64,000 nt of DNA, taken from the NCBI RefSeq assembly GCF_016495865.1, contig NZ_CP054706.1, positions 868,001-932,000 on the forward strand, in the 5' to 3' direction. The DNA is from Salicibibacter cibi (GTDB taxonomy: Bacteria > Bacillota > Bacilli > Bacillales > Marinococcaceae). Positions 1-64,000 of the stretch are shown piece after piece. Position 1 is the first letter of the stretch, and every line of letters starts with the position of its first letter. The notes beneath the pieces are model-generated. The model was not told the origin of the DNA, did no database searches, and saw only the letters and a program-made list of their open reading frames with translations. A program made the position numbers and the translations under genes.

Positions 1-1
1 G

Positions 2-88
2 GTCGAGTACAACAAATTGTACAAACGGTATCAGCAACTCTACTTGGAAAATACTTATCAACATCAGCAGTTTCAAATGCCTATCTAA
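2..88 (+). CDS. 3' end of an unidentified CDS
   Basis: An open frame enters from the left edge and stops at TAA 86-88, giving 28 residues rich in Tyr and Gln (ends QFQMPI). It is followed 16 nt later by a well-spaced RBS and the next gene, so it looks like a real gene end in the same direction. Tyr/Gln-rich C-termini occur in spore coat proteins, but too little is present to assign a family. Confidence 0.45.
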   Translation, partial: VEYNKLYKRYQQLYLENTYQHQQFQMPI

Positions 89-104
89 TGGAAAGGGAGA
101 AGCC

Positions 105-578
105 ATGTATGTTGTTGCTTCTTTAAAGCTAAATAAAAACTTGGAAAGGGTTATCGCGGAAATTGAGTATAGCAACATCGATAGAAAAAATATCCTCGCT
201 CTCCCGCTAGCTAAGAAAGTTGAACAAGAAACTGAAAAGAGTTGCCAGCAGAAATCATTTGAAATCTTGCCTATCACAGGGACCATCATTGCGTTGCTCG
301 GTATGATTTACGGTTTTATTTTAGAATGGGGACCGATTCTTTGGGGACTCATTGGATTAGGTTTAGGAGTCATTATCGGTGGTGTGATCGATGTGCTCAG
401 AATCAAAAAAATACGAGTGCAAAAAGAAGGTGAATCATTGACGGAAGTGTTTCTTTTGGTTCACTGTTCGGACAAGACCCAAGCTCAGCAGGTGAAAACA
501 TTAATATGGAAATGGTCTCCAACCGGAGTTGCAACATTTACAAAACAGGCGGAGGACGGCAGTCATGATCGGGATTGA
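105..578 (+). CDS. Small two-TM membrane protein, function unknown
   Basis: 157 residues, ATG preceded by AAAGGGAGA. The N-terminal half (about 1-50) is soluble and mixed charge. Two adjacent hydrophobic stretches follow (about 55-73 and 78-96, with GLIGLGLGVIIGGVI), then a basic segment and a soluble C-terminus. The layout resembles the general-stress/DUF1269-like membrane proteins of bacilli, but I cannot assign a family. The last 14 bp overlap the next gene, so the two are probably translationally coupled and may work together at the membrane. Confidence 0.7.
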   Translation: MYVVASLKLNKNLERVIAEIEYSNIDRKNILALPLAKKVEQETEKSCQQKSFEILPITGTIIALLGMIYGFILEWGPILWGLIGLGLGVIIGGVIDVLRIKKIRVQKEGESLTEVFLLVHCSDKTQAQQVKTLIWKWSPTGVATFTKQAEDGSHDRD

Positions 579-1971
579 TTGGACGCTACTTCTCATAAAA
601 ACGCTCGTCATCGTGAGCTTATCTCTGATCCTTAGCGTGTTATATATTATTATTTTTCCCAGACCTATCATCAAATGGATGTTTGCGGGGATGATGAAAC
701 GATTCATGTCCAAAAAGTATGAGGACAATCTGTGGGAATTGATCTCCGCGATGACACGGATCAGTCCGAATACAATTATGGAAAACAGCCTGCGGTCCGC
801 ATCGGGAACAGTTATCAGTCGTCCTTTTGGCAGTCCTCGCGATTTTCACCACTTTGACGGACTTGTTTTTTCCCCTGCCCAGTTAGCAAAGCCGCCCGCG
901 GATGCAAGTGATCCTATAGAATTGACGACGACGATCGGCCCTCATGCAAAACGCCCGCTCGTCCTCGATATCCCGTTGATGGCTGGCGGGATGGGGTATG
1001 GGAATGCACTCAGCAAGAAGGTGAAAAAAGCGATTGCCAGAGCTACGTCTGCGACAGGAACCGCGACGAACTCCGGGGAAGGCGCGTATCTTCCGGAAGA
1101 AAGAGAGTTGGCCGAGCATTTTATTTTGCAATATGCCCCAGGGAACTGGTCGAAATCCCCGGAAATTCTCGGCCAGGCCGACGCCATTGAAATACATATC
1201 GGACAAGGAGCCCGGGCTGCGGCTACATACTGCATTCCGCCCGAAGATTTGCCCGGGGAAATCCGCGAAACATTTCAGCTATCCCCTGGCGAAACGCTCG
1301 TCGTCCCTCCGCTTGATGAACCAAAAAAATCGGATGGTTTGAAAAAGCTGGTCGATAGGCTTCGGAGAGAGACAAATGGCATTCCTATTGGCGTTAAAAT
1401 AGTAGCAGGCGCTGAATTGGAAGCGGACATGAAGATCGCGATACAAGCAACTGTTGATTTTATCTCGATCGATGGGGGTCAAGCCGGGACGAAAGGGGAT
1501 GCACCGGTTTTCGAAGACGATTTTGGCCTGCCAACGATCTATGCCCTTGCTCGGGCTGCGAAATACTTGAAGAAGAAGGGTGTCAAACATAAAATCAGCC
1601 TGCTCGTTGGCGGTGGTCTAACCACACCAGGCGAGTGTTTAAAAGCGATGGCATTAGGGGCAGATGCCGTCTATATGGGAACCGCGTTCATCTGGGCGAT
1701 GTCCCACGATCAAGTTACCAAATCTTTGCCTTGGGATCCCCCGACCTCACTTATTTTCTATGCAAAAAAGAAGGAGAAAAAGTTTAACGAAGAAAAAGCC
1801 GCTTATCATCTGGAAAATTTCATCATCTCTTGCTCGAAGGAAATGGAGGAGGCGGCTCGTGCGCTCGGTAAATCCTCTATCCATGACATCACCGGCGAAG
1901 ATCTCGTCGCCCTTGATGAATTAACGAGCGATATCACTAATGTGAAGCTGGGTTATGATCGCCCTGAATAA
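565..1971 (+). CDS. FMN-binding glutamate synthase family protein (YerD-like)
   Basis: The chosen ATG has GGAGG about 10 nt upstream inside the end of the preceding gene; an upstream TTG at 529 is in frame but has no RBS. The product is 468 residues. An N-terminal membrane helix (about 5-25, hydrophobic with LILSVLYIIIF) precedes a TIM-barrel domain like the central FMN domain of GltB: IDGGQAGTKGDAP around residue 315 and LLVGGGLTTPGECLKAMALG around 365 match its FMN/2-oxoglutarate region. Ammonia-donating and NADPH domains are absent, so it is not a complete glutamate synthase. Family members such as B. subtilis YerD have no firmly established reaction. The membrane helix and the coupled membrane protein upstream suggest a membrane-associated redox enzyme. 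Confidence 0.85.
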   Translation: MIGIDWTLLLIKTLVIVSLSLILSVLYIIIFPRPIIKWMFAGMMKRFMSKKYEDNLWELISAMTRISPNTIMENSLRSASGTVISRPFGSPRDFHHFDGLVFSPAQLAKPPADASDPIELTTTIGPHAKRPLVLDIPLMAGGMGYGNALSKKVKKAIARATSATGTATNSGEGAYLPEERELAEHFILQYAPGNWSKSPEILGQADAIEIHIGQGARAAATYCIPPEDLPGEIRETFQLSPGETLVVPPLDEPKKSDGLKKLVDRLRRETNGIPIGVKIVAGAELEADMKIAIQATVDFISIDGGQAGTKGDAPVFEDDFGLPTIYALARAAKYLKKKGVKHKISLLVGGGLTTPGECLKAMALGADAVYMGTAFIWAMSHDQVTKSLPWDPPTSLIFYAKKKEKKFNEEKAAYHLENFIISCSKEMEEAARALGKSSIHDITGEDLVALDELTSDITNVKLGYDRPE

Positions 1972-2066
1972 TGCCCTGAAATAATGAGAAACTAGCGCTA
2001 AAACGGCAATATTAATTTCCGCGGAAGTCGGGGTGGCAAATATTTTCGTAATAAGGGGGTGAAAGA

Positions 2067-2129
2067 ATGGGGACTTATTTTCTTCAGGGGCATTTTGACG
2101 TTATGGAAATGGTTATCAAAGCGATATGA
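2067..2129 (+). CDS. Possible 20-residue peptide ORF
   Basis: An ATG lies 6-7 nt after AAGGGGGTG, a near-perfect ribosome binding site, and opens a 20-codon frame (begins MGTYFLQGHF, ends EMVIKAI). It sits in the otherwise gene-free stretch before the glutamine-rich gene. The strong RBS is the only evidence. It could be a leader peptide, a small membrane-active peptide or chance. Confidence 0.3.
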   Translation: MGTYFLQGHFDVMEMVIKAI

Positions 2130-2244
2130 TTAACACAATACAATTTAAAATGAATAAATGTTGTGTGAGCATGGCAGTCTATATGTATACCTTCGCTTTG
2201 CCAACTTAGTGAAGGGAGATACCTAGAAAGGAGAAATGGCGTTT

Positions 2245-2592
2245 ATGGCTCAACAGCAAAATCCACAACAGAATCAACAACAGCAGAATCAACAACAGCA
2301 GAATCAGCAACAACAAAATCAGCAACAACAGAACCAGCAACAAAATCAAGCGTTGCAACAGGCTCAACAGGCTGCCCAACAGGCGGATCAGAAGGTGCAA
2401 CAAGCTGTTCAACAAGCCGATCCACAGGCGATGCAACAAGCACAACAGGAATTGCAACAGGCCGAGCAACAAATGCAACAAGCGGAAACCAACGCACAGC
2501 CTGGACAACAACAGCAAATTCAGGAAGCTCAGCAACAGCTACAGCAAGCAAATCAGCAACTTCAACAAGCACAAAATCAGTCCGGTCAATAA
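2245..2592 (+). CDS. Glutamine-rich low-complexity protein
   Basis: 115 residues from ATG 2245, which lies 11 nt after AAAGGAG; the in-frame ATG at 2236 is only 2 nt from that RBS. The protein is almost all Gln with Asn and Ala. Residues about 5-35 are tandem NQQQQ units; the rest is a heptad-like QQAxQxAQQA helix that should form a coiled coil or polar-zipper aggregate. No Cys, no membrane segment, no signal peptide. Gamma-type spore proteins of bacilli are also Gln/Asn-rich, but the TEFASET-type repeat that marks them is missing. Function unknown. The gene ends in a terminator at 2632-2668. Confidence 0.75.
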   Translation: MAQQQNPQQNQQQQNQQQQNQQQQNQQQQNQQQNQALQQAQQAAQQADQKVQQAVQQADPQAMQQAQQELQQAEQQMQQAETNAQPGQQQQIQEAQQQLQQANQQLQQAQNQSGQ

Positions 2593-2631
2593 AAGAAGGC
2601 TGTTCTCGCGCTTAGATCAGAACAGTATTGT

Positions 2632-2668
2632 AATCCGCATCATTATATTATGATGCGGATTCTATTTA
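2632..2668 (+). terminator. Terminator after the Gln-rich gene
   Basis: A perfect 12-bp stem AATCCGCATCAT / ATGATGCGGATT (2632-2643 with 2650-2661), 6-nt loop, followed by CTATTTATT. It is 40 nt after the stop codon. Confidence 0.8.
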
Positions 2669-2707
2669 TTGGGGGACGTTGTATCGAATTAATTGTAAAA
2701 GACATGC

Positions 2708-2736
2708 TTGCGTTATTTATGCGTGTATGCTATATT
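2708..2736 (+). promoter_or_regulatory. Sigma-A-type promoter of the tRNA cluster
   Basis: TTGCGT (2708-2713), 17-bp spacer, TATATT (2731-2736), about 50 bp before the first tRNA. Confidence 0.6.
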
Positions 2737-2788
2737 ATTTGTGGCAAAGCGACGAAGAAAATTCTTTATGGATAGTAAAAGCCATCAG

Positions 2789-2865
2789 GCGCCCGTAGCT
2801 CAATTGGATAGAGCATCTGACTTCGGATCAGAGGGTTAGGAGTTCGAGTCTTCTCGGGCGCGCCA
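2789..2865 (+). tRNA. tRNA-Arg (anticodon TCG)
   Basis: Acceptor GCGCCCG pairs with CGGGCGC, anticodon loop CTTCGGA in a 5-bp TCTGA/TCAGA stem, T-loop GTTCGAGTC, encoded CCA at 2863-2865. 77 nt. First of four tRNAs upstream of the rRNA operon. Confidence 0.95.
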
Positions 2866-2944
2866 GTAATGTAACAATCAGATATATAAAGTTTAACGTT
2901 TTATTTTTTTGTCAAAAAGTCGAGGGTGTATATAAGAAAATGCC

Positions 2945-3021
<77 letters not shown>

Positions 3022-3029
3022 TTGATAAC

Positions 3030-3103
<74 letters not shown>

Positions 3104-3105
3104 AT

Positions 3106-3182
3106 GGGCCTGTAGCTCAGTTGGTGAGAGCGCACGCCTGATAAGCGTGAGGTCGGTGGTTCGAGTCCACTCAGGCCCACCA
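3106..3182 (+). tRNA. tRNA-Ile (anticodon GAT)
   Basis: Only 2 nt after tRNA-Gly. Acceptor GGGCCTG/CAGGCCC, anticodon stem CACGC/GCGTG with loop CTGATAA, T-loop GTTCGAGTC, encoded CCA. In many bacilli tRNA-Ile lies in the 16S-23S spacer; here it precedes the 16S gene and the spacer is tRNA-free. Confidence 0.95.
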
Positions 3183-3204
3183 TTCATTGATTTTAAAAAA
3201 GTTA

Positions 3205-3233
3205 TTGACAAAAAATCGATTCACTGGTAAAGT
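3205..3233 (+). promoter_or_regulatory. rRNA operon promoter
   Basis: Consensus TTGACA (3205-3210), 17-bp spacer, TAAAGT (3228-3233). A TTGAAAACTGAAT leader element (about 3267) recurs as CTTTGAAAACTGAAT in the 16S-23S spacer (about 5006), typical of rRNA processing/antitermination leaders in bacilli. Confidence 0.75.
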
Positions 3234-3351
3234 TGTAAATCGTGGTTGCTAACCACCAATTGCCCATTGAAAACTGAATGAAAGCCAAGCGAACGAATGA
3301 AGAAATGAAGCCAGCGCTTCCGGCACCCCCCGTGTGGGAAGCGGAACTACT

Positions 3352-4913
<1,562 letters not shown>

Positions 4914-5098
4914 AAGGAGCTATACCGGTCCCTCGGTGAAGGGACCGGAGGCAAACGCTTGGGCTTTCATTCAGTTTTGAGCGGGCAACTGCTCAAGAGA
5001 CGTTCTTTGAAAACTGAATAACGCGATAAAGCTTGAATGGACACACACCGGGTGTCGAAAAGAAACGAGCGTTTTTTGGAAAGGCCCATGCCTCAAGT

Positions 5099-8020
<2,922 letters not shown>

Positions 8021-8088
8021 GAATAGGTCATGCACATCCGGCATTCATGCATAAGCGTTATTCAGTTTTGGGAGAATGTCTCCCACGG

Positions 8089-8203
<115 letters not shown>

Positions 8204-8216
8204 GCGATGAAAAACC

Positions 8217-8261
8217 AAACACCCGCTTGTTCCTGATTTAGGGATTGGCGGGTGTTTTTTT
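8217..8261 (+). terminator. rRNA operon terminator
   Basis: Stem AAACACCCGC / GCGGGTGTTT (8217-8226 with 8248-8257) running into a T7 tract. Confidence 0.9.
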
Positions 8262-8269
8262 ATTAAAGT

Positions 8270-8332
8270 GCCAGAATTTATGTCAAAAGCGCCAGAATAA
8301 TACCTGAATTCGCCAGAATAACGCTGTGGCGA
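8270..8332 (+). repeat. Three 21-bp direct repeats behind the rRNA operon
   Basis: GCCAGAAT occurs at 8270, 8291 and 8312, an exact 21-bp step. The second and third copies extend to CGCCAGAATAA. The last copy can fold with a downstream TGGCG. No gene covers it. The role is unknown. Confidence 0.6.
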
Positions 8333-8421
8333 CATATAAACTCCACTCCATATATTTTCTTTTTTTCCATAGGAAGAGGGCTTTGTTTCTGGAAATACTG
8401 TAGTTGAAAGGGGATATGTAT

Positions 8422-8580
8422 ATGGCACAGGATGTTTTATGTGAAGTGGAAAACTGTGTGCACTGGGGAGAGGGGAATCTTTGCCAGGCAGATCGGATTT
8501 ATGTTGTAACGAATGCAGATGAGTTAACGACAGAACAAGCCGAGACCGATTGCAAAACATTTCGCCCGTTGGAGCACTAA
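8422..8580 (+). CDS. DUF1540 domain protein
   Basis: 52 residues, ATG 8422 spaced 7 nt from GAAAGGGGA (the ATG at 8416 is too close). Four cysteines fit the DUF1540 pattern: VLCEVENCVHW (C7, C12), NLCQA (C21) and a C-terminal DCKTFRP (C44). These small Cys proteins are common in Firmicutes and probably bind a metal; no function is established. It lies alone between the rRNA operon and the trans-sulfuration enzyme and has its own terminator. Confidence 0.85.
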   Translation: MAQDVLCEVENCVHWGEGNLCQADRIYVVTNADELTTEQAETDCKTFRPLEH

Positions 8581-8588
8581 ATGTTTAG

Positions 8589-8615
8589 GCTGCCCACTTG
8601 CGTGGGTAGCTTTTT
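8589..8615 (+). terminator. Terminator after the DUF1540 gene
   Basis: Stem GCTGCCCAC / GTGGGTAGC (one G-T pair) with TTGC loop, followed by TTTTT. Confidence 0.85.
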
Positions 8616-8650
8616 CCTATGGAAAAATAAAAACAGAAAGGGTTGGGACC

Positions 8651-9787
8651 ATGAAAAGTTTTAATTGGAAAGTGGTACACGATCGCGAGCATGATGATGA
8701 CAATACGAGCAAAACGACACCGATTTATCAAACATCGTCCTTTTCTTTTTCGGACCTTCATGATTTGGAGGTGTTTTTCGAACCGGATAATAAACGATAT
8801 ATGTATTCCCGATATGGAAATCCAAACCCGGACCAGCTTGCCCGCAAAGTGAGTGAGTTAGAAGGTGCGCCTGCAGGGATTGCTACTTCGTCAGGAATGT
8901 CCGCAATTTTATCCGGCGTGTTATCTGCGGTGCGACCGGGCGAATCGTTGCTCATCCCGGAAGATGTATATGGAGGAACGTACGATTTGTTTCAACAGTT
9001 TTTTCAGGAGTGGCAAATTGATGTACATACTGTATCATTTACTGATCTCGCAATGGTTGAGAACAAAATAACGGAGAAAACCGCCCTCGTATACACAGAG
9101 TCGGTAACCAATCCTTTATTGCGTGTCGAGCAAATCGAGTCGGTCATTAACATCGCACATAAATATCACGTTCCTGTTATGGTGGATAACACGTTTGCTA
9201 CGCCTTTCTTTGCGCAACCCTACGAGCTTGGCGCGGATTTGGTCGTTCACAGCGCTACCAAATATATTGGCGGCCACAGTGACGTTACTGCCGGAGTGCT
9301 TGTTGGGGAGGAGAGGTTGGTGGACGTGGCAAAAAGGAAAGCCATTCAACTCGGAATGAATGTAAGTCCGTTTGAAGCATGGCTTACGGTTCGCGGTTTA
9401 AAAACGCTTTCGGTTCGTATGGAAAAACAAAGCGCGAATGCAAAAAGGATAGCGGATTTTTTGAACGATCATCCGGGAGTAAGCGTATATTATCCAAAAT
9501 ACTTGGCCAAACATGGGAATGGGGCAATGGTTAGTTTTGAACTAGATGAACGTTATGATATTCACAAATTCTTTGCAGAGCTGGAATGGGTGAAAATCGT
9601 GCCCACGTTAGCCGGTGTAGAAACCACTGTTTCCTATCCGTTGAAAACATCCCATCGTAGTATCCCGGCGTACATGCAAGAAAAGCTTGGCATTACAGCA
9701 GGGCTCGTGCGCATGTCTTTAGGACTGGAAGATGAAAAGGATATTACGGATGAACTGCAATCGGCGTTAAAAGCAGCCGAGAAATAA
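8651..9787 (+). CDS. Trans-sulfuration PLP enzyme (cystathionine gamma-synthase/lyase family)
   Basis: 378 residues of the Cys/Met-metabolism PLP family. The PLP lysine is K204 in SATKYIGGH, with D179 in VDNTFATPFF, the YSRYGNPN substrate motif (about 52-59) and SSGMSA (80-85) for phosphate binding. Family members interconvert homoserine esters, cystathionine, cysteine and homocysteine; MetI-type synthase, MccB-type lyase and related enzymes cannot be told apart from sequence reading alone. It is cytoplasmic, with RBS AGAAAGGG. It stands alone, with no S-box or T-box visible upstream, which is unusual for methionine genes in bacilli. Confidence 0.9.
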   Translation: MKSFNWKVVHDREHDDDNTSKTTPIYQTSSFSFSDLHDLEVFFEPDNKRYMYSRYGNPNPDQLARKVSELEGAPAGIATSSGMSAILSGVLSAVRPGESLLIPEDVYGGTYDLFQQFFQEWQIDVHTVSFTDLAMVENKITEKTALVYTESVTNPLLRVEQIESVINIAHKYHVPVMVDNTFATPFFAQPYELGADLVVHSATKYIGGHSDVTAGVLVGEERLVDVAKRKAIQLGMNVSPFEAWLTVRGLKTLSVRMEKQSANAKRIADFLNDHPGVSVYYPKYLAKHGNGAMVSFELDERYDIHKFFAELEWVKIVPTLAGVETTVSYPLKTSHRSIPAYMQEKLGITAGLVRMSLGLEDEKDITDELQSALKAAEK

Positions 9788-9804
9788 AAATTTCCGGGAA
9801 TGAC

Positions 9805-9833
9805 TTGAACGAATTTGCAAAGTGTGTTATATT
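9805..9833 (+). promoter_or_regulatory. Promoter of the orphan 5S-tRNA-fMet unit
   Basis: TTGAAC (9805-9810), 17-bp spacer, TATATT (9828-9833), 33 bp before the 5S start. Confidence 0.7.
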
Positions 9834-9865
9834 ATTTAAGGTGACGTTGAGAGACGTCAAACAAT

Positions 9866-9979
<114 letters not shown>

Positions 9980-9989
9980 GTTTTCATAT

Positions 9990-10066
<77 letters not shown>

Positions 10067-10197
10067 TAATAGTTTGCTTAACAGCTTTGAATTCACTTCG
10101 GAGCAAGCAAACATCAGAAGTGCTTTGGAGTGCAACCAATTTAGAACCTGTCACTACGTTGAATCCAGCCAAAATAGTTCATACACTTTTAAGCTAA

Positions 10198-10226
10198 AAC
10201 AAACCACGGTGTTTGTTATTTTTTTT
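10198..10226 (+). terminator. Terminator after tRNA-fMet
   Basis: Stem AACAAAC / GTTTGTT around CACGGT, then ATTTTTTTT. It lies 130 nt after the tRNA, so the transcript has a long tail. Confidence 0.7.
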
Positions 10227-10339
10227 ACTATCGGGAAATTGAATTTATTTGATGAAAAGACAACCTATCTTTTCTAACATAAGCTTAAGTATATTCCGTG
10301 AAGAAGCGCGGGTTTTAAGCGCACGCAAAGGTGAAAATT

Positions 10340-11323
10340 ATGCATGAGTTCGATCTTATCCGACAAATCGATTCGTTCGCGGCAGACCATGATGATGTTA
10401 AAGTTGGTATTGGCGATGATGCGGCTGTTACTTCTTCCAATGCCTACAAAGATATGATTAGCTGTGTAGACACCATTTGTGAGGGGATCCATTTTAAACG
10501 TTCCACGTTACATTTATCCGATATCGGTTATAAAGCGCTCGCCGTCAACCTCAGCGATATCGCGGCGATGGGCGGAACGCCCCGATATTATCTCGTTTCC
10601 TTAGGCATACCGGCGGAGTGGGATCAAGAAGAGATCCTCGAGATTTATAGAGGGATGAATGACTTGGCCAAACGATACGGCGTTATTTTAATAGGAGGCG
10701 ACACTGTATCTGCGCAGAATGGTTTGATGATTTCTGTTACCGTTTTAGGAGAGATTGAAACAAATCGTTCCCTTCTCCGAAACTCTGCGCGCGTAGGAGA
10801 TATCGTGTTTGCCTCCGGCACGTTGGGTGCTTCACGCGGGGGATTGGATCTTCTTTTATCCCAGGGATTAACCGCTCATCGAACGGAAGAAGAAAAAGCG
10901 CTTGTCATTGTCCATCAGCGTCCCGATCCACAGGTAACACTTGGTGAACTGCTAAAAGAAAGCGGTTTTCGCATTGCCCTTAATGACATTAGTGACGGAT
11001 TATCCTCGGAAATTTGGGAGCTGGCGGAAGCGAGCAACGTATGTATTTGTTTAGAAGAAGAGAAAATACCGATCAGTGCAGACGCAATAAAGCTTTTTGG
11101 GAAACAGTCAGCTTATGAATACGCGCTAAACGGAGGCGAAGACTTTCAACTCGTCGGTACGGTAGCTAAAACACATTGGCCGACCATACAATCAACCGCA
11201 AAAGAAAAAGGAATTCGCCTATCAGCCATCGGATCGGTTGAACATGAGGGGGATTCACAAGTGTTCATGCAAAAAAATGGGGAAAGAACACGAATAAAAA
11301 GGACCGGTTATCGCCATGGATGA
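10340..11323 (+). CDS. thiL: Thiamine-monophosphate kinase
   Basis: 327 residues. The ATG at 10340 gives MHEFDLI, matching the family start, and sits 7 nt after AAAGGTG; a GTG at 10331 is inside that RBS. ThiL phosphorylates thiamine monophosphate to the diphosphate cofactor. It has the AIR-synthase/ThiL fold: GIGDDAAV (23-30) binds Mg-ATP, followed by VDTICEGIHF, LSDIAAMGG and LIGGDTVS, and LNDISDGL near residue 215. It opens the thiL-tsaE-tsaB-rimI-tsaD cluster, conserved in this order in bacilli, and overlaps the in-frame upstream start of tsaE. Confidence 0.95.
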   Translation: MHEFDLIRQIDSFAADHDDVKVGIGDDAAVTSSNAYKDMISCVDTICEGIHFKRSTLHLSDIGYKALAVNLSDIAAMGGTPRYYLVSLGIPAEWDQEEILEIYRGMNDLAKRYGVILIGGDTVSAQNGLMISVTVLGEIETNRSLLRNSARVGDIVFASGTLGASRGGLDLLLSQGLTAHRTEEEKALVIVHQRPDPQVTLGELLKESGFRIALNDISDGLSSEIWELAEASNVCICLEEEKIPISADAIKLFGKQSAYEYALNGGEDFQLVGTVAKTHWPTIQSTAKEKGIRLSAIGSVEHEGDSQVFMQKNGERTRIKRTGYRHG

Positions 11324-11333
11324 GGTGACAGCG

Positions 11334-11792
11334 ATGTCTCAATTTCAATTTATAAGCCGATCAACAGAGGAAACCATGAGGATCGCGGAGCGGCTTGGCA
11401 AAAAAGCAAAAGCAGGCGATCTTTTTGCGTTGGATGGCGATCTCGGTGCAGGGAAAACCCATTTCAGCAAAGGCCTTGCTAAAGGACTCGGTGTCGAAGC
11501 GATGGTGAATAGCCCCACGTTTACGATTTTAAAAGTATATAATGGCTGTCTCCCTTTTTATCATATCGATGCCTATCGCCTTGATGAAAATGAAGAGGAA
11601 GAACTTGGGTTGGAGGAATACATGGATGGCAACGGTGTAACGGTTGTTGAATGGGCGAGTAACCTCCGGACACAATTGCCAAGCCGACGAGTCAATATTA
11701 CCTTTAAACGAGTGGACGAGCAGGAGCGAGAATGGATTGTCTGCACCGATCATACGCGTTTTCAACATATTTTCAAGGAGTTTACGGATTAA
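11334..11792 (+). CDS. tsaE: tRNA t6A modification ATPase TsaE
   Basis: 152 residues from ATG 11334, 6 nt after GAGGTG; an ATG at 11316 inside thiL is in frame but has no RBS. Walker A GDLGAGKTHF (about 35-44), HIDAYR (Walker B region) and VVEWAS are the TsaE/YjeE signature. TsaE is the ATPase that drives turnover of the TsaBDE complex making threonylcarbamoyl-A37 on ANN-reading tRNAs. The stop codon shares TAATG with tsaB. Confidence 0.95.
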   Translation: MSQFQFISRSTEETMRIAERLGKKAKAGDLFALDGDLGAGKTHFSKGLAKGLGVEAMVNSPTFTILKVYNGCLPFYHIDAYRLDENEEEELGLEEYMDGNGVTVVEWASNLRTQLPSRRVNITFKRVDEQEREWIVCTDHTRFQHIFKEFTD

Positions 11793-12490
11793 TGATACTA
11801 GCCATGGATACATCAACCTATGTTTTAGGGGTTGCATTGGGGGACGCGTCGACGATTCGAGCGGAATGGACGACGCATGAAAAGAAAAATCACTCCTTAC
11901 GGTTAATGCCGGGGATCGATCATGTGATGAGAACAGTCAATGCCAACCCTTCTGATTTGGAAGGCATAGCGGTAACCACCGGACCGGGTTCGTACACTGG
12001 AGTCCGTATTGGCGTGGCCACAGCGAAAGGGATGGCGAGTGCACTCCGTCTTCCGATTTACGACGTTTCATCCTTGGAAGCCCTTGCGGGCAATCGGCGT
12101 TTTGCCTTCGGCCTTGTCTGTCCTTTTATCGATGCCAGGAGGGGGCAGGTGTATGCCGCCGTGTACGAAGCTGACGACGGCCACCTGAAGACCGTGTATG
12201 AAGAACGGTTGTGGTTAATGGATGACTTGTTACAAACGTTGGCTTCGACGTCTTTGCCGGTTTATTTTTTAAGTTTGGATGTTGCTAAGCATCGTGAAAA
12301 CATTGAGCAAGTGTTGGGTGCAAAGGCATGTGTGGGAGATATGATGGATGGCAGGATAAAGCCGGGGGAGATTTTGCGAATTGCCTCGGAATCCCTGCCT
12401 GTGACGAATGTTCATTCTGTTGCCCCCCGTTACTTGCAGTTGGCAGAAGCGGAGAAAAATTGGCGAAAGGCGCAAGGCCATAATGAGTGA
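11792..12490 (+). CDS. tsaB: tRNA t6A modification scaffold TsaB
   Basis: 232 residues. The start overlaps the tsaE stop (TAATG); the RBS CAAGGAG lies 11 nt upstream in tsaE. The ASKHA-fold N-terminus is clear: MILAMDTSTYVLG, then TTGPGSYTGVRIG (about 62-75) and a degenerate second half, as expected for the inactive partner of TsaD. It forms the TsaB-TsaD core on which TsaE acts. The last 8 bp overlap rimI. Confidence 0.94.
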   Translation: MILAMDTSTYVLGVALGDASTIRAEWTTHEKKNHSLRLMPGIDHVMRTVNANPSDLEGIAVTTGPGSYTGVRIGVATAKGMASALRLPIYDVSSLEALAGNRRFAFGLVCPFIDARRGQVYAAVYEADDGHLKTVYEERLWLMDDLLQTLASTSLPVYFLSLDVAKHRENIEQVLGAKACVGDMMDGRIKPGEILRIASESLPVTNVHSVAPRYLQLAEAEKNWRKAQGHNE

Positions 12491-12935
12491 GCGGTATACA
12501 ATTCGTCCCATGATGCCGAGTGATATCGAAGAAGTGTTGATCGTGGAAAGGGATGCGTTTCAAATGCCTTGGATTCGGCAGGCATTTATAAATGAATTGA
12601 TGAAAAATCCGTTTGCCCACTATTTGATTGCGGTGGATCAAGAACAAATCGTTGGTTATTGCGGCATCTGGATCGCGCTACACGAGGCTCATATTACGAA
12701 TATCGCTGTTTTGTCTGCCCATAGACATCAAGGGGTCGGGCGATTGCTGTTACAAGCGATGATCCGGCGAGCGCTTGCATTAGAGGCTACATCGATGACA
12801 CTAGAGGTTCGGGAAAGCAATACGGATGCGCAGGGCTTTTATAAAACATTCGGTTTTAAAAAAACCGGGATAAAAGAAGGATATTATACGGATAATTGCG
12901 AAGATGCTTGGATCATGCGCCTGGCTTTTTCGTAG
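12483..12935 (+). CDS. rimI: Ribosomal protein alanine N-acetyltransferase RimI
   Basis: 150 residues of GNAT fold. The start [10 protein letters not shown] overlaps the end of tsa[21 protein letters not shown] (about 78-97) contains the acetyl-CoA pyrophosphate loop (R/Q-x-x-G-x-G/A), and the C-terminal [23 protein letters not shown] has the GNAT motif B. RimI acetylates the N-terminus of ribosomal protein S18. Its position between tsaB and tsaD is conserved. Confidence 0.93.
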
Positions 12936-12957
12936 TTTTGAAAAGGAATGTGTTGCC

Positions 12958-13971
12958 ATGAATGACAATCCTCGAATATTAGCTATCGAAACAAGTTGTG
13001 ATGAAACAGCGGCATCGATTGTTGAGGGCGGAAAAAACATAATTTCTAACGTGGTCGCGTCGCAAATAGACATTCACAGGCGGTTCGGAGGTGTGGTTCC
13101 GGAAGTAGCGTCCCGGCATCACGTGGAAAATATGACGGCTGTCATTGAAGAGGCGCTTGTCTCTGCGGATATGGATTATAAAGACTTGGATGCGATAGCG
13201 GTCACTTCGGGGCCCGGACTGGTAGGGGCGTTGCTTGTGGGTGTGAATACGGCGAAAGCGCTCGCGTATGCTTGCAATCTACCGTTGTTGCCGATCCATC
13301 ATATTGCCGGTCACATTCATGCGGCTGAACTCGTTGCAGACATGGAATATCCGGCTCTAGCGCTAGCTGTTTCCGGCGGACATACGTCTCTTATTTATCT
13401 CCCGGAAGAGGGGAAATACGAAACGATTGGTGAAACGAGGGATGACGCTGTCGGGGAAGCCTATGATAAAGTGGCGCGAACCCTGAAACTTCCCTATCCC
13501 GGGGGTCCGGAAATCGATCGCCTCTCCGCTGAGGGGGAGGTCTCGATTGATTTTCCTCGGGCCTGGCTGGAAAACGGGTCATATGATTTCAGCTTTAGCG
13601 GATTAAAATCCGCGGTGTTGAATGCGGTGCATAATGCGGGGCAGCGGGGAGAAACGCTCGTCCCGGAAAACGTTGCCGCGAGCTTCCAGGCAAGCGTGGT
13701 CGATGTACTCGTGGAACGGGCGGTGCGAGCAGCCTCGGAATATAAGGTGAAGCAACTGATTGTTACAGGTGGTGTCGCTGCGAATCGCGCGCTTAGGGAA
13801 GCGATGATACGCTCTTTCCCGAGCGACAGCGATGTTGAGCTGATCATTCCTCCCCTTTCTTTATGCACGGATAATGCGGCGATGATCGGTGCTGCCGCAA
13901 ACATCACCTGGAAAAAAGGAGAACGGGCAGGGTATGATTTAAACGGAGATCCGGGGTTGGCGCTCGGATAG
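12958..13971 (+). CDS. tsaD: tRNA threonylcarbamoyladenosine synthase subunit TsaD
   Basis: 337 residues. ATG 12958 lies 10 nt after AAAAGGA; an in-frame ATG inside rimI is rejected because homologues start [18 protein letters not shown]. TsaD transfers the threonylcarbamoyl group to A37. The metal-binding HIAGH motif is at 115-119, with [13 protein letters not shown], the ASKHA phosphate loops ([10 protein letters not shown]), and the C-terminal [11 protein letters not shown] with the metal Asp. Last gene of the cluster. Confidence 0.96.
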
Positions 13972-14090
13972 CACGAGATCCATATAACATTTTTCATGGA
14001 AAAATATCCCTTTTAAAGATGCCATAAAAAATTCATTGTATCTCCAATTAGAAAAATTGCCCAATCTGAGGCTCTATGAAACAACTGTAT

Positions 14091-14275
14091 GCCTTGATGT
14101 GCGGTTTATGGAGCCCGAAATGGCTAGGAAGTCCCTAATTCGATCGTTATGAAAGGCTTATGGCGACCTAAACCGTACCGGACCTTCCGTTTCAGTCGCC
14201 ATGAACGATTCAACGCACCTCAAACCGGCAAAAAACGTTGCTCCGGGGTACGATGAAGGGCCCACAATAGCACAC
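14091..14275 (+). repeat. 52-bp-period palindromic array D (four units)
   Basis: In the 580-bp gap behind tsaD, ATG of the unit core falls at 14097, 14149, 14201 and 14253, exactly 52 bp apart. Units 1 and 2 keep the pattern ATG-N8-ATGG (14097/14108 and 14149/14160) seen in the array at 45.4 kb. Unit 2 carries TTATGGCGACC and unit 3 GTCGCCATG, halves of the same palindrome. Units 3 and 4 have decayed right halves. No ORF with an RBS is present. Confidence 0.75.
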
Positions 14276-14300
14276 TCAAATGAATAAACATTGCCCGCAA

Positions 14301-14332
14301 AGGAGCCATGAATAGATCATGGCTCCTTTTTA
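14301..14332 (+). terminator. Terminator downstream of tsaD
   Basis: Stem AGGAGCCATGA / TCATGGCTCCT (14301-14311 with 14317-14327) followed by TTTTA. It faces + and is about 330 bp after tsaD, so it would end any transcript through array D. Confidence 0.8.
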
Positions 14333-14391
14333 TGGTACAGCCACGGAATTAGAAACTCGTGAGCGACTGTGGAAAAGAAAAATGTGTACGT

Positions 14392-14521
14392 AGTGGATAA
14401 GTGGACGCGCACCCCTCTTCTCCGACTTTTGAAGTGTTAACTGCGGATCCGTGGATAAATGCCTTTTTTTGTGGGTGGAACCGGCAAAAACCCGACGGTC
14501 CGCGTGTGAAGTTGTGAATAA
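14392..14521. other. Three DnaA-box-like 9-mers
   Basis: On the minus strand: TTATCCACT (14392-14400), TTATCCACG (14450-14458) and TTATTCACA (14513-14521, consensus match), spaced about 60 bp, just before the ydiF stop. They may be chance, or a minor DnaA titration site. Confidence 0.3.
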
Positions 14522-14554
14522 CTATGTGGAAATTGTGGAAAGCCCGATGCCTTG

Positions 14555-16489
14555 TCACTGGGATGCGTCTAATTGCAATGCTTCCCATTGCTCCATCAGT
14601 TGTTCCAATTCGGCTTCCTTTTCATGAATGTCTTCTTGTATACGGTTGGCGCGGGCATGGTCTTCATAGACATCCGGATGGAGCATGGACGATTGCAGCG
14701 TTTCCGTTTCTTCTTCCAGTTGGCTGATTCTATCTTCAATCGCTTCAATTTCCCGGCGTCGCTTCCGGGCGATTTTTTTATCTTCTTTTTCTTGCGCAAA
14801 CGACTGTTTATTTTTGTTTTCCACAGGTTTTTCCACGTAATTGTCCTGAAGTTGCGCCCGTTCTTCGGCTTCCGCTTTCTTTTCCAAGTAGTAATCATAG
14901 TTGCCAAGATATGTGTGTAGTTGATCATCTCCGGAGAATTCGACGGTTCGTGTGGACATCCGGTTCAGGAAATAGCGGTCGTGGGAAATAAATATCATCG
15001 TGCCGGGATAGTCGATAAGGGCAGTTTCCAACACTTCTTTGCTGTCTAGGTCCAGATGGTTCGTCGGCTCATCAAAGAGAAGCAAGTTTGCTTTTTGCAT
15101 CATTAGTTTTGCAAGCACGAGCCGTGCTTTTTCCCCGCCGCTGAGACTGTGGACAAGTTTGTACACATCTTCGCCGCTAAAAAGAAACCGGCCGAGCACT
15201 GTGCGTATGTCTTTTTCGACAACTTGGGGGTGCTCGTCCCATAATTCATCGAGGACGGTTTTATTCGTATTAAGTTGAGCTTGCTCCTGATCATAATAGC
15301 CAACGGTCACTTTGCTTCCGTAATGAATATCTCCTTCCGTGGGAGCAAGTCGCTTTCCGAGGATTTTAAGGAATGTTGTCTTTCCGGTTCCGTTCGGGCC
15401 GATGACGGCCACATTCTCTCCTCTTGTCACCGCAAAGTCGGTTGCGCGAAATAACGGATCGCTGCCAGGGTAAGCAAACGTAATCCCTGTTGCGGCCAGC
15501 ACGTCATTTCCGCTTGTTTGTTGTATTTCAAAAGACATTGTAGCGCTTTTGGCATCTGCGAGAGGGGCATCAACCCGCTCCATACTCTCTAATTTTTTCC
15601 GCTTGCTTTGTGCTCGTTTTGTTGTGGACGCGCGTGCGATATTTTTGGCGACGAATGTTTCCAGTTGTTCAATTTCCGCTTGTTGCTTGTCATACGCTTT
15701 TTGTTGCAGTTCGGCGCCCTTTGCTCTTTTTTCCAGAAACGCACTGTAATTTCCGTGGTACAAGGTCGCTTTCGTATGTGCCAGTTCGTATACTTTCGTG
15801 ATTACTTTATCCAAAAAATAACGGTCGTGGGAGACGATCAATACCGCTCCTTCATAGCTGTTCAAGTAATTTTCCAGCCATGTTAACGTTTCAATGTCCA
15901 AATGATTTGTCGGTTCATCCAAAATGAGCAAATCCGGTTTCGTGAGCAAAAGTTTTCCGAGCGCAAGTCGTGTTTTTTGACCGCCGCTTAAAGAAGAGAT
16001 CGGTAAATCATAGGAAAGCTGATCAAAATTCAGTCCCGACAAGATGCTTTGGATATCGGCTTCATAGTGGTAACCGCCGGACGATCGGAAGAATTCTTGT
16101 TTTTCATCGTATTCCTTTAATACGGCTTCGTAGGACGCAGGGTCGCCATAGATGGAGGATTCCGCCATTTTCGCTTCCAGTTCGCGCAACTCCATTTCAA
16201 CACCGCGGAGCGAGGAAAAGACCGTTAACATTTCCTCCCAAATGGTGCGCGTGGATTCAAGACCGGTATCTTGGGCAAGGAAACCCATTGTTTGTGATTT
16301 GGGCATCATAACTGAGCCGCTGTCATAAGGCGCTTGTCCTGTGATGATGTTGAGCAACGTCGTCTTTCCAGTTCCGTTGCGTCCGACGAGTGCGGCGCGG
16401 TCGCCGTTTTTGATTTCCATCTTAATATCCTGTAAAATCGTTTCAGCACCAAAAGATTTGGTCACACGATCGCATTGTAAAACAATCAT
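14555..16489 (-). CDS. ydiF: ABC-F family ATPase (YdiF-like)
   Basis: 644 residues from ATG 16489 (MIVLQCDRVTKSFG), matching the family start; GTG 16501 and ATG 16498 lie on top of the AAAGGG RBS. Two ABC cassettes without membrane domains: first Walker A GRNGTGKTT (about 35), signature LSGGQKTRLALGK and Walker B LLILDEPTNHLD; second Walker A GPNGTGKTT (about 360), LSGGEKARL and LLFDEPTNHLD. The linker contains the ABC-F arm KNIARASTTKRAQSK. The C-terminal 100 residues are a charged coiled coil. ABC-F proteins act on the ribosome E site, relieving stalling or giving antibiotic tolerance. The gene lies opposite its neighbours, as in B. subtilis. Confidence 0.93.
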   Translation of the reverse strand: MIVLQCDRVTKSFGAETILQDIKMEIKNGDRAALVGRNGTGKTTLLNIITGQAPYDSGSVMMPKSQTMGFLAQDTGLESTRTIWEEMLTVFSSLRGVEMELRELEAKMAESSIYGDPASYEAVLKEYDEKQEFFRSSGGYHYEADIQSILSGLNFDQLSYDLPISSLSGGQKTRLALGKLLLTKPDLLILDEPTNHLDIETLTWLENYLNSYEGAVLIVSHDRYFLDKVITKVYELAHTKATLYHGNYSAFLEKRAKGAELQQKAYDKQQAEIEQLETFVAKNIARASTTKRAQSKRKKLESMERVDAPLADAKSATMSFEIQQTSGNDVLAATGITFAYPGSDPLFRATDFAVTRGENVAVIGPNGTGKTTFLKILGKRLAPTEGDIHYGSKVTVGYYDQEQAQLNTNKTVLDELWDEHPQVVEKDIRTVLGRFLFSGEDVYKLVHSLSGGEKARLVLAKLMMQKANLLLFDEPTNHLDLDSKEVLETALIDYPGTMIFISHDRYFLNRMSTRTVEFSGDDQLHTYLGNYDYYLEKKAEAEERAQLQDNYVEKPVENKNKQSFAQEKEDKKIARKRRREIEAIEDRISQLEEETETLQSSMLHPDVYEDHARANRIQEDIHEKEAELEQLMEQWEALQLDASQ

Positions 16490-16555
16490 TCGTTTCATCA
16501 CCCTTTAAAATGTATATAAAAAATGGCCGGGCCAAGCGTTTCGCTAATTATGCTA

Positions 16556-16583
16556 CTGACAAGTGTAGCAAACATGTTATACT
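16556..16583 (+). promoter_or_regulatory. Promoter of rex
   Basis: CTGACA (16556-16561), 16-bp spacer, TATACT (16578-16583) in the divergent ydiF-rex gap. No obvious Rex operator palindrome was seen here. Confidence 0.55.
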
Positions 16584-16619
16584 TAAGAAACGATAAGCAG
16601 GTTGAATAGTGGAGGCTTT

Positions 16620-17252
16620 ATGGACGAACTGCAAAAAATTCCACAGGCAACAGCGAGACGTTTGCCACTTTACTATCGATACTTGGAACATTTCTACGCT
16701 TCGGGAAAAACAAAAGTATCTTCTACAGAATTAAGCCATGCAGTCAAAGTTGATTCAGCGACGATTCGGCGGGATTTTTCGTATTTTGGAGCGTTGGGTC
16801 GCAAAGGATATGGTTATGATGTCCAACGCTTGATTGCTTTTTTTCGAAAAACGTTGGATCAAGATGAGGCGACACCCGTCATTCTCATCGGTGTCGGAAA
16901 TCTTGGGAAAGCATTGCTTCATTATAACTTCGGGGAGAATAATAATACGCGAATCGTAAAAGCGTTTGATAATGACGAGACAGTCATTGGAAAAACCATC
17001 GGTGGTGTCCCCGTTATTCATATGGACGATTTAAAAAGAGAAGTCGATGAATCGATATGGGCCGCAATTGTTGCTGTCCCGTCGACTGCGGCGCAAGAGG
17101 TCGCGGATAAGGTCGCTGATACGCCCATCGAGGGGATCTTGAATTTCACCCCCTCCCGTATGACGGTGCCTTCGCATATTCGGGTGCATCACATTGATTT
17201 GTCGGTCGAATTGCAATCGCTCATCTATTTTTTGAAACATTATCCGCTATAA
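16620..17252 (+). CDS. rex: Redox-sensing transcriptional repressor Rex
   Basis: 210 residues. ATG 16620 follows GTGGAGG by 4 nt; a TTG at 16602 has no RBS. Winged-helix DNA-binding domain (about 1-75: [41 protein letters not shown]) is followed by a Rossmann domain ([18 protein letters not shown], about 86-103) that binds NADH/NAD+, and the C-terminal swap helix [13 protein letters not shown]. Rex represses fermentation and anaerobic respiration genes until NADH rises. It is adjacent to the tat genes, as in B. subtilis. Confidence 0.96.
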
Positions 17253-17269
17253 AAAAGGAGGAATATCCC

Positions 17270-17458
17270 ATGGGAGGTATGGGTGGTCCGAGCATTATTT
17301 TAATCATTATTGTCGCTTTGTTGATCTTCGGTCCGGGTAAACTGCCGGAAATGGGCAAAGTGGCCGGAAATACATTACGTGAATTTAAAAATGCTACGAA
17401 AGGACTCACGAATGATTCCGAAGAACAGAAGAAAGAGGACAAGCAAAATCATAGATAG
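17270..17458 (+). CDS. tatA: Sec-independent protein translocase TatA (TatAy type)
   Basis: 62 residues. One N-terminal membrane helix (PSIILIIIVALLI) is followed by the FGPGKLPE hinge and an amphipathic helix (MGKVAGNTLREFKNATKG), then a charged tail. It forms the size-adjusting pore of the twin-arginine export system. RBS AAAGGAGG, 17 nt after rex and 12 nt before tatC, so probably one operon. Confidence 0.95.
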   Translation: MGGMGGPSIILIIIVALLIFGPGKLPEMGKVAGNTLREFKNATKGLTNDSEEQKKEDKQNHR

Positions 17459-17470
17459 GATGGGTGTTCG

Positions 17471-18232
17471 ATGAAACAACGGGAGATGCCGTTCCGTGCC
17501 CATTTTGAAGAGTTACGGAAACGATTGATCATTGTCGCGATATTTCTTGTCGTGGGGTTACTTGTCGGTTTTTTCATTGCGCCCCCTGTGATTGCTTATT
17601 TGCAAAGCATCCCGGAAGCACAGGATTTCCCGATGAACGCGTTTCAGTTAACGGATCCTTTGCGCGTATACGTTAATTTTGCGTTTTTTATCGCGATTAT
17701 CATCATTTTGCCGGTGATTTTCTATCAACTTTGGGCGTTTATCGCTCCGGGCTTGGCGGAAAAAGAACGGAAGGTAACCCTTTCTTACATTCCGATCGCG
17801 ATGGTTCTTTTTCTGGGCGGGCTCGCTTTTTCGTATTATGTGCTTTTGCCGTATTTCATGGAATTTCTGGGGAACATTGCCGAGCGGCTCAATATTACGG
17901 AGCAGTACGGAATTAATGAATACTTTTCTTTCCTGTTTCGTATGACGGTACCGTTTGGGTTTCTTTTTCAACTGCCGGTTGTGGTTCTGTTTTTGACCCG
18001 ATTGGGTTTGATTACGCCAAACTTTTTACAGCGGATTCGCAAATATGCTTATTTTGTGTTGCTTGTCATTGCAGGCTTTATCACCCCTCCTGATTTGGGT
18101 TCCCATCTCATCGTAACCGTACCGCTTTTCTTGTTGTATGAACTGAGTGTCGTGATTGCCCGGTACGCCTTCAGGAAGCGAATGAAAGAAGAGGCTGACC
18201 GGCAAAAAGAAATGGCAACGAATAATCAATAG
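17471..18232 (+). CDS. tatC: Sec-independent protein translocase TatC
   Basis: 253 residues, six predicted membrane helices. The N-terminal cytoplasmic motif PFRAHFEELRKRLI and the loop with QLWAFIAPGLAEKERK are the TatC regions that recognise the twin-arginine signal; the conserved SPPD-like ITPPD is near residue 205. It pairs with the upstream TatA to make a minimal TatAyCy-type translocase. No Tat substrate gene lies next to it in this window. Confidence 0.96.
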   Translation: MKQREMPFRAHFEELRKRLIIVAIFLVVGLLVGFFIAPPVIAYLQSIPEAQDFPMNAFQLTDPLRVYVNFAFFIAIIIILPVIFYQLWAFIAPGLAEKERKVTLSYIPIAMVLFLGGLAFSYYVLLPYFMEFLGNIAERLNITEQYGINEYFSFLFRMTVPFGFLFQLPVVVLFLTRLGLITPNFLQRIRKYAYFVLLVIAGFITPPDLGSHLIVTVPLFLLYELSVVIARYAFRKRMKEEADRQKEMATNNQ

Positions 18233-18291
18233 ATATAAAACTTCCATCTGAGAATCGACTTTCAGTCGTTTAAAAAGCAATAAAATGCTAA

Positions 18292-18317
18292 AGGCGCATG
18301 GGGTACCCCATGCGCCT
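18292..18317. terminator. Strong palindrome between tatC and a convergent MFS gene
   Basis: AGGCGCATGGGG-TA-CCCCATGCGCCT is a perfect 12-bp inverted repeat. No long T tract on either side (TAGAAATGTTAATTTTT on +), but its convergent position fits a bidirectional terminator. Confidence 0.65.
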
Positions 18318-18350
18318 AGAAATGTTAATTTTTACAGGCGGCCCCCTAAA

Positions 18351-19823
18351 TTAATTGGTCGGTGCCTCGTTTTGTACATTCGCAGTCATGGCTTTTTCCT
18401 GTTTCGGCGAACGGAGGAATAATGAGAGCAGGAAAGCGATAAATGCAAGGATGGTACTCCCCATAAATGCCCATTCAAAGCCTTCAACTTGAGCCAATTG
18501 CGGGATCAAGCTTTCAGCGACAGAAGCCTCGGGTCGATACTGCTCGGCACCCACACTGACGAGTGTAACGAGAATGGCTGTACCAATGGATGCGGAGATT
18601 TGTTGCATCGTGTTCGCCATCGCTGACCCGTGAGCATACCATTTGACGGGCAGCTGGTTCAAAGCTGAGGTCATCACAGGCATAAGCGCAAAAGAAAGCC
18701 CGAACATCCGAATCGCATACACGATTGTTAAAAAGGTGAAGGACGTTTCTAATGATAAATTTGTAAATAGGAAAGTTGTTACGGTTACAATAGAAAGCCC
18801 AATGATGGCAAGCCACTTTGCTCCGAACTTATCAAACAGGCGTCCGGTTATCGGTGACATAATGCCGATCACAATCGCTCCGGGAAGGAGCATCAAGCCT
18901 GATTCAAGAGGAGAAAAGCCGAGCACATTTTGCATATACAAAGGAAGCAGCGTTTCCGCCCCGATTAATGAAATAAGCACTGCCATTGTAATCGTAATCG
19001 CGAGTGCGAAGATATGAAATTTAAATACGCGGAATTCAAGTATCGGTGCACGTAAGCGAAATTGCCTCAAAATGAACAAACCAATAATGACAGCACCGCC
19101 CACAATGCAAAGAAGTACACTGGGACTGCTCCAACCGCTTTCAGATGCCGTACTGAACCCATAAAGGAACGCCCCGAATCCGAATGAAGAGAGAATGATA
19201 GATGGGACGTCGAGCTTCGGTTTGCCCAGTTCAGTGACATTTTTTAAAAATACGGCAGCCATCGAAATCGTAATCAAGACGATGGGTAAAACGGTAATAA
19301 ATAGCGCACGCCATTGAAAATGTTCTAAGAGCCAACCGGAAAGCGTTGGCCCAATCGCCGGCCCAAAGGAAATCACAATGCCCATAAGCCCCATTGCGGT
19401 TCCTCTTCGTTCGACAGGGATGATGGCAAGCAGCACGGTCATTAACAACGGGAGCATAATACCTGAGCCGGAAGCCTGAACAATCCTGCCTAACAAAAGA
19501 ATAGAGAAAGCGGGCGAGATTGCAGCAATGAAAGTACCTGTGCCAAACAGCGTAATCGCAGTTAGGAATAACGCTCGTGTGGAGAACCGTTCGATTAAAT
19601 AAGCTGATATAGGAATCATAATCCCATTCGTCATCAGAAAGGCCGTCGTTAACCACTGCACACTGCTTTGTGTGATGTCAAAAGAGGCCTGAATGGTCGG
19701 TAACGCGGTTGCCAGCAATGTTTCGTTAATGATGCCCATGAACGCGCCAGTCAAAAGAGAGGCAATCATGGCTACTTTTTGACCTGTGGATAAATCCCAG
19801 GACGAGCTAGTGGAAGAACTCAT
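18351..19823 (-). CDS. MFS drug transporter, DHA2 (14-TM) family
   Basis: 490 residues with about 14 hydrophobic segments. DHA2 features are visible: ETLLATALPTIQASFDI in TM1, WLTTAFLMTNGIMIPISAYL, the loop motif RFSTRALFL, and the antiporter motif GIVISFGPAIGPTLSGWL in TM5. It probably exports drugs or other toxic compounds by proton exchange; the substrate is unknown. Not part of the B. subtilis ydi block, so probably an insertion between tatC and ydiK. No regulator gene lies beside it. Confidence 0.88.
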   Translation of the reverse strand: MSSSTSSSWDLSTGQKVAMIASLLTGAFMGIINETLLATALPTIQASFDITQSSVQWLTTAFLMTNGIMIPISAYLIERFSTRALFLTAITLFGTGTFIAAISPAFSILLLGRIVQASGSGIMLPLLMTVLLAIIPVERRGTAMGLMGIVISFGPAIGPTLSGWLLEHFQWRALFITVLPIVLITISMAAVFLKNVTELGKPKLDVPSIILSSFGFGAFLYGFSTASESGWSSPSVLLCIVGGAVIIGLFILRQFRLRAPILEFRVFKFHIFALAITITMAVLISLIGAETLLPLYMQNVLGFSPLESGLMLLPGAIVIGIMSPITGRLFDKFGAKWLAIIGLSIVTVTTFLFTNLSLETSFTFLTIVYAIRMFGLSFALMPVMTSALNQLPVKWYAHGSAMANTMQQISASIGTAILVTLVSVGAEQYRPEASVAESLIPQLAQVEGFEWAFMGSTILAFIAFLLSLFLRSPKQEKAMTANVQNEAPTN

Positions 19824-20053
19824 TTGATCGTCTCCTCTCTTTTCGTAAATTACATCTAATGAGGCAACTTTGCTATCTTACACATAGAACAATTCCTTTT
19901 CAACAAAAATGCCTTTTATGTTGAAAACATTTATATATCATCTAGACGAAGAAACTTTGTTCACCGTTTCGCAAACGTTCAAAGCGTTATCAGATCACTT
20001 GTAATATTTATTTGGACTGCAAATCGTTTCTTCAAAGGGTGATGCAAGATTTA

Positions 20054-20077
20054 GCATCTGAAATATGTTTCAGATGC
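20054..20077. other. Perfect hairpin in the 420-bp gap between two membrane-protein genes
   Basis: GCATCTGAAA-TATG-TTTCAGATGC, 10 bp with no mismatch and no T tract. The gap (19824-20245) carries no supported gene. The repeat lies 170 bp before the DUF418 gene and could be an operator or an mRNA structure. Confidence 0.45.
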
Positions 20078-20245
20078 ATGTCAATCTCATGGGAAAGTCT
20101 AAATAGGAAGTCAAAAAAAGACGCAATGGATATACGGATCATCCATGCGCTGATAAGATAGTCAGAGCTAACAAGGAATAGAAGAACCATTGTCAAGATG
20201 CCTACGGCACTCCCAAGCAAAAGATATTTTAGAGGTAGTCATAAA

Positions 20246-21442
20246 ATGATGAATAAGATTCATGCAAAGGAAATGGAAGGCAACCACTCTCTAGCTCGTG
20301 GTTCTGTTTCGAATAATGAGCGTTCGCTTGCCCCGGATTTAGCTCGTGGTTTCATGCTGTTAATGATAGCCCTTGCCCACGCCCCATTGTGGCTCGATGT
20401 CACTGAAACAAATTTGTTAGGTCGCCCGGAAGGCGGGGGTGCCCTCAGTGAAGTCATTAACTTCGTTAGTGCTTTATTTGTAGATAATAGAGCAGTCCCT
20501 ATGTTTGCGGCGTTGTTTGGTTACGGGATGGCTAAGATGGTTACACGACAGCTCTCTGCTGGTACGTTAGAGACAGAATCCAGGCGATTATTATGGCGGA
20601 GATCGCTATTCCTCCTATTGTTTGGCTTTATTCATCTTGTATTCATCGGCGGAATAGACATTTTGGCGTTCTATGGATTCTCTGGGCTGCTCATCGGCTG
20701 GATGTTATTTCGTCGAGATAGAATCCTTATAAAAGCCATCCTGCTTGTCCTCTTGTTTTCGCTCATCCTCATTCCTGTCGTGTGGATTGGAGTCGCGTAC
20801 GGGTATGGGATGGACATAGATAGAACTAACCCGGATGCATATTTAGAGGCTATGCTCGCTAACCTAATCAGATTTCCGTTCAGGATCATGGCACATCTTT
20901 TTATGCACCCGATACTTCTTCCTATCCTTGTTGGAATATGGGCTGCACGCAAGAATTTGTTAAACGGCACCTATCATCGCCAACTTCTGATACGCATCGC
21001 GATCATTGGGATTTCATTCTCGGTGATGGGTGCCCTTCCGCTCGCCATGATCGGTACGCAATGGTGGGAGCCGCAGCCAATGATGGTTGGATTGTCCACA
21101 GCCCTTCAAATGTTAAGCGGACTTGCTGGTGGCTTTGGATATCTGGCAGTGTTCGGGCTTATCAGTCCAATTGCCAGTCGAACGGGTCGCTTCACCCGTT
21201 CATTGGTTGCTTTGGGGAAACGATCGCTTACCTTTTATGTATTCAATGAAACCATGTTGGTTATCATCATGTCACCGGTGGTATTCGGTATGGGGCAGGT
21301 ATTAAATAGCCCCGGAGCATTTGTGGTGGCTGTGGTGGTGTGGATGATAAGTCTTATTTTGGCTGCAGTTTTAGAGTGCAAGGGAATGCGCGGCCCCGTA
21401 GATGCTTTGCTGCGCCGATTGATCTATCGAACCAGTTCATAG
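20246..21442 (+). CDS. DUF418 domain membrane protein (YeiB-like)
   Basis: 398 residues. ATG 20246 lies 9 nt after AGAGGTAG; an in-frame ATG at 20198 has no RBS. The N-terminus has the family signature APDLARGFMLLMIALAH (about 30-46). About ten hydrophobic helices follow, and the C-terminal DUF418 region includes LVALGKRSLTFYVFNETMLVII. The fold relates to acyltransferase-3 type membrane enzymes; no substrate is known. Like the MFS gene before it, it interrupts the conserved ydi order. Confidence 0.85.
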   Translation: MMNKIHAKEMEGNHSLARGSVSNNERSLAPDLARGFMLLMIALAHAPLWLDVTETNLLGRPEGGGALSEVINFVSALFVDNRAVPMFAALFGYGMAKMVTRQLSAGTLETESRRLLWRRSLFLLLFGFIHLVFIGGIDILAFYGFSGLLIGWMLFRRDRILIKAILLVLLFSLILIPVVWIGVAYGYGMDIDRTNPDAYLEAMLANLIRFPFRIMAHLFMHPILLPILVGIWAARKNLLNGTYHRQLLIRIAIIGISFSVMGALPLAMIGTQWWEPQPMMVGLSTALQMLSGLAGGFGYLAVFGLISPIASRTGRFTRSLVALGKRSLTFYVFNETMLVIIMSPVVFGMGQVLNSPGAFVVAVVVWMISLILAAVLECKGMRGPVDALLRRLIYRTSS

Positions 21443-21512
21443 AGAAAATGGCTTGGTACAAAGCAATCCCTTTCGATGAGGGGGGGTTCTTGTGTGGGGA
21501 TATTTTCCAAAT

Positions 21513-21669
21513 AAGGTGCGATAAAGGGGATATCGCACCTTCAATAGGAATAATTTCTCGAAGTGATGCTATGTTGGTTTCCTATTATTTTAAAAATAAA
21601 AATATTTTGTTATTTAGATAGGTAGGTACTTAAGAAAGGGCACATAGCCTGTACGGTATATGCCCTTCT
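21513..21669. other. Two hairpins between the DUF418 gene and ydiK
   Basis: AAGGTGCGATA / TATCGCACCTT (21513-21523 with 21531-21541) is a perfect 11-bp stem without T tract. A second stem, AAGGGCAxATA / TATATGCCCTT (21636-21646 with 21658-21667), lies closer to the convergent ydiK stop. Together they probably separate the two convergent transcripts. Confidence 0.5.
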
Positions 21670-21712
21670 CAGGGGTGGGTGCACATGGATATGCGGTACT
21701 TTAGTGCCGATG

Positions 21713-21913
21713 TCACTTATCGGTAGGGCTTTTGCCTGTTTTTTTTATAAAGTGCCAAGCAATGAGGTAATCCAGGGCGGCTAACCCGAGAAAGAAAATC
21801 GGGAGGAAGCCCCACCCTTCCAGTTGCACCTGAAAGATCGCGAAAAGGACAAATAACGTTCCGATGGCAACATAAACAAAACTTAAAAAGCCTGGTGTCC
21901 GTATCACATCCAT
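21713..21913 (-). CDS. ydiK: YdiK-like small membrane protein (DUF4305)
   Basis: 66 residues with two hydrophobic helices (FLSFVYVAIGTLFVLFAIF and FLPIFFLGLAALDYLIAWHF) and a short basic tail. Its start overlaps the stop of the upstream ydiL by 10 bp, and the ydiL-ydiK pair next to groES is conserved in B. subtilis. Assignment rests on position and topology. Function unknown. Confidence 0.75.
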   Translation of the reverse strand: MDVIRTPGFLSFVYVAIGTLFVLFAIFQVQLEGWGFLPIFFLGLAALDYLIAWHFIKKTGKSPTDK

Positions 21914-22626
21914 GCTCCCAAGATGCCGAAGATAAACTGAAGGTTCTCTTCCATTTGTTCTAAATCCTCCATGTCGATATCGAGAAGGATCGGCAGAGAC
22001 GCAAAAGCATTCATGAGCACGTGGGCAATGATGGGAACGATAATGCGTTTACTCCATACATACAGACCTGCGAATACGAAGCCGACGGCTGCATAGACGA
22101 GGATGTGCGTAAAATCCAAATGGATGGCGGAGAAAATAACAGAGCTAATCAATGCCGCCCAAAAGAAATTCATTTTTCGATAGAGATGCCCAAAAATCGC
22201 CTGTCGGAAAACCAGCTCTTCAAGAATTGGCCCGATGATAACAATGGCTACGAGGAGCCAAATGTTTTCACTCATAATATCGAGCAACATTTGTGTGTTT
22301 TCCGATTCGACCGGGGCGTCGTATAACAATTGTTGAATTTGAAAAGCAATATTTTGTGCGAAAATCGCGGCGAATAATCCGCCAAAGCCCAATAATAACG
22401 ACCAACCGAAATGCATCGGCGGTTCGTTTCCGCGCACCGGATCTGTCTCTTTGCGGATTAAGAACCAAATGATAAGTAACCCGAGGGCAAAACTTGAAAC
22501 CGTCGAAATGGTGATAACATCACTAAATTCTAATCCGAGCGCATAGAGCGGAATGGCCAAAACGGCGCCAAATAGTTGGGCGACAAGCACAAATGTAATG
22601 ATTACAAACCAGTATCGTAAACTCAA
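21904..22626 (-). CDS. ydiL: CPBP family intramembrane metalloprotease (YdiL-like)
   Basis: 240 residues, about seven membrane helices. The CPBP/CAAX-protease motifs are intact: EELVFRQ (the EExxxR pair, about residue 141), FSAIHLDF with the catalytic His, and a last HVLMNAF with His/Asn. Bacterial members cleave or process membrane substrates; some handle bacteriocin immunity. The substrate here is unknown. It is transcribed away from groES and coupled to ydiK. Confidence 0.9.
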   Translation of the reverse strand: MSLRYWFVIITFVLVAQLFGAVLAIPLYALGLEFSDVITISTVSSFALGLLIIWFLIRKETDPVRGNEPPMHFGWSLLLGFGGLFAAIFAQNIAFQIQQLLYDAPVESENTQMLLDIMSENIWLLVAIVIIGPILEELVFRQAIFGHLYRKMNFFWAALISSVIFSAIHLDFTHILVYAAVGFVFAGLYVWSKRIIVPIIAHVLMNAFASLPILLDIDMEDLEQMEENLQFIFGILGAWM

Positions 22627-22750
22627 AAAGCACGACTCCTTTTATTCTTTTCTAACAATGACTGTACACATTGTATCACAGCCTGGCGGTGCACGCAGAA
22701 AATTCAACGTGCTGTCACATCACAAACATCAAAAAAATTTTCCGTAGGGC

Positions 22751-22779
22751 TTGCAAAAGAAGCATGAACCTTTTATTAT
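22751..22779 (+). promoter_or_regulatory. groESL sigma-A promoter
   Basis: TTGCAA (22751-22756), 17-bp spacer, TATTAT (22774-22779). The CIRCE element starts 12 bp downstream, so HrcA would block the early transcript. Confidence 0.8.
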
Positions 22780-22790
22780 TAGAAGTGGCG

Positions 22791-22817
22791 TTAGCACTCA
22801 AGCAAAACGAGTGCTAA
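22791..22817 (+). promoter_or_regulatory. CIRCE operator (HrcA binding site)
   Basis: Perfect consensus TTAGCACTC-N9-GAGTGCTAA. HrcA represses class I heat-shock genes through this element; hrcA itself is not in the window. Confidence 0.98.
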
Positions 22818-22899
22818 CAATAGACCAGAAACGTAAGTTTCGTTTTTGCAACCCGCAAAACGACACTTCACATTTCCATTTTAAAGGAGGGTGTTTTCC

Positions 22900-23184
22900 T
22901 TGTTGAAGCCATTGGGTGACCGAATTGTCATCGAGCAAGTGGAAGAAGAAGAACAAACTGCAAGCGGCATTGTACTTCCTGATTCCGCGAAGGAGAAACC
23001 GCAAGAAGGAAAAGTCATTGCTGTCGGAAATGGACGCGTGACCGAGAATGGAGAGAGAGTTGCTCCGGAAGTAAAAGAAGGCGACGCGATCATTTTCTCC
23101 AAATACGCGGGAACGGAAGTGAAATACAACGAAAAAGAATATCTGATTTTGCGAGAAAGTGATGTACTCGCGGTTGTTGGGTAA
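22900..23184 (+). CDS. groES: Co-chaperonin GroES
   Basis: 94 residues. The start is TTG 22900, 9 nt after AAAGGAGG, giving [13 protein letters not shown] as in homologues; the GTG at 22891 abuts the RBS. The mobile loop [19 protein letters not shown] segment (about 18-32) and [27 protein letters not shown] are typical. It caps the GroEL folding cage. First gene of the HrcA-controlled operon. Confidence 0.97.
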
Positions 23185-23197
23185 AGACGTTTCGTAG

Positions 23198-24883
<1,686 letters not shown>

Positions 24884-24977
24884 CGCAAAGCTACAACCCT
24901 TGATATAAAAGGGGTTTTACCGCCTAACCCTCACCCATGTTCATGTTTTTGTTCATGTTTTGAGCGTTATTGATTCA

Positions 24978-25025
24978 GAGAGGTCTTTCATCAAGTTTCC
25001 AAACTTGGTGGAGGCCTCTTTTTTA
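24978..25025 (+). terminator. groESL terminator
   Basis: Long stem with the outer arms AGAGG.C and G.CCTCT and inner CATCAAGTTT / AAACTTGGTG, ending in TTTTTTT. A weaker AACCC...GGGGTTTT hairpin sits at 24895-24918. Confidence 0.85.
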
Positions 25026-25332
25026 TGATTCTTGGTCATGTGGGCTCAAACTGAAAAGATATAAAATGTTATTGTGAAGAACTTTTATTCCTGTATAATG
25101 AAGAGCAGATAGAACTTTAGACTTACCTTTCAAATTGATATTATAGTTAATCTCTTCATAAACGGATTAGAGGCTCAATTGGACTTCATGCTTGCGATAG
25201 TTTTATTGAAGGAAAAGTATCGATAGAGGAATTGTATACGGAGCCAGTGCTGATAAGGAGGGCGAGTTGATCATGCACAAAGAGTTAACCCAAATTCAAC
25301 CACTATTTTACTTTAGGAAGGGAGGAATTTCG

Positions 25333-25381
25333 TCATATATGGCATGAATTTTTTCACAAAAAAACTCATATATGATATGAT
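25333..25381 (+). promoter_or_regulatory. Promoter and candidate operators of the toxin-antitoxin pair
   Basis: TCATATATGGCATGA (25333-25347) and TCATATATGATATGA (25366-25380) are near-identical 15-mers 33 bp apart, the second containing the perfect palindrome TCATATATGA. A promoter TTCACA (25353-25358)-17-TATGAT (25376-25381) overlaps the second copy. This fits autorepression by the antitoxin. The gap between the groESL terminator and this site (25026-25332) holds no supported gene. Confidence 0.5.
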
Positions 25382-25383
25382 GT

Positions 25384-25893
25384 ATGGAGAGCATAAATAA
25401 AAAGAAAGCAACTGTTATTTCATTTCCGAATGAGTACGGGAAAGATCAGTTCAGCCCATTCTTAAAAAAACTAAGGAAAGAAAGTCAATTTGATAAGAAG
25501 GCAGACGTTCGATTTGGGTTTTTATTAAAAGCGCTTGATTACATGCAGTATGTAAACTTTAACGATTTGCCAACGGTGGCTGATAAACCTTTTTTTGCGC
25601 AATTTGAAATAAAAATCGGGGAAGAAATTTATCAACAAACATTTGAACTCATTAAACCGTTAAACAAGAGAGGTATATATGAATTACGAATTAATATGAA
25701 GGGTTTTAATTGGCGGTTCAGAGGAATATTCTTCCCTTATAGTTATGACACTAGGCAGTTTTATTGTTTTATTTTTCCCTTTGAAAAAACATCAAACGTT
25801 ACTTTTAATGTAACGGATCATTTTAGGGATCGGGCTTATCGTATCTTGAACGATTTAGAGAAAAATCCAGAAAAATATCAAGAATATTTTTAG
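25384..25893 (+). CDS. RelE/HigB-type toxin (phage Gp49-like family)
   Basis: 169 residues. The C-terminal half (GIYELRINMKGFNWRFRG, then FPFEKTSNVTFN and RAYRILNDL) matches the Gp49-like/HigB ribosome-dependent mRNA interferase fold: an LR-x5-WR core, a beta sheet and a final helix. The N-terminal 80 residues are an extension not seen in short HigB toxins. There is no Shine-Dalgarno before ATG 25384 and the promoter abuts the start, so translation may be leaderless or from an unseen start. The toxin gene precedes the antitoxin gene, as in higBA systems. Confidence 0.8.
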   Translation: MESINKKKATVISFPNEYGKDQFSPFLKKLRKESQFDKKADVRFGFLLKALDYMQYVNFNDLPTVADKPFFAQFEIKIGEEIYQQTFELIKPLNKRGIYELRINMKGFNWRFRGIFFPYSYDTRQFYCFIFPFEKTSNVTFNVTDHFRDRAYRILNDLEKNPEKYQEYF

Positions 25894-25922
25894 AGGACCA
25901 ATTTTTTAAGGAGGTGGATAAT

Positions 25923-26210
25923 ATGGATCTCGTTAATTATGGCCACCGTGTAGTTAAGGATATACCAGAGTTGGATGACACATTTTTTAGCTTGTCATCT
26001 CATCTAGGGAAGTTAGTATTTGCGACGAGATTGGAGAAAAAACTGACACAGCTAGAGTTAGCTGATAAAGCAGAGGTATCTCCGAAAACCATTCACCGCA
26101 TCGAAGGTGGCGCAGGGGGAGTTACGGATACAACTTACGATAAAGTTTTTGATGTATTAGAGATATCTGGTGAAGAAATAGGGGAATATTTTTTACAAAA
26201 AAGCCATTAA
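25923..26210 (+). CDS. XRE-family antitoxin (HigA-like)
   Basis: 95 residues from ATG 25923, 8 nt after AAGGAGG; a GTG at 25914 overlaps the RBS. A helix-turn-helix of the XRE type is visible: LTQLELADKAEVSPKTIHRIEGG (about 43-65). The strong RBS against the toxin's lack of one fits excess antitoxin production. It should neutralise the upstream toxin and repress the operon through the TCATATATGA sites. A terminator follows at 26228. Confidence 0.85.
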   Translation: MDLVNYGHRVVKDIPELDDTFFSLSSHLGKLVFATRLEKKLTQLELADKAEVSPKTIHRIEGGAGGVTDTTYDKVFDVLEISGEEIGEYFLQKSH

Positions 26211-26227
26211 AAAAGAAGTTGTGCGGG

Positions 26228-26258
26228 CACCAACACTTATAGCGTGTTGGTGTTTTTT
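26228..26258 (+). terminator. Terminator of the toxin-antitoxin operon and intron target
   Basis: Perfect stem CACCAACAC / GTGTTGGTG (26228-26236 with 26244-26252) followed by TTTTTT. The group II intron begins 2 nt after the T tract. Confidence 0.92.
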
Positions 26259-26259
26259 G

Positions 26260-26990
26260 GTGTGCCCCGCAGCCATGCGATCTAAGTGGTTGAAGTCCAC
26301 TCGGTAACTTTCCCCTTTAAAGTGCCGTAGCCGGTGAAAAGCCCTCGTCCGGCATAGGGCAGGGTGGACAGGGTGTCTCCCGCAAGGGGGGATCTGAAAG
26401 GTCTACAGGCAAAGTCCAGCCCGGAACATGATGTGAACCAGAGGTGGCGGCACCCCTTACACGAAGAAAGGGAGGGAAAAGATTCACAAACGGTTACGTC
26501 CAGATTTAGGACAAGAGATCGGGGTATTGATGAAAGCAACGCTTCCCTACCGAAGTGTCGAATATTTGGATAATCGGATCAGCAGATACAGCATGAAAAT
26601 GGGGAAATGCGAGATTACAGGCATGGATCTGCCTGCCTCGGAAGTTCATTGCCATCATTACATGCCAAAGCAATTGGGTGGAACCGATCAATTCCATAAT
26701 TTGCGAATTGTTCATAAGGATGTACACCGTCTCATCCATCATACGGATGATGAAAAGGTGCGAATCCTTCTTCGTCAATATAAAATCAACGCATCGCAAT
26801 TAGAAAAGATCAACAGGTATCGAGAACAATGTAGATTACGAAGCATCGAGCAATCCTAATCACGGAAGTAACGAGGAACTTATGATCCAGTAATTTCGTT
26901 AGATGGAACGCGGAGTGCGGGGAAACTTGCACGCTCCGTGTGGAGCAGGGGAAAAGCTGGAGATAACTTCAAATGCTTACCTATTGCTGA
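26260..26990 (+). mobile_element. Group IIC intron, internally deleted
   Basis: The 5' end GTGTGCC lies directly behind a terminator hairpin, the known target type of class C introns. Domain V is at 26908-26941: exactly 34 nt, an 8-bp lower stem ACGCGGAG/CTCCGTGT, a 2-nt CG bulge and an upper stem TGCGGG-GAAA-CTTGCA with a GAAA tetraloop. A domain VI-like stem AGCAGG...CTATTGCT follows and the intron should end near 26990. Sequence before the ORF (GATCTGAAAGGTCTA, CCGGAACATGATGTGAACC) resembles domain I of such introns. At about 730 nt it is far shorter than the usual near-2-kb ORF-bearing copy, because most of the reverse-transcriptase ORF is missing. The 3' end is approximate. Confidence 0.85.
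26470..26859 (+). pseudogene. C-terminal fragment of group II intron reverse transcriptase (HNH domain)
   Basis: An open frame without a proper start encodes the end of a maturase: KIHKRLRPDLGQEIGVLMKA, then an HNH endonuclease-like domain with GKCEITGMDL, HCHHYMPKQLGGTDQFHNL and HKDVHRLIHH (two zinc/HNH half-sites). The reverse transcriptase and X domains, several hundred codons, are absent. The 5' side (CTTACACGAAGAAAGGGAGG) looks like the normal leader before the ORF, so a single internal deletion joined leader and C-terminus. An ATG at 26530 could still start an HNH-only product of about 109 residues. Confidence 0.85.
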
Positions 26991-27049
26991 CAATTGTGGA
27001 ATAACGATTGAACGATTATCCCGTAATTTTATAATAAGAAAGGGGTAAG

Positions 27050-27358
27050 ATGTTGAGGTTGCCTGTATGTTGGTCGTGTCAATACAAGTTTAAGTGGAGC
27101 GAACTTCTTTTTGTTATCGAGGGTAGAAAAACATGTCCATTATGTAGTGCAAAACAGTATGTGACCTCACACTCAAAATGGCTACAGGGGTGGGCTTTTA
27201 TCCCTTTGATACTTTTTTATTGGATTACAGTGATGTTTACACTCAATGTGTCTTTTCCTGTATATTTGGTTATTGGTTTGCTGTACTTCGGAGCTTACTG
27301 GTTTTTGATTCTTCCGTATCAATACGAATTTACAGATGAAAAACAGCAATTAGTTTAA
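27050..27358 (+). CDS. Small zinc-ribbon membrane protein (CXXC-20-CXXC type)
   Basis: 102 residues, ATG after AAAGGGGTAAG. N-terminal zinc ribbon: CWSC (8-11) and CPLC about 20 residues on, the pattern of the CXXC-20-CXXC putative zinc-finger family of bacilli. Two hydrophobic helices follow (GWAFIPLILFYWITVMFTL and VYLVIGLLYFGAYWFLIL), then a short charged tail. The zinc ribbon should be cytoplasmic. Function unknown. First of three small membrane-protein genes behind the intron. Confidence 0.75.
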   Translation: MLRLPVCWSCQYKFKWSELLFVIEGRKTCPLCSAKQYVTSHSKWLQGWAFIPLILFYWITVMFTLNVSFPVYLVIGLLYFGAYWFLILPYQYEFTDEKQQLV

Positions 27359-27410
27359 AATGAATCTTCTGTAATTGAGGCGCAAATCTGGAACAATGAA
27401 GGGAGATAAA

Positions 27411-27515
27411 ATGGGTATTATCGGTACTGCTAATATTGCTCTTTTGATTTTTGTATCCTTGATTAGTTTCATCATCTGGCTGGTTGTCCGATCAGGTAAA
27501 AAAACCAAATCGTGA
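27411..27515 (+). CDS. 34-residue single-TM peptide
   Basis: ATG 27411 follows GAAGGGAGAT by 5 nt. The product (starts MGIIGTANIALLIFV) is one hydrophobic helix followed by RSGKKTKS, a positive-inside tail. The stop TGA is separated by one base from the next ATG, suggesting coupling. The strong RBS and the coupling support it as a real small gene. Function unknown. Confidence 0.55.
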   Translation: MGIIGTANIALLIFVSLISFIIWLVVRSGKKTKS

Positions 27516-27516
27516 T

Positions 27517-27822
27517 ATGAAGGGGATCAATCTTCCGAAACGAAGCGCTATCCTTGAACAAGGGGAGAAGATTTTGGTTACAATTGGTTGGTCGTCAATT
27601 ATTCTGATACTTATTGTCACGTTGGTTGTATTCTTAGTCATGTGTAGAGGGAGGGGTAAATTGTTCTCAAACAGCAAATTATTGGATACATTAAGTGCTA
27701 TTGCTCTCGCCGTCCTTGCAGTACTTACAGGTGAGCTTATTACATTTATTATGTTGACCTTAATTTTGGTTCAGTTACACAACATACAGCAAACGATTGA
27801 AAAGAAGAATAGAATTACATAG
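27517..27822 (+). CDS. Hypothetical two-TM protein
   Basis: 101 residues from ATG 27517 (MKGINLPKRS). It has no RBS of its own and starts one base after the stop of the preceding 34-residue ORF, so re-initiation is likely. Two hydrophobic segments (SIILILIVTLVVFLVM and LSAIALAVLAVLTGELITFIML) surround a basic loop RGRGKLF. The C-terminal helix is HNIQQTIEKKNR. No family recognised. Confidence 0.6.
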   Translation: MKGINLPKRSAILEQGEKILVTIGWSSIILILIVTLVVFLVMCRGRGKLFSNSKLLDTLSAIALAVLAVLTGELITFIMLTLILVQLHNIQQTIEKKNRIT

Positions 27823-28115
27823 ACAAAACCTAAATATATTCTTCAATTATCGAGGCACTTTTCTGGAATACCAGGGATTGCGCTCTTTCTAAACAATAAT
27901 GCCATATTATTTAATAAGAGCTTGTGAAAATGGGGGATGATGAAAGGTGGAATAGGCAGTTTGGAGTGCTTTAGGCTTGGCTGGTGCTATGATTGGGAAG
28001 ACGATGAAGAAATTACAACAATTACAGATAAATCTTTTATTACAGAACTAACCAGCGAATTAGAAACAGTTTCTACTTCATCAACTGCTGCATTGGATAT
28101 TCCGAACTGTTTGGT

Positions 28116-28152
28116 TAGCCGCATTCTTTTAAAGAGTGCGGCTAGCTTTTTG
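28116..28152 (+). terminator. Intrinsic terminator
   Basis: Stem TAGCCGCATTCTTT / AAAGAGTGCGGCTA (13 of 14 paired) followed by GCTTTTTG, about 300 bp after the two-TM gene and just before the methyltransferase. The stretch 27823-28115 contains no ORF I can defend. Confidence 0.8.
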
Positions 28153-28211
28153 TGTTAAAATAAAGTTTGATGGTTCGATCACGATTGTTTGTTTCGTTAA
28201 AGGACCATTAA

Positions 28212-28976
28212 ATGAATAAGGTAATAGGAGATGTGTTGACGATAAAACAAAACAAATATGATAATCCAAATTTTTTTTCTGCGTACGAACAGATGCCTCG
28301 ATCAGTTAAAGGACTTGAGGGAGCTGGCGAATGGCATATATTAAAAGAACTTATACCAGATCTGAAAGATAAAAACGTACTCGATTTGGGTTGCGGTTTC
28401 GGTTGGCATTGCCTATATGCCCGTGAGCAGCAAGCGTGCTCTGTAATAGGTGTAGATATATCTGAAAAGATGATTCAAAGCGCTCGTGAAATGACAAAGG
28501 ATCCCTTCATTTCGTACATTAAAGCGCCAATTGAGGACATTGATTATTCAGACTCTCCATTTGACGTGGTCATCAGTTCTCTTGCTTTTCACTATATTAA
28601 GTCGTTTAAGTCAATCTGTGAAAAAGTTTATGATTCCCTAAAGCCTGGGGGAAGCTTTGTTTTTTCTGTTGAACATCCAATTTTTACTTCTCGAAAAGAA
28701 CAAGAATGGTATTATGATGACCAAAGGAATCGCCTGCATTGGCCAGTTGATAACTATCAAAAAGAAGGCGTACGTGAAACATCATTCTTAAATGAAAATG
28801 TTACAAAATACCATCGTACAATTTCAACTTATATAAATAATCTTATTGACACCCATTTTATTATAAAAGCAGTGAAAGAATCGTTTCCTTCTGATGAAAT
28901 GTCAAAAAATAATCCCCAAATGGAAGATGAAAATCGGAGGCCCATGTTCTTAATGATTTCAGCAAACAGGAAATGA
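28212..28976 (+). CDS. Class I SAM-dependent methyltransferase
   Basis: 254 residues, RBS AAAGGA 9 nt before ATG. The SAM-binding motif I is VLDLGCGFGWHCLYA (about 57-71), motif II IGVDISEKMI, then DVVISSLAFHYI and LKPGGSFVFSVEHP. The C-terminal third (RTISTYINNLIDTHF, ENRRPMFLMISA) resembles the Methyltransf_11-type enzymes of bacilli acting on small molecules. Substrate unknown. The stop overlaps an ATG (ATGA) of a broken small gene. Confidence 0.88.
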   Translation: MNKVIGDVLTIKQNKYDNPNFFSAYEQMPRSVKGLEGAGEWHILKELIPDLKDKNVLDLGCGFGWHCLYAREQQACSVIGVDISEKMIQSAREMTKDPFISYIKAPIEDIDYSDSPFDVVISSLAFHYIKSFKSICEKVYDSLKPGGSFVFSVEHPIFTSRKEQEWYYDDQRNRLHWPVDNYQKEGVRETSFLNENVTKYHRTISTYINNLIDTHFIIKAVKESFPSDEMSKNNPQMEDENRRPMFLMISANRK

Positions 28977-29250
28977 AGATCAAGATTAAAGCAGCGGAAA
29001 AAATGCAGGATGAATTTAAAGCATCCTATGTAGTGAGCACATCTATTTGGGCGATGATAGAAGGGATTTGGGCTATAAACAACAAACAATGCCACCTTCT
29101 GGCGCGGTTTGGGCACACATACAAGCGTTAACCATTCGTATGAATGATATGTATGAATTGCTTAATAATGTGTTCTTGGGAAACACAACTGTACGCATTG
29201 CTTCATTTAAAAAAATTAGCGAGTGGATTATAGCAAAATTAGAACAATGA
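28973..29250 (+). pseudogene. Possible frameshifted small gene
   Basis: ATG 28973 overlaps the methyltransferase stop and opens a 52-codon frame (KIKIKAAEKMQDEFKASYVV) ending at 29131. A second frame continues from about 29085 (MPPSGAVWAHIQALTIRMND, ending ISEWIIAKLEQ) to 29250. A -1 shift near 29085-29095 would give one helical protein of about 90 residues. No homologue recognised. It may be decayed or two chance frames. Confidence 0.35.
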
Positions 29251-29379
29251 AATAATGATCGTTCATTCTCAATGGAGAAGCTTTTTAAATGAGATGACTA
29301 AAAATGCCCTGATAACCCTTCTAATGCTTTCGAAGAAAAAACAAAGCTTATCCAAATCAAATCATACCGAAGAATAATC

Positions 29380-29404
29380 GCACCCATACTCGGGTGCTTT
29401 TTTT
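29380..29404 (+). terminator. Intrinsic terminator
   Basis: GCACCC-ATACTC-GGGTGC followed by TTTTTTT. Confidence 0.88.
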
Positions 29405-29544
29405 GTGTCCTGATTAACACGAGCCGGTGCTCGTTTGAACCAGGAGAGTTGTTTGTTTTTTGTACAAGTAGGTATATGCATTACAAGCAATGTACGATCT
29501 TACATAAAGTATTGTATGCCTCATTGAGAAAGGGGGTATGGAAA

Positions 29545-29742
29545 ATGTATAATAAGTGGGATGAACTCGTCTTTGGCGTTAACTTCGATGGTGATCGATA
29601 CAAGTGTAAATGCGAAAAAGAAAGAAGCAAACACGATCATTGTGGATGTAATAAGCGCCACGATCACTGTGGATGCAAGAAAAAAGACGACCACAAGCGC
29701 GAGCAAGAGTGCACAGTCAAGTTCTATTTTGATTGTGATTAA
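29545..29742 (+). CDS. Cys/His-rich small protein, probable metal binder
   Basis: 65 residues. ATG 29545 is 9 nt after AAAGGGGGT; longer in-frame starts lack an RBS. The centre repeats HDHCGC twice (SKHDHCGCNKRHDHCGC) after CKCEKE, and a last Cys pair (QECTVKFYFDCD) follows. The many Cys/His within about 35 residues, and Lys/Asp around them, suggest zinc binding or a cross-linked coat-type protein. It has its own terminator. Function unknown. Confidence 0.7.
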   Translation: MYNKWDELVFGVNFDGDRYKCKCEKERSKHDHCGCNKRHDHCGCKKKDDHKREQECTVKFYFDCD

Positions 29743-29772
29743 TTGGTAACCCTTCGTTGTCCCCCTTCAATG

Positions 29773-29804
29773 ATCCCTTGACAGATGTCAGGGGATTGTT
29801 TTTG
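29773..29804 (+). terminator. Terminator after the Cys/His-rich gene
   Basis: ATCCCTTGACA-GA-TGTCAGGGGAT (one G-T pair) followed by TGTTTTTG. Confidence 0.85.
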
Positions 29805-30002
29805 TGGAAAAAAGCACGAGCCAGTGCCCGTGCTAATATCCAATTGCTCACTGAAGTCTATAAATTACATTACCAGGTGTCTCTTGTGAGCTCCGTGACT
29901 TAATGTTACCTAGTGGCACGTTTCAAAAGTTCCTTCACGGCGTTAGACGGACAAAACCTTTGTTAAAAGCGCGATAAATTTAAAAAACAACAAAGCTACA
30001 CA

Positions 30003-30218
30003 ATGCAGTATGTGGTATCGGTGGAAGAGGAATCGTTGCAAGTGATATTAAAAGATCGAAATACCATCTTTTTCAATGAGACATTCACTGAAAATACAGA
30101 AGGAACGTTCACTTTCACTTCTGCAAACCGTCGCCATGAACTTCGATTCATCGGAAAAAAGTCAAGAGGAGAATGCCAGATTAAGTTTATCAAAAATGAT
30201 AGTGTCATGGCAGCTTAA
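30003..30218 (+). CDS. Hypothetical 71-residue protein
   Basis: An open frame with alternating hydrophobic and polar residues (VVSVEEESLQVILKD, GTFTFTSANRRHELRFIG), predicted to be mostly beta strand and soluble. No clear Shine-Dalgarno precedes the ATG, and no terminator follows closely. No family recognised. Composition looks protein-like, which is the main reason to keep it. Confidence 0.45.
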   Translation: MQYVVSVEEESLQVILKDRNTIFFNETFTENTEGTFTFTSANRRHELRFIGKKSRGECQIKFIKNDSVMAA

Positions 30219-30383
30219 TCTTTAGTATTTTATCCCAAAGTTCAAACAGAGCTAAACTGCTTGACTATTCCCGGAATAGGATGCGCAATTTTTTTTCATA
30301 AATAGGCCCAGACTGTGGGAGAATACCCTCCATACATTTATATGTTAAAATATATTGTAATTTTGTGAAAGGGTGTGTTCATA

Positions 30384-30818
30384 ATGACCGGAGTAGAAAT
30401 TGATATGGTTGTTACAGACAGCTTAAAAGCATTGGAATTATACGAAAAAATATTTGATGTCGAACGTGTTGAGGTTACAGATTTCCCCAAAGGTGAAAAT
30501 GAAGTCATTTTTAGTATATACGGCGTGAATTTTCACATGCTGGATGAAAATCCAACATTCGAATTGAAAGCACCAAACCCAGACGAGCCTAATACGATTT
30601 GGTTTAACATCACTGTTCCTGATATTGAGGAAACATTTTCAAAAGCGATTCGTGTTGGCTGCACGGAGGTACAACCGGTAACTGAGATTCCTGATTTCGG
30701 AGTATCAAACGCCATATTTAGCGACGCTTTCGGCTATATATGGATGCTTCATCAAGTTCACAAAGAAGTGAGTTTTGAGGAACGCATGCGACTTTTCGAG
30801 GAAAAAAGAGAGAATTAA
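30384..30818 (+). CDS. VOC superfamily protein (PhnB-like glyoxalase fold)
   Basis: 144 residues from ATG 30384, about 10 nt after GAAAGGG; a GTG at 30375 is too near that RBS. The two beta-alpha-beta-beta-beta modules of the VOC fold are visible: VVTDSLKALELYEKIFDVERVEV at the N-terminus and the second half starting at TIWFNITVPDIEETFSKA, ending DAFGYIWMLHQ, which matches the PhnB/3-demethylubiquinone methyltransferase-like group. Possible metal ligands are scattered; substrate unknown. Confidence 0.8.
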   Translation: MTGVEIDMVVTDSLKALELYEKIFDVERVEVTDFPKGENEVIFSIYGVNFHMLDENPTFELKAPNPDEPNTIWFNITVPDIEETFSKAIRVGCTEVQPVTEIPDFGVSNAIFSDAFGYIWMLHQVHKEVSFEERMRLFEEKREN

Positions 30819-30831
30819 ACGTTTAAAAGTG

Positions 30832-30862
30832 AACAAACATGACGCTTAGCGCCATGTTTGTT
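30832..30862. terminator. Bidirectional terminator between the VOC and MFS genes
   Basis: AACAAACATGACGC-TTA-GCGCCATGTTTGTT, 13 of 14 paired, between convergent genes that end at 30818 and 30873. Confidence 0.8.
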
Positions 30863-30872
30863 TGTATGAACG

Positions 30873-32087
30873 TTACGTTCCCCGTGCTTTGAGTGAAACC
30901 GTTTCGTTTTTCCCGGCTATCGCTCCGGAGATAGCAATTAAAAGGGATACGATCATTAGTATGATTAAAGGGACCGTCCAGCCGTGAAACCATTCTGCTA
31001 TTGTCCCTAGAAAAATAGGTCCGCTTGCGGCAAGTATATAACCAATAGATTGGGCCATGCTTGATAGTTGAGAGGACTCGGAAACCGTAGTGGTACGAAG
31101 CACGAAAAACATCATTGCCAAACTAAATGTGGTTCCCGCGCCAATACCCGCCAATAATAAAAATACAATAATCAGTTGCGAGGATATGAGGGAAACCCCC
31201 AATAATCCAAAAAAGAAAAATAAGCCAGATGCAAAGGCAAGAATACGTTGATTATTTAATTTAGAAGCAATAATAGGTACGATAAAATTTGCCGGTAATA
31301 AACCAATTTGAAAGAGGGCGATCAACCAACCAGCTTCGTCTTGACTAAACCCTTTTTCAAGCAGAATATCCGGCAGCCATGTAAAAAGGCTATATGGAAT
31401 CAAAGATTGCAATCCCATATAAATGGTAACCGCCCATGCAATTTTGGATTTAAACAAATGGTTTGGTGACTGGGTTTTTACTTGTCCGGGAACTTTTTTA
31501 TTGTCAGAAAGAATGGCCGGTAATCGCAAAAGTAATACGAGTACGGCCAAAAATGATAGAATAGTCCATATTTGCAAGGAGTTTCGCCAGTCTAGAAGTT
31601 CTAAATCGGCTAAAGGAACGGATATGCCTGAAGCAAGAGCGCCAAATACATTCATGGCAACGGAATAAAGACCGGTCATTAGCCCAATTCGATAGGGAAA
31701 ACTTAATTTGATTAAACCCGGCATAAGAACATTCCCTACCGCAATAGCTAAACCAACAAGTAACGTCCCAAACAAAAGAATTGAAATTCCACCGAGTGAA
31801 CGGATGAAAGTTCCAATAGACAAGATTAACATGGCTATTAATAGCGTTTTTTCCATTCCTATTTTTCTCGATAAAACTGGTACAAACGGTGAAAATAATC
31901 CAAATGCAATAAGGGGCAGTGTGTTTACCATCCCTATCAAGGCATTTGATACTTGTAACTCTTCCCTTAATAAGGGGATTAGCGGGCCGACTGAGGTCAT
32001 TGGGGAACGAAGAGTGGCAGCGATTAACATCACAGCTGCAAGCAATAGAAACGTATAATACCGGTCACGGTTTGTTGTAATATCCAT
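30873..32087 (-). CDS. MFS transporter, CynX/NimT family
   Basis: 404 residues from ATG 32087 (MDITTNRDRYY), 7 nt after AAGGTG. About twelve hydrophobic helices. The start of TM1 LLAAVMLIAATLRSPMTSVGPLIP is the hallmark of the CynX/NimT group (cyanate and nitroimidazole resistance names come from E. coli relatives; B. subtilis YycB belongs here). Motif A-like loop SRKIGMEKTLLIA is present after TM2. Substrate not predictable. Confidence 0.87.
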   Translation of the reverse strand: MDITTNRDRYYTFLLLAAVMLIAATLRSPMTSVGPLIPLLREELQVSNALIGMVNTLPLIAFGLFSPFVPVLSRKIGMEKTLLIAMLILSIGTFIRSLGGISILLFGTLLVGLAIAVGNVLMPGLIKLSFPYRIGLMTGLYSVAMNVFGALASGISVPLADLELLDWRNSLQIWTILSFLAVLVLLLRLPAILSDNKKVPGQVKTQSPNHLFKSKIAWAVTIYMGLQSLIPYSLFTWLPDILLEKGFSQDEAGWLIALFQIGLLPANFIVPIIASKLNNQRILAFASGLFFFFGLLGVSLISSQLIIVFLLLAGIGAGTTFSLAMMFFVLRTTTVSESSQLSSMAQSIGYILAASGPIFLGTIAEWFHGWTVPLIILMIVSLLIAISGAIAGKNETVSLKARGT

Positions 32088-32326
32088 ATATAAACACCTT
32101 CTATGATCAAGTGTTGAAAGAGGCATGAAAACACCAATCTAGTATATCTCAATCACGAAACTTCAACAAGCGCATAGCCTTCGTCGTTTCGGACAACTTG
32201 AGGTTGGTTAGTGAAGAGTCTGGGGATATGTATAAAACTATGATATTGTTGAAAATAGCAGTTGTGATGTAAACCGTTCTGAAAGTAGCTCGCGCTTTTT
32301 TATTTAAAACAGGAGGTCAAAAACAC

Positions 32327-33253
32327 ATGAAATACACGACATTACCCGGAACAGATTTGTCGGCGTCCAATATTATTATGGGCAATATGCGTATTGATTC
32401 CCTTTCTCTAAGGGAGATTGATCAACTTGTGAAATCGGCTCAAGAATCAGGGATTAATTTTTTCGACCATGCTGATATTTATGGCGATGGTGAATGCGAA
32501 TCCCTTTTTTCACAAGCGCTTTCCATGGACGCTTCCGCGCGGAAAAAAATGATTATTCAAAGCAAATGCGGGATTCACAAAGATGAAGGTTATTTTGACT
32601 TCTCCAAAGAACACATTTTGAGGTCAGTCGAGGGAATTTTATCGCGCTTACAGACGGATTATCTCGATATTTTACTTCTGCACCGGCCAGATCCGTTGGT
32701 GGAACCGGATGAGGTAAGTCAGGCATTTGATGAATTGGAGAAAAGCGGTAAGGTCCGTTATTTTGGCGTCTCCAATCATAATCCAATGCAGATCGAACTG
32801 CTGCAGAGCGCATTATCGCAAAAACTTATCGTTAATCAAATGCAGCTTGCGATTGCCCATACTCCTCTCATCGATTCAGGAATTGCGTTGAATATGACAA
32901 AAGATCAGTCGATTAATCGCGATAGCAGTACGCTTGAGTATTGCCGCCTCAAAGATATCACATTACAAGCATGGTCGCCTTTCCAAACGGGTTTCTTTGA
33001 GGGAGTGTTCATCGGTGATTATGACCGTTTCCCTAAACTGAACAAGGTGCTGGACAGGCTTGCCGAAAAATATAATGTATCTCCTGATGCCATTGCTGTC
33101 GCGTGGATCACTCGCCACCCGGCGAATATCCAAGTCGTCACCGGCACCACGAAAATAGACCGCCTACAAAAAGCTAGCGACGGCTCCGAGATTCCACTTA
33201 CACGGCCCGAGTGGTACGAGCTTTATAAAGCGGCAGGCAATATAGTGCCTTAA
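32327..33253 (+). CDS. Aldo/keto reductase family oxidoreductase (YdhF-like)
   Basis: 308 residues, RBS AGGAGGTC. TIM-barrel AKR with the catalytic set: D and Y in FFDHADIYGDGECE (about 45-58), K in IIQSKCGI (about 85), H in LLHRPDPL (about 123). The NADPH-binding end VAWITRHPANIQVVTGTTKI is intact. These enzymes reduce aldehydes or ketones with NADPH; the natural substrate is unknown. Monocistronic, followed by a small hypothetical gene. Confidence 0.9.
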   Translation: MKYTTLPGTDLSASNIIMGNMRIDSLSLREIDQLVKSAQESGINFFDHADIYGDGECESLFSQALSMDASARKKMIIQSKCGIHKDEGYFDFSKEHILRSVEGILSRLQTDYLDILLLHRPDPLVEPDEVSQAFDELEKSGKVRYFGVSNHNPMQIELLQSALSQKLIVNQMQLAIAHTPLIDSGIALNMTKDQSINRDSSTLEYCRLKDITLQAWSPFQTGFFEGVFIGDYDRFPKLNKVLDRLAEKYNVSPDAIAVAWITRHPANIQVVTGTTKIDRLQKASDGSEIPLTRPEWYELYKAAGNIVP

Positions 33254-33299
33254 AAGGTTTATAGTCGATGGATAACCAAGATGGAGAGGGATGAAGCCA

Positions 33300-33599
33300 A
33301 TGGGGAAGAAAAAGAATGCCACTTGGGCAGAAGCCAAAAAACGTTGTCGTCTGAATCAAGCTGACATCCAAATGGCAAAAGAACTGGGGATGACACCGAA
33401 AAGCTTATTGAAAAACATCCCTTCCCCTTCACAACAGTGGAAAGCGCCTGTAAAGGTATGGATTCGTGATTTATATGAGAAAAAATTCGGGAAGCAACTT
33501 TCGATTGAGTACTCTAATCAACCACAGGATCGTAAAAAGAAGGTGAACCAGTCTGAAAAAATAAGTCACATTTCGGATGAGGATTTGCCTTTTTCCTGA
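33300..33599 (+). CDS. Small basic hypothetical protein, 3' end altered by an IS
   Basis: 99 residues from ATG 33300, 9 nt after AGAGGG; ATG 33291 is too close to it. The protein is basic and helical (TWAEAKKRCRLNQADIQMAKELGM, then SPSQQWKAPVKVWIRDLYEKKFG), like small conserved bacillus proteins of unknown function. The last Ser codon and the stop lie in the IS1380 end beginning at 33595. Removing the IS and one TTTT copy restores CCT-TTT-TAG, so the original protein ended in DEDLPF; the insertion added a single residue and probably did not destroy it. Confidence 0.75.
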   Translation: MGKKKNATWAEAKKRCRLNQADIQMAKELGMTPKSLLKNIPSPSQQWKAPVKVWIRDLYEKKFGKQLSIEYSNQPQDRKKKVNQSEKISHISDEDLPFS

Positions 33600-35266
33600 A
33601 TTATTCATACCTCGACGCGAGAGCATAATTTGATATCAAATCCAAGGATTTTTGTTTCGATCACAAAAATACGGTGATCATTTAAGCATAGTGACAGGAT
33701 TTAAGCCACCATCACCGAAAAATCATGATTTTTGGACATACGTCTCCCTTGGTCTTAAATGGGCTTTTAAAAAATATGGCATATTCGATCTTTGTTTCTC
33801 ACTCTAGTTTTAAGGCTTGGACACGTCGGAGCACATTCCAGAAAAATGCTTGATAGACAAAACTGGACGATAATTTAAAGTAAAAGGAACGTCCTGATTT
33901 GACCAATTTGCTTGCGACCTTTATCACTCGGGTTCGTATCGTCTGTATCTGCATGCTTTTCTGTTCCTCCGGAAAACAGAGGGTGCGCAACCAGTTCGTG
34001 AAGTTATAAGCAAGTAGACTAAGGGTCATCCTTGCTTCGTTGGCCTCGAAAGAATGACTACTCATTCTGTCCAGGTCAAAGCCGTTTTTCGCTTCCTTGA
34101 TGTAATTTTCCATGGTTCCCCTCTTTTGGTAAGAGCGGACGATATCCTTGGGCGTAAAGGCGCTTGTAAGGCTTGTAACGAAGAACGAATGCGTGAAAAA
34201 CAATTCGCCTGCCGGACGAACGGATTGGACAATCACTTTTCTTGGTTTCGCCCATGATTTCGCTTGATACTCCGTTTCTTCAAAGTAACATTCGGTCTTT
34301 GTCATATCGGATGGAAACGTGGACGGATGGAGCTCATCAGCCAATCGCTGCAGGTTGGGGTTGGATTTTAATCGAATCACGTAATAGACGGATTCGGCTT
34401 CACAGAGTTCGTACAGGTCCGGAACCGCAAAACCACTGTCGCCACGCAGGAACGGCGTCGTCCCCGGAAACTTCTGATTGTAGTGCGTGATAAGGGGTTT
34501 CACAAAATCCACCACACCATTCGACGTGTAGACATTGCCCGGACGAAGCTTGGCCTTCAGAAAATCACGGGTGACACCATCAAAAGCAACCAATGGGTGA
34601 AAGCCAACAGTGCCGTAATGGGCATTAAATGCCGATGATGCCTGATCACCGTATGTATCTGCATGGGTTGAATCCAAATCAAGGATCAATGCATCGGACG
34701 CTCGATGTCGGTGTACTTTATCCAAGAGCTCCTGGTTCGCTCGTTGAAGCTGTTCCATCGACTCGGCATCAAACCGTTCAAAAAAGCGTGACAAACTAGG
34801 CTGAGAAGCTAAAGCATCTTTGCCAAGGATTTGGGTGAAGACAGGGTCATTGGTCAATTGATCGGCTGCATCGTCTTCGGCATAGCCGGCAATCATTTGA
34901 TAAACCTTTTGGCGAAGCAATGCTTCATTGGCGTGAACATGATACAACCTTTCATCTTTGAGGTTTAGATGCTTGTCCAACGTAGAGAAAAAGCCGATTT
35001 TTTCATCGAATTCTCTGAATAATAGTTCTCCTGTATCGGAGGAGAGTGCGCCTCCGTCATTGGATAATTTGATCTGACGATTGAAATCAAGGGTTGATTG
35101 CGATAAAGTAGCCATTAGAAGAATCCTTTCTGTGGTTATTTTTGGTAATTTAACTCTAACAGAAAAGGATTCTTTTTTCATTTATTAGATGAACGTTCAA
35201 AATTGCTAGACTCCTTGGCGCACAATGGTTAGACACTAATCTATGGATTTCTGTGAATTATTCAGG
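33595..35266 (-). mobile_element. IS1380-family insertion sequence
   Basis: 1672 bp bounded by inverted repeats CCTGAATTATTCA (33595-33607) and, on the other strand at the right end, CCTGAATAATTCA (35254-35266). TTTT flanks both ends (33591-33594 and 35267-35270), a 4-bp target duplication as expected for the family. One transposase gene on the minus strand. It appears intact and possibly active. Confidence 0.88.
33799..35115 (-). CDS. IS1380 family transposase
   Basis: 438 residues from ATG 35115 (MATLSQSTLDFNRQIKLSNDGG), the usual start of the family. DDE residues lie in LILDLDSTHADTYG (about residue 145), FLRGDSGFAVPDLYE (about 220) and KRGTMENYIKEAKNGFDLDRM (about 340, the YREK-like region with Glu). 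Domain DDE_Tnp_1-type. No frameshift or stop. An 8-bp palindrome-bearing stretch with AAAGGATTCTTTTTT lies upstream of the gene. Confidence 0.92.
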   Translation of the reverse strand: MATLSQSTLDFNRQIKLSNDGGALSSDTGELLFREFDEKIGFFSTLDKHLNLKDERLYHVHANEALLRQKVYQMIAGYAEDDAADQLTNDPVFTQILGKDALASQPSLSRFFERFDAESMEQLQRANQELLDKVHRHRASDALILDLDSTHADTYGDQASSAFNAHYGTVGFHPLVAFDGVTRDFLKAKLRPGNVYTSNGVVDFVKPLITHYNQKFPGTTPFLRGDSGFAVPDLYELCEAESVYYVIRLKSNPNLQRLADELHPSTFPSDMTKTECYFEETEYQAKSWAKPRKVIVQSVRPAGELFFTHSFFVTSLTSAFTPKDIVRSYQKRGTMENYIKEAKNGFDLDRMSSHSFEANEARMTLSLLAYNFTNWLRTLCFPEEQKSMQIQTIRTRVIKVASKLVKSGRSFYFKLSSSFVYQAFFWNVLRRVQALKLE

Positions 35267-35483
35267 TTTTTAGCTATGTAAAAAGGAAAAAGTTTGGCTG
35301 ATAAGTGAGTTGTTTTGGCTAATAAAAGGGCTGCATTGTATCAGAATAATGGACCGTCCTTGTCAACGTTGGGTGAAAAATATCGGCCCTGCCCGCTCCA
35401 TAATCAAGTACGTGAAAGCAGATAAATTAAGCTGAAATTACAATTACCGCTAGACGTACGCGCCGGCGGTTTTTAACGTTCGA

Positions 35484-35690
35484 ACGGAGGCGTACAATTG
35501 GGAGTTAGAACCCGAACAGCAGTGAAAAACGGGTTGAAGGGTGACTAACCGAGTCATTAGCACCCGAACAAAGGCAAAAATACGCTCGAAAGGTCACTAA
35601 TCATACAATTAACACCCGAACAGTGGAGGTGGATCGATTAAAAGGTCACTAACCGTATAATTGGTATCCGGTAGCGGTAAAAATCAAAAC
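35484..35690 (+). repeat. 52-bp-period array A (three to four units)
   Basis: GGTSACTAA occurs at 35540, 35592 and 35644, and CCCGAACA at 35511, 35563 and 35615, all exactly 52 bp apart; a decayed ATCCGGTAG falls at 35666. Units 1 and 2 form imperfect palindromes: GGTGACTAA...TTAGCACC (35540-35564) and GGTCACTAA...TTAACACC (35592-35616). An indel-shifted relative (GGCGTACAATTGGGAGTTAG) precedes them. The sequence is unrelated to the 14-kb and 45-kb arrays. The gap from the IS to 35841 holds no gene. Confidence 0.75.
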
Positions 35691-35841
35691 CAAGCAACGG
35701 TGATCGTACTAAACATAATAGGAACCTCCCCCCTCGACTAAGGTGCCTGAAATGTTTTTAGTACTCTTCTTAGGAATCATTGATCCCGCACCACTCACTA
35801 ACCACGTTTGTGGTCATTTTTCATCCGGGAATAGAAATTGA

Positions 35842-36240
35842 TATTCCTCTTATCACAACCACATTATCCAGGCAGCAGACGTGCTCCGCATGATGGTTGA
35901 AATGAAAAAAGACGTTGATCATGAAGCGGACTTTCGCAAAGAACTTGGCCTGTCCGACGAATAAGCGGAGTTTTACAAAGCCGTTACCTCTATGGAAATG
36001 GCGGCTTTTAATAATCAGTTTCTCGCGGAGCTAATCCACAAGGTCGTCAAAGAGTTGAAAAAGAACCTGAGTCAGGATTGGACGAGCGAGCATCGAAAAA
36101 GCATTTATGCGAAGATGAGTATGTCCGTAAAGCGAGTATTGATGCAAGAAGGGATCAAAGGCGAGCAGTTGAAGTTTATTACAAACGCGATTATGGATGA
36201 AGCGGAGGAACAGTACAAAGATTGGCCGCATGAGGCTTGA
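35842..36240 (+). pseudogene. hsdR remnant: C-terminus of a type I restriction endonuclease subunit
   Basis: The frame reads IIQAADVLRMMVEMKKDVDHEADFRKELGLSDE, meets TAA at 35962-35964, then continues AEFYKAVTSMEMAAFNNQFLAELIHKVVKELKKNLSQDW and ends EEQYKDWPHEA. This is the C-terminal helical domain (DUF3387-like) of HsdR. The helicase and nuclease domains are gone; an upstream in-frame stop is at 35839. An ATG at 35998 could start an 80-residue product but no function is expected. It shows that a type I restriction system once stood here. Confidence 0.8.
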
Positions 36241-36348
36241 TGGTGGAAGTGCCCGGTTGAGATTCTGGTCTTTTCTGTTGGTTGAGACGCATCGATTATT
36301 ACGGGTGAGACATGATATAATAAGGGTAAATATGCGGAGGTGACTCAT

Positions 36349-36909
36349 ATGGTCACGGAAAACATCTCAAAGGAGTTGTTTCTGGAGATTCTCGAAACGT
36401 TGAATGAGCGACTTGGAGAAAATAAGTTGAATATGTCTTTAAGCATATACGGTGGAACCGTTATGGTGGTCTCTTTTGATGTCAGACCGGCGACAAAAGA
36501 TATTGATGCTATATTTGAAACCTCCCCTCAGATTGAAACGATTTTGACTGATATAGCTGAAACATATGGACTCGCCGAGGATTGGATTAACCAGGATATT
36601 AAAGACCCACTTAAAAATGTTAAGGAAGAGGCACTTAAGGAAATATACAGCTTCGATCATCTTAAAGTATTCGCACCTGGAGCAGAGCAGATGCTGGCGA
36701 TGAAAATATTATCAGCAAGGGCGGAACCATTCAGAGATTTTGCTGATGCGGAATACTTGATTGATTTCCTCGAGATTGAAACCCTTGAGCAGGTACTTGA
36801 AATTTTTGATAAATATATCGGCAGGAAGTTTTTGCGCGACCGACAAAAAATCTTCCTTAATTACGTTGGAAAGGACCTCGGTAAGTCATGGAAAAAGTTT
36901 ACAGTATAA
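36349..36909 (+). CDS. Nucleotidyltransferase-fold protein (DUF6036/AbiEii-like)
   Basis: 186 residues from ATG 36349, 8 nt after GCGGAGG; a GTG at 36340 is inside the RBS. The N-terminal region has the minimal nucleotidyltransferase pattern: SLSIYGGTVMVVSFDVRPATKDIDAIF (about 29-55), with GG and a D-x-D pair, followed by LAMKILSARAEPFRDFADAEYLIDFL, typical of DUF6036/AbiEii-type proteins. It may transfer nucleotides to tRNA or protein as in toxin systems, but the activity is not demonstrated. Its end overlaps the next gene by 22 bp. It stands next to an hsdR remnant and an IS. Confidence 0.75.
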   Translation: MVTENISKELFLEILETLNERLGENKLNMSLSIYGGTVMVVSFDVRPATKDIDAIFETSPQIETILTDIAETYGLAEDWINQDIKDPLKNVKEEALKEIYSFDHLKVFAPGAEQMLAMKILSARAEPFRDFADAEYLIDFLEIETLEQVLEIFDKYIGRKFLRDRQKIFLNYVGKDLGKSWKKFTV

Positions 36910-37265
36910 TACATGCTGCTGATTTTAATTTAGCACTGACGAATCTACTCATTGATCTGTATTCTACCAATTATGAAAAATATTTTGATGAACTGATTTT
37001 TGATGAACATAGGGTAGACAACCTGAGTGAACCAGAACGGGAAAAACTCACAAAGGTTGCCGCAGTTATCGAATATGTCGGTAACAGGCAGAGAAACGCC
37101 ATATTGTACAACTGGATATATTCATCAAAATTACAGCTGGATAACCCTTATACACCCGGCGTCGAAAACGCGAGCATTGCTCGCATAAAAAGAATTATGA
37201 CTGCACCCAAAGAATTCGCCAGCCGTAATGTATTTTATGATGAAGATACGCTGAAACCTGTGTAG
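36888..37265 (+). CDS. Partner protein of the nucleotidyltransferase, unknown family
   Basis: 125 residues, ATG inside the end of the preceding gene (22-bp overlap), weak RBS GGTAAG, so translation is probably coupled. Mostly helical and charged: IIHAADFNLALTNLLIDLYSTNYEKYF, LSEPEREKLTKVAAVIEYVGNRQRNAILYNWIY, then a C-terminal TAPKEFASRNVF. No HTH, no membrane segment. Coupled expression suggests complex formation, for example an antidote or activator of the nucleotidyltransferase. A strong terminator closes the pair. Confidence 0.65.
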   Translation: MEKVYSIIHAADFNLALTNLLIDLYSTNYEKYFDELIFDEHRVDNLSEPEREKLTKVAAVIEYVGNRQRNAILYNWIYSSKLQLDNPYTPGVENASIARIKRIMTAPKEFASRNVFYDEDTLKPV

Positions 37266-37273
37266 GGTACCGG

Positions 37274-37317
37274 AAGGCCATGCATCAAGCTCAACCACTT
37301 GATGCATGGCCTTTTGG
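37274..37317 (+). terminator. Terminator of the nucleotidyltransferase unit
   Basis: 16-bp perfect stem AAGGCCATGCATCAAG / CTTGATGCATGGCCTT (37274-37289 with 37298-37313) followed by TTGGG. Confidence 0.85.
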
Positions 37318-37396
37318 GTCATCCTTTATGTCTGCATGGATGTTCGACATATGAGAAACGTATAAATAGAAAATGACAGGACGAGGAGGGATGGTT

Positions 37397-38212
37397 ATGC
37401 CTGATGAGGTATGGTTTGCCTTCGCCTTGACTTTATTCGCGGGGCTTTCAACCGGTGTGGGCAGTTTAATTGCATTTTTTGCATCAACGACTAATACACG
37501 CTTCCTTTCATGGGCGATGGGATTTTCCGCAGGCGTCATGATTTATGTTTCTTTCGCGGAGATTTTTCCTGAATCGTTGGAAATCCTTGTAGGTGCTACG
37601 GGGGAAGTGGCAGGCAATTGGTTGACAGTCATCGGTTTTTTCGGCGGAATGCTGTTGATTGCCTTGATCGATAAAATTGTACCTGACCTGGGCAATCCCC
37701 ATGAAGTGAAAAAAGTGGAAGATATGGATGAATCACCGAAAAAGGCGAGAGCAAAACATCCGGAATTATTGAAAATGGGGACGTTTACCGCGCTCGCGAT
37801 TACGATTCACAACTTTCCGGAAGGGATCGCCACCTTTACTGCCGCGGTTCAGGATCCTACGCTCGGTGTTGCTATTGCCGTAGCGGTAGCTATTCATAAT
37901 ATCCCGGAAGGCATCGCTGTGTCTGTCCCGATTTACTATGCAACCGGGAGCAGAATAAAAGCACTCACGTATTCTTTTTTGTCAGGGCTGGCGGAACCCC
38001 TTGGCGCGGTTGTCGCGTTTTTGATTCTAATGCCATTTTTAAATGATATTTTATTTGGTATTGTGTTTGCATCCGTTGCCGGTATCATGGTCTTCATTTC
38101 ACTTGATGGCTTAATCCCCGCGGCCAAGGCCTATAACAGGGAACATTCCTCCATCTATGGATTTGTGTTGGGAATGGCTGTGATGGCAGTGAGTTTATTG
38201 TTGCTCATGTAA
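37397..38212 (+). CDS. zupT: ZIP-family metal transporter (ZupT-like)
   Basis: 271 residues. ATG 37397 lies 6-7 nt after GAGGAGGG; ATGs at 37373 and 37391 are before or abutting it. About eight membrane helices. The metal-transport motifs are intact: HNFPEGIATF in TM4 and HNIPEGIAVSVPIYYATG in TM5, with EIFPESLE earlier. A charged loop KKVEDMDESPKKARAKHPELLK separates TM3 and TM4. ZupT imports zinc and other divalent cations. No Zur box was recognised. Confidence 0.92.
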   Translation: MPDEVWFAFALTLFAGLSTGVGSLIAFFASTTNTRFLSWAMGFSAGVMIYVSFAEIFPESLEILVGATGEVAGNWLTVIGFFGGMLLIALIDKIVPDLGNPHEVKKVEDMDESPKKARAKHPELLKMGTFTALAITIHNFPEGIATFTAAVQDPTLGVAIAVAVAIHNIPEGIAVSVPIYYATGSRIKALTYSFLSGLAEPLGAVVAFLILMPFLNDILFGIVFASVAGIMVFISLDGLIPAAKAYNREHSSIYGFVLGMAVMAVSLLLLM

Positions 38213-38311
38213 TGGAATAATGTCAGGTTAATATGTTTCACGAAATCCTTGCCGCGCAAAGGACAAGAGTAAGTTGAAAATAAATCTCCCCCAAAATACC
38301 AACACTCAACG

Positions 38312-38480
38312 TTTAGCCCTCGATTGGGTTTTGAGGACTCTTTGTGCTGCACGGGATTCATATGAGTTCTCAGGATAGTGCTTAGCGGACTCTGAGCGAT
38401 GCTTGGGAGCCAAACGAGTCCTCAGGATAGAGGTTTGGGAACTCATAATGTTTTCCAAGAGTCAAATGAGTCCGCAAATG
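38312..38480 (+). repeat. 52-bp-period array B (three to four units)
   Basis: GAGTYCTCAGGATAG at 38364 and 38416, and a decayed GAGTCCGCA at 38468, are exactly 52 bp apart. The opposite-sense half GGACTC/GAACTC is at 38335, 38387 and 38439, again 52 bp apart. Each unit is therefore a roughly 29-bp imperfect palindrome (GAGTYC...GRACTC). A weak earlier unit begins at 38312. The 620-bp gap between zupT and the SDR gene (38213-38839) has no other supported content besides the palindrome at 38807. Confidence 0.75.
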
Positions 38481-38806
38481 CAAAAAACACGATATGCTCA
38501 ACCATCCTTTTCGTCTTTCCATGGGTGTCGCGACGCGTCATGGTTGTTTTGGGGCATAAAAACGAATGATCTACGAACAGAAACGATGTTGGTTCGTGGA
38601 AGTAAATTTTGAGTGTAGTATAAACGAGGCGTGAACCAGGTCCCGTTTTTATGCCTAAAGCAATGGCTCCTTAAGGTTAGACGTCGTTTCTTTCGCATGA
38701 AACCATTAAAATTATGAAAGGGCTTACTTTAGCGTTGAAATAGTGGTAACGTTGTAATATGCTAGAGTAGCATTCAGCAATTTTGCCCAAAAACTGACTG
38801 AGCGCT

Positions 38807-38820
38807 CAGTATGGAGCTTG
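38807..38820. promoter_or_regulatory. Perfect 14-bp palindrome before the SDR gene
   Basis: ACTGAGCGCTCAGT lies 20 bp before the SDR start. It looks like the operator of a TetR-family repressor such as those controlling fatty-acid degradation genes in bacilli. No such regulator gene is in the window. Confidence 0.5.
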
Positions 38821-38839
38821 AATCCAAGGAGTTGTATAT

Positions 38840-39607
38840 ATGCAAATAAAAGACGCAACAGCTATTGTGACCGGAGGTGTCTCCGGTTTAGGTGGAGCGA
38901 CGGTAAGAAAAATTGTTTCCCAGGGCGGAAATGCAGTAATTTTTGACGTGCAAGAGGAAAAAGGAGCGAGCTTGGCCGAAGAGCTCGGCGAGCAAGTCCG
39001 ATTTATCAAAACGGATGTCACCAGTGAAGAGAGTGTGCAAAACGCTGTGGACCATGCGGTTGAAGCGTTTGGCCAGATTGATATCGCGGTTAATTGCGCG
39101 GGGATCGGAGCTGCGGAGAAAACCGTCAGCAAAAAAGGGCCGCATGACCTTGGTTCTTTTTCAAAGGTCATTCAAGTGAACTTGATTGGCTCGTTTAATG
39201 TCATTCGCTTGGCTGCGGAAAAAATGGCCGAAAATGAAGCGAATGATGAAGGGGAGCGTGGCGTGATCATAAACACCGCTTCCGTTGCCGCGTATGAAGG
39301 GCAAATCGGTCAGGCTGCTTATAGTGCTTCCAAAGGCGGGATCGTCGGGATGACATTGCCGATTGCAAGGGATCTCTCACAGCACGGCATTCGGGTGATG
39401 ACTATCGCGCCGGGGCTTTTTGACACTCCGCTTTTTGCGGGATTACCGGAGAAAGCCAGAACAGCATTGGGAGAAATGACACCGTTTCCACAGCGGCTTG
39501 GCGACGTGGAAGAATACGCGCAATTGGCGGAAAGCATCATGGAAAATCCGATGCTCAATGGGGAAGTGATCCGTCTCGACGGAGCCATTCGTATGCAACC
39601 CAAATAA
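38840..39607 (+). CDS. SDR-family 3-hydroxyacyl-CoA dehydrogenase-like protein
   Basis: 255 residues, RBS AAGGAG. Classical short-chain dehydrogenase: [14 protein letters not shown] (about 11-24) binds [11 protein letters not shown] follows, and the catalytic Ser-Tyr-Lys lie in [11 protein letters not shown] and AAYSASKGG (about 145-167). DVQEEKG puts an Asp after strand 2, favouring NAD over NADP. The loop [28 protein letters not shown] resembles type II 3-hydroxyacyl-CoA dehydrogenase (HSD10). Its neighbour is an acyl-CoA dehydrogenase, which supports a role in acyl-CoA oxidation. Confidence 0.85.
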
Positions 39608-39643
39608 TTGGCACGTAAAAACGAGGATTGGAGGTACAGAGCG

Positions 39644-40795
39644 ATGAGTCAGTCCCACCCTTATTTACAAGAAGAACATGATATTTTTCGTCAATCGCTA
39701 CAGAAATTTTTGCAAAAAGAAGCCGTTCCCCATTTTGAGGAATGGGAAAAAGAAAAACGGGTCCCTCGCGATTTTTGGCGGAAATTGGGGGAACAAGGCT
39801 TTCTGTGTCCTCAAGTTGAGGAGAAATACGGCGGTTTAAGCACGGATTTTGGATACTCGGTGATCATTAATGAGGAACTGGAAAAAGTCGGCACAGGGTT
39901 GATCGGCGTCGGTCTTCATAATGATATTGTTATCCCTTATATTGAAGCTTATGGAACCGAAGAACAAAAACAACACTGGTTGCCGAAAGCGATTAGCGGA
40001 GAAATGATTTCCGCGATTGCCATGACGGAGCCGGGCGTGGGGTCCGACCTTGCTGCTGTTAAAACAACGGCAGTTAGAGATGGTGACCATTACATTTTGA
40101 ACGGGGAGAAGACGTTTATTACCAATGGCGTTCAGTCCGATCTTGTCGTTGTCGTTTGCAAAACGGACCCACGGGTTCAACCCGGCCACAAAGGGATTAG
40201 CCTTGTCGTAGTGGAAGCGGGCACACCGGGATTCTCGAAAGGAAAACAGTTGGAAAAGGTGGGCCAACATTCTCAAGATACCTCCGAGTTGATTTTTGAA
40301 GATGCGCGTGTACCTGCTGAAAATCTCTTGGGAGAAGAAAATGAAGGATTTTACTATTTAATGAAACAACTGCAACAAGAGCGGCTTGTCGTTGCCATCG
40401 GAGCCATCGTCGGAGTAGAAAAAATGTTGGAGCAAACGGTCGATTATGTCCAACAACGAACCGCATTCGGGCAACCAATTGGAAAATTTCAAAATACACA
40501 ATTCAAAATGGCGGAAATGGCGACAGAATCCAAAATTGGACGTACCTTTGTCGATCAGCTGATTGCAAACCATATGGCTGGCGTTGACATGGTCACCGAA
40601 GTCTCTATGGCAAAATGGTGGACGACGGATTTGGCACAAAAAGTCGCCACGGAATGTATGCAACTGTACGGTGGCTTCGGCTATATGGAAGAATATGAAA
40701 TCGCGAGAAGATACCGTGATGTAGCTGTCGGCTCGATCTACGCCGGATCAAACGAAATCATGAAAAATATCATTGCGAAAAATATCGGGCTGTGA
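39644..40795 (+). CDS. Acyl-CoA dehydrogenase, long-chain type
   Basis: 383 residues from ATG 39644, 10 nt after GGAGG; the upstream TTG at 39608 lacks an RBS. FAD/acyl-CoA motifs: AMTEPGVGSDLA (127-138), TFITNG (157-162) and QLYGGFGYMEEYEIARRYRDV near the C-terminus. The usual catalytic Glu of medium-chain enzymes (in YEGT) is replaced (IYAGSNEI); instead QLQQERLVVA supplies E246, as in long-chain and isovaleryl-type enzymes. It makes the first double bond in beta-oxidation and passes electrons to ETF. Probably in one operon with the SDR gene, 36 bp apart. Confidence 0.9.
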   Translation: MSQSHPYLQEEHDIFRQSLQKFLQKEAVPHFEEWEKEKRVPRDFWRKLGEQGFLCPQVEEKYGGLSTDFGYSVIINEELEKVGTGLIGVGLHNDIVIPYIEAYGTEEQKQHWLPKAISGEMISAIAMTEPGVGSDLAAVKTTAVRDGDHYILNGEKTFITNGVQSDLVVVVCKTDPRVQPGHKGISLVVVEAGTPGFSKGKQLEKVGQHSQDTSELIFEDARVPAENLLGEENEGFYYLMKQLQQERLVVAIGAIVGVEKMLEQTVDYVQQRTAFGQPIGKFQNTQFKMAEMATESKIGRTFVDQLIANHMAGVDMVTEVSMAKWWTTDLAQKVATECMQLYGGFGYMEEYEIARRYRDVAVGSIYAGSNEIMKNIIAKNIGL

Positions 40796-40805
40796 TGCAA
40801 AACAA

Positions 40806-40845
40806 GAGAGGGCTCCGGAAACGGAGCCCTCTCGTATATTTTTCT
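40806..40845. terminator. Terminator between acyl-CoA dehydrogenase and PBP genes
   Basis: GAGAGGGCTCCG-GAAA-CGGAGCCCTCTC, perfect 12-bp stem with GAAA loop, followed by GTATATTTTTC on +. It can serve both convergent genes. Confidence 0.9.
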
Positions 40846-43302
40846 TTAATCTTCCGTGTCCTCATCCTCATCCTCATCGTTCTCGTCGCTTTCGGCGTCC
40901 TCGCCATCAGCATCGTCGTCCCCGTTATCCTCCGTATTTTCGTCACTATCATTGGGTTCTTCTTCGGGTTGCTCCTCCGGTGGTCCTTCCGGCTCCTCAT
41001 CCTCCGGCGCTTCTTCGGTTGGTTCGTCTGTTTCTTCGTCCGCAGGTTCTTCTTCCGTTTCTTCCTCTTCAGCGGAATCATCTATTGATTCTTCTTCTGT
41101 CTCTTCCTCTTCAGTGGAATCATCCGTCGATTCTTCTTCGATAGGTTCATCGACGGATTCGTCATCCGGCGCTTCTTCAATCGGCTCGTCAGGAGTTTCT
41201 TCTTCGGTGTCTTCTTCCAATGGGTCATCTACATCGTTTTCTTCTTCCGGTTGTTCGGAATCGCGCTCAGAAGAATCATCTTGCTGCGGTACTGTTGGCT
41301 CGGTTCCGCAAACAAATAGTTCACTGTCCCCGCAGATGGAATCAGGCCGTGAGAAATCTTCTGTTTCATCTCCGGAGTGAACGTGTGCCATCATATGACG
41401 GAATATATCCCTGGCAATTTGCTGTTCTTCGCCTTCAGCTAAATAACCGCTTCCGCGTCCATCCCCGTACCCTGTCCAGACTGCAGCAGTATAACGAGTC
41501 GTATAACCGTTAAACCAAATGTCCGGAACGCCGCCGTCAGGGACCCCATATCGATCTCTCTCTTCTTGGGAAAAATTTGATGTTCCCGTTTTTCCGGCGA
41601 GCGGCAAATCGTCCACATTTGCCCGCCGACCGGTTCCGGCCGGATCATTGACGACGCCTTTGAGCATATCCGACATCATGTAGGCGGTGTAGTCGTTCAT
41701 GGCGCGTTCCGATTCCGGGTTCAGGTCAATTTCCTGTCCGTCCCGGAAAACAATCTTACGTACGCTGTGTGGTTCATTGTATATTCCATCGTTTCCAAAG
41801 GCCGCGTATGCACCTGCCATATCCAGACTCGAAACCCCGTCGCTGAAGCCTCCCAAAGCGTAGCTTTCCTCAATGTTATTTTCAAAGGTAAGCCCGAGAC
41901 TTTCCGCGAATGACTGGGCGTTTTCAAGGCCAACTTCCTGCATCGCTTTCACCGCGGGAATATTTAATGAACGTACCAAAGCTTCACGCATGGAAACACT
42001 GCCGCTATAGTTGCCGCTATAGTTTGTAATTGTCGTACCGTCGGAATATTCATGGGGAGCATCGACGATTTGCTCTCCGGTGGACCACTGTAAATGATCA
42101 ATGGCAGGACCATAATCCAGCAATGGTTTTACGGTGGAGCCCGGTTGGCCGCTGGCAGCTGTCGCATGATTCCAGCCTCTTTCGGCTTCGCTCTCCTGCC
42201 GGTTGCCGACGATGGCGCGAATCGCTCCGGTTTGGGTATCCAAAAGGGTGAAGCCAACTTGGAAAAGGTCATCGTCGGGATATTGATGAATGTATTCATC
42301 GCTTTGGATCACAGTTTCCGCATACTGTTGCGCGTCCGGTTCAAGGGTCGTATAAATGTCAAACCCGGCGGCGTACAGGTCGATGGTCTCGAACCCATCG
42401 ATGGACTCCACCTCTTCCATGACGTGATCGACAAACGATTGATAAGCGAAGTCATTATTTGCAGGTGTGAAATCCAATTGGTCCTCAATATCTATGGATC
42501 TGGCTTCCTCTGCTTCGTCACTTGTAATGAGCGCTTCATCCTCCAACATGGAAAGGATCAAGTTCCTCCGTTCTTCGGCAGCTTCCGGATTGCTGTCCGG
42601 ATTATAGTAAGAAGGACGACGCGGGATGGCGGCCAATACTGCGGCATCGGCAATGGTGAGTTCGCTTAAATCTTCTTTATTAAAATAGCGAATGGAAGCT
42701 TCTCCAACCCCCCAAGCGCCGCTGTCAAAATAACTGATGTTCAAATACATTTCCAAAATCTCATCTTTGGAATATTGCCGTTCCATTTGCAGGGAAAGCC
42801 ATTGTTCTTGCACTTTTCGCTTGAGCGTTTGGTCTGTTGACAAAAACGCTTGCTTGACGAGCTGTTGCGTGATGGTACTTGCGCCTTCAGCCCCAAAGCC
42901 ATCGGTAATATTTGCCGTGATGGCCCCGCCGATCCGATAAAGATCAATACCTCCGTGATCATAAAAGCGGGTATCTTCAACGGCAATAAAAGCATTTTTC
43001 AAATGCTCAGGCATTTCTTCAATATCGCGATACGTACGGTTTTCCGTTCCTTGTAGTTTACCGACCTCCTGGTTGTTCATGTCATAGACGGTCGCTCCTT
43101 CGGCAAACACAAGCTCATCGGGGTCCAGGGGAGGAGCATCCAAAATATACGCGGCTGTTGTTGCCGTTCCTGCAAGGATGGTGACGAACAAAACGATCAA
43201 CGCAATGCCTGTTAACCTTTTGAATATGGGGCGTTTTGTATTTTTTCCCTTTGTTGTTTTTTCTGCGCGGCGTCTTTCCGTCCGCGATTGGTAGTCGGTC
43301 AT
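40846..43302 (-). CDS. Class A penicillin-binding protein 1A with acidic tail
   Basis: 818 residues. A basic cytoplasmic N-terminus and one membrane anchor (about 31-53) precede the GT51 transglycosylase (EDTRFYDHGG, E109; ASTITQQLVKQ) and the transpeptidase: S389-T-V-K392 (SxxK), S445-L-N447 (SxN), K571-T-G (KTG). It polymerises and cross-links peptidoglycan outside the membrane. About 145 C-terminal residues (from about 674) are a low-complexity Glu/Asp tail with EEETEEE-type runs, longer and more acidic than in typical bacillus PBP1 tails, probably extending into the wall. The tail gives a false Ser-rich frame on the other strand. Confidence 0.93.
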   Translation of the reverse strand: MTDYQSRTERRRAEKTTKGKNTKRPIFKRLTGIALIVLFVTILAGTATTAAYILDAPPLDPDELVFAEGATVYDMNNQEVGKLQGTENRTYRDIEEMPEHLKNAFIAVEDTRFYDHGGIDLYRIGGAITANITDGFGAEGASTITQQLVKQAFLSTDQTLKRKVQEQWLSLQMERQYSKDEILEMYLNISYFDSGAWGVGEASIRYFNKEDLSELTIADAAVLAAIPRRPSYYNPDSNPEAAEERRNLILSMLEDEALITSDEAEEARSIDIEDQLDFTPANNDFAYQSFVDHVMEEVESIDGFETIDLYAAGFDIYTTLEPDAQQYAETVIQSDEYIHQYPDDDLFQVGFTLLDTQTGAIRAIVGNRQESEAERGWNHATAASGQPGSTVKPLLDYGPAIDHLQWSTGEQIVDAPHEYSDGTTITNYSGNYSGSVSMREALVRSLNIPAVKAMQEVGLENAQSFAESLGLTFENNIEESYALGGFSDGVSSLDMAGAYAAFGNDGIYNEPHSVRKIVFRDGQEIDLNPESERAMNDYTAYMMSDMLKGVVNDPAGTGRRANVDDLPLAGKTGTSNFSQEERDRYGVPDGGVPDIWFNGYTTRYTAAVWTGYGDGRGSGYLAEGEEQQIARDIFRHMMAHVHSGDETEDFSRPDSICGDSELFVCGTEPTVPQQDDSSERDSEQPEEENDVDDPLEEDTEEETPDEPIEEAPDDESVDEPIEEESTDDSTEEEETEEESIDDSAEEEETEEEPADEETDEPTEEAPEDEEPEGPPEEQPEEEPNDSDENTEDNGDDDADGEDAESDENDEDEDEDTED

Positions 43303-43528
43303 TCGAGCCTCCTCATTTCAGTGCGAGAAGAAGTAATATTTTTGAAAATCATTTTAATTTTTAATATGGTTATCCTCTATCGGCTATTTCTTCTCTTTTC
43401 GTTTAAACCTGTCTTTATTTTAATACAGCCTTCTGAAAACGGCAATGAAAATATTTTCACCAAGCATTTTCACATATATTTGTTCACATAAGGTCAAACT
43501 ACATTAAACGCAAAGGGAGGTAGATATC

Positions 43529-43756
43529 ATGGCAAAACCGGACGATCGTTCCGACAACCCGGAAAGAATTGAAAGAAATATTGGCCATACGATGCAAAAT
43601 ATGAATGAGGCAAAGGATTACGTAAAAGCCCACGTCGATGAAATGAGCGAAGAACAAAAGCAACAAATTGAAGAAAAGAACGAGCGCCGCGAAGAAAGTA
43701 TCGAAGCGATGCGCGATGAAATCAAAGATGAAGCGCGCGACCAACGGCGCGATTAG
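43529..43756 (+). CDS. tlp: Small acid-soluble spore protein Tlp
   Basis: 75 residues, RBS AAAGGGAGGT. The family pattern is clear: KPDDRSDN at the N-terminus, QNMNEAKDYVKAHVDEMSEEQKQQIEEKNERREESIEAM, and an acidic-basic end DEIKDEARD. Tlp proteins are made in the forespore and found in spores; the gene supports endospore formation by this organism. Its own terminator follows. The 226-bp gap before it has AT-rich sequence where a sigma-G promoter would be expected, but no convincing match was found. Confidence 0.93.
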   Translation: MAKPDDRSDNPERIERNIGHTMQNMNEAKDYVKAHVDEMSEEQKQQIEEKNERREESIEAMRDEIKDEARDQRRD

Positions 43757-43762
43757 AAAAAC

Positions 43763-43803
43763 TTGACTTATCGCCAAGGATGGCGAAAGTCAAAGTCTTT
43801 TTG
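43763..43803 (+). terminator. tlp terminator
   Basis: Stem TTGACTTATCGCCA / TGGCGAAAGTCAA with one bulged A, then AGTCTTTTTG. Confidence 0.85.
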
Positions 43804-43993
43804 TATGAAAACACCCATTATTGGAGCAGCGCAAACTCATCAGTATAACCAACATATGTCATGATTATACTTTTTTGCGCCAAATTACTTGTTTTCATTA
43901 TAGATGGTGGCGACATGCTCAATCGCCATGATGGTTTCTTATACTATCATTCGAACAATTTATACATTCTGATAGTGTTAAAAAATGTAAACG

Positions 43994-44027
43994 AACAGGC
44001 AAGTCCACGATGGCTTGCCTGTTTTCA
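43994..44027 (+). terminator. Intrinsic terminator before the TPR gene
   Basis: ACAGGCAAG / CTTGCCTGT (43994-44002 with 44013-44021) followed by TTTCATTT. No gene was found between it and tlp. Confidence 0.75.
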
Positions 44028-44077
44028 TTTCACAAATTATGCTACAATATTTCGCAAATAATATGGGAGGGAAATTC

Positions 44078-45121
44078 ATGTCATCCCAACAGCACATGCA
44101 AATTAATCCGCGTCTCATTTCCATGCTGGCCGGCGAAGACGTGGCGACGATAAAAAACAAACCGACGTTAACGATGCTCCCTGGGGTTTATGGAAAACTT
44201 ATCCACAAACACAAACGCCACATTCAAAAAAAATATCCGGAAAATGAACATTATCTTCGATGTACACATTGTAACCGGAAGGGGAAGTATGATTTACAAC
44301 TCGTGTTAGTCAATAACAAAAACATATTGGAGGCTGAGGGGAATCCTGATGCACGCGAAGTGATGGATTGGATTCAACCGACCGGGTATTTTCGCTGTAA
44401 ACACTGCAACAGTGCCGGCCAATGGGTCAATGATAACCCTGTATTTCCGTTTGAACTTATGGGCGCAGTAAAGAAAAGCTCAGAAGGTGAAAGCCGTCCC
44501 GGTTATTATGTGGGGTCTCATCAACTTTATGACGGTACCATTCCTCATTGGGCGACGGATTCCGAGGAGCATTATTTAAATAAAATAGAAGAAGGTAAAG
44601 ATGAGGCTTATGTGTGGAATCGGCTCGGCAATATGTATTATTCGGGTGGGCGGCCCGAGTTGTCTGCTGCTGCTCACGAACATGCCATACGTTTAGATCC
44701 CGCACAAATAGAATCGCATTTTTCCATTGCCAATTTGCTGGCGGAAATGGGGGAATGGACAAAAGCGTCTGACCATTATCGCCGAATGTTGATTTATGCC
44801 CATGCTTATACTCGCTTGACACCGGAAAAATTTCGGAACATGTTGGCAAATGGATTAAGCGAATCATTGAAAATGTATGCAGATTCAGAAGGGCGCGTTC
44901 AATTTTTGCCCGATGGAGAAGAAAACAAAGAGGCTTTACAAGCGGCGGGTTTAAATCAGAATAATCCAAATGAATTAATTTTTCACGAGATGGACCTTCA
45001 TCCCGACGACATCGAATCATTTTATCCACTTGCGGAGATGTATATGGGTGATCAACGAATGGCTATATCGAGAAGGAAACGAACGTTGAAATTACCACGG
45101 AAAAAGATGAAGAAGGCGTGA
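44078..45121 (+). CDS. Zinc-ribbon plus TPR protein, function unknown
   Basis: 347 residues from ATG 44078, 7 nt after GGGAGGG. The N-terminal 60 residues are soluble. Two CxxC pairs make a zinc ribbon: RCTHC (62-65) with FRCKHC (107-110). After a linker comes a TPR segment (AYVWNRLGNMYYSGGRPELSAAAHEHAIRLDP, then IESHFSIANLLAEMGEWTKASDHYRRML, about 185-255), and a charged C-terminus with a third TPR-like helix pair, ending in a basic run. This architecture suggests a protein- or nucleic-acid-binding adaptor. No family recognised and no operon partner. Confidence 0.75.
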   Translation: MSSQQHMQINPRLISMLAGEDVATIKNKPTLTMLPGVYGKLIHKHKRHIQKKYPENEHYLRCTHCNRKGKYDLQLVLVNNKNILEAEGNPDAREVMDWIQPTGYFRCKHCNSAGQWVNDNPVFPFELMGAVKKSSEGESRPGYYVGSHQLYDGTIPHWATDSEEHYLNKIEEGKDEAYVWNRLGNMYYSGGRPELSAAAHEHAIRLDPAQIESHFSIANLLAEMGEWTKASDHYRRMLIYAHAYTRLTPEKFRNMLANGLSESLKMYADSEGRVQFLPDGEENKEALQAAGLNQNNPNELIFHEMDLHPDDIESFYPLAEMYMGDQRMAISRRKRTLKLPRKKMKKA

Positions 45122-45374
45122 AAATAGAGTGCGCACGTTGGGCAAGCATTAGCCCCGAGATTAGCCAGACGAAAAAGCATGGATCTTAATCGTGTTGGCA
45201 GACTTTCTCGGTATCAGCGCGATCGATTAAGTTGCTGATCCCAAATGCGGGCTTGACGAAAATTTCATGATAGCTTGTTGTATGATGCAACCGCTCGTGT
45301 TTGAGATTGTAGGAATCTTGGCGGTCGCGCTTATTTTGGCAGAAAACCTTTCCTGCTTCAGGCTACCGTTTTGT

Positions 45375-45620
45375 TGCGACGACCGTCATGGAGAAGTTAT
45401 GGTGCTCAAACGCAGGCACTGATCGCTTTTACGGTCACCATGAAGAGCGCATGGCACCCGAGTTTGCCCGAATCCGGTCTTCCCGGTCGCCATGGAACGT
45501 TTATGGCGACCGAAAACGTTCGAGTTTGACCTTTACGGTCATCATGGAGAAGTCATGGCGCCCCACAACAGGAAACAATCGCTTTTACGGTCACCATGAA
45601 GAACTTATGGCGTCGATCCT
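45375..45620 (+). repeat. 52-bp-period palindromic array C (five units)
   Basis: The core ATG falls at 45388, 45440, 45492, 45544 and 45596, exactly 52 bp apart, and a second ATGG falls 11 bp later in all five. The central unit is a perfect palindrome GGTCGCCAT-N9-ATGGCGACC (45485-45511); the others are one-half decayed versions (GGTCACCATG, GGTCATCATGG, TCATGGCGCC). Linkers of about 25 bp are also partly similar (ATCGCTTTTACGGTC twice). It fills most of the 586-bp gap between the TPR gene and hrtA, where no gene is seen. Confidence 0.85.
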
Positions 45621-45707
45621 GGCGGCAGGGCAGTGACACGCCTCGCAAATGCAAGCCAGGCGTAGGCGCCTGTTCATATTTTTGAATCATCTGCGTGCTC
45701 TAAAGTT

Positions 45708-46409
45708 TTATTCTGACCTATCATCCCCATTCTCAACTTGGTCCACCTTCCCGTCTGAAAGAGTGATCACACGATCGCAAAAGTGGAATAAACGGGTGTC
45801 ATGCGTAACCATAACGGCTGCTTTTTGCTGCTGTCTGACTTGGGTAGCCAAAGTTTCCACTACTTCCTGCCCCCTGGAGGCATCCAGGCTTGCGGTCGGC
45901 TCATCGGCAAGTAGCAATTGCGGATCATTCATCCATGCACGCGCGATGGCGACCCGTTGACGTTCCCCTCCCGATAAATGAACGGGGTAATGACGACGGC
46001 GGTGGGTAAGACCAAGCATTTCCAATAGCTCGTCGGCACGTTTACTTGCTTGTTGTTTCGGGGTTTTAGCAATTTTTCCGATATAGAGCAATTGATCCAC
46101 AACGTTTAGATAAGGGATCAAGTGGGCGGACTGAAAAATAAACCCAATTTGATGTAAGCGTACATTCGCGCTTTCTTTCGCATTTAGACGTGTCAGCGAC
46201 TGGCCATCGAGAAGCAAATGGCCGTTAGTTGGCGTGAGAAGTGTGCCCGCCACCGATAAAAGTGTGCTTTTCCCCGACCCTGATGGACCGGTAATGGCCA
46301 CGAATTCCCCGGCATCAATCGAAAAATTTATACTGTCTAAAATGGTCGTAGCATGGTCGCTTGTTCCATATTCAACGTGTAAATCTTCCATTAAAAGTTT
46401 TGCTGTCAT
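45708..46409 (-). CDS. hrtA: Heme efflux ABC transporter ATP-binding protein HrtA
   Basis: 233 residues of the LolD/MacB ATPase type. Walker A GPSGSGKS (41-48), signature LSGGERQRVAIARAW (about 145), Walker B LLLADEPTASLD. The start overlaps the hrtB stop by 4 bp (ATGA), so the two form one unit. HrtA powers export of excess heme by HrtB. The assignment over general MacB-type export rests on the neighbouring HssRS-like pair and the candidate HssR site before hrtB. Confidence 0.85.
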   Translation of the reverse strand: MTAKLLMEDLHVEYGTSDHATTILDSINFSIDAGEFVAITGPSGSGKSTLLSVAGTLLTPTNGHLLLDGQSLTRLNAKESANVRLHQIGFIFQSAHLIPYLNVVDQLLYIGKIAKTPKQQASKRADELLEMLGLTHRRRHYPVHLSGGERQRVAIARAWMNDPQLLLADEPTASLDASRGQEVVETLATQVRQQQKAAVMVTHDTRLFHFCDRVITLSDGKVDQVENGDDRSE

Positions 46410-47494
46410 GCTTCCATCCCTCCGATCGCTTCAAGTGCATCAACTTTTTTAACTTTATACAATGAAAGAAGAGAGCCGATGACGGCAACGAGAATAAACA
46501 CACCTGCAAGGATGGCGACCAGATTAATTGGGAGCATAAACGGCATGTCTGCCGGCAATAGAGCCGCAGCAAGGAAAGTAGCGCCGATGCCCGCGCCCAC
46601 ACTGACAATGGCGACGATCCCAACCTGAGTAAGAATCGTGCCGGCCAACCCGCTTACCTTTGCACCAAGTGCTTTTAAGATTCCGAACTGGGTCAACTTT
46701 TGGATGGTAATGACATAAAAAAAAGCAGCAACGACGAACGCTGAAATGATAAACAAAAAGATAATCATCATCCACAACGATCCTTGTTCCTCGCTGTAGC
46801 CGGGAATGCCGGAAAGGGAATCTTGGATGGTAACGACTTCCGCGTCATCCATTTCATTATTTAACGTACTCACGACGTCATCACGGGTGTCCGGGAGAAC
46901 GAGCGCGCTGGCAAGCAATTCATCCCCGCCGCTTAAATCGAGCCAATCGTCTTCGGTCATGTACAGAATAGGGGTGTGGCTGTATCTTTGATCGTTTGTG
47001 AATCCAGAGATCGAAAAAATCTCTTCCGTCGTATCTTCCTGAAATTCATCGCCAACGCTATATCCTTCTTCTTGAATGGATATATCGGCCAGTACTTCCC
47101 CTTGCTCAGCTGGCCTTTGCCCTTCGACAACCTCCGGAAATAGTGCGGAGTCATGATCAACGTAAAATTTTGCCACATCTGTGATCGTTTCTGTTTCGTC
47201 CTGAATGGTTCCTTGATGGATACCCAGGATTTGAGCTTCTTCCAAGGTGTCGTCAACCGTTTGCTGATCTTCGTCAGTGACCAAGGAGCGTGTTAGTTGC
47301 AGTTCTGCTTCTTTATCGATCACGAAATATTCCGCTTCTTCATCCATATTTATAATCGAAGACGCATTGTCATCGGCAAGCCCTTGAGCAAGCCCGGAAA
47401 CAAATAATACTAAGAAAGATAAGAGAAAAATGATCAACGCGACCATCATATAGCGGAGTTTAAAATATAGCAGCTCTCTAATCGCTAAAAACAT
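46406..47494 (-). CDS. hrtB: Heme efflux ABC transporter permease HrtB
   Basis: 362 residues, FtsX/MacB-type permease. One N-terminal helix (MVALIIFLLSFLVLFVSGLAQGLA), a large extracellular domain (about 45-245, strongly acidic) and three C-terminal helices, ending in KVKKVDALEAIGGMEA. RELLYFKLRYMMVA at the N-terminus is typical of HrtB. RBS GGGAGGT. It removes heme from the membrane together with HrtA. The divergent arrangement with hssRS beyond a coiled-coil gene and the direct-repeat site at 47533 support the assignment. Confidence 0.86.
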   Translation of the reverse strand: MFLAIRELLYFKLRYMMVALIIFLLSFLVLFVSGLAQGLADDNASSIINMDEEAEYFVIDKEAELQLTRSLVTDEDQQTVDDTLEEAQILGIHQGTIQDETETITDVAKFYVDHDSALFPEVVEGQRPAEQGEVLADISIQEEGYSVGDEFQEDTTEEIFSISGFTNDQRYSHTPILYMTEDDWLDLSGGDELLASALVLPDTRDDVVSTLNNEMDDAEVVTIQDSLSGIPGYSEEQGSLWMMIIFLFIISAFVVAAFFYVITIQKLTQFGILKALGAKVSGLAGTILTQVGIVAIVSVGAGIGATFLAAALLPADMPFMLPINLVAILAGVFILVAVIGSLLSLYKVKKVDALEAIGGMEA

Positions 47495-47532
47495 GTAATG
47501 ACCTCCCTTGTCATTGTCATCATGAAGGAGGT

Positions 47533-47552
47533 CGATGAACGCAATATGAATA
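47533..47552 (-). promoter_or_regulatory. Candidate HssR operator upstream of hrtB
   Basis: On the minus strand TTCATATT-GC-GTTCATCGA is an imperfect direct repeat with an 11-bp step, close to the GTTCATATT direct repeat reported for HssR in Staphylococcus aureus. It lies about 40-60 bp before the hrtB start. Confidence 0.55.
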
Positions 47553-47650
47553 AAAAGAAACGGAAGTTTGACAGTGGGGGTTTAAACATAGAAGAGAGAG
47601 GAGATTAAGTGCTGATCGGTCTCCTTATAAGAGAGGTTGTGGTTTTTTCT

Positions 47651-48058
47651 TTATCTTACTTTTTTTAATCCAACTTCAAGTTCGATGGAGCGGCGGGAGA
47701 GCAAATCGATGACTTCTTCTTGATTTTCTTGCTTTCGCTCGATGTTTTTGACCGTTTCATTGACTTCTCTGACGGATTGTTCAAGTTGATTAAAGCGTTT
47801 TTCATTTTCTTCTTTCATAGATGCAACTTCTTCTTGAAGAGAGCCAACATTTTTCTTGATAGAGCCGACCTCATCTTGAAGCGATCCAACATCTTTTTTG
47901 ATAAAGCCAACCTCTTCGTGAAGTGACCCAACATCTTTTTTGATAGAGCCAACCTCTTCTTGAAGCGACCCCACATTTTCCTTGATAGAGCCGACTTCCA
48001 CACCAAGCGATTGAACTTCTTTCAAAATTTGCGACAAAACTTCATTGTTTTGTTCCAG
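47651..48058 (-). CDS. Coiled-coil protein with 14-residue repeats, possible CTG start
   Basis: About 135 residues of continuous coiled coil. Residues about 18-75 repeat a 14-residue unit (EVGSIKKDVGSLQE and variants) four times, encoded by near-identical 42-bp DNA repeats. The C-terminus is EENEKRFNQLEQSVREVNETVKNIERKQENQEEV. No membrane segment. The only well-placed Shine-Dalgarno (AGGAGGGG) is 6 nt before CTG 48058; the in-frame TTG at 48037 has none and the nearby ATG is out of frame. Location between hrtB and hssR may be incidental. Function unknown. Confidence 0.7.
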   Translation of the reverse strand: MEQNNEVLSQILKEVQSLGVEVGSIKENVGSLQEEVGSIKKDVGSLHEEVGFIKKDVGSLQDEVGSIKKNVGSLQEEVASMKEENEKRFNQLEQSVREVNETVKNIERKQENQEEVIDLLSRRSIELEVGLKKVR

Positions 48059-48257
48059 CTTAAACCCCTCCTTTTTCTCATAGTCGTTTCCGCATCACGA
48101 TTGATATGATTCATTATACCTCCCTTCCATCCGAAACGTAAATATAGAAAACAATTTTATTATAGCATATATATGGGGAATATAAGTTCTGCAGTGCATA
48201 ATTTTTTGTTAAAACGTGTTTTTTTCGAGATAATAATAGAGAGAGGAGGTGGCCGGT

Positions 48258-48932
48258 ATGATTTCATTATTACTCGCGGATGATGACTCCCATCTACGGG
48301 AATTTGTTGGTGGCGATCTTGAAAATGAAGGCTATCGCGTCTATCCGGCTGAAGATGGCGAGGTTGCTTTATCGATCCTTGAAAAAAATAACATCCATTT
48401 GGCCATTGTTGACGTTATGATGCCGAATGTCGATGGTTTCACTTTATGTGAAGACATCCGCTCTTTGTATGATATTCCCGTATTAATGCTGACCGCGAGG
48501 GGAGAACTGGAAGACAAATCAAAAGGATTTGCGGCAGGAACGGATGATTATGTCACAAAGCCATTCGAGCGCAAGGAACTGATTTTTCGTATAAAAGCGT
48601 TGCTTCGCCGCTTTCAGTTTGTGAATCAGGAAACGATCGCGATCGGCGATGTGACGATTGATCGCAGAAGTTTTGAGGTTACGTGTAACGGAAAAACGAT
48701 GATGTTGCCGATGAAAGAATTTGATCTCCTTGCTCAACTGGCGAGTTTTCCGAACCAAACGTTCACACGCGAAATGTTAATTGAAATCATTTGGGGCCGC
48801 GACTTCACGGGGGATGATCGTACCGTCGATGTTCACGTCAAACGATTGCGCGAACGATTTTCGGAAGAGACAGATGCTTTTTCAATCCGGACAATTCGCG
48901 GTGTCGGGTATAAAATGGAGGTTCACCGTTGA
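48258..48932 (+). CDS. hssR: Heme response regulator HssR
   Basis: 224 residues from ATG 48258, 8 nt after GAGGAGG. Receiver domain with acid pocket D8/D9, phospho-acceptor D52 (IVDVMMP) and K101 (TDDYVTKPF); OmpR-type winged helix at the C-terminus (MLPMKEFDLLAQLASFPNQTFTREMLIEIIWG, RTVDVHVKRLRERF). Overall likeness to staphylococcal HssR is strong (EKNNIHLAIVDVMM, YDIPVLMLTARGELEDK, KELIFRIKALLRR). It should activate hrtBA. The stop overlaps hssS. Confidence 0.88.
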   Translation: MISLLLADDDSHLREFVGGDLENEGYRVYPAEDGEVALSILEKNNIHLAIVDVMMPNVDGFTLCEDIRSLYDIPVLMLTARGELEDKSKGFAAGTDDYVTKPFERKELIFRIKALLRRFQFVNQETIAIGDVTIDRRSFEVTCNGKTMMLPMKEFDLLAQLASFPNQTFTREMLIEIIWGRDFTGDDRTVDVHVKRLRERFSEETDAFSIRTIRGVGYKMEVHR

Positions 48933-50311
48933 AAAGTTTTTATGTTCGCATCTTTCTTATTACGTTATCCGTCATGATGATCAGCAGCCTGCTCGCCTTT
49001 TTAATTAGCAATATGTATTACCAAGTTTCATTGAAACCGGAAAATGATGCGCAGATATCGGCTTTAGCCGAGAACATTCAACAGTATGCGGAGCATGAGG
49101 CAGACGGAGCTCCCTCTGTTTATTTTTCCCATGTCGGGGATTTGGGCTATCAACTCGTTTTGTTTGATGAGAATAAAAACATGAGCCAATTTGGAAGTGC
49201 GTTTCGGGATATGGCGTTACCGGAACACGAGATTGAAAACGTTCTTGCCGGCGGACAATACCATGGAGTATCCGAGCAGCCTGCAGGTTTTTTCACGACA
49301 GGTTTTTTTAATAATGAGCTAAGCAACACGATTGGCGTTCCGGTGGAAACGACAGAAGGGACTGGGGCGCTGTTTATTCGGCCGGATCATCAACAGCAAC
49401 TTGGGGAATTTCGCATTTTCCTTGCCGTTTTACTCGGACTAACCGTTGTTTTAAGCTTTCTTTTTGTTGCGTTGGCTGCCCGTAGAATTGTAAAACCGGT
49501 CACTTCTTTAACGGAAGCGACAAAAAAAATTTCCGATGGTTTTTTTGATATTGAATTGAATGTCAAACGCAGAGATGAGATCGGACAGCTTGCCCAACAC
49601 TTCACATCCATGAGCAAAGACCTTCGGCAGCTGGAAGCGATGCGCCAAGAATTTGTCTCCAATGTCTCCCATGAAATTCAGTCTCCACTCTCGACGATTC
49701 GCGGCATCACACAGACACTGCAGCAATCGGAATTGGAAAAGGAACAAAAGCAAAAGTACCTGCAGATCGTAGAAAAAGAAAGCACTCGACTCTCCACATT
49801 AAGCAAACAATTGCTCACGTTGTCTTACTTGGACAACGAAGAGAAAATCATCGATAAACACCCCGTTGATATCCAGCAACAACTCAAGGACATTATGCAA
49901 ACGCTCCGTTTTCATTGGCAGGAGAAGGAATTGTATATTGAAATCAATGGAGCAACGGAAAAGGCGATGGGGGATGCGAACTTACTGTATCAAGTCTGGA
50001 TGAATTTGATGACAAATGCGATTAAATATAGTGACATCGGTGGTGACATCCATATTAACATGCAACGGGTGAATGAAATGGTGAACATTACCATTCAAGA
50101 CTATGGCGTCGGCATGAAACCGGGCGAAGTTGGAAAAGTATTCGAACGTTTTTATAAAGGTGACCAAGTGCGTACGCCGGGAAATGGCAGCACCGGTCTC
50201 GGACTCGCGATCGTGAAAAAAATCATCGACCTCCATAATGGAGAGATCGATGTGGAGAGTAACCCCGAAGAAGGGACAAAAGTGAACGTACGTTTAGAAG
50301 CAGCGAGGTAA
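48929..50311 (+). CDS. hssS: Heme sensor histidine kinase HssS
   Basis: 460 residues. TTG start at 48929, 7 nt after GGAGG and overlapping the hssR stop. Two membrane helices (about 8-30 and 162-184) flank an extracellular sensor domain with GYQLVLFDENKNMSQFGSAFRDM and YHGVSEQPAGFFTTGFFNNEL, a pattern shared with staphylococcal HssS. HAMP domain (185-240), DHp with H248 in SNVSHEIQSPLST, and the ATPase (NAIKYSD, DYGVGM, GNGSTGLGLAIVKKI). It senses heme stress and phosphorylates HssR. Confidence 0.88.
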   Translation: MKSFYVRIFLITLSVMMISSLLAFLISNMYYQVSLKPENDAQISALAENIQQYAEHEADGAPSVYFSHVGDLGYQLVLFDENKNMSQFGSAFRDMALPEHEIENVLAGGQYHGVSEQPAGFFTTGFFNNELSNTIGVPVETTEGTGALFIRPDHQQQLGEFRIFLAVLLGLTVVLSFLFVALAARRIVKPVTSLTEATKKISDGFFDIELNVKRRDEIGQLAQHFTSMSKDLRQLEAMRQEFVSNVSHEIQSPLSTIRGITQTLQQSELEKEQKQKYLQIVEKESTRLSTLSKQLLTLSYLDNEEKIIDKHPVDIQQQLKDIMQTLRFHWQEKELYIEINGATEKAMGDANLLYQVWMNLMTNAIKYSDIGGDIHINMQRVNEMVNITIQDYGVGMKPGEVGKVFERFYKGDQVRTPGNGSTGLGLAIVKKIIDLHNGEIDVESNPEEGTKVNVRLEAAR

Positions 50312-50317
50312 CGTTCG

Positions 50318-51481
50318 TCAATCCTGACCCAGAGGCGTTAATTTTCCGGCCGGTTTCCGAAAAGAATAAAGCGCAAAACCGAGCGCCAGTATCACAAGCA
50401 AGCTCCCGGCCCATGCGGTGGCTTCCACGGATGTTTGCTGGACGACAAGCCCACCGAACCCGGATCCGGTTGCGATCCCGAACTGCAAGGCGGACGTGTT
50501 CACACTTTGTTGGATATCCGATGTTTCCGGCGCTGTTTGAATTAGGTAGCTTTGCTGCGCAGGCGCGATGGACCAACTTAACATTCCCCAGATGACAAGC
50601 ACGAGGGGAAAAAGCATGGATGAAGTGGAGATCGGCAGGAGTAACAATATGACCGCGAACAAGCTAATAAAAGAAATCACGGTCCGTTGCGGACCAACCC
50701 GGTCTGTTAACCACCCACCGACACCGCCCCCGGTGACTGCGGATATCCCAAATACGAAAAAGGCGACGCTTACCCAAAACGGTTCCAACTGCATGGTTGA
50801 TTCCAGAAACGGGGCAAAATACCCATAAAGCGTGTAATGGCCGGCAAGGATCAATAATGTGACGATGTGGGCACTGAAGATTTTTTTACTTTTCAATGAT
50901 GTCATTTGTTGGCGTAAAGAGGTGACATGATCAGGTTTGATTGGTTCCAGAAAATAAAAAATGATGATACCCGCGACCAAGGTTAGCAGCGCGATTAATA
51001 GAAAGAGCATCCGCCACCCAAACATATCGCCGATCAATACGCCGATCGGAACACCCAATACGAGGGAAGAGCTCACGCCCATCGTAATGATCCCGATGCT
51101 GCGGGAACGATACGCAGGTTTGACGATTTTCGGCGCGATCGTAAGCGACAGAACGATGATTAAAGAAGCACTCATCGCCGTTATCACTCGAGCGACAATC
51201 AGCATTTCAAAATTTGGGCTTACGTAAGCAAGGAGGTTTGCGAAAAAGAAAACGGCAAGCGAGCTTAAATATAAACGTTTGCGCTCGATTTTTGATGTGA
51301 GAGACAGCAACACAGGGCCAGATATGGCAAAAATGAGGGCAAAAATGGTGATCAGTTGGCCGGCCGCCGCAACGGAAACGTTTAGATCTTCGGCGATCAA
51401 CGGCAATATTCCCCCTATAATCAATTCAACCATGCCGACGACGAATGCTGATACGGCAAGGACAAAAACACGAAAATTCAT
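50318..51481 (-). CDS. MFS transporter, DHA1 (AraJ/YdhP-like)
   Basis: 387 residues, about twelve membrane helices. TM1-2 carry AFVVGMVELIIGGILPLIAEDLNVS, typical of the drug:H+ antiporter-1 group; the loop SLTSKIERKRLYL and the GVSSSLVLGVPIGVLIGDMFGWRMLF antiporter motif are present. It ends 6 bp from hssS in convergent orientation with no terminator between. Substrate unknown; export of a drug, sugar or amino acid derivative is possible. Confidence 0.87.
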   Translation of the reverse strand: MNFRVFVLAVSAFVVGMVELIIGGILPLIAEDLNVSVAAAGQLITIFALIFAISGPVLLSLTSKIERKRLYLSSLAVFFFANLLAYVSPNFEMLIVARVITAMSASLIIVLSLTIAPKIVKPAYRSRSIGIITMGVSSSLVLGVPIGVLIGDMFGWRMLFLLIALLTLVAGIIIFYFLEPIKPDHVTSLRQQMTSLKSKKIFSAHIVTLLILAGHYTLYGYFAPFLESTMQLEPFWVSVAFFVFGISAVTGGGVGGWLTDRVGPQRTVISFISLFAVILLLLPISTSSMLFPLVLVIWGMLSWSIAPAQQSYLIQTAPETSDIQQSVNTSALQFGIATGSGFGGLVVQQTSVEATAWAGSLLVILALGFALYSFRKPAGKLTPLGQD

Positions 51482-51626
51482 GATGCAAGACCTCTTTTTC
51501 CATGTTGATAACTGCTCTATTTTAACGTAAGCAGCAGATGACTACAACATATCAAGGTTTTACAATGAATTTTAGAGGGTACTTTTACAGTAGGGAAATT
51601 TCCACGATGAACAGGAGAGTGTGACA

Positions 51627-52634
51627 ATGAAAGCAGTTGGATTTTTTGAAAGCCTTCCCATTACGGATGAAAAGAGTCTGCAAGATGTGGAAGTGGAAAA
51701 ACCAAAAGCAATGGGTAAAGATATACTTGTTCGCGTGCAGGCGATTTCGGTGAACCCTGTGGACACGAAACAAAGACGCGGTGCCCCTCCGGCTGGTTCG
51801 GAGCCGAAAATTCTCGGATGGGATGTCGCCGGCGTTATTGAAGAAGTCGGTAACGATGTAGAACTTTTTTCGGTTGGCGATAAGGTTTTTTATGCGGGAA
51901 GCGTGACAAGGCAAGGAGGCAATAGCGACTATCACTTGGTCGATGAACGAATCGTCGGTCAAAAGCCCGAAAGCTTGGACTTTGCAGAAGCTGCCGCATT
52001 GCCGCTTACGACGATTACTGCTTGGGAAGCATTGTTTGAGCGCATGAATCTTTCGATCGATCCGTCCGCCAATAAAGGGAAAAGCATCTTGATTATCGGT
52101 GCCGCCGGCGGGGTCGGTTCGATTGCCGTGCAACTTGCGAAATTGGCAGGCTTATACGTCATCGGGACAGCTTCTCGAAAAGAAACCGCCAATTGGGCAA
52201 AGGACACCGGCGCCGACAAAATAATTAGCCATTACGAGGCATTCCGTCAGCAACTGGAAGCGAACGTCGATTACATTTTTTGCTTGAACAATACCGATCA
52301 ACATTGGGAAAACATGGGGGAAGTTTTAGCACCGCAAGGCCATATCGTAAGTATTGTCGAAGCCGAAAAAAACCAAGACCTTAATGTACTTAAAAATAAA
52401 AGTGCTTCTTTTTCCTATGAGTTTATGTTTACGCGTTCGATGTTCGAGACGGATGACATGATCGAACAGTACCTCCTTTTAAACGAAGTCAGTAAGTTGG
52501 TTGACGAAGGGAAAATCCACACGACCTTAACGGATCGCGGGGGACCGATCAATGCTGAAAATCTTCGCGCTGCCCATGAAAAAATTGAAAGCGGGAAAAC
52601 GATCGGAAAAATTGTAGTGGAGAATGATGAATAG
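51627..52634 (+). CDS. Zinc-type alcohol dehydrogenase-like quinone oxidoreductase
   Basis: 335 residues from ATG 51627 (MKAVGFFES); the GTG at 51621 is too near the AGGAG. MDR-superfamily with a GroES-like N-terminal domain and a Rossmann domain ILIIGAAGGVGSIAVQLAKLAG (about 152-173). The zinc-ligand Cys/His of true alcohol dehydrogenases are not evident (VNPVDTKQRRGAPP takes the place), so it belongs with the zinc-independent YogA/QorA-type reductases using NADPH. Natural substrate unknown. Followed after 29 bp by lhgO; the two may share a transcript. Confidence 0.88.
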   Translation: MKAVGFFESLPITDEKSLQDVEVEKPKAMGKDILVRVQAISVNPVDTKQRRGAPPAGSEPKILGWDVAGVIEEVGNDVELFSVGDKVFYAGSVTRQGGNSDYHLVDERIVGQKPESLDFAEAAALPLTTITAWEALFERMNLSIDPSANKGKSILIIGAAGGVGSIAVQLAKLAGLYVIGTASRKETANWAKDTGADKIISHYEAFRQQLEANVDYIFCLNNTDQHWENMGEVLAPQGHIVSIVEAEKNQDLNVLKNKSASFSYEFMFTRSMFETDDMIEQYLLLNEVSKLVDEGKIHTTLTDRGGPINAENLRAAHEKIESGKTIGKIVVENDE

Positions 52635-52663
52635 ATCTGTGTGAAAGTCGGGAGGAACGGCAA

Positions 52664-53845
52664 ATGTACGATTACATCATTATCGGCGGTGGTATCGTAG
52701 GTCTTTCGGTGAGCAAAGCCATTCATGATCGGCAACCGAAAGCAAAAATACTTATTTTGGAAAAAGAAAAGGAGGTTGCCGCGCATCAAACCGGTCATAA
52801 TAGCGGTGTGATTCACTCCGGCATTTATTATAAACCGGGAAGTCTGAAAGCAAAATTTGCAACGGCAGGCAATCAATCGATGAAAGATTTTTGTCGTACG
52901 TACGGCATTCTTTTTGAAACATGCGGCAAAGTGATTGTTGCGACCAGGCAAGAAGAGATTCCAGTTATGGAACGATTATATGAACGCGGGCATCAAAATG
53001 GGCTGGCCGTCGAAAAGTTGAATAGAGAGGAACTGGAGAAAGTAGAACCCCACGTTCATGGATTAGCCGCTCTTCGTGTACCGAGTGCCGGTATCGTTGA
53101 TTTTAAAAGGGTGACAGAAACACTCGCAGGAATCGCCGAAAAAAAGGGCGGCCATGTGCAATTGGGTGCAGAAGTTACCGGTATCACCGAAAAAGCAGAT
53201 CATGTACGTGTGGATACATCGAAAGGTTCTTTTAGCGGAACATTTATGGTTAATTGCGCCGGTCTGCATAGCGATCGTGTCGCCCGCTTGGCTGGGTATC
53301 ATACGGATGTGAAAATCGTGCCATTTCGCGGGGAATATTACAAGTTAAGAGCTGACAGGCGCTCTCTAGTTAATCATTTAGTCTACCCTGTCCCGAATCC
53401 CGATTTTCCTTTTCTGGGGGTACATTTTACGCGGATGGTCAACGGGGAAGTGGAAGCCGGGCCGAATGCCGTTCCCGGATTAAAACGGGAAGGGTATCGG
53501 AAGCGGGACGCGAGCCTTCGCGATACGACTGAGCTCCTTACGTATGAAGGTTTTTGGCGAATTGCCCGGCAATATGCGAAAACCGGCATGAACGAAATGG
53601 CGCGGTCGTTTAGCAAGCGTACATTTGTAAAAGGTTTGCAGAAGTTGGTCCCCGGCGTGCGAGCGGAAGATATTGTCCCTGCTCCTGCCGGAGTTAGAGC
53701 CCAGGCTTTATCCAGCGACGGGCAGCTGATTGACGACTTCATGTTTATCAAAGGGAAAAGAAGCCTGCACGTTTGCAATGCCCCTTCCCCGGCCGCTACC
53801 GCGTCGTTGGAGATCGGGAAGGAAATCGTGAGGCAACTGGATTGA
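52664..53845 (+). CDS. lhgO: L-2-hydroxyglutarate oxidase
   Basis: 393 residues, RBS GGGAGGA. FAD-dependent DAO fold: IIIGGGIVGLSVSKAI (about 5-20), ILILEKEKEVAAHQTGHNSGVIHSGIYYKPGS, the LhgO signature with GHNSGVIHSG and YYKPGSLKA, and C-terminal VPAPAGVRAQAL. It oxidises L-2-hydroxyglutarate to 2-oxoglutarate, a metabolite repair reaction, passing electrons to the membrane quinone pool or oxygen. It ends at a good terminator. Confidence 0.92.
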   Translation: MYDYIIIGGGIVGLSVSKAIHDRQPKAKILILEKEKEVAAHQTGHNSGVIHSGIYYKPGSLKAKFATAGNQSMKDFCRTYGILFETCGKVIVATRQEEIPVMERLYERGHQNGLAVEKLNREELEKVEPHVHGLAALRVPSAGIVDFKRVTETLAGIAEKKGGHVQLGAEVTGITEKADHVRVDTSKGSFSGTFMVNCAGLHSDRVARLAGYHTDVKIVPFRGEYYKLRADRRSLVNHLVYPVPNPDFPFLGVHFTRMVNGEVEAGPNAVPGLKREGYRKRDASLRDTTELLTYEGFWRIARQYAKTGMNEMARSFSKRTFVKGLQKLVPGVRAEDIVPAPAGVRAQALSSDGQLIDDFMFIKGKRSLHVCNAPSPAATASLEIGKEIVRQLD

Positions 53846-53851
53846 TTTTTT

Positions 53852-53884
53852 GCAGAGTATCTGTTGATGCTCTGCTTTTTTTAT
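53852..53884 (+). terminator. Terminator after lhgO
   Basis: GCAGAGTATC-TGTT-GATGCTCTGC, 10 bp with one G-T pair, followed by TTTTTTT. Confidence 0.85.
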
Positions 53885-53912
53885 TGACATACATTATATA
53901 TCATATTAATAT
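53884..53912 (+). promoter_or_regulatory. Promoter and AT-rich operator of the padR gene
   Basis: TTGACA (53884-53889), 17-bp spacer, TAATAT (53907-53912). The spacer and -10 contain ATATATCATATTAATATATAT, an imperfect palindrome of the kind bound by PadR regulators, which suggests autorepression. Confidence 0.6.
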
Positions 53913-53938
53913 ATATCAAAAAGATATAGGTGATCAAA

Positions 53939-54487
53939 ATGAAAACGGAACCCAAGTACATTATTTTAGGGATTTTAACGACGGATTGTCGCACGGGATA
54001 TGAAATAAAGAAGCTAATGGACCAAAGTTTTCAGCATTTTTGGAAACTAAGTTACGGACAAATTTATCCAACGTTGAAAAAAATCGTACAGGAAGGATTA
54101 GCAGAAGCGCATGATATACAACAGGAAGGAGCGCCGAATCGCAAGGAATATCACCTCACGGAGTTAGGAAGGGAAGAACTTCATCAGTGGCTCCATGCAC
54201 CTGTAGAGGAATTGGCCACCCATCGTAATGAATTGCTTGCGAAACTGTTCTTTGCCCGTCATTTGCCTACGTCGGTGACGATTCAACATTTGCAGCAGTA
54301 TGAGGAACGATTAAAAGCACAACGAGAGGTCTATCAAAATATGAAAAAAGGGCTCTATGCGTCTGAAAGCGAGAAAGCCGATGTCGATTATTGGGTGTTC
54401 ACGTTGAATTGCGGCATTAAAACCACATCAGCAGCTATTGACTGGTGTGCAGAAACGATTGAATTATTGGAAAGAGGAGGGCATTGA
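53939..54487 (+). CDS. PadR family transcriptional regulator
   Basis: 182 residues from ATG 53939, 5 nt after AGGTGA. N-terminal winged helix: YIILGILTTDCRTGYEIKKLM (about 6-26), LSYGQIYPTLKKIVQEGLAEAH with the wing EGAPNRKEYHLTELGREELHQWL. The C-terminal half is the dimer coiled coil (Vir_act_alpha_C region, RLKAQREVYQNMKKG). PadR proteins repress efflux or detoxification genes next to them. Its stop overlaps the start of the next membrane-protein gene (TGATG). Confidence 0.92.
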   Translation: MKTEPKYIILGILTTDCRTGYEIKKLMDQSFQHFWKLSYGQIYPTLKKIVQEGLAEAHDIQQEGAPNRKEYHLTELGREELHQWLHAPVEELATHRNELLAKLFFARHLPTSVTIQHLQQYEERLKAQREVYQNMKKGLYASESEKADVDYWVFTLNCGIKTTSAAIDWCAETIELLERGGH

Positions 54488-55187
54488 TGTTTTCGTTTTC
54501 ATTGGTTCTTCATGTTGTCGCGGGCTTCGTGGCATTGTTTACGTTATGGATGCCGTTGTTTTTTCGAAAGGGCAGCAAGCGCCACCGCTTTACCGGATGG
54601 ATTTTCACAACAAGTATGTTCATCATCAGTGGAACCTCCGTTCATCTGGCCTTGTACAGAATCTGGTTCGATCCGTATTTGACAGCAGACATTTTTCATT
54701 TTCACTTTTTCTGATTTTCATTGCAATCTTAAGTTTTTCCACGGCCATGTACGGATTACGGGTGTTAAAATTTAAAAATCATAGTGGGAAACACCGGCAA
54801 GGACTTGATTGGTTGATTCCGGCCACTCTGTTAGTGAGCGCGGTTTTTATGAGCATTTATGGTTTTATACTTGCCGATTCTTTGCTCACCTGGTTTCCAT
54901 CGCTGGGGGTTTTTTTGGCGTTATCTCAAATGGTTTATTGGTGGCGACAACCCCGTTTTCGAAAGAGTTGGGTCGTTGAACATCTGAACGGTATGCTCAG
55001 CTGTGGGATTGCGACGATAACGGCGTTTGTTGTATTTGGGGCGTCGCGCATGTTTGCCCTCGATGAAGCGCCTATTTGGTTATGGTTCACACCAGCGATA
55101 GTGATCACACCGTTGATTTTCTATTTTTCGGTCAAAGAGCAACGCAAATGGCAGAAAAAGAACATGGATAAACCGAAAGCCGTATGA
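54487..55187 (+). pseudogene. Membrane protein gene with a frameshift
   Basis: ATG 54487 overlaps the padR stop. Frame 1 encodes SLVLHVVAGFVALFTLWMP, then RHRFTGWIFTTSMFIISGTS and ends at TGA 54712-54714 in TTTTTCTGA. The downstream frame, shifted by -1, continues LFLIFIAILSFSTAMYGLRV through WLIPATLLVSAVFMSIYGF to 55187 with four more membrane helices. Joined they give a seven-TM protein of about 232 residues like DUF2306-type proteins. A one-base loss in the T5 run near 54707-54712 explains it; a sequencing error or ribosomal slippage are alternatives. Confidence 0.7.
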
Positions 55188-55284
55188 TCTTTTTTCCATT
55201 GTTCGTGTTTTCATAGGTTTCGCCTCTGTACTCATGCTACAATCTATATAAAGGATGGTCTGAACATAGAGGAGGAACCTCAAC

Positions 55285-56241
55285 TTGAATCATTATGCTG
55301 AAAAAATACGCGATATCATAGATACAGTAGAAAAAGTGGTTGTCGGAAAGCGGCAAGCGATCACATTAACATTAACCGCGTTGCTCGCCCGCAGGCATGT
55401 GCTCATCGAGGATGTTCCCGGGGTGGGGAAAACGATGCTCGTAAGGGCGATGGCACGTGCGACGGGGGCAGACTTCAAACGGATTCAATTCACCCCTGAC
55501 TTACTTCCTTCAGATGTAACAGGGGTCTCTATCTATAACCAACATACAAGAGAGTTTGAATTTCGGTCGGGTCCGGTGATGAGTCATATTTTGCTTGCAG
55601 ATGAAATAAACCGGACATCGCCGAAAACACAGTCTGCACTTTTGGAAGCAATGGAAGAAGGCAATGTGACCGTCGATGGATACACGCACGAGTTATATGA
55701 GCCTTTTTTTGTCATGGCGACACAGAATCCGATTGAGCATGGAGGGACCTATCCGTTACCTGAAGCGCAGTTGGACCGCTTTTTATTTCGGATTACGATC
55801 GGTTATCCGAACCAAAGGGAAGAGCTAGACATGTTGGAACGTATGGAATATGGCCATCCCATTGACGAACTGTCGGCAGTTGTTGATATACGGGATGTCC
55901 AACAGATGCAAAGAGAAGTGCCGAGCGTATTTGTAAGTGAGGCGGTTAAACAATACATCGTTGCTATTGTCCGTGAAACGAGAAACCTCGATCAGGTGGA
56001 ACTTGGCGTCAGTCCGAGAGGTACGATTGCACTGTTGCGTGCCGCCCAAAGCTATGCGTATGTACAAGGGGTGCCATACGTTCGCCCGGATGATGTGAAA
56101 TTGTTGGCACCGTATGTTCTGGGGCACAGATTAATTTTGGAAAGTGACGTTCTCGCTCCTCAAGGACAAGCGCAAGTGCTGATCGAGCGCATGCTCACTC
56201 GGATCGCTGTGCCGGCGACAAGAAAGGATACAGTACGATGA
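55285..56241 (+). CDS. yeaC: MoxR-family AAA+ ATPase (YeaC-like)
   Basis: 318 residues. TTG start at 55285, 9 nt after AGGAGGA. Walker A VPGVGKT (44-50), Walker B LLADEINRTSPKTQSALLEAMEE (about 110), sensor ATQNPIEHGGTYPLPEAQLDRF. MoxR ATPases act as chaperones that mature or insert cofactors in partner complexes; here the partners are the following DUF58 and transglutaminase-like proteins. Stop and start of the next gene overlap (ATGA). The yeaC-yeaD-yebA-guaA order matches B. subtilis. Confidence 0.92.
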   Translation: MNHYAEKIRDIIDTVEKVVVGKRQAITLTLTALLARRHVLIEDVPGVGKTMLVRAMARATGADFKRIQFTPDLLPSDVTGVSIYNQHTREFEFRSGPVMSHILLADEINRTSPKTQSALLEAMEEGNVTVDGYTHELYEPFFVMATQNPIEHGGTYPLPEAQLDRFLFRITIGYPNQREELDMLERMEYGHPIDELSAVVDIRDVQQMQREVPSVFVSEAVKQYIVAIVRETRNLDQVELGVSPRGTIALLRAAQSYAYVQGVPYVRPDDVKLLAPYVLGHRLILESDVLAPQGQAQVLIERMLTRIAVPATRKDTVR

Positions 56242-57395
56242 AACGTAGATGGCGGCAGGCAGGACGTATGATTGCCGTACTTTTTCTGCTCGCGATCCTT
56301 TTTTGGTATGCGATGGTCCAGGGCGGTTTTGTGAGCTGGTTTCTTTTTTATAGCGTATCCGCATTATTGTTAGCGGGATTTGCGATGGCTGCTTTCCCCC
56401 TTCGCTTTTTGCGCGCGGAACGTTCAATGACACGTCGGCATCTATCCCAAGGGGAAACGGTTAAGGTGCAAGTAAGTATTTATAAAACGAGTCGCTGGCC
56501 ATGTTTTTTTGTCGGGATTCGTGACCTTGTTCCCCATGGACTAATACTTGAAAGCGACTCGAATGCCTTCTTTTTCATGATGTTTTCACGGGAAAAAATC
56601 TACAGTTATCTTGTGAAAGCAAACAAACGCGGCGCATATACGTATGATGTTGTACATGTGGAAAGTGGAGATCCGTTTGGTTTTTTTAAAAGTGAAAAGT
56701 ATCTATCTGCGGCGAGTGAAATGCTCGTGTATCCCCGTATCAAAGCCTTGCCTTTCAATCTTCAAAATGAGCGGGGGCAAAGAGCGAATACCGACCGCGT
56801 TGGCGCTAAAAGGATTAACCATGAGGAAACATCCAATTTTTCCGGTGTCCGTGAATATGTTGCGGGTGATCGTTTATCAAGCATCGATTGGAAAGTTTCT
56901 GCCCGTCTCGGAAGCCTGGCAACGAAAGAATTTGATATGGAAGAAGGGAAAGGGTTCACGATTTTACTCGATACACGAGCCGAAAGTGGACAAAGTTTTG
57001 AAGCGGCTGTCGAATGGGCGGCTGCCAGTGTAAATGGCGTGTTTGAAAAGCACTCACGTTTAAATTTTGCCGCTTTAGGCGCAAAACCCGTCGTTTCGCC
57101 AATTGGAAATGACCGCGCCCATATGCGCCAAGTGATGAAGGAACTCGCGAAAATTGAGCCCTCATTGCCGGGGGGTTCGGGGGGAGCTCTGAGTGAAAGG
57201 GCGCCTTTGCCGAATACGTTCCGTTTTTTACAAACGATCATCTATGCAGTGCCCGAAATGAACACTGCAACATTGCAAGAAATCAAGCATTTGCAGCAAC
57301 GTGGACTCAATATTCTTGTTTTGTATCATGAGCAGGAGGCTTTTCATTTTCCTTTGAAACGACGTGGGACTCAATCATTCGCAATGCCGGGATAA
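56238..57395 (+). CDS. yeaD: DUF58 domain protein (YeaD-like)
   Basis: 385 residues. Two N-terminal membrane helices (about 10-50) precede a beta-rich region and the DUF58/vWA-like core with GDRLSSIDWKVSARLGSLATKEFD (about 213-236), the family hallmark. The C-terminal half contains a MIDAS-poor vWA fold (FTILLDTRAESGQSFEAAVEW). It is expected to work with the MoxR ATPase upstream. Its end runs into the leader of the next gene. Confidence 0.9.
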   Translation: MKRRWRQAGRMIAVLFLLAILFWYAMVQGGFVSWFLFYSVSALLLAGFAMAAFPLRFLRAERSMTRRHLSQGETVKVQVSIYKTSRWPCFFVGIRDLVPHGLILESDSNAFFFMMFSREKIYSYLVKANKRGAYTYDVVHVESGDPFGFFKSEKYLSAASEMLVYPRIKALPFNLQNERGQRANTDRVGAKRINHEETSNFSGVREYVAGDRLSSIDWKVSARLGSLATKEFDMEEGKGFTILLDTRAESGQSFEAAVEWAAASVNGVFEKHSRLNFAALGAKPVVSPIGNDRAHMRQVMKELAKIEPSLPGGSGGALSERAPLPNTFRFLQTIIYAVPEMNTATLQEIKHLQQRGLNILVLYHEQEAFHFPLKRRGTQSFAMPG

Positions 57396-57468
57396 AGTGA
57401 AACTTCCATCAGCGGTGGGGTTCTATGATGGTTCGAGCGCTTACCACCGGGATAAAAGAAGGAAGGAG

Positions 57469-59718
57469 GTGCCATTAATCGCACGTTTCAGTTCTTTTTT
57501 AAAACCTCAGGAAGGGATCGCTTACGTGCTCGTGTATTTCATCGTGGCAGAATGGCTCTATCCGTTGCCGCAAATTAGCGATACCGGCTTTTTGCCGTTT
57601 TTTCTTATAATCGCCGCGGTTTTCTTTGTGATTACTGCGATCCCTATGCATTGGCTCTTACGCCTTGGTTTTTATACACTTGTGATCACATATAGTTTGC
57701 ACGTACTGTTTATGCCCGGCACGTATATGTCGATCGATTGGTGGTCATTGTTCATTGCGGAAATTTGGCAGCAGAGTACACTTTTATTCAGCGGCGGATT
57801 GTTGCAATTAAGTGATATGTATCGCAGCTTTTTGCTTATTTTACTGTTGGCGATTGTCAGTTATCTCGCCTATTATTGGGTCGCCATCGTTCACCGGATT
57901 TTCTTTTTTGTGATTGCAAGTGTCGTTTATATCGGCATTCTGGATACGTTCACGGCTTATGACGGTTCGTGGGCGATTGTGCGTCTCGTTACCATTGGAT
58001 TTGTTCTTTTTGCGTGTATGCGACTTTTGAGCCTTCAGCTTCGCTACTCGAACCTTGGACACGGACATTTGTTTCGTTATTTGACGATCACGAGTGCGGT
58101 TATTCTTCTTTCCATTCTGATTGGTTGGCAAGCCCCGAAATATGCGCAACAATGGCCGGATCCCACGCCTTATATTGAGAGAACGACCGGGGTGGATGTG
58201 ATCAGTTGGGACTCCCCCTCTTCCGGTGACGAGACGCGTAAGATCGGCTACGACGATAACGATGAACAGCTCGGTGGCGGCTTTGTGATGGATGACATGG
58301 AAGTGTTTACGGCAAGAGCAGAAACATCTACCTATTGGCGTGGAGAGTCGAAGCACGAATACACCGGTCATGGCTGGGGAAGCGAAGAAGATGGGGAGCT
58401 GACCGAACAATCCGAAGGACAGTTGGATCTATACGAAGAAGCGACGGAAACGGAAGCCCTTGAAGCGGATATCACTTATAATGATTCCCGCACGGGTGAG
58501 GGGGATTTGCTTTTCAGCCAGGGAGCATTGCAAGAAGCCAATGCGGAAATGGGTGGTGACTATTCCGTATACTTCAATGATGAAAGCGGCCGGTCCGAGG
58601 TTTGGCACAATGAAGGGGATACGAGTAATGCCGGCGCGTTCACCCTGACGTATGAATATCCCGAATTTCCCGTTGAGCAAATGCGAGACGTAGACGCGGG
58701 GAATGCGCAACAAGACCCGCAAGAGGTGGCGGATAAGCATTTGCAACTTCCCGAGGAACTTCCGGATCGGGTCGGGGAACTTGCCGAAGAGCTAGTTCAA
58801 GACGAAACGAACCGTTATGATCAGGCGCGTGCCATTGAAAGTTATTTAACCGGTCCCGCCTTTGACTATGAAACGACGGATATTCCGGTTCCAGCCGAAG
58901 ACCAGGATTATGTGGATCAATTCTTGTTTGAGACGCAAATCGGTTATTGCGACAATTTTTCCACGGCAATGGTCGTCATGTTGCGGACGCTTGATATCCC
59001 TGCCCGTTGGGTGAAGGGGTTCACTGCCGGAGAAGAAGGAAGCACTGGCGATGATGGGTACAGTGAATTTGAAGTGACCAACGAAAATGCCCATTCATGG
59101 GTAGAAGTTTATTTCCCTGATGTCGGCTGGGTACCGTTTGAGCCTACGCCCGGCTTTTCCAACTCGGTAGAGTTTGCTTCGGCGGATGTTGATCGTGATG
59201 AAAACGACGAAGAGATGATGTTTGAACAGGAAGTCGAACAGGAAGTCGAACAAGATGCAGAAGAAGAGGGAAGTGTGGCCGAAGAGGAAGAAAATGGCCA
59301 GGAGGAGACAGATACAGAGGAACAGGAGGAAGAGCAAATTGCGTTTCCATTCTGGTTGTTGGCAGGAATGGGTGCCGTTTTATTATTTGCCGGGATCGTT
59401 GCTTTCAAATTCCGCGGAAAAATCATACAAACGTGGTTGCGTAGACGTTACTCGGGAATGGACAGCGGGTCGATATTCATCCGTGCCTATGAATCTCTGT
59501 TAAGGTATCTCGATTGGGCCGGTATGAAAAGAGCCACACATGAGACACCGAGCGAATTTGCAGTGCGTGTTGATGTTCGTTTTGACTCAGAAGATATGCG
59601 CGCTTTGACGATGCTGTATGAAGATCTTTATTACGGAAATAAAGAACCGGACCATCTGCCGGCAGATATCGAACAGCGATGGATGCAACTTTTGGATAAC
59701 ATAGCGAAAGGGCGTTAA
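57469..59718 (+). CDS. yebA: Transglutaminase-like membrane protein (YebA/TgpA-like)
   Basis: About 749 residues from GTG 57469, the first in-frame start near a purine-rich AAGGAAGG; no ATG is well placed and an in-frame GTG at 57364 lies inside yeaD. Six or so N-terminal membrane helices (about 10-225), an extracellular domain with a transglutaminase triad: Cys in IGYCDNFSTAMVVMLRTL (about 493), His in ENAHSWVEVYFP, Asp in GWVPFEPTPGF region. An acidic linker EEEGSVAEEEENGQEETDTEE precedes a last helix and a cytoplasmic DUF4129-like end. The substrate is unknown; such proteins are linked to the cell envelope. Confidence 0.85.
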   Translation: MPLIARFSSFLKPQEGIAYVLVYFIVAEWLYPLPQISDTGFLPFFLIIAAVFFVITAIPMHWLLRLGFYTLVITYSLHVLFMPGTYMSIDWWSLFIAEIWQQSTLLFSGGLLQLSDMYRSFLLILLLAIVSYLAYYWVAIVHRIFFFVIASVVYIGILDTFTAYDGSWAIVRLVTIGFVLFACMRLLSLQLRYSNLGHGHLFRYLTITSAVILLSILIGWQAPKYAQQWPDPTPYIERTTGVDVISWDSPSSGDETRKIGYDDNDEQLGGGFVMDDMEVFTARAETSTYWRGESKHEYTGHGWGSEEDGELTEQSEGQLDLYEEATETEALEADITYNDSRTGEGDLLFSQGALQEANAEMGGDYSVYFNDESGRSEVWHNEGDTSNAGAFTLTYEYPEFPVEQMRDVDAGNAQQDPQEVADKHLQLPEELPDRVGELAEELVQDETNRYDQARAIESYLTGPAFDYETTDIPVPAEDQDYVDQFLFETQIGYCDNFSTAMVVMLRTLDIPARWVKGFTAGEEGSTGDDGYSEFEVTNENAHSWVEVYFPDVGWVPFEPTPGFSNSVEFASADVDRDENDEEMMFEQEVEQEVEQDAEEEGSVAEEEENGQEETDTEEQEEEQIAFPFWLLAGMGAVLLFAGIVAFKFRGKIIQTWLRRRYSGMDSGSIFIRAYESLLRYLDWAGMKRATHETPSEFAVRVDVRFDSEDMRALTMLYEDLYYGNKEPDHLPADIEQRWMQLLDNIAKGR

Positions 59719-59890
59719 CGACGGGTTATGAGAACCTAATGTATTGTCGTGGGAGACGTTAGGTCGTCAACGCCGACTTTATCGAAACTTCTGTGGAGAA
59801 AAATCGACATGACGCTCTCTACAAAATTGACCCTTTATACCGGTGCTGGTAAAATAACCATCATGAATGAATAAATTGAGGTGCCGTTCC

Positions 59891-61441
59891 ATGGAGCAAG
59901 AAAACCAAGAAATGAATGAAACCATTGCCGTCCTTGATTTTGGCGGGCAATACAATCAATTAATCACGCGCCGAATTCGCGATTTGGGCGTCTACAGTGA
60001 ACTTTATCCCAACACGGTGAGCGCCGGCGAGTTACGCGCGCTCAATCTCAAAGGGGTTATTTTTTCCGGGGGACCGGGCAGCGCTTACGTCGAAGGAGCT
60101 CCAACCTGTGACCCCGGCATCTTTGACCTTCAGGTCCCCATCCTCGGGATTTGTTACGGCATGCAACTCTTGACCCATCATTTTGACGGGAAGGTGGAAG
60201 CAGCCGATCATCGTGAATACGGGAAAGCGATGCTAGACGTAAAGGAAACGTCGGGGTTATTCAAAAAAACCCCTGCCGAGCAGACGGTTTGGATGAGCCA
60301 TGGGGATCGCATCATCGAGCCCCCTGAGGGATTTACAACCGATGCAACGAACCATAAGACGCCTGTAGCTGCAATGAGCAACAGAGGTCGGGGCATCTAC
60401 GGTGTGCAATTCCACCCGGAAGTGCGTCATACCGAATACGGAAACGACATCCTTCATAACTTCGTCTACGGCATTTGTCACAGCAAAGGCGAATGGACGA
60501 TGGAGAACTTCATTGACCTTGAAGTGGAAAAAATACGCGCGAACGTTGGCGACCGGCGAGTTCTTTGTGCGCTCAGTGGTGGTGTCGATTCATCAGTGAC
60601 CGCGATGCTCGTCCATCGTGCAATCGGGGATCAGCTCACGTGTATGTTCATCGATCACGGCTTGCTGCGAAAAAATGAAGGCACGCGTGTGATGGAAATG
60701 TTTGAAGGAAAATTTGATATTGACGTTGTAAAAATCGATGCGGCGGAACGCTTTTTAACGAAACTCAAAGGCGTTTCCGACCCGGAACAAAAACGGAAAA
60801 TCATCGGCAACGAATTCATTTATATTTTTGAAGAAGAGTCATCGAAACTGGAGAACATGGATTTTCTCGCGCAGGGAACCTTGTATACGGACGTGATTGA
60901 GAGCGGGACGGCAACGGCGCAAACGATTAAATCCCATCACAATGTGGGCGGGCTTCCCGAGGATATGAAATTGGATTTAATCGAGCCGTTAAACACGTTG
61001 TTTAAAGACGAAGTGCGAGAATTGGGCACTGAACTGGGATTGCCGGAAAACTTTGTTTGGCGGCAACCATTTCCGGGTCCCGGACTTGGGATACGAGTGC
61101 TTGGGGAAATTACGGAAGAAAAGCTGGCAATCGTACGCGAATCGGATGTAGTCCTTCATGACGTTCTGGAAAAGGCCGGGTTGGATAAGGAAATCTGGCA
61201 GTTTTTCACCGCTTTGCCCGACATGCGAAGTGTTGGTGTCATGGGGGATAATCGTACGTATGATTACACGGTCGGTGTTCGGGCAGTCACATCGACAGAC
61301 GGGATGACGTCAGACTGGGCGCGCATTCCTCATGACGTATTGGAAAAGATCTCGACGCGGATCGTGAATGAAGTCCCACAGGTGAATCGTGTCGTGTATG
61401 ATATTACATCGAAACCGCCTTCTACGATTGAGTGGGAGTGA
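59891..61441 (+). CDS. guaA: GMP synthase (glutamine-hydrolysing)
   Basis: 516 residues from ATG 59891, 8 nt after GAGGTG. It converts XMP to GMP using glutamine and ATP. N-terminal amidase: [10 protein letters not shown], nucleophile Cys in GICYGMQL (about 83-90), [10 protein letters not shown] with the catalytic His/Glu. ATP-PPase: [11 protein letters not shown] (about 227). C-terminal dimer domain ends [17 protein letters not shown]. The 172-bp leader (59719-59890) has a GTTAGGT-type hairpin but nothing recognisable as a purine riboswitch. It closes the yeaC-yeaD-yebA-guaA block. Confidence 0.97.
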
Positions 61442-61465
61442 ATGTAAGATAATGTAAATAATTAT

Positions 61466-61510
61466 AAAAGGCTATAAATCCTTACTAACAAGGGTTTATA
61501 GCCTTTTATT
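61466..61510 (+). terminator. guaA terminator
   Basis: AAAAGGCTATAAA / TTTATAGCCTTTT (61466-61478 with 61495-61507), then ATTG; the flanking A/T runs make it bidirectional. Confidence 0.88.
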
Positions 61511-61700
61511 GTATTTTTAAAATTAGAATTTCAAATGATGAAGTAAAAGATGAAACATAAAGGAATGATAAGGGCATCTTGACGGAATCCAAGATTAGCC
61601 GCTTTAATATTCAATTTACGAGAGCTACAAAAGAGTTTGTCTACACCGCGAAATTAGGAGACCAAAGAAAACAGCATCGATAGACTGCTGGTAGAACAGC

Positions 61701-62804
61701 CTACTTAGCAGCTAATACCTCAAAATTCAGCGTACCCTGCTCGATACCGTTCACAATAAGTGTAACCGAATGGGGGCCGGTGTAATGTTTCCTTGTACTT
61801 AGATTTGCAAAGGAATGGTTTTTTTTGTAAGCCTTCTTTTCGTTTTTCTTTAAAGAAAGCTCGGATATTTGGAATATTTTACGGTTTCTCTCACCATTTG
61901 CTTTCATATAATCAATGCCATATTCCAGCCGTACCTTGGTTGCTTTTTTTGCCTCAATCTTAAAGGAAAAGGCTATATCCTCCCCAATGGAAAGAGACGT
62001 AGCACCCAGCGCGAAGCCGTCAACATTCACATAATCAGCATCTGCAAATCCAAAGATGCCCAACACATCCCTGTTCCCCTTTTTAAGCAGTGTCCTGCAT
62101 CCGTGCTTTACAATCCAATCAGTATGCTCGTTTTTACCGTACCAATCCGTAGCAATTTCTGCAACCAGGTCAGGATGTGTTTTGGAAATATCGTTTAGAT
62201 TATTGGCTACGCTTTTACGGACATACAGCGACGGGTCAGCTTTAAGTTGCTCTAAAATACCAAGAACTGGCGACGGGTCTTTTTTGAAACTGGCCAATGT
62301 TTGTCCCCATGGCAATTGAGGGCGGCAACCCTCGCTGGCAAGCCGCCGGACATGCTCATTGTCATACCTTGCCCAGGCCGCCATCTGAGACATCATACGC
62401 CCTTCATGGTTTATGATAAATGGCCTCACGGCGAACTCAGAAGATGAGGATGGGGTATACCTTTCTAACGCAGCTATTGACAAATCCCAATGGCACTCAT
62501 TCTGCCCATAGACTTCAACAAAATCCGGAAAGTACATAAAAGAAAAGTCGTTAAATCCTACGGGATAACCCGCAATGACTTTATCAATGATGCCGAGCGC
62601 CTGTTCATAATCGGTTGGCAAATACTTTCCTAAATTTATAGCAATTTGCCGCATACGGGCTTTCAGTCCTAACTCTTCCCATGTTTCGTCCATAATGTCG
62701 TTGACAAAATCATCAACCTGAAACGAATGATATACGGATTTAATACTTAAAGCCAGCTCGTGTATCGATTCGTAATTATACTTGTTTTTTAGTAATTCTG
62801 CCAT
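61701..62804 (-). CDS. alkC: DNA alkylation repair protein AlkC-like
   Basis: 367 residues, RBS GGAGG. The N-terminus MAELLKNKYN and the HEAT-like helical repeats (EFAVRPFIINHEGRMMSQMAAWARYDNEHVRRLASEG, then PSLYVRKSVANNLNDISKTHPDLV about 190-214) match the AlkC group of DNA glycosylases, which remove 3-methyladenine and related lesions. Residues from about 270 form a separate beta-rich domain (Ig-like, ending GPHSVTLIVNGIEQGTLNFEV), known in AlkC but not AlkD. The gene lies alone. The 190 bp between the guaA terminator and this gene contains only a short remnant-like frame (LTESKISRFN...). Confidence 0.85.
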   Translation of the reverse strand: MAELLKNKYNYESIHELALSIKSVYHSFQVDDFVNDIMDETWEELGLKARMRQIAINLGKYLPTDYEQALGIIDKVIAGYPVGFNDFSFMYFPDFVEVYGQNECHWDLSIAALERYTPSSSSEFAVRPFIINHEGRMMSQMAAWARYDNEHVRRLASEGCRPQLPWGQTLASFKKDPSPVLGILEQLKADPSLYVRKSVANNLNDISKTHPDLVAEIATDWYGKNEHTDWIVKHGCRTLLKKGNRDVLGIFGFADADYVNVDGFALGATSLSIGEDIAFSFKIEAKKATKVRLEYGIDYMKANGERNRKIFQISELSLKKNEKKAYKKNHSFANLSTRKHYTGPHSVTLIVNGIEQGTLNFEVLAAK

Positions 62805-63257
62805 ATGCTCCTCCTTTTCAGATAGCGTTTAGCCGAGGGCGCCCCACAATAAATGGCATAACAAAGGAACACTGCCTTATAGTCAGACATATTTACTCCC
62901 TTGCACAAGCTAATATGTGGCCATTATAGCTTAATATATTACAAAAGCATAGACACATCATCATTCTTGAAGTGTCTACTTTTATATATACAACTTCTAT
63001 TGGAAATATTTTTGTTTCTAAAAGAATATGACTCAACTTTCGCACCTAGATAATGATTATAAAACCTACGGTTGCTTGATCTAGGAAGCTATCAGGTTCG
63101 GTCCTTGACATGAGACACAATCATAAAAAAACACCTCGACTTTTGGTATAGTGTCATTGACAGAAAAACACAAGATTTTTTTAAAATACGTTCTGAAAAA
63201 CACAGTATGTTGTATTGAAATGATCGCCTTTAACATTATATATTGTGTCTTGAATGG
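62805..63257. other. Gene-free stretch with one hairpin
   Basis: AT-rich, no ORF with RBS. A 7-bp stem TAGACAC / GTGTCTA (62950-62956 with 62972-62978) followed by CTTTTAT may be a weak terminator. Nothing else stands out. Confidence 0.4.
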
Positions 63258-63599
63258 CTAGCTGACCTTTTTGGGTGAGAACCATAGAGAAGGTTTTCTA
63301 TTTTGTTCTTTTATTTTACAATCATCCAGTTTAGTATCTTTCTCTAATGTGAGTTCATATTGTGAAAGCTGTATTGCTTTTGTAGCTTCATCTAAATATT
63401 TCACCGTAACCCATGCTTTAACCTGATTCTCTTTTTCTTGAAAGACTGGATTAATCAATTCTGAAAACGTATAATCCTTCTCCATAACTGGTAGGGCATT
63501 GTTCCTCAGATAATACGCCAACTCTTTCTCTGTTGCAGTAGGGTATGAAGCAAAGAAAGTTTCTAGAAACTCAGTGATATTTCCTGAAATCCTATTATA
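63258..63599 (-). pseudogene. Remnant of a conjugation protein (TcpC family)
   Basis: The minus frame reads ISGNITEFLETFFASYPTATEKELAYYLRNNAL, then YTFSELINPVFQEKENQVKAWVTVKYLDEATKAIQLSQYELTLEK, matching the C-terminal domain of TcpC/Orf13-type proteins of Tn916 and ICEBs1-like elements. It is open only from 63599; a stop at 63600-63602 and loss of about two-thirds of the protein make it a fragment. The last 20 residues (KIKEQNRKPSLWFSPKKVS) may be read-through of a damaged end. No other conjugation gene is present. Confidence 0.7.
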
Positions 63600-63654
63600 T
63601 CAACGATATTGCACTATATTGTATTGGCGAAGTACTGAGTCGGAATAAATATAA

Positions 63655-63686
63655 AAGGCCATTTTCTCAAGCTGAGAGGTGGCCTT
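63655..63686. other. Hairpin before the DsbA-family gene
   Basis: AAGGCCATTTTCTCA / TGAGAGGTGGCCTT (63655-63669 with 63673-63686) with G-T pairs, no T tract, 80 bp before the next start. Confidence 0.4.
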
Positions 63687-63765
63687 CCCAAGTGATGAAG
63701 CACATTAATTGTTTTCGCCTTCGCATCCGTATATGGTTAACGTAGACAGAAAAAGGAGGCAAAAA

Positions 63766-64000
63766 ATGAACGTCGAAATCTGGTCGGATATCGCCTGTCC
63801 GTTTTGCTTTATTGGAAAAAGAAAATTCGAAGACGGCCTGCAACAATTTTCACATCGTGGCGACGTTAATGTAACGTTTAAAAGTTTTCAGCTCGACCCT
63901 AATGCAGACACAGAGCAAACGCAAACCAACGCGGAGATGCTTGCCGGAAAGTATGGCATGTCAATGGAAAAGGCAAATGAAATGACACAACAAGTCACGG
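63766..64000 (+). CDS. DsbA/FrnE-family oxidoreductase, 5' part
   Basis: ATG 63766, 7 nt after AAAGGAGG; the frame runs off the right edge after 78 codons. MNVEIWSDIACPFCFIGKRKFE has the thioredoxin-fold CPFC active site and the FrnE/YwbO-type context; FKSFQLDPNA follows. Such enzymes are cytoplasmic dithiol oxidoreductases (2-hydroxychromene isomerase/DsbA clan). No signal peptide. Confidence 0.88.
   Translation, partial: MNVEIWSDIACPFCFIGKRKFEDGLQQFSHRGDVNVTFKSFQLDPNADTEQTQTNAEMLAGKYGMSMEKANEMTQQVT

Follow-up and report, generated by a model that had tools for sequence, protein, structure and literature searches.

Intergenic arrays of diverse dyad units at a near-constant 52-bp step in Salicibibacter cibi and its relatives

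Four arrays in the window

The window analysed here, a stretch of 64,000 nucleotides from Salicibibacter cibi, contains four intergenic arrays of short repeated units. The arrays and their neighbours are located as follows.

12904..13971, + strand: tsaD, left of the 14-kb array (Pfam TsaD)
14091..14279, + strand: array A at 14 kb, about four diverged GGTCGCCATGAA..TCATGGCGACC units, between the convergent tsaD and ABC-F gene
14302..14331, + strand: terminator-like hairpin with a T run, adjoining the 14-kb array A (direct reading)
14555..16501, − strand: ABC-F type ATPase, right of the 14-kb array (Pfam ABC_tran, ABC_tran_Xtn, ABC_tran_CTD)
33799..35181, − strand: DDE transposase next to the 35-kb array (Pfam DDE_Tnp_1_4)
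35487..35685, + strand: array E at 35 kb, about 3.8 units, GGGTGACTAA..TTAGCACCC
37373..38212, + strand: ZIP transporter, left of the 38-kb array
38297..38493, − strand: array B at 38 kb, about 3.8 units, GAGTCC..GGACTC
38470..38580, − strand: probable decayed end module of an IS4-type element (CAGGCGCGTTGATT ends), joined to the 38-kb array B and aligned to copies in L214 and L209
38840..39607, + strand: short-chain dehydrogenase, right of the 38-kb array
45376..45620, + strand: array A at 45 kb, units at 45388, 45440, 45492, 45544, and 45596
45708..46409, − strand: ABC transporter ATPase, right of the 45-kb array

Sliding self-match of the window at lag 52 peaks at 35507, 38321, and 45457. 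The 14-kb array stays below the lag-52 threshold owing to its divergence; the core pattern of the 45-kb array matches at 14142 (0.00 matches expected from shuffles), and the family-A position matrix locates four units at 14 kb and six at 45 kb. Together with direct reading, these results bear out the preliminary description, in which all four arrays step by 52 bp. The remaining lag-52 places of the sliding self-match, at 2.3, 41, and 47.8 kb, are interpreted as coding repeats or repeats of low complexity. Tandem Repeats Finder reported none of the four arrays. As had also been described, the 14- and 45-kb arrays share a core, which represents a single family (A) with the full form TTTCGGTCGCCATGAA.CG.TCATGG.G.CCGAAA, and the arrays at 35 kb (family E) and 38 kb (family B) resemble neither A nor each other. 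The hairpin at 14302..14331 has a centre, CCATGAA..TCATGG, that resembles an A unit. Further unit families are C (GGGACG..CGTCCC), D (GAGGGATTAC..), and others in the genomes referred to below as G003, G006, and G009.

Prevalence of the 52-bp step

The genome of the window is referred to as G000, three sister species of the same genus as G001, G002, and G003, and a genome of another genus as G009. The TsaD protein of the window has four good matches with organism names, two from Halobacillus and one each from Salirhabdus and Tenuibacillus, at 60–67% identity, which points to a halophilic member of the Bacillota. G000 was sampled as 40 evenly stepped 20-kb stretches plus the window, which amount to 864 of 3,814 kb. 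The lag test counted, at each lag, the non-coding places in which at least 46 of 78 positions match themselves, and non-coding DNA was defined by a plain open-reading-frame mask (≥90 aa) with no annotation. Nineteen places were found at lag 52 in G000, 11 at lag 104, four at lag 21, three at lag 51, and two each at lags 42, 53, and 106; between lags 20 and 300, multiples of 52 aside, the count in the G000 segments never exceeds four. Five dinucleotide shuffles of these segments yielded 0 repeats at lags 30 to 120. Counted by intergenic segment, a lag-52 repeat is present in 19 of 347 (G000), 20 of 205 (G003), and 7 of 39 (G009), and multiples of 52 rank next. The preliminary description had allowed that 52 bp might turn out no commoner than neighbouring periods; the scan found it far commoner than any of them. 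By extrapolation, the array total of G000 is on the order of 80.

The first samples contained 13 lag-52 places in 400 kb of G003, three in 200 kb of G002, and, at the array threshold, none in 200 kb of G001. Hence the lag test is positive in two of the three sister species, with other sequences at the same period. G001 nonetheless has many matches to the B pattern (33 forward and 28 reverse). The first samples of other genera, all small, gave seven lag-52 places in 320 kb, six in G009 and one in G006; G004, G007, G008, G010, and G011 gave none in 60–80 kb each at a slightly lower threshold. The A pattern occurs in 7 of 61 genomes, with 66, 42, 15, and 251 matches within the genus (both strands), eight in G006, and one and two in two others. 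The B pattern occurs in 6 of 61 genomes, with 283, 61, 126, and 256 matches within the genus and one and two in two others. Among 29 genomes of the family, one has the G009 pattern (69 forward and 23 reverse matches). These ranges indicate that the unit sequences are nearly confined to the genus, whereas the 52-bp step is shared beyond it.

Cores, linkers, and step length

Units of A, B, and the G009 family were located with position matrices, and neighbours no more than 170 bp apart were compared. Of these neighbour pairs, 70 of 84 in A, 69 of 75 in B, and 34 of 36 in the G009 family step by exactly 52 bp. Copies of a single element account for many of the 70 A pairs. Once linkers at least 60% alike are removed, an exact 52-bp step remains for 17 of 20 A pairs, 9 of 11 B pairs, and 6 of 6 G009 pairs among those 45–60 bp apart, and the other five of these 37 non-redundant steps measure 51, 53, and 54 bp in A and 53 and 55 bp in B. 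Pairwise identity among the 37 non-redundant A units, all chosen with a neighbour at 52 bp, is 0.58 in the core and 0.30 in the linker; the corresponding values are 0.68 and 0.36 for 12 B units, and 0.73 and 0.30 for seven G009 units. Adjacent pairs at 52 bp have a linker identity below 0.4 in 36 of 70 (A), 15 of 34 (G009), and 4 of 69 (B) cases, and their mean core identity is 0.65, 0.76, and 0.89, respectively. The core spans 25 bp in G009 versus 27 bp in A, and the step is 52 bp in both. Hence, linker length is mostly preserved and linker sequence is largely free. The earlier proposal of a period without shared sequence holds up in that 52 bp is found again in unit families of unrelated sequence and in a second genus, with linker length largely kept. 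Acquisition of the linkers from elsewhere was considered and rejected: for 16 of the 70 A linkers, a 17-bp stretch recurs exactly at another place in the sample, and these recurrences probably belong to other copies of the same element.

A constant step could also belong to purely selfish tandem repeats, in which 52 bp was fixed once in an ancestor and kept by unit-wise copying, with neither a binder nor selection on phasing. This history agrees with the small number of steps of 51–55 bp, with the gain and loss of whole units described below, and with a resemblance, seen by eye, among the centres of the A unit, the G009 unit (core centre ATGAAGCG), and the unit at the tsaD locus of G002. It agrees as well with the behaviour of unrelated palindromes within one locus, which are not phased at 52 bp: where the mean is 1.1 triples per lag, mutually dissimilar palindromes gave one triple at lag 52 and two at lag 51. 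Each array is therefore built from a single repeated unit. An earlier, looser test in G003 had lags 26 and 78 as the strongest for dissimilar palindromes, which we take to reflect a second dyad in family A. The A linkers speak against purely selfish copying, as they are at chance identity and yet mostly keep their length after redundancy is removed; by a rate argument, more indels would be expected without constraint. Moreover, in a blastn comparison of the arrays, none of B, C, D, and E showed similarity to A. We regard purely selfish repeats as rather unlikely. Of the causes considered for the step, selection that keeps dyad protein-binding sites in phase seems likeliest to us, though at less than even odds, with functionless common descent of the unit length as the main and nearly equal rival.

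Mobile-element anatomy

The B units reside in an element with CAGGCGCGTTGATT ends that has at least 21 copies (10 in G000, seven in G002, and four in G003), ranges from 228 to 1301 bp, and contains up to about 20 units. Seventeen of 21 such elements are flanked by a 9-bp target duplication, and the copies of 262 and 314 bp, which have the same ends, differ by one unit. An IS of 1262 bp shares the CAGGCGCGTTGATT ends; in G003, these ends lie 1261–1262 bp apart at seven places (paired by hand). The five IS copies examined have no lag-52 repeat inside, and four of them have a 9-bp target duplication. One copy encodes a 373-aa protein identified as an IS4 family transposase (NCBIfam, 193 bits, cut-off 115) and as DDE_Tnp_1 (Pfam). 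The B elements therefore have their terminal inverted repeats in common with an autonomous IS of the same genus, as MITEs do. They further resemble MITEs, such as RUP, Bcr1, and NEMIS (PMC3733652), in their target duplications and in that no coding capacity was seen; unlike in MITEs, the interior is filled, and its length set, by a tandem array of dyad units. The 38-kb array of the window aligns with a CAGGCGCGTTGATT B element through the array to a degenerate end near 38580, and on this alignment we take it to be a probable relic of the IS4-type element. A second B element, with CTAGTGCAACG as its left end, is clear in L098, L110, and L108 and decayed in L040. It contains one unit in L040 and L108, about five in L110, and about eight in L098, and it shares the core with the CAGGCGCGTTGATT element and has a different linker.

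The A arrays lie centrally in an element some 480 bp long that has the ends CTAGTGCA and TGCACTAG (24 copies, 399–514 bp). Matches to its left end number eight in G000, at least 30 in G003 (40 of 51 candidates scored), three in G001, and none in G002. One imperfect empty site was found among the 24 copies tested for a target site, and the left-end search gave no autonomous partner for the CTAGTGCA elements. The C array L050 is bounded by CTAGTGCAGA and TCTGCACTAG at one locus only. In family E, L097 is distinguished from L112 by exactly one 52-bp unit as well as by single-base indels. The signs of mobility do not extend to every array: alignment of six D arrays and six G009 arrays revealed no conserved end modules and the match of the 14- and 45-kb arrays to non-orthologous A copies is confined to the array. 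We are confident that families A and B have the anatomy of mobile elements, and less so for family C. The possibility, raised in the preliminary description, that the arrays are fragments of one known repeat such as a decayed mobile element is correct to the extent that several arrays lie in mobile elements; these are of more than one family, and none was matched to a library name. Plasmid copies of two elements and one array were searched for and none was found among records from which those near the window's own genome may be absent.

BOX elements of S. pneumoniae and S. suis are reported to have end modules flanking a variable number of tandem internal modules and to show MITE features; a resident IS is proposed as their mover, and in S. 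suis one internal module is found between different end modules (PMC3049150). The present arrays are like BOX in layout, as they are tandem internal modules of variable number between end modules. This layout of fixed ends and variable tandem interior was found in the B elements, both in those of 228–1301 bp and in L040, L108, L110, and L098. The arrays differ from BOX in that several unrelated internal units share a common 52-bp step in more than one genus, and in that they give no sign of an RNA role.

The arrays also resemble REP/BIME sequences, being dispersed, intergenic, high-copy, clustered imperfect palindromes (PMC2817692, PMC3733652), and the G000 genome has two Y1_Tnp matches over the family cut-off, the type of transposase (RAYT) that would move REP/BIME. 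However, the two matches are partial, covering 83 and 45 of 121 model positions, and, unlike REP/BIME, the units are arranged head to tail at one fixed step and the B elements have DDE-type ends with 9-bp duplications. We give movement by a RAYT-type Y1 transposase hardly any credence.

Orthologous arrays

All four window arrays are found at orthologous places in G003, where the 45-kb array is kept in L151. The 38-kb array is also present in G002, with more units and at a rearranged place. Judged by eye, the gap between tsaD and the ABC-F gene contains A units in both G000 and G003, a different unit in G002, and, in G001, mixed hairpins with a step of about the same length; T-run hairpins occupy this position in all four species. 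By synteny, the DDE transposase at 33799..35181 is missing from the orthologous place in G003. Relatives of the E array are L150, L123, L042, L097, and L112. At the place of a D array of G003 (L093:11176), G001 has units that look related, and G000 has about 50 bp of array-free sequence. Some arrays, at least, have thus long occupied their locus, with the number of units changing.

Palindromes, folding, and gene context

A first strict palindrome test found little. The best ungapped dyad scores are 0.52, 0.52, and 0.68 at 35, 38, and 45 kb, with runners-up of 0.50, 0.42, and 0.52, respectively. We folded the 11 unit cores of the window singly with DNA parameters: two are far more stable than shuffles (35539, z −3.6; 45485, z −5.0), one slightly more (z −1.2), and eight no more. 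The consensus sequences of the families have clear dyad symmetry. The imperfect palindromes of the preliminary description are thus present at the level of the family consensus, while the symmetry of the individual units is uneven.

Covariation between the arms was examined in 164 (A), 67 (B), and 32 (G009) distinct sequences. The observed and expected numbers of Watson-Crick cells are 934 and 934.6, 531 and 537.3, and 257 and 254.5, respectively, which gives no covariation in a test that is weakened because matrix detection disfavours double changes. Mismatched arm pairs are common within families, such as T-C in 52 of 164 sequences at pair 3 of A. We read the arms as being conserved independently, as two half-sites in duplex DNA rather than as an RNA hairpin. 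Between families, by contrast, the arms vary yet stay complementary (by eye, at the tsaD locus). This could point to hairpins extruded as cruciforms or formed in single strands, with template-switch correction keeping the palindromes and slippage between hairpins producing the period. Selection on hairpins would likewise keep the arms complementary, which counts against the binding-site account. Given that mismatches are frequent within families and slippage yields no fixed 52, we consider the cruciform mechanism very unlikely.

Gene context was assessed for 57 arrays with genes on both sides, a set including related copies and orthologues. Twenty-one of them lie in convergent, 28 in codirectional, and eight in divergent regions, compared with 74, 251, and 80 of 405 intergenic regions of at least 250 bp; the convergent excess has a p value of 0.0025 and the divergent deficit one of 0.37. 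The 28 codirectional arrays lie at a median of 90 bp from the upstream stop versus 241 bp from the downstream start. All eight codirectional B arrays have one orientation to the genes, though three are mutually orthologous and one is ambiguous. These three observations would suit arrays that act in transcripts, mostly in 3' regions, as a series of RNA hairpins of the kind predicted for BOX transcripts. The sense strand, however, folds better in just 18 of the 28 codirectional arrays. Whole B elements (n=20) are convergent in one case, codirectional in 13, and divergent in six, and whole A elements (n=24) in eight, 13, and three cases, respectively; in each of the two element families, six have the same orientation as the genes and seven the opposite one. 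The B arrays have no consistent relation to the replication strand, as judged by eye. Rfam matched rRNA, tRNA, and a group II intron alone in the window and nothing over the arrays. As the arms lack covariation, just two of 11 window units clearly fold better than shuffles, and the orientation of elements is unbiased, RNA hairpins, one of the structures suggested in the preliminary description, are not favoured, and we consider them improbable.

Discussion

We favour mobile arrays of putative dimer-binding sites near five helical turns as the explanation. End modules, which would be moved in trans by insertion-sequence transposases, surround head-to-tail 52-bp units that are gained or lost whole. 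Each unit would be a dyad site for a putative dimeric DNA-binding protein. A step of about five turns would set successive dimers on one face of the DNA and may allow cooperation along the array, and different unit families may be read by different or diverged proteins. The whole account, namely BOX-like non-autonomous mobile elements with phased dyad binding sites, is given a probability of roughly 0.47.

The equivalence of 52 bp to about five helical turns, already pointed out in the preliminary description, stands, and so, largely, does its emphasis on a fixed length; its RNA hairpins fare poorly, and it did not consider the BOX design of variable units in small mobile elements. A role of the step in phased binding is put forward tentatively, and its odds are lowered by the folding of the window cores and by the non-redundant step counts. 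Specifically, with eight of 11 window units being poor palindromes, many sites would be half-sites, and non-redundant steps of 51, 53, 54, and 55 bp exist. Somewhat doubtful, in our judgement, is the broader reading of the step as a selected architecture, in which unrelated dyad families of several genera would be held at five turns as platforms for a putative oligomeric binder and carried as cargo by elements of different transposase classes.

Two other systems have a comparable geometry. In the sopC site of plasmid F, a 43-bp sequence containing a SopB palindrome is repeated 12 times. The present arrays share with such centromere-like operator arrays their tandem dyad sites and a constant step close to a whole number of helical turns; unlike sopC, they occupy many chromosomal loci with several unit families, and the binder is putative. 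CRISPR arrays likewise have a conserved repeat and unrelated linkers of fixed length. The repeats of the present arrays diverge, as the adjacent core identities given above indicate, and the B and E elements gain and lose whole units, linker included, which distinguishes them from CRISPR. Tandem modules of mobile repeats are usually handled as sequence families. The portions of the open-licence PMC literature covered here hold no description of 52-bp palindromic arrays in this bacterial group. The novelty lies in a 52-bp step that stays nearly constant among unrelated units, the BOX plan itself being already known.

The sequence of the arrays varies, yet their geometry hardly changes among unrelated units, among different element ends, or between at least two genera. 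If the 52-bp ruler is selected, these genomes would supply many replicates in the search for a protein that recognizes DNA geometry, and a route to asking why small mobile elements like BOX hold internal arrays.

Other features of the window and of the sampled genomes

An rRNA operon in the window has two 5S rRNA genes (8089-8205 and 9865-9981), which are spaced 1.8 kb apart and have a 378-codon open reading frame between them. A match to a group II intron (Rfam, 55.6 bits) lies at 26906-26991. Past tsaD, a terminator-like hairpin occupies 14302-14331, and its centre, CCATGAA..TCATGG, matches that of the core of family A, the unit family of the 14- and 45-kb arrays. Immediately ahead of the 35-kb array is a DDE_Tnp_1_4 transposase stretch (33595-35313), which is absent from the orthologous place in the sister species G003 and is probably a recent insertion. 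The unit type of this array, E, is also found in the sampled stretch L042 (15900-16260), where an E-type stretch is directly adjoined by the left-module stretch of the B element, the small mobile element filled by the B array; the layout looks like an insertion of one element within or alongside the other.

A dispersed element, about 110 bp in length, has two hairpins, GGCTTTTCGCCAAGCTTTTATGGCGAAAAGCC and GCAGGTAAGAAAGTT..ACTTTCTTACCTGC. The copies in sampled genome stretches are as follows.

Copies of the two-hairpin element
L025:4952-5015, copy
L048:3282-3347, copy
L059:594-657, copy
L108:10185-10246, copy
L027, about 8381-8454, copy

A search for this element within the 64-kb window found none. 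The position of an array in G003 (L093:14321) corresponds in L025 to the two-hairpin element instead of an array.

The genome G009 belongs to another genus. In it, an array with some 15 units of the type CGACGTCATAG..TATGAAGTC spans L143:13343-14160, and two GGTCTTATG arrays, which are of a different unit type, lie at most 6 kb from it. Hence, a genome from outside the window's genus has a mixture of unrelated unit families as well.
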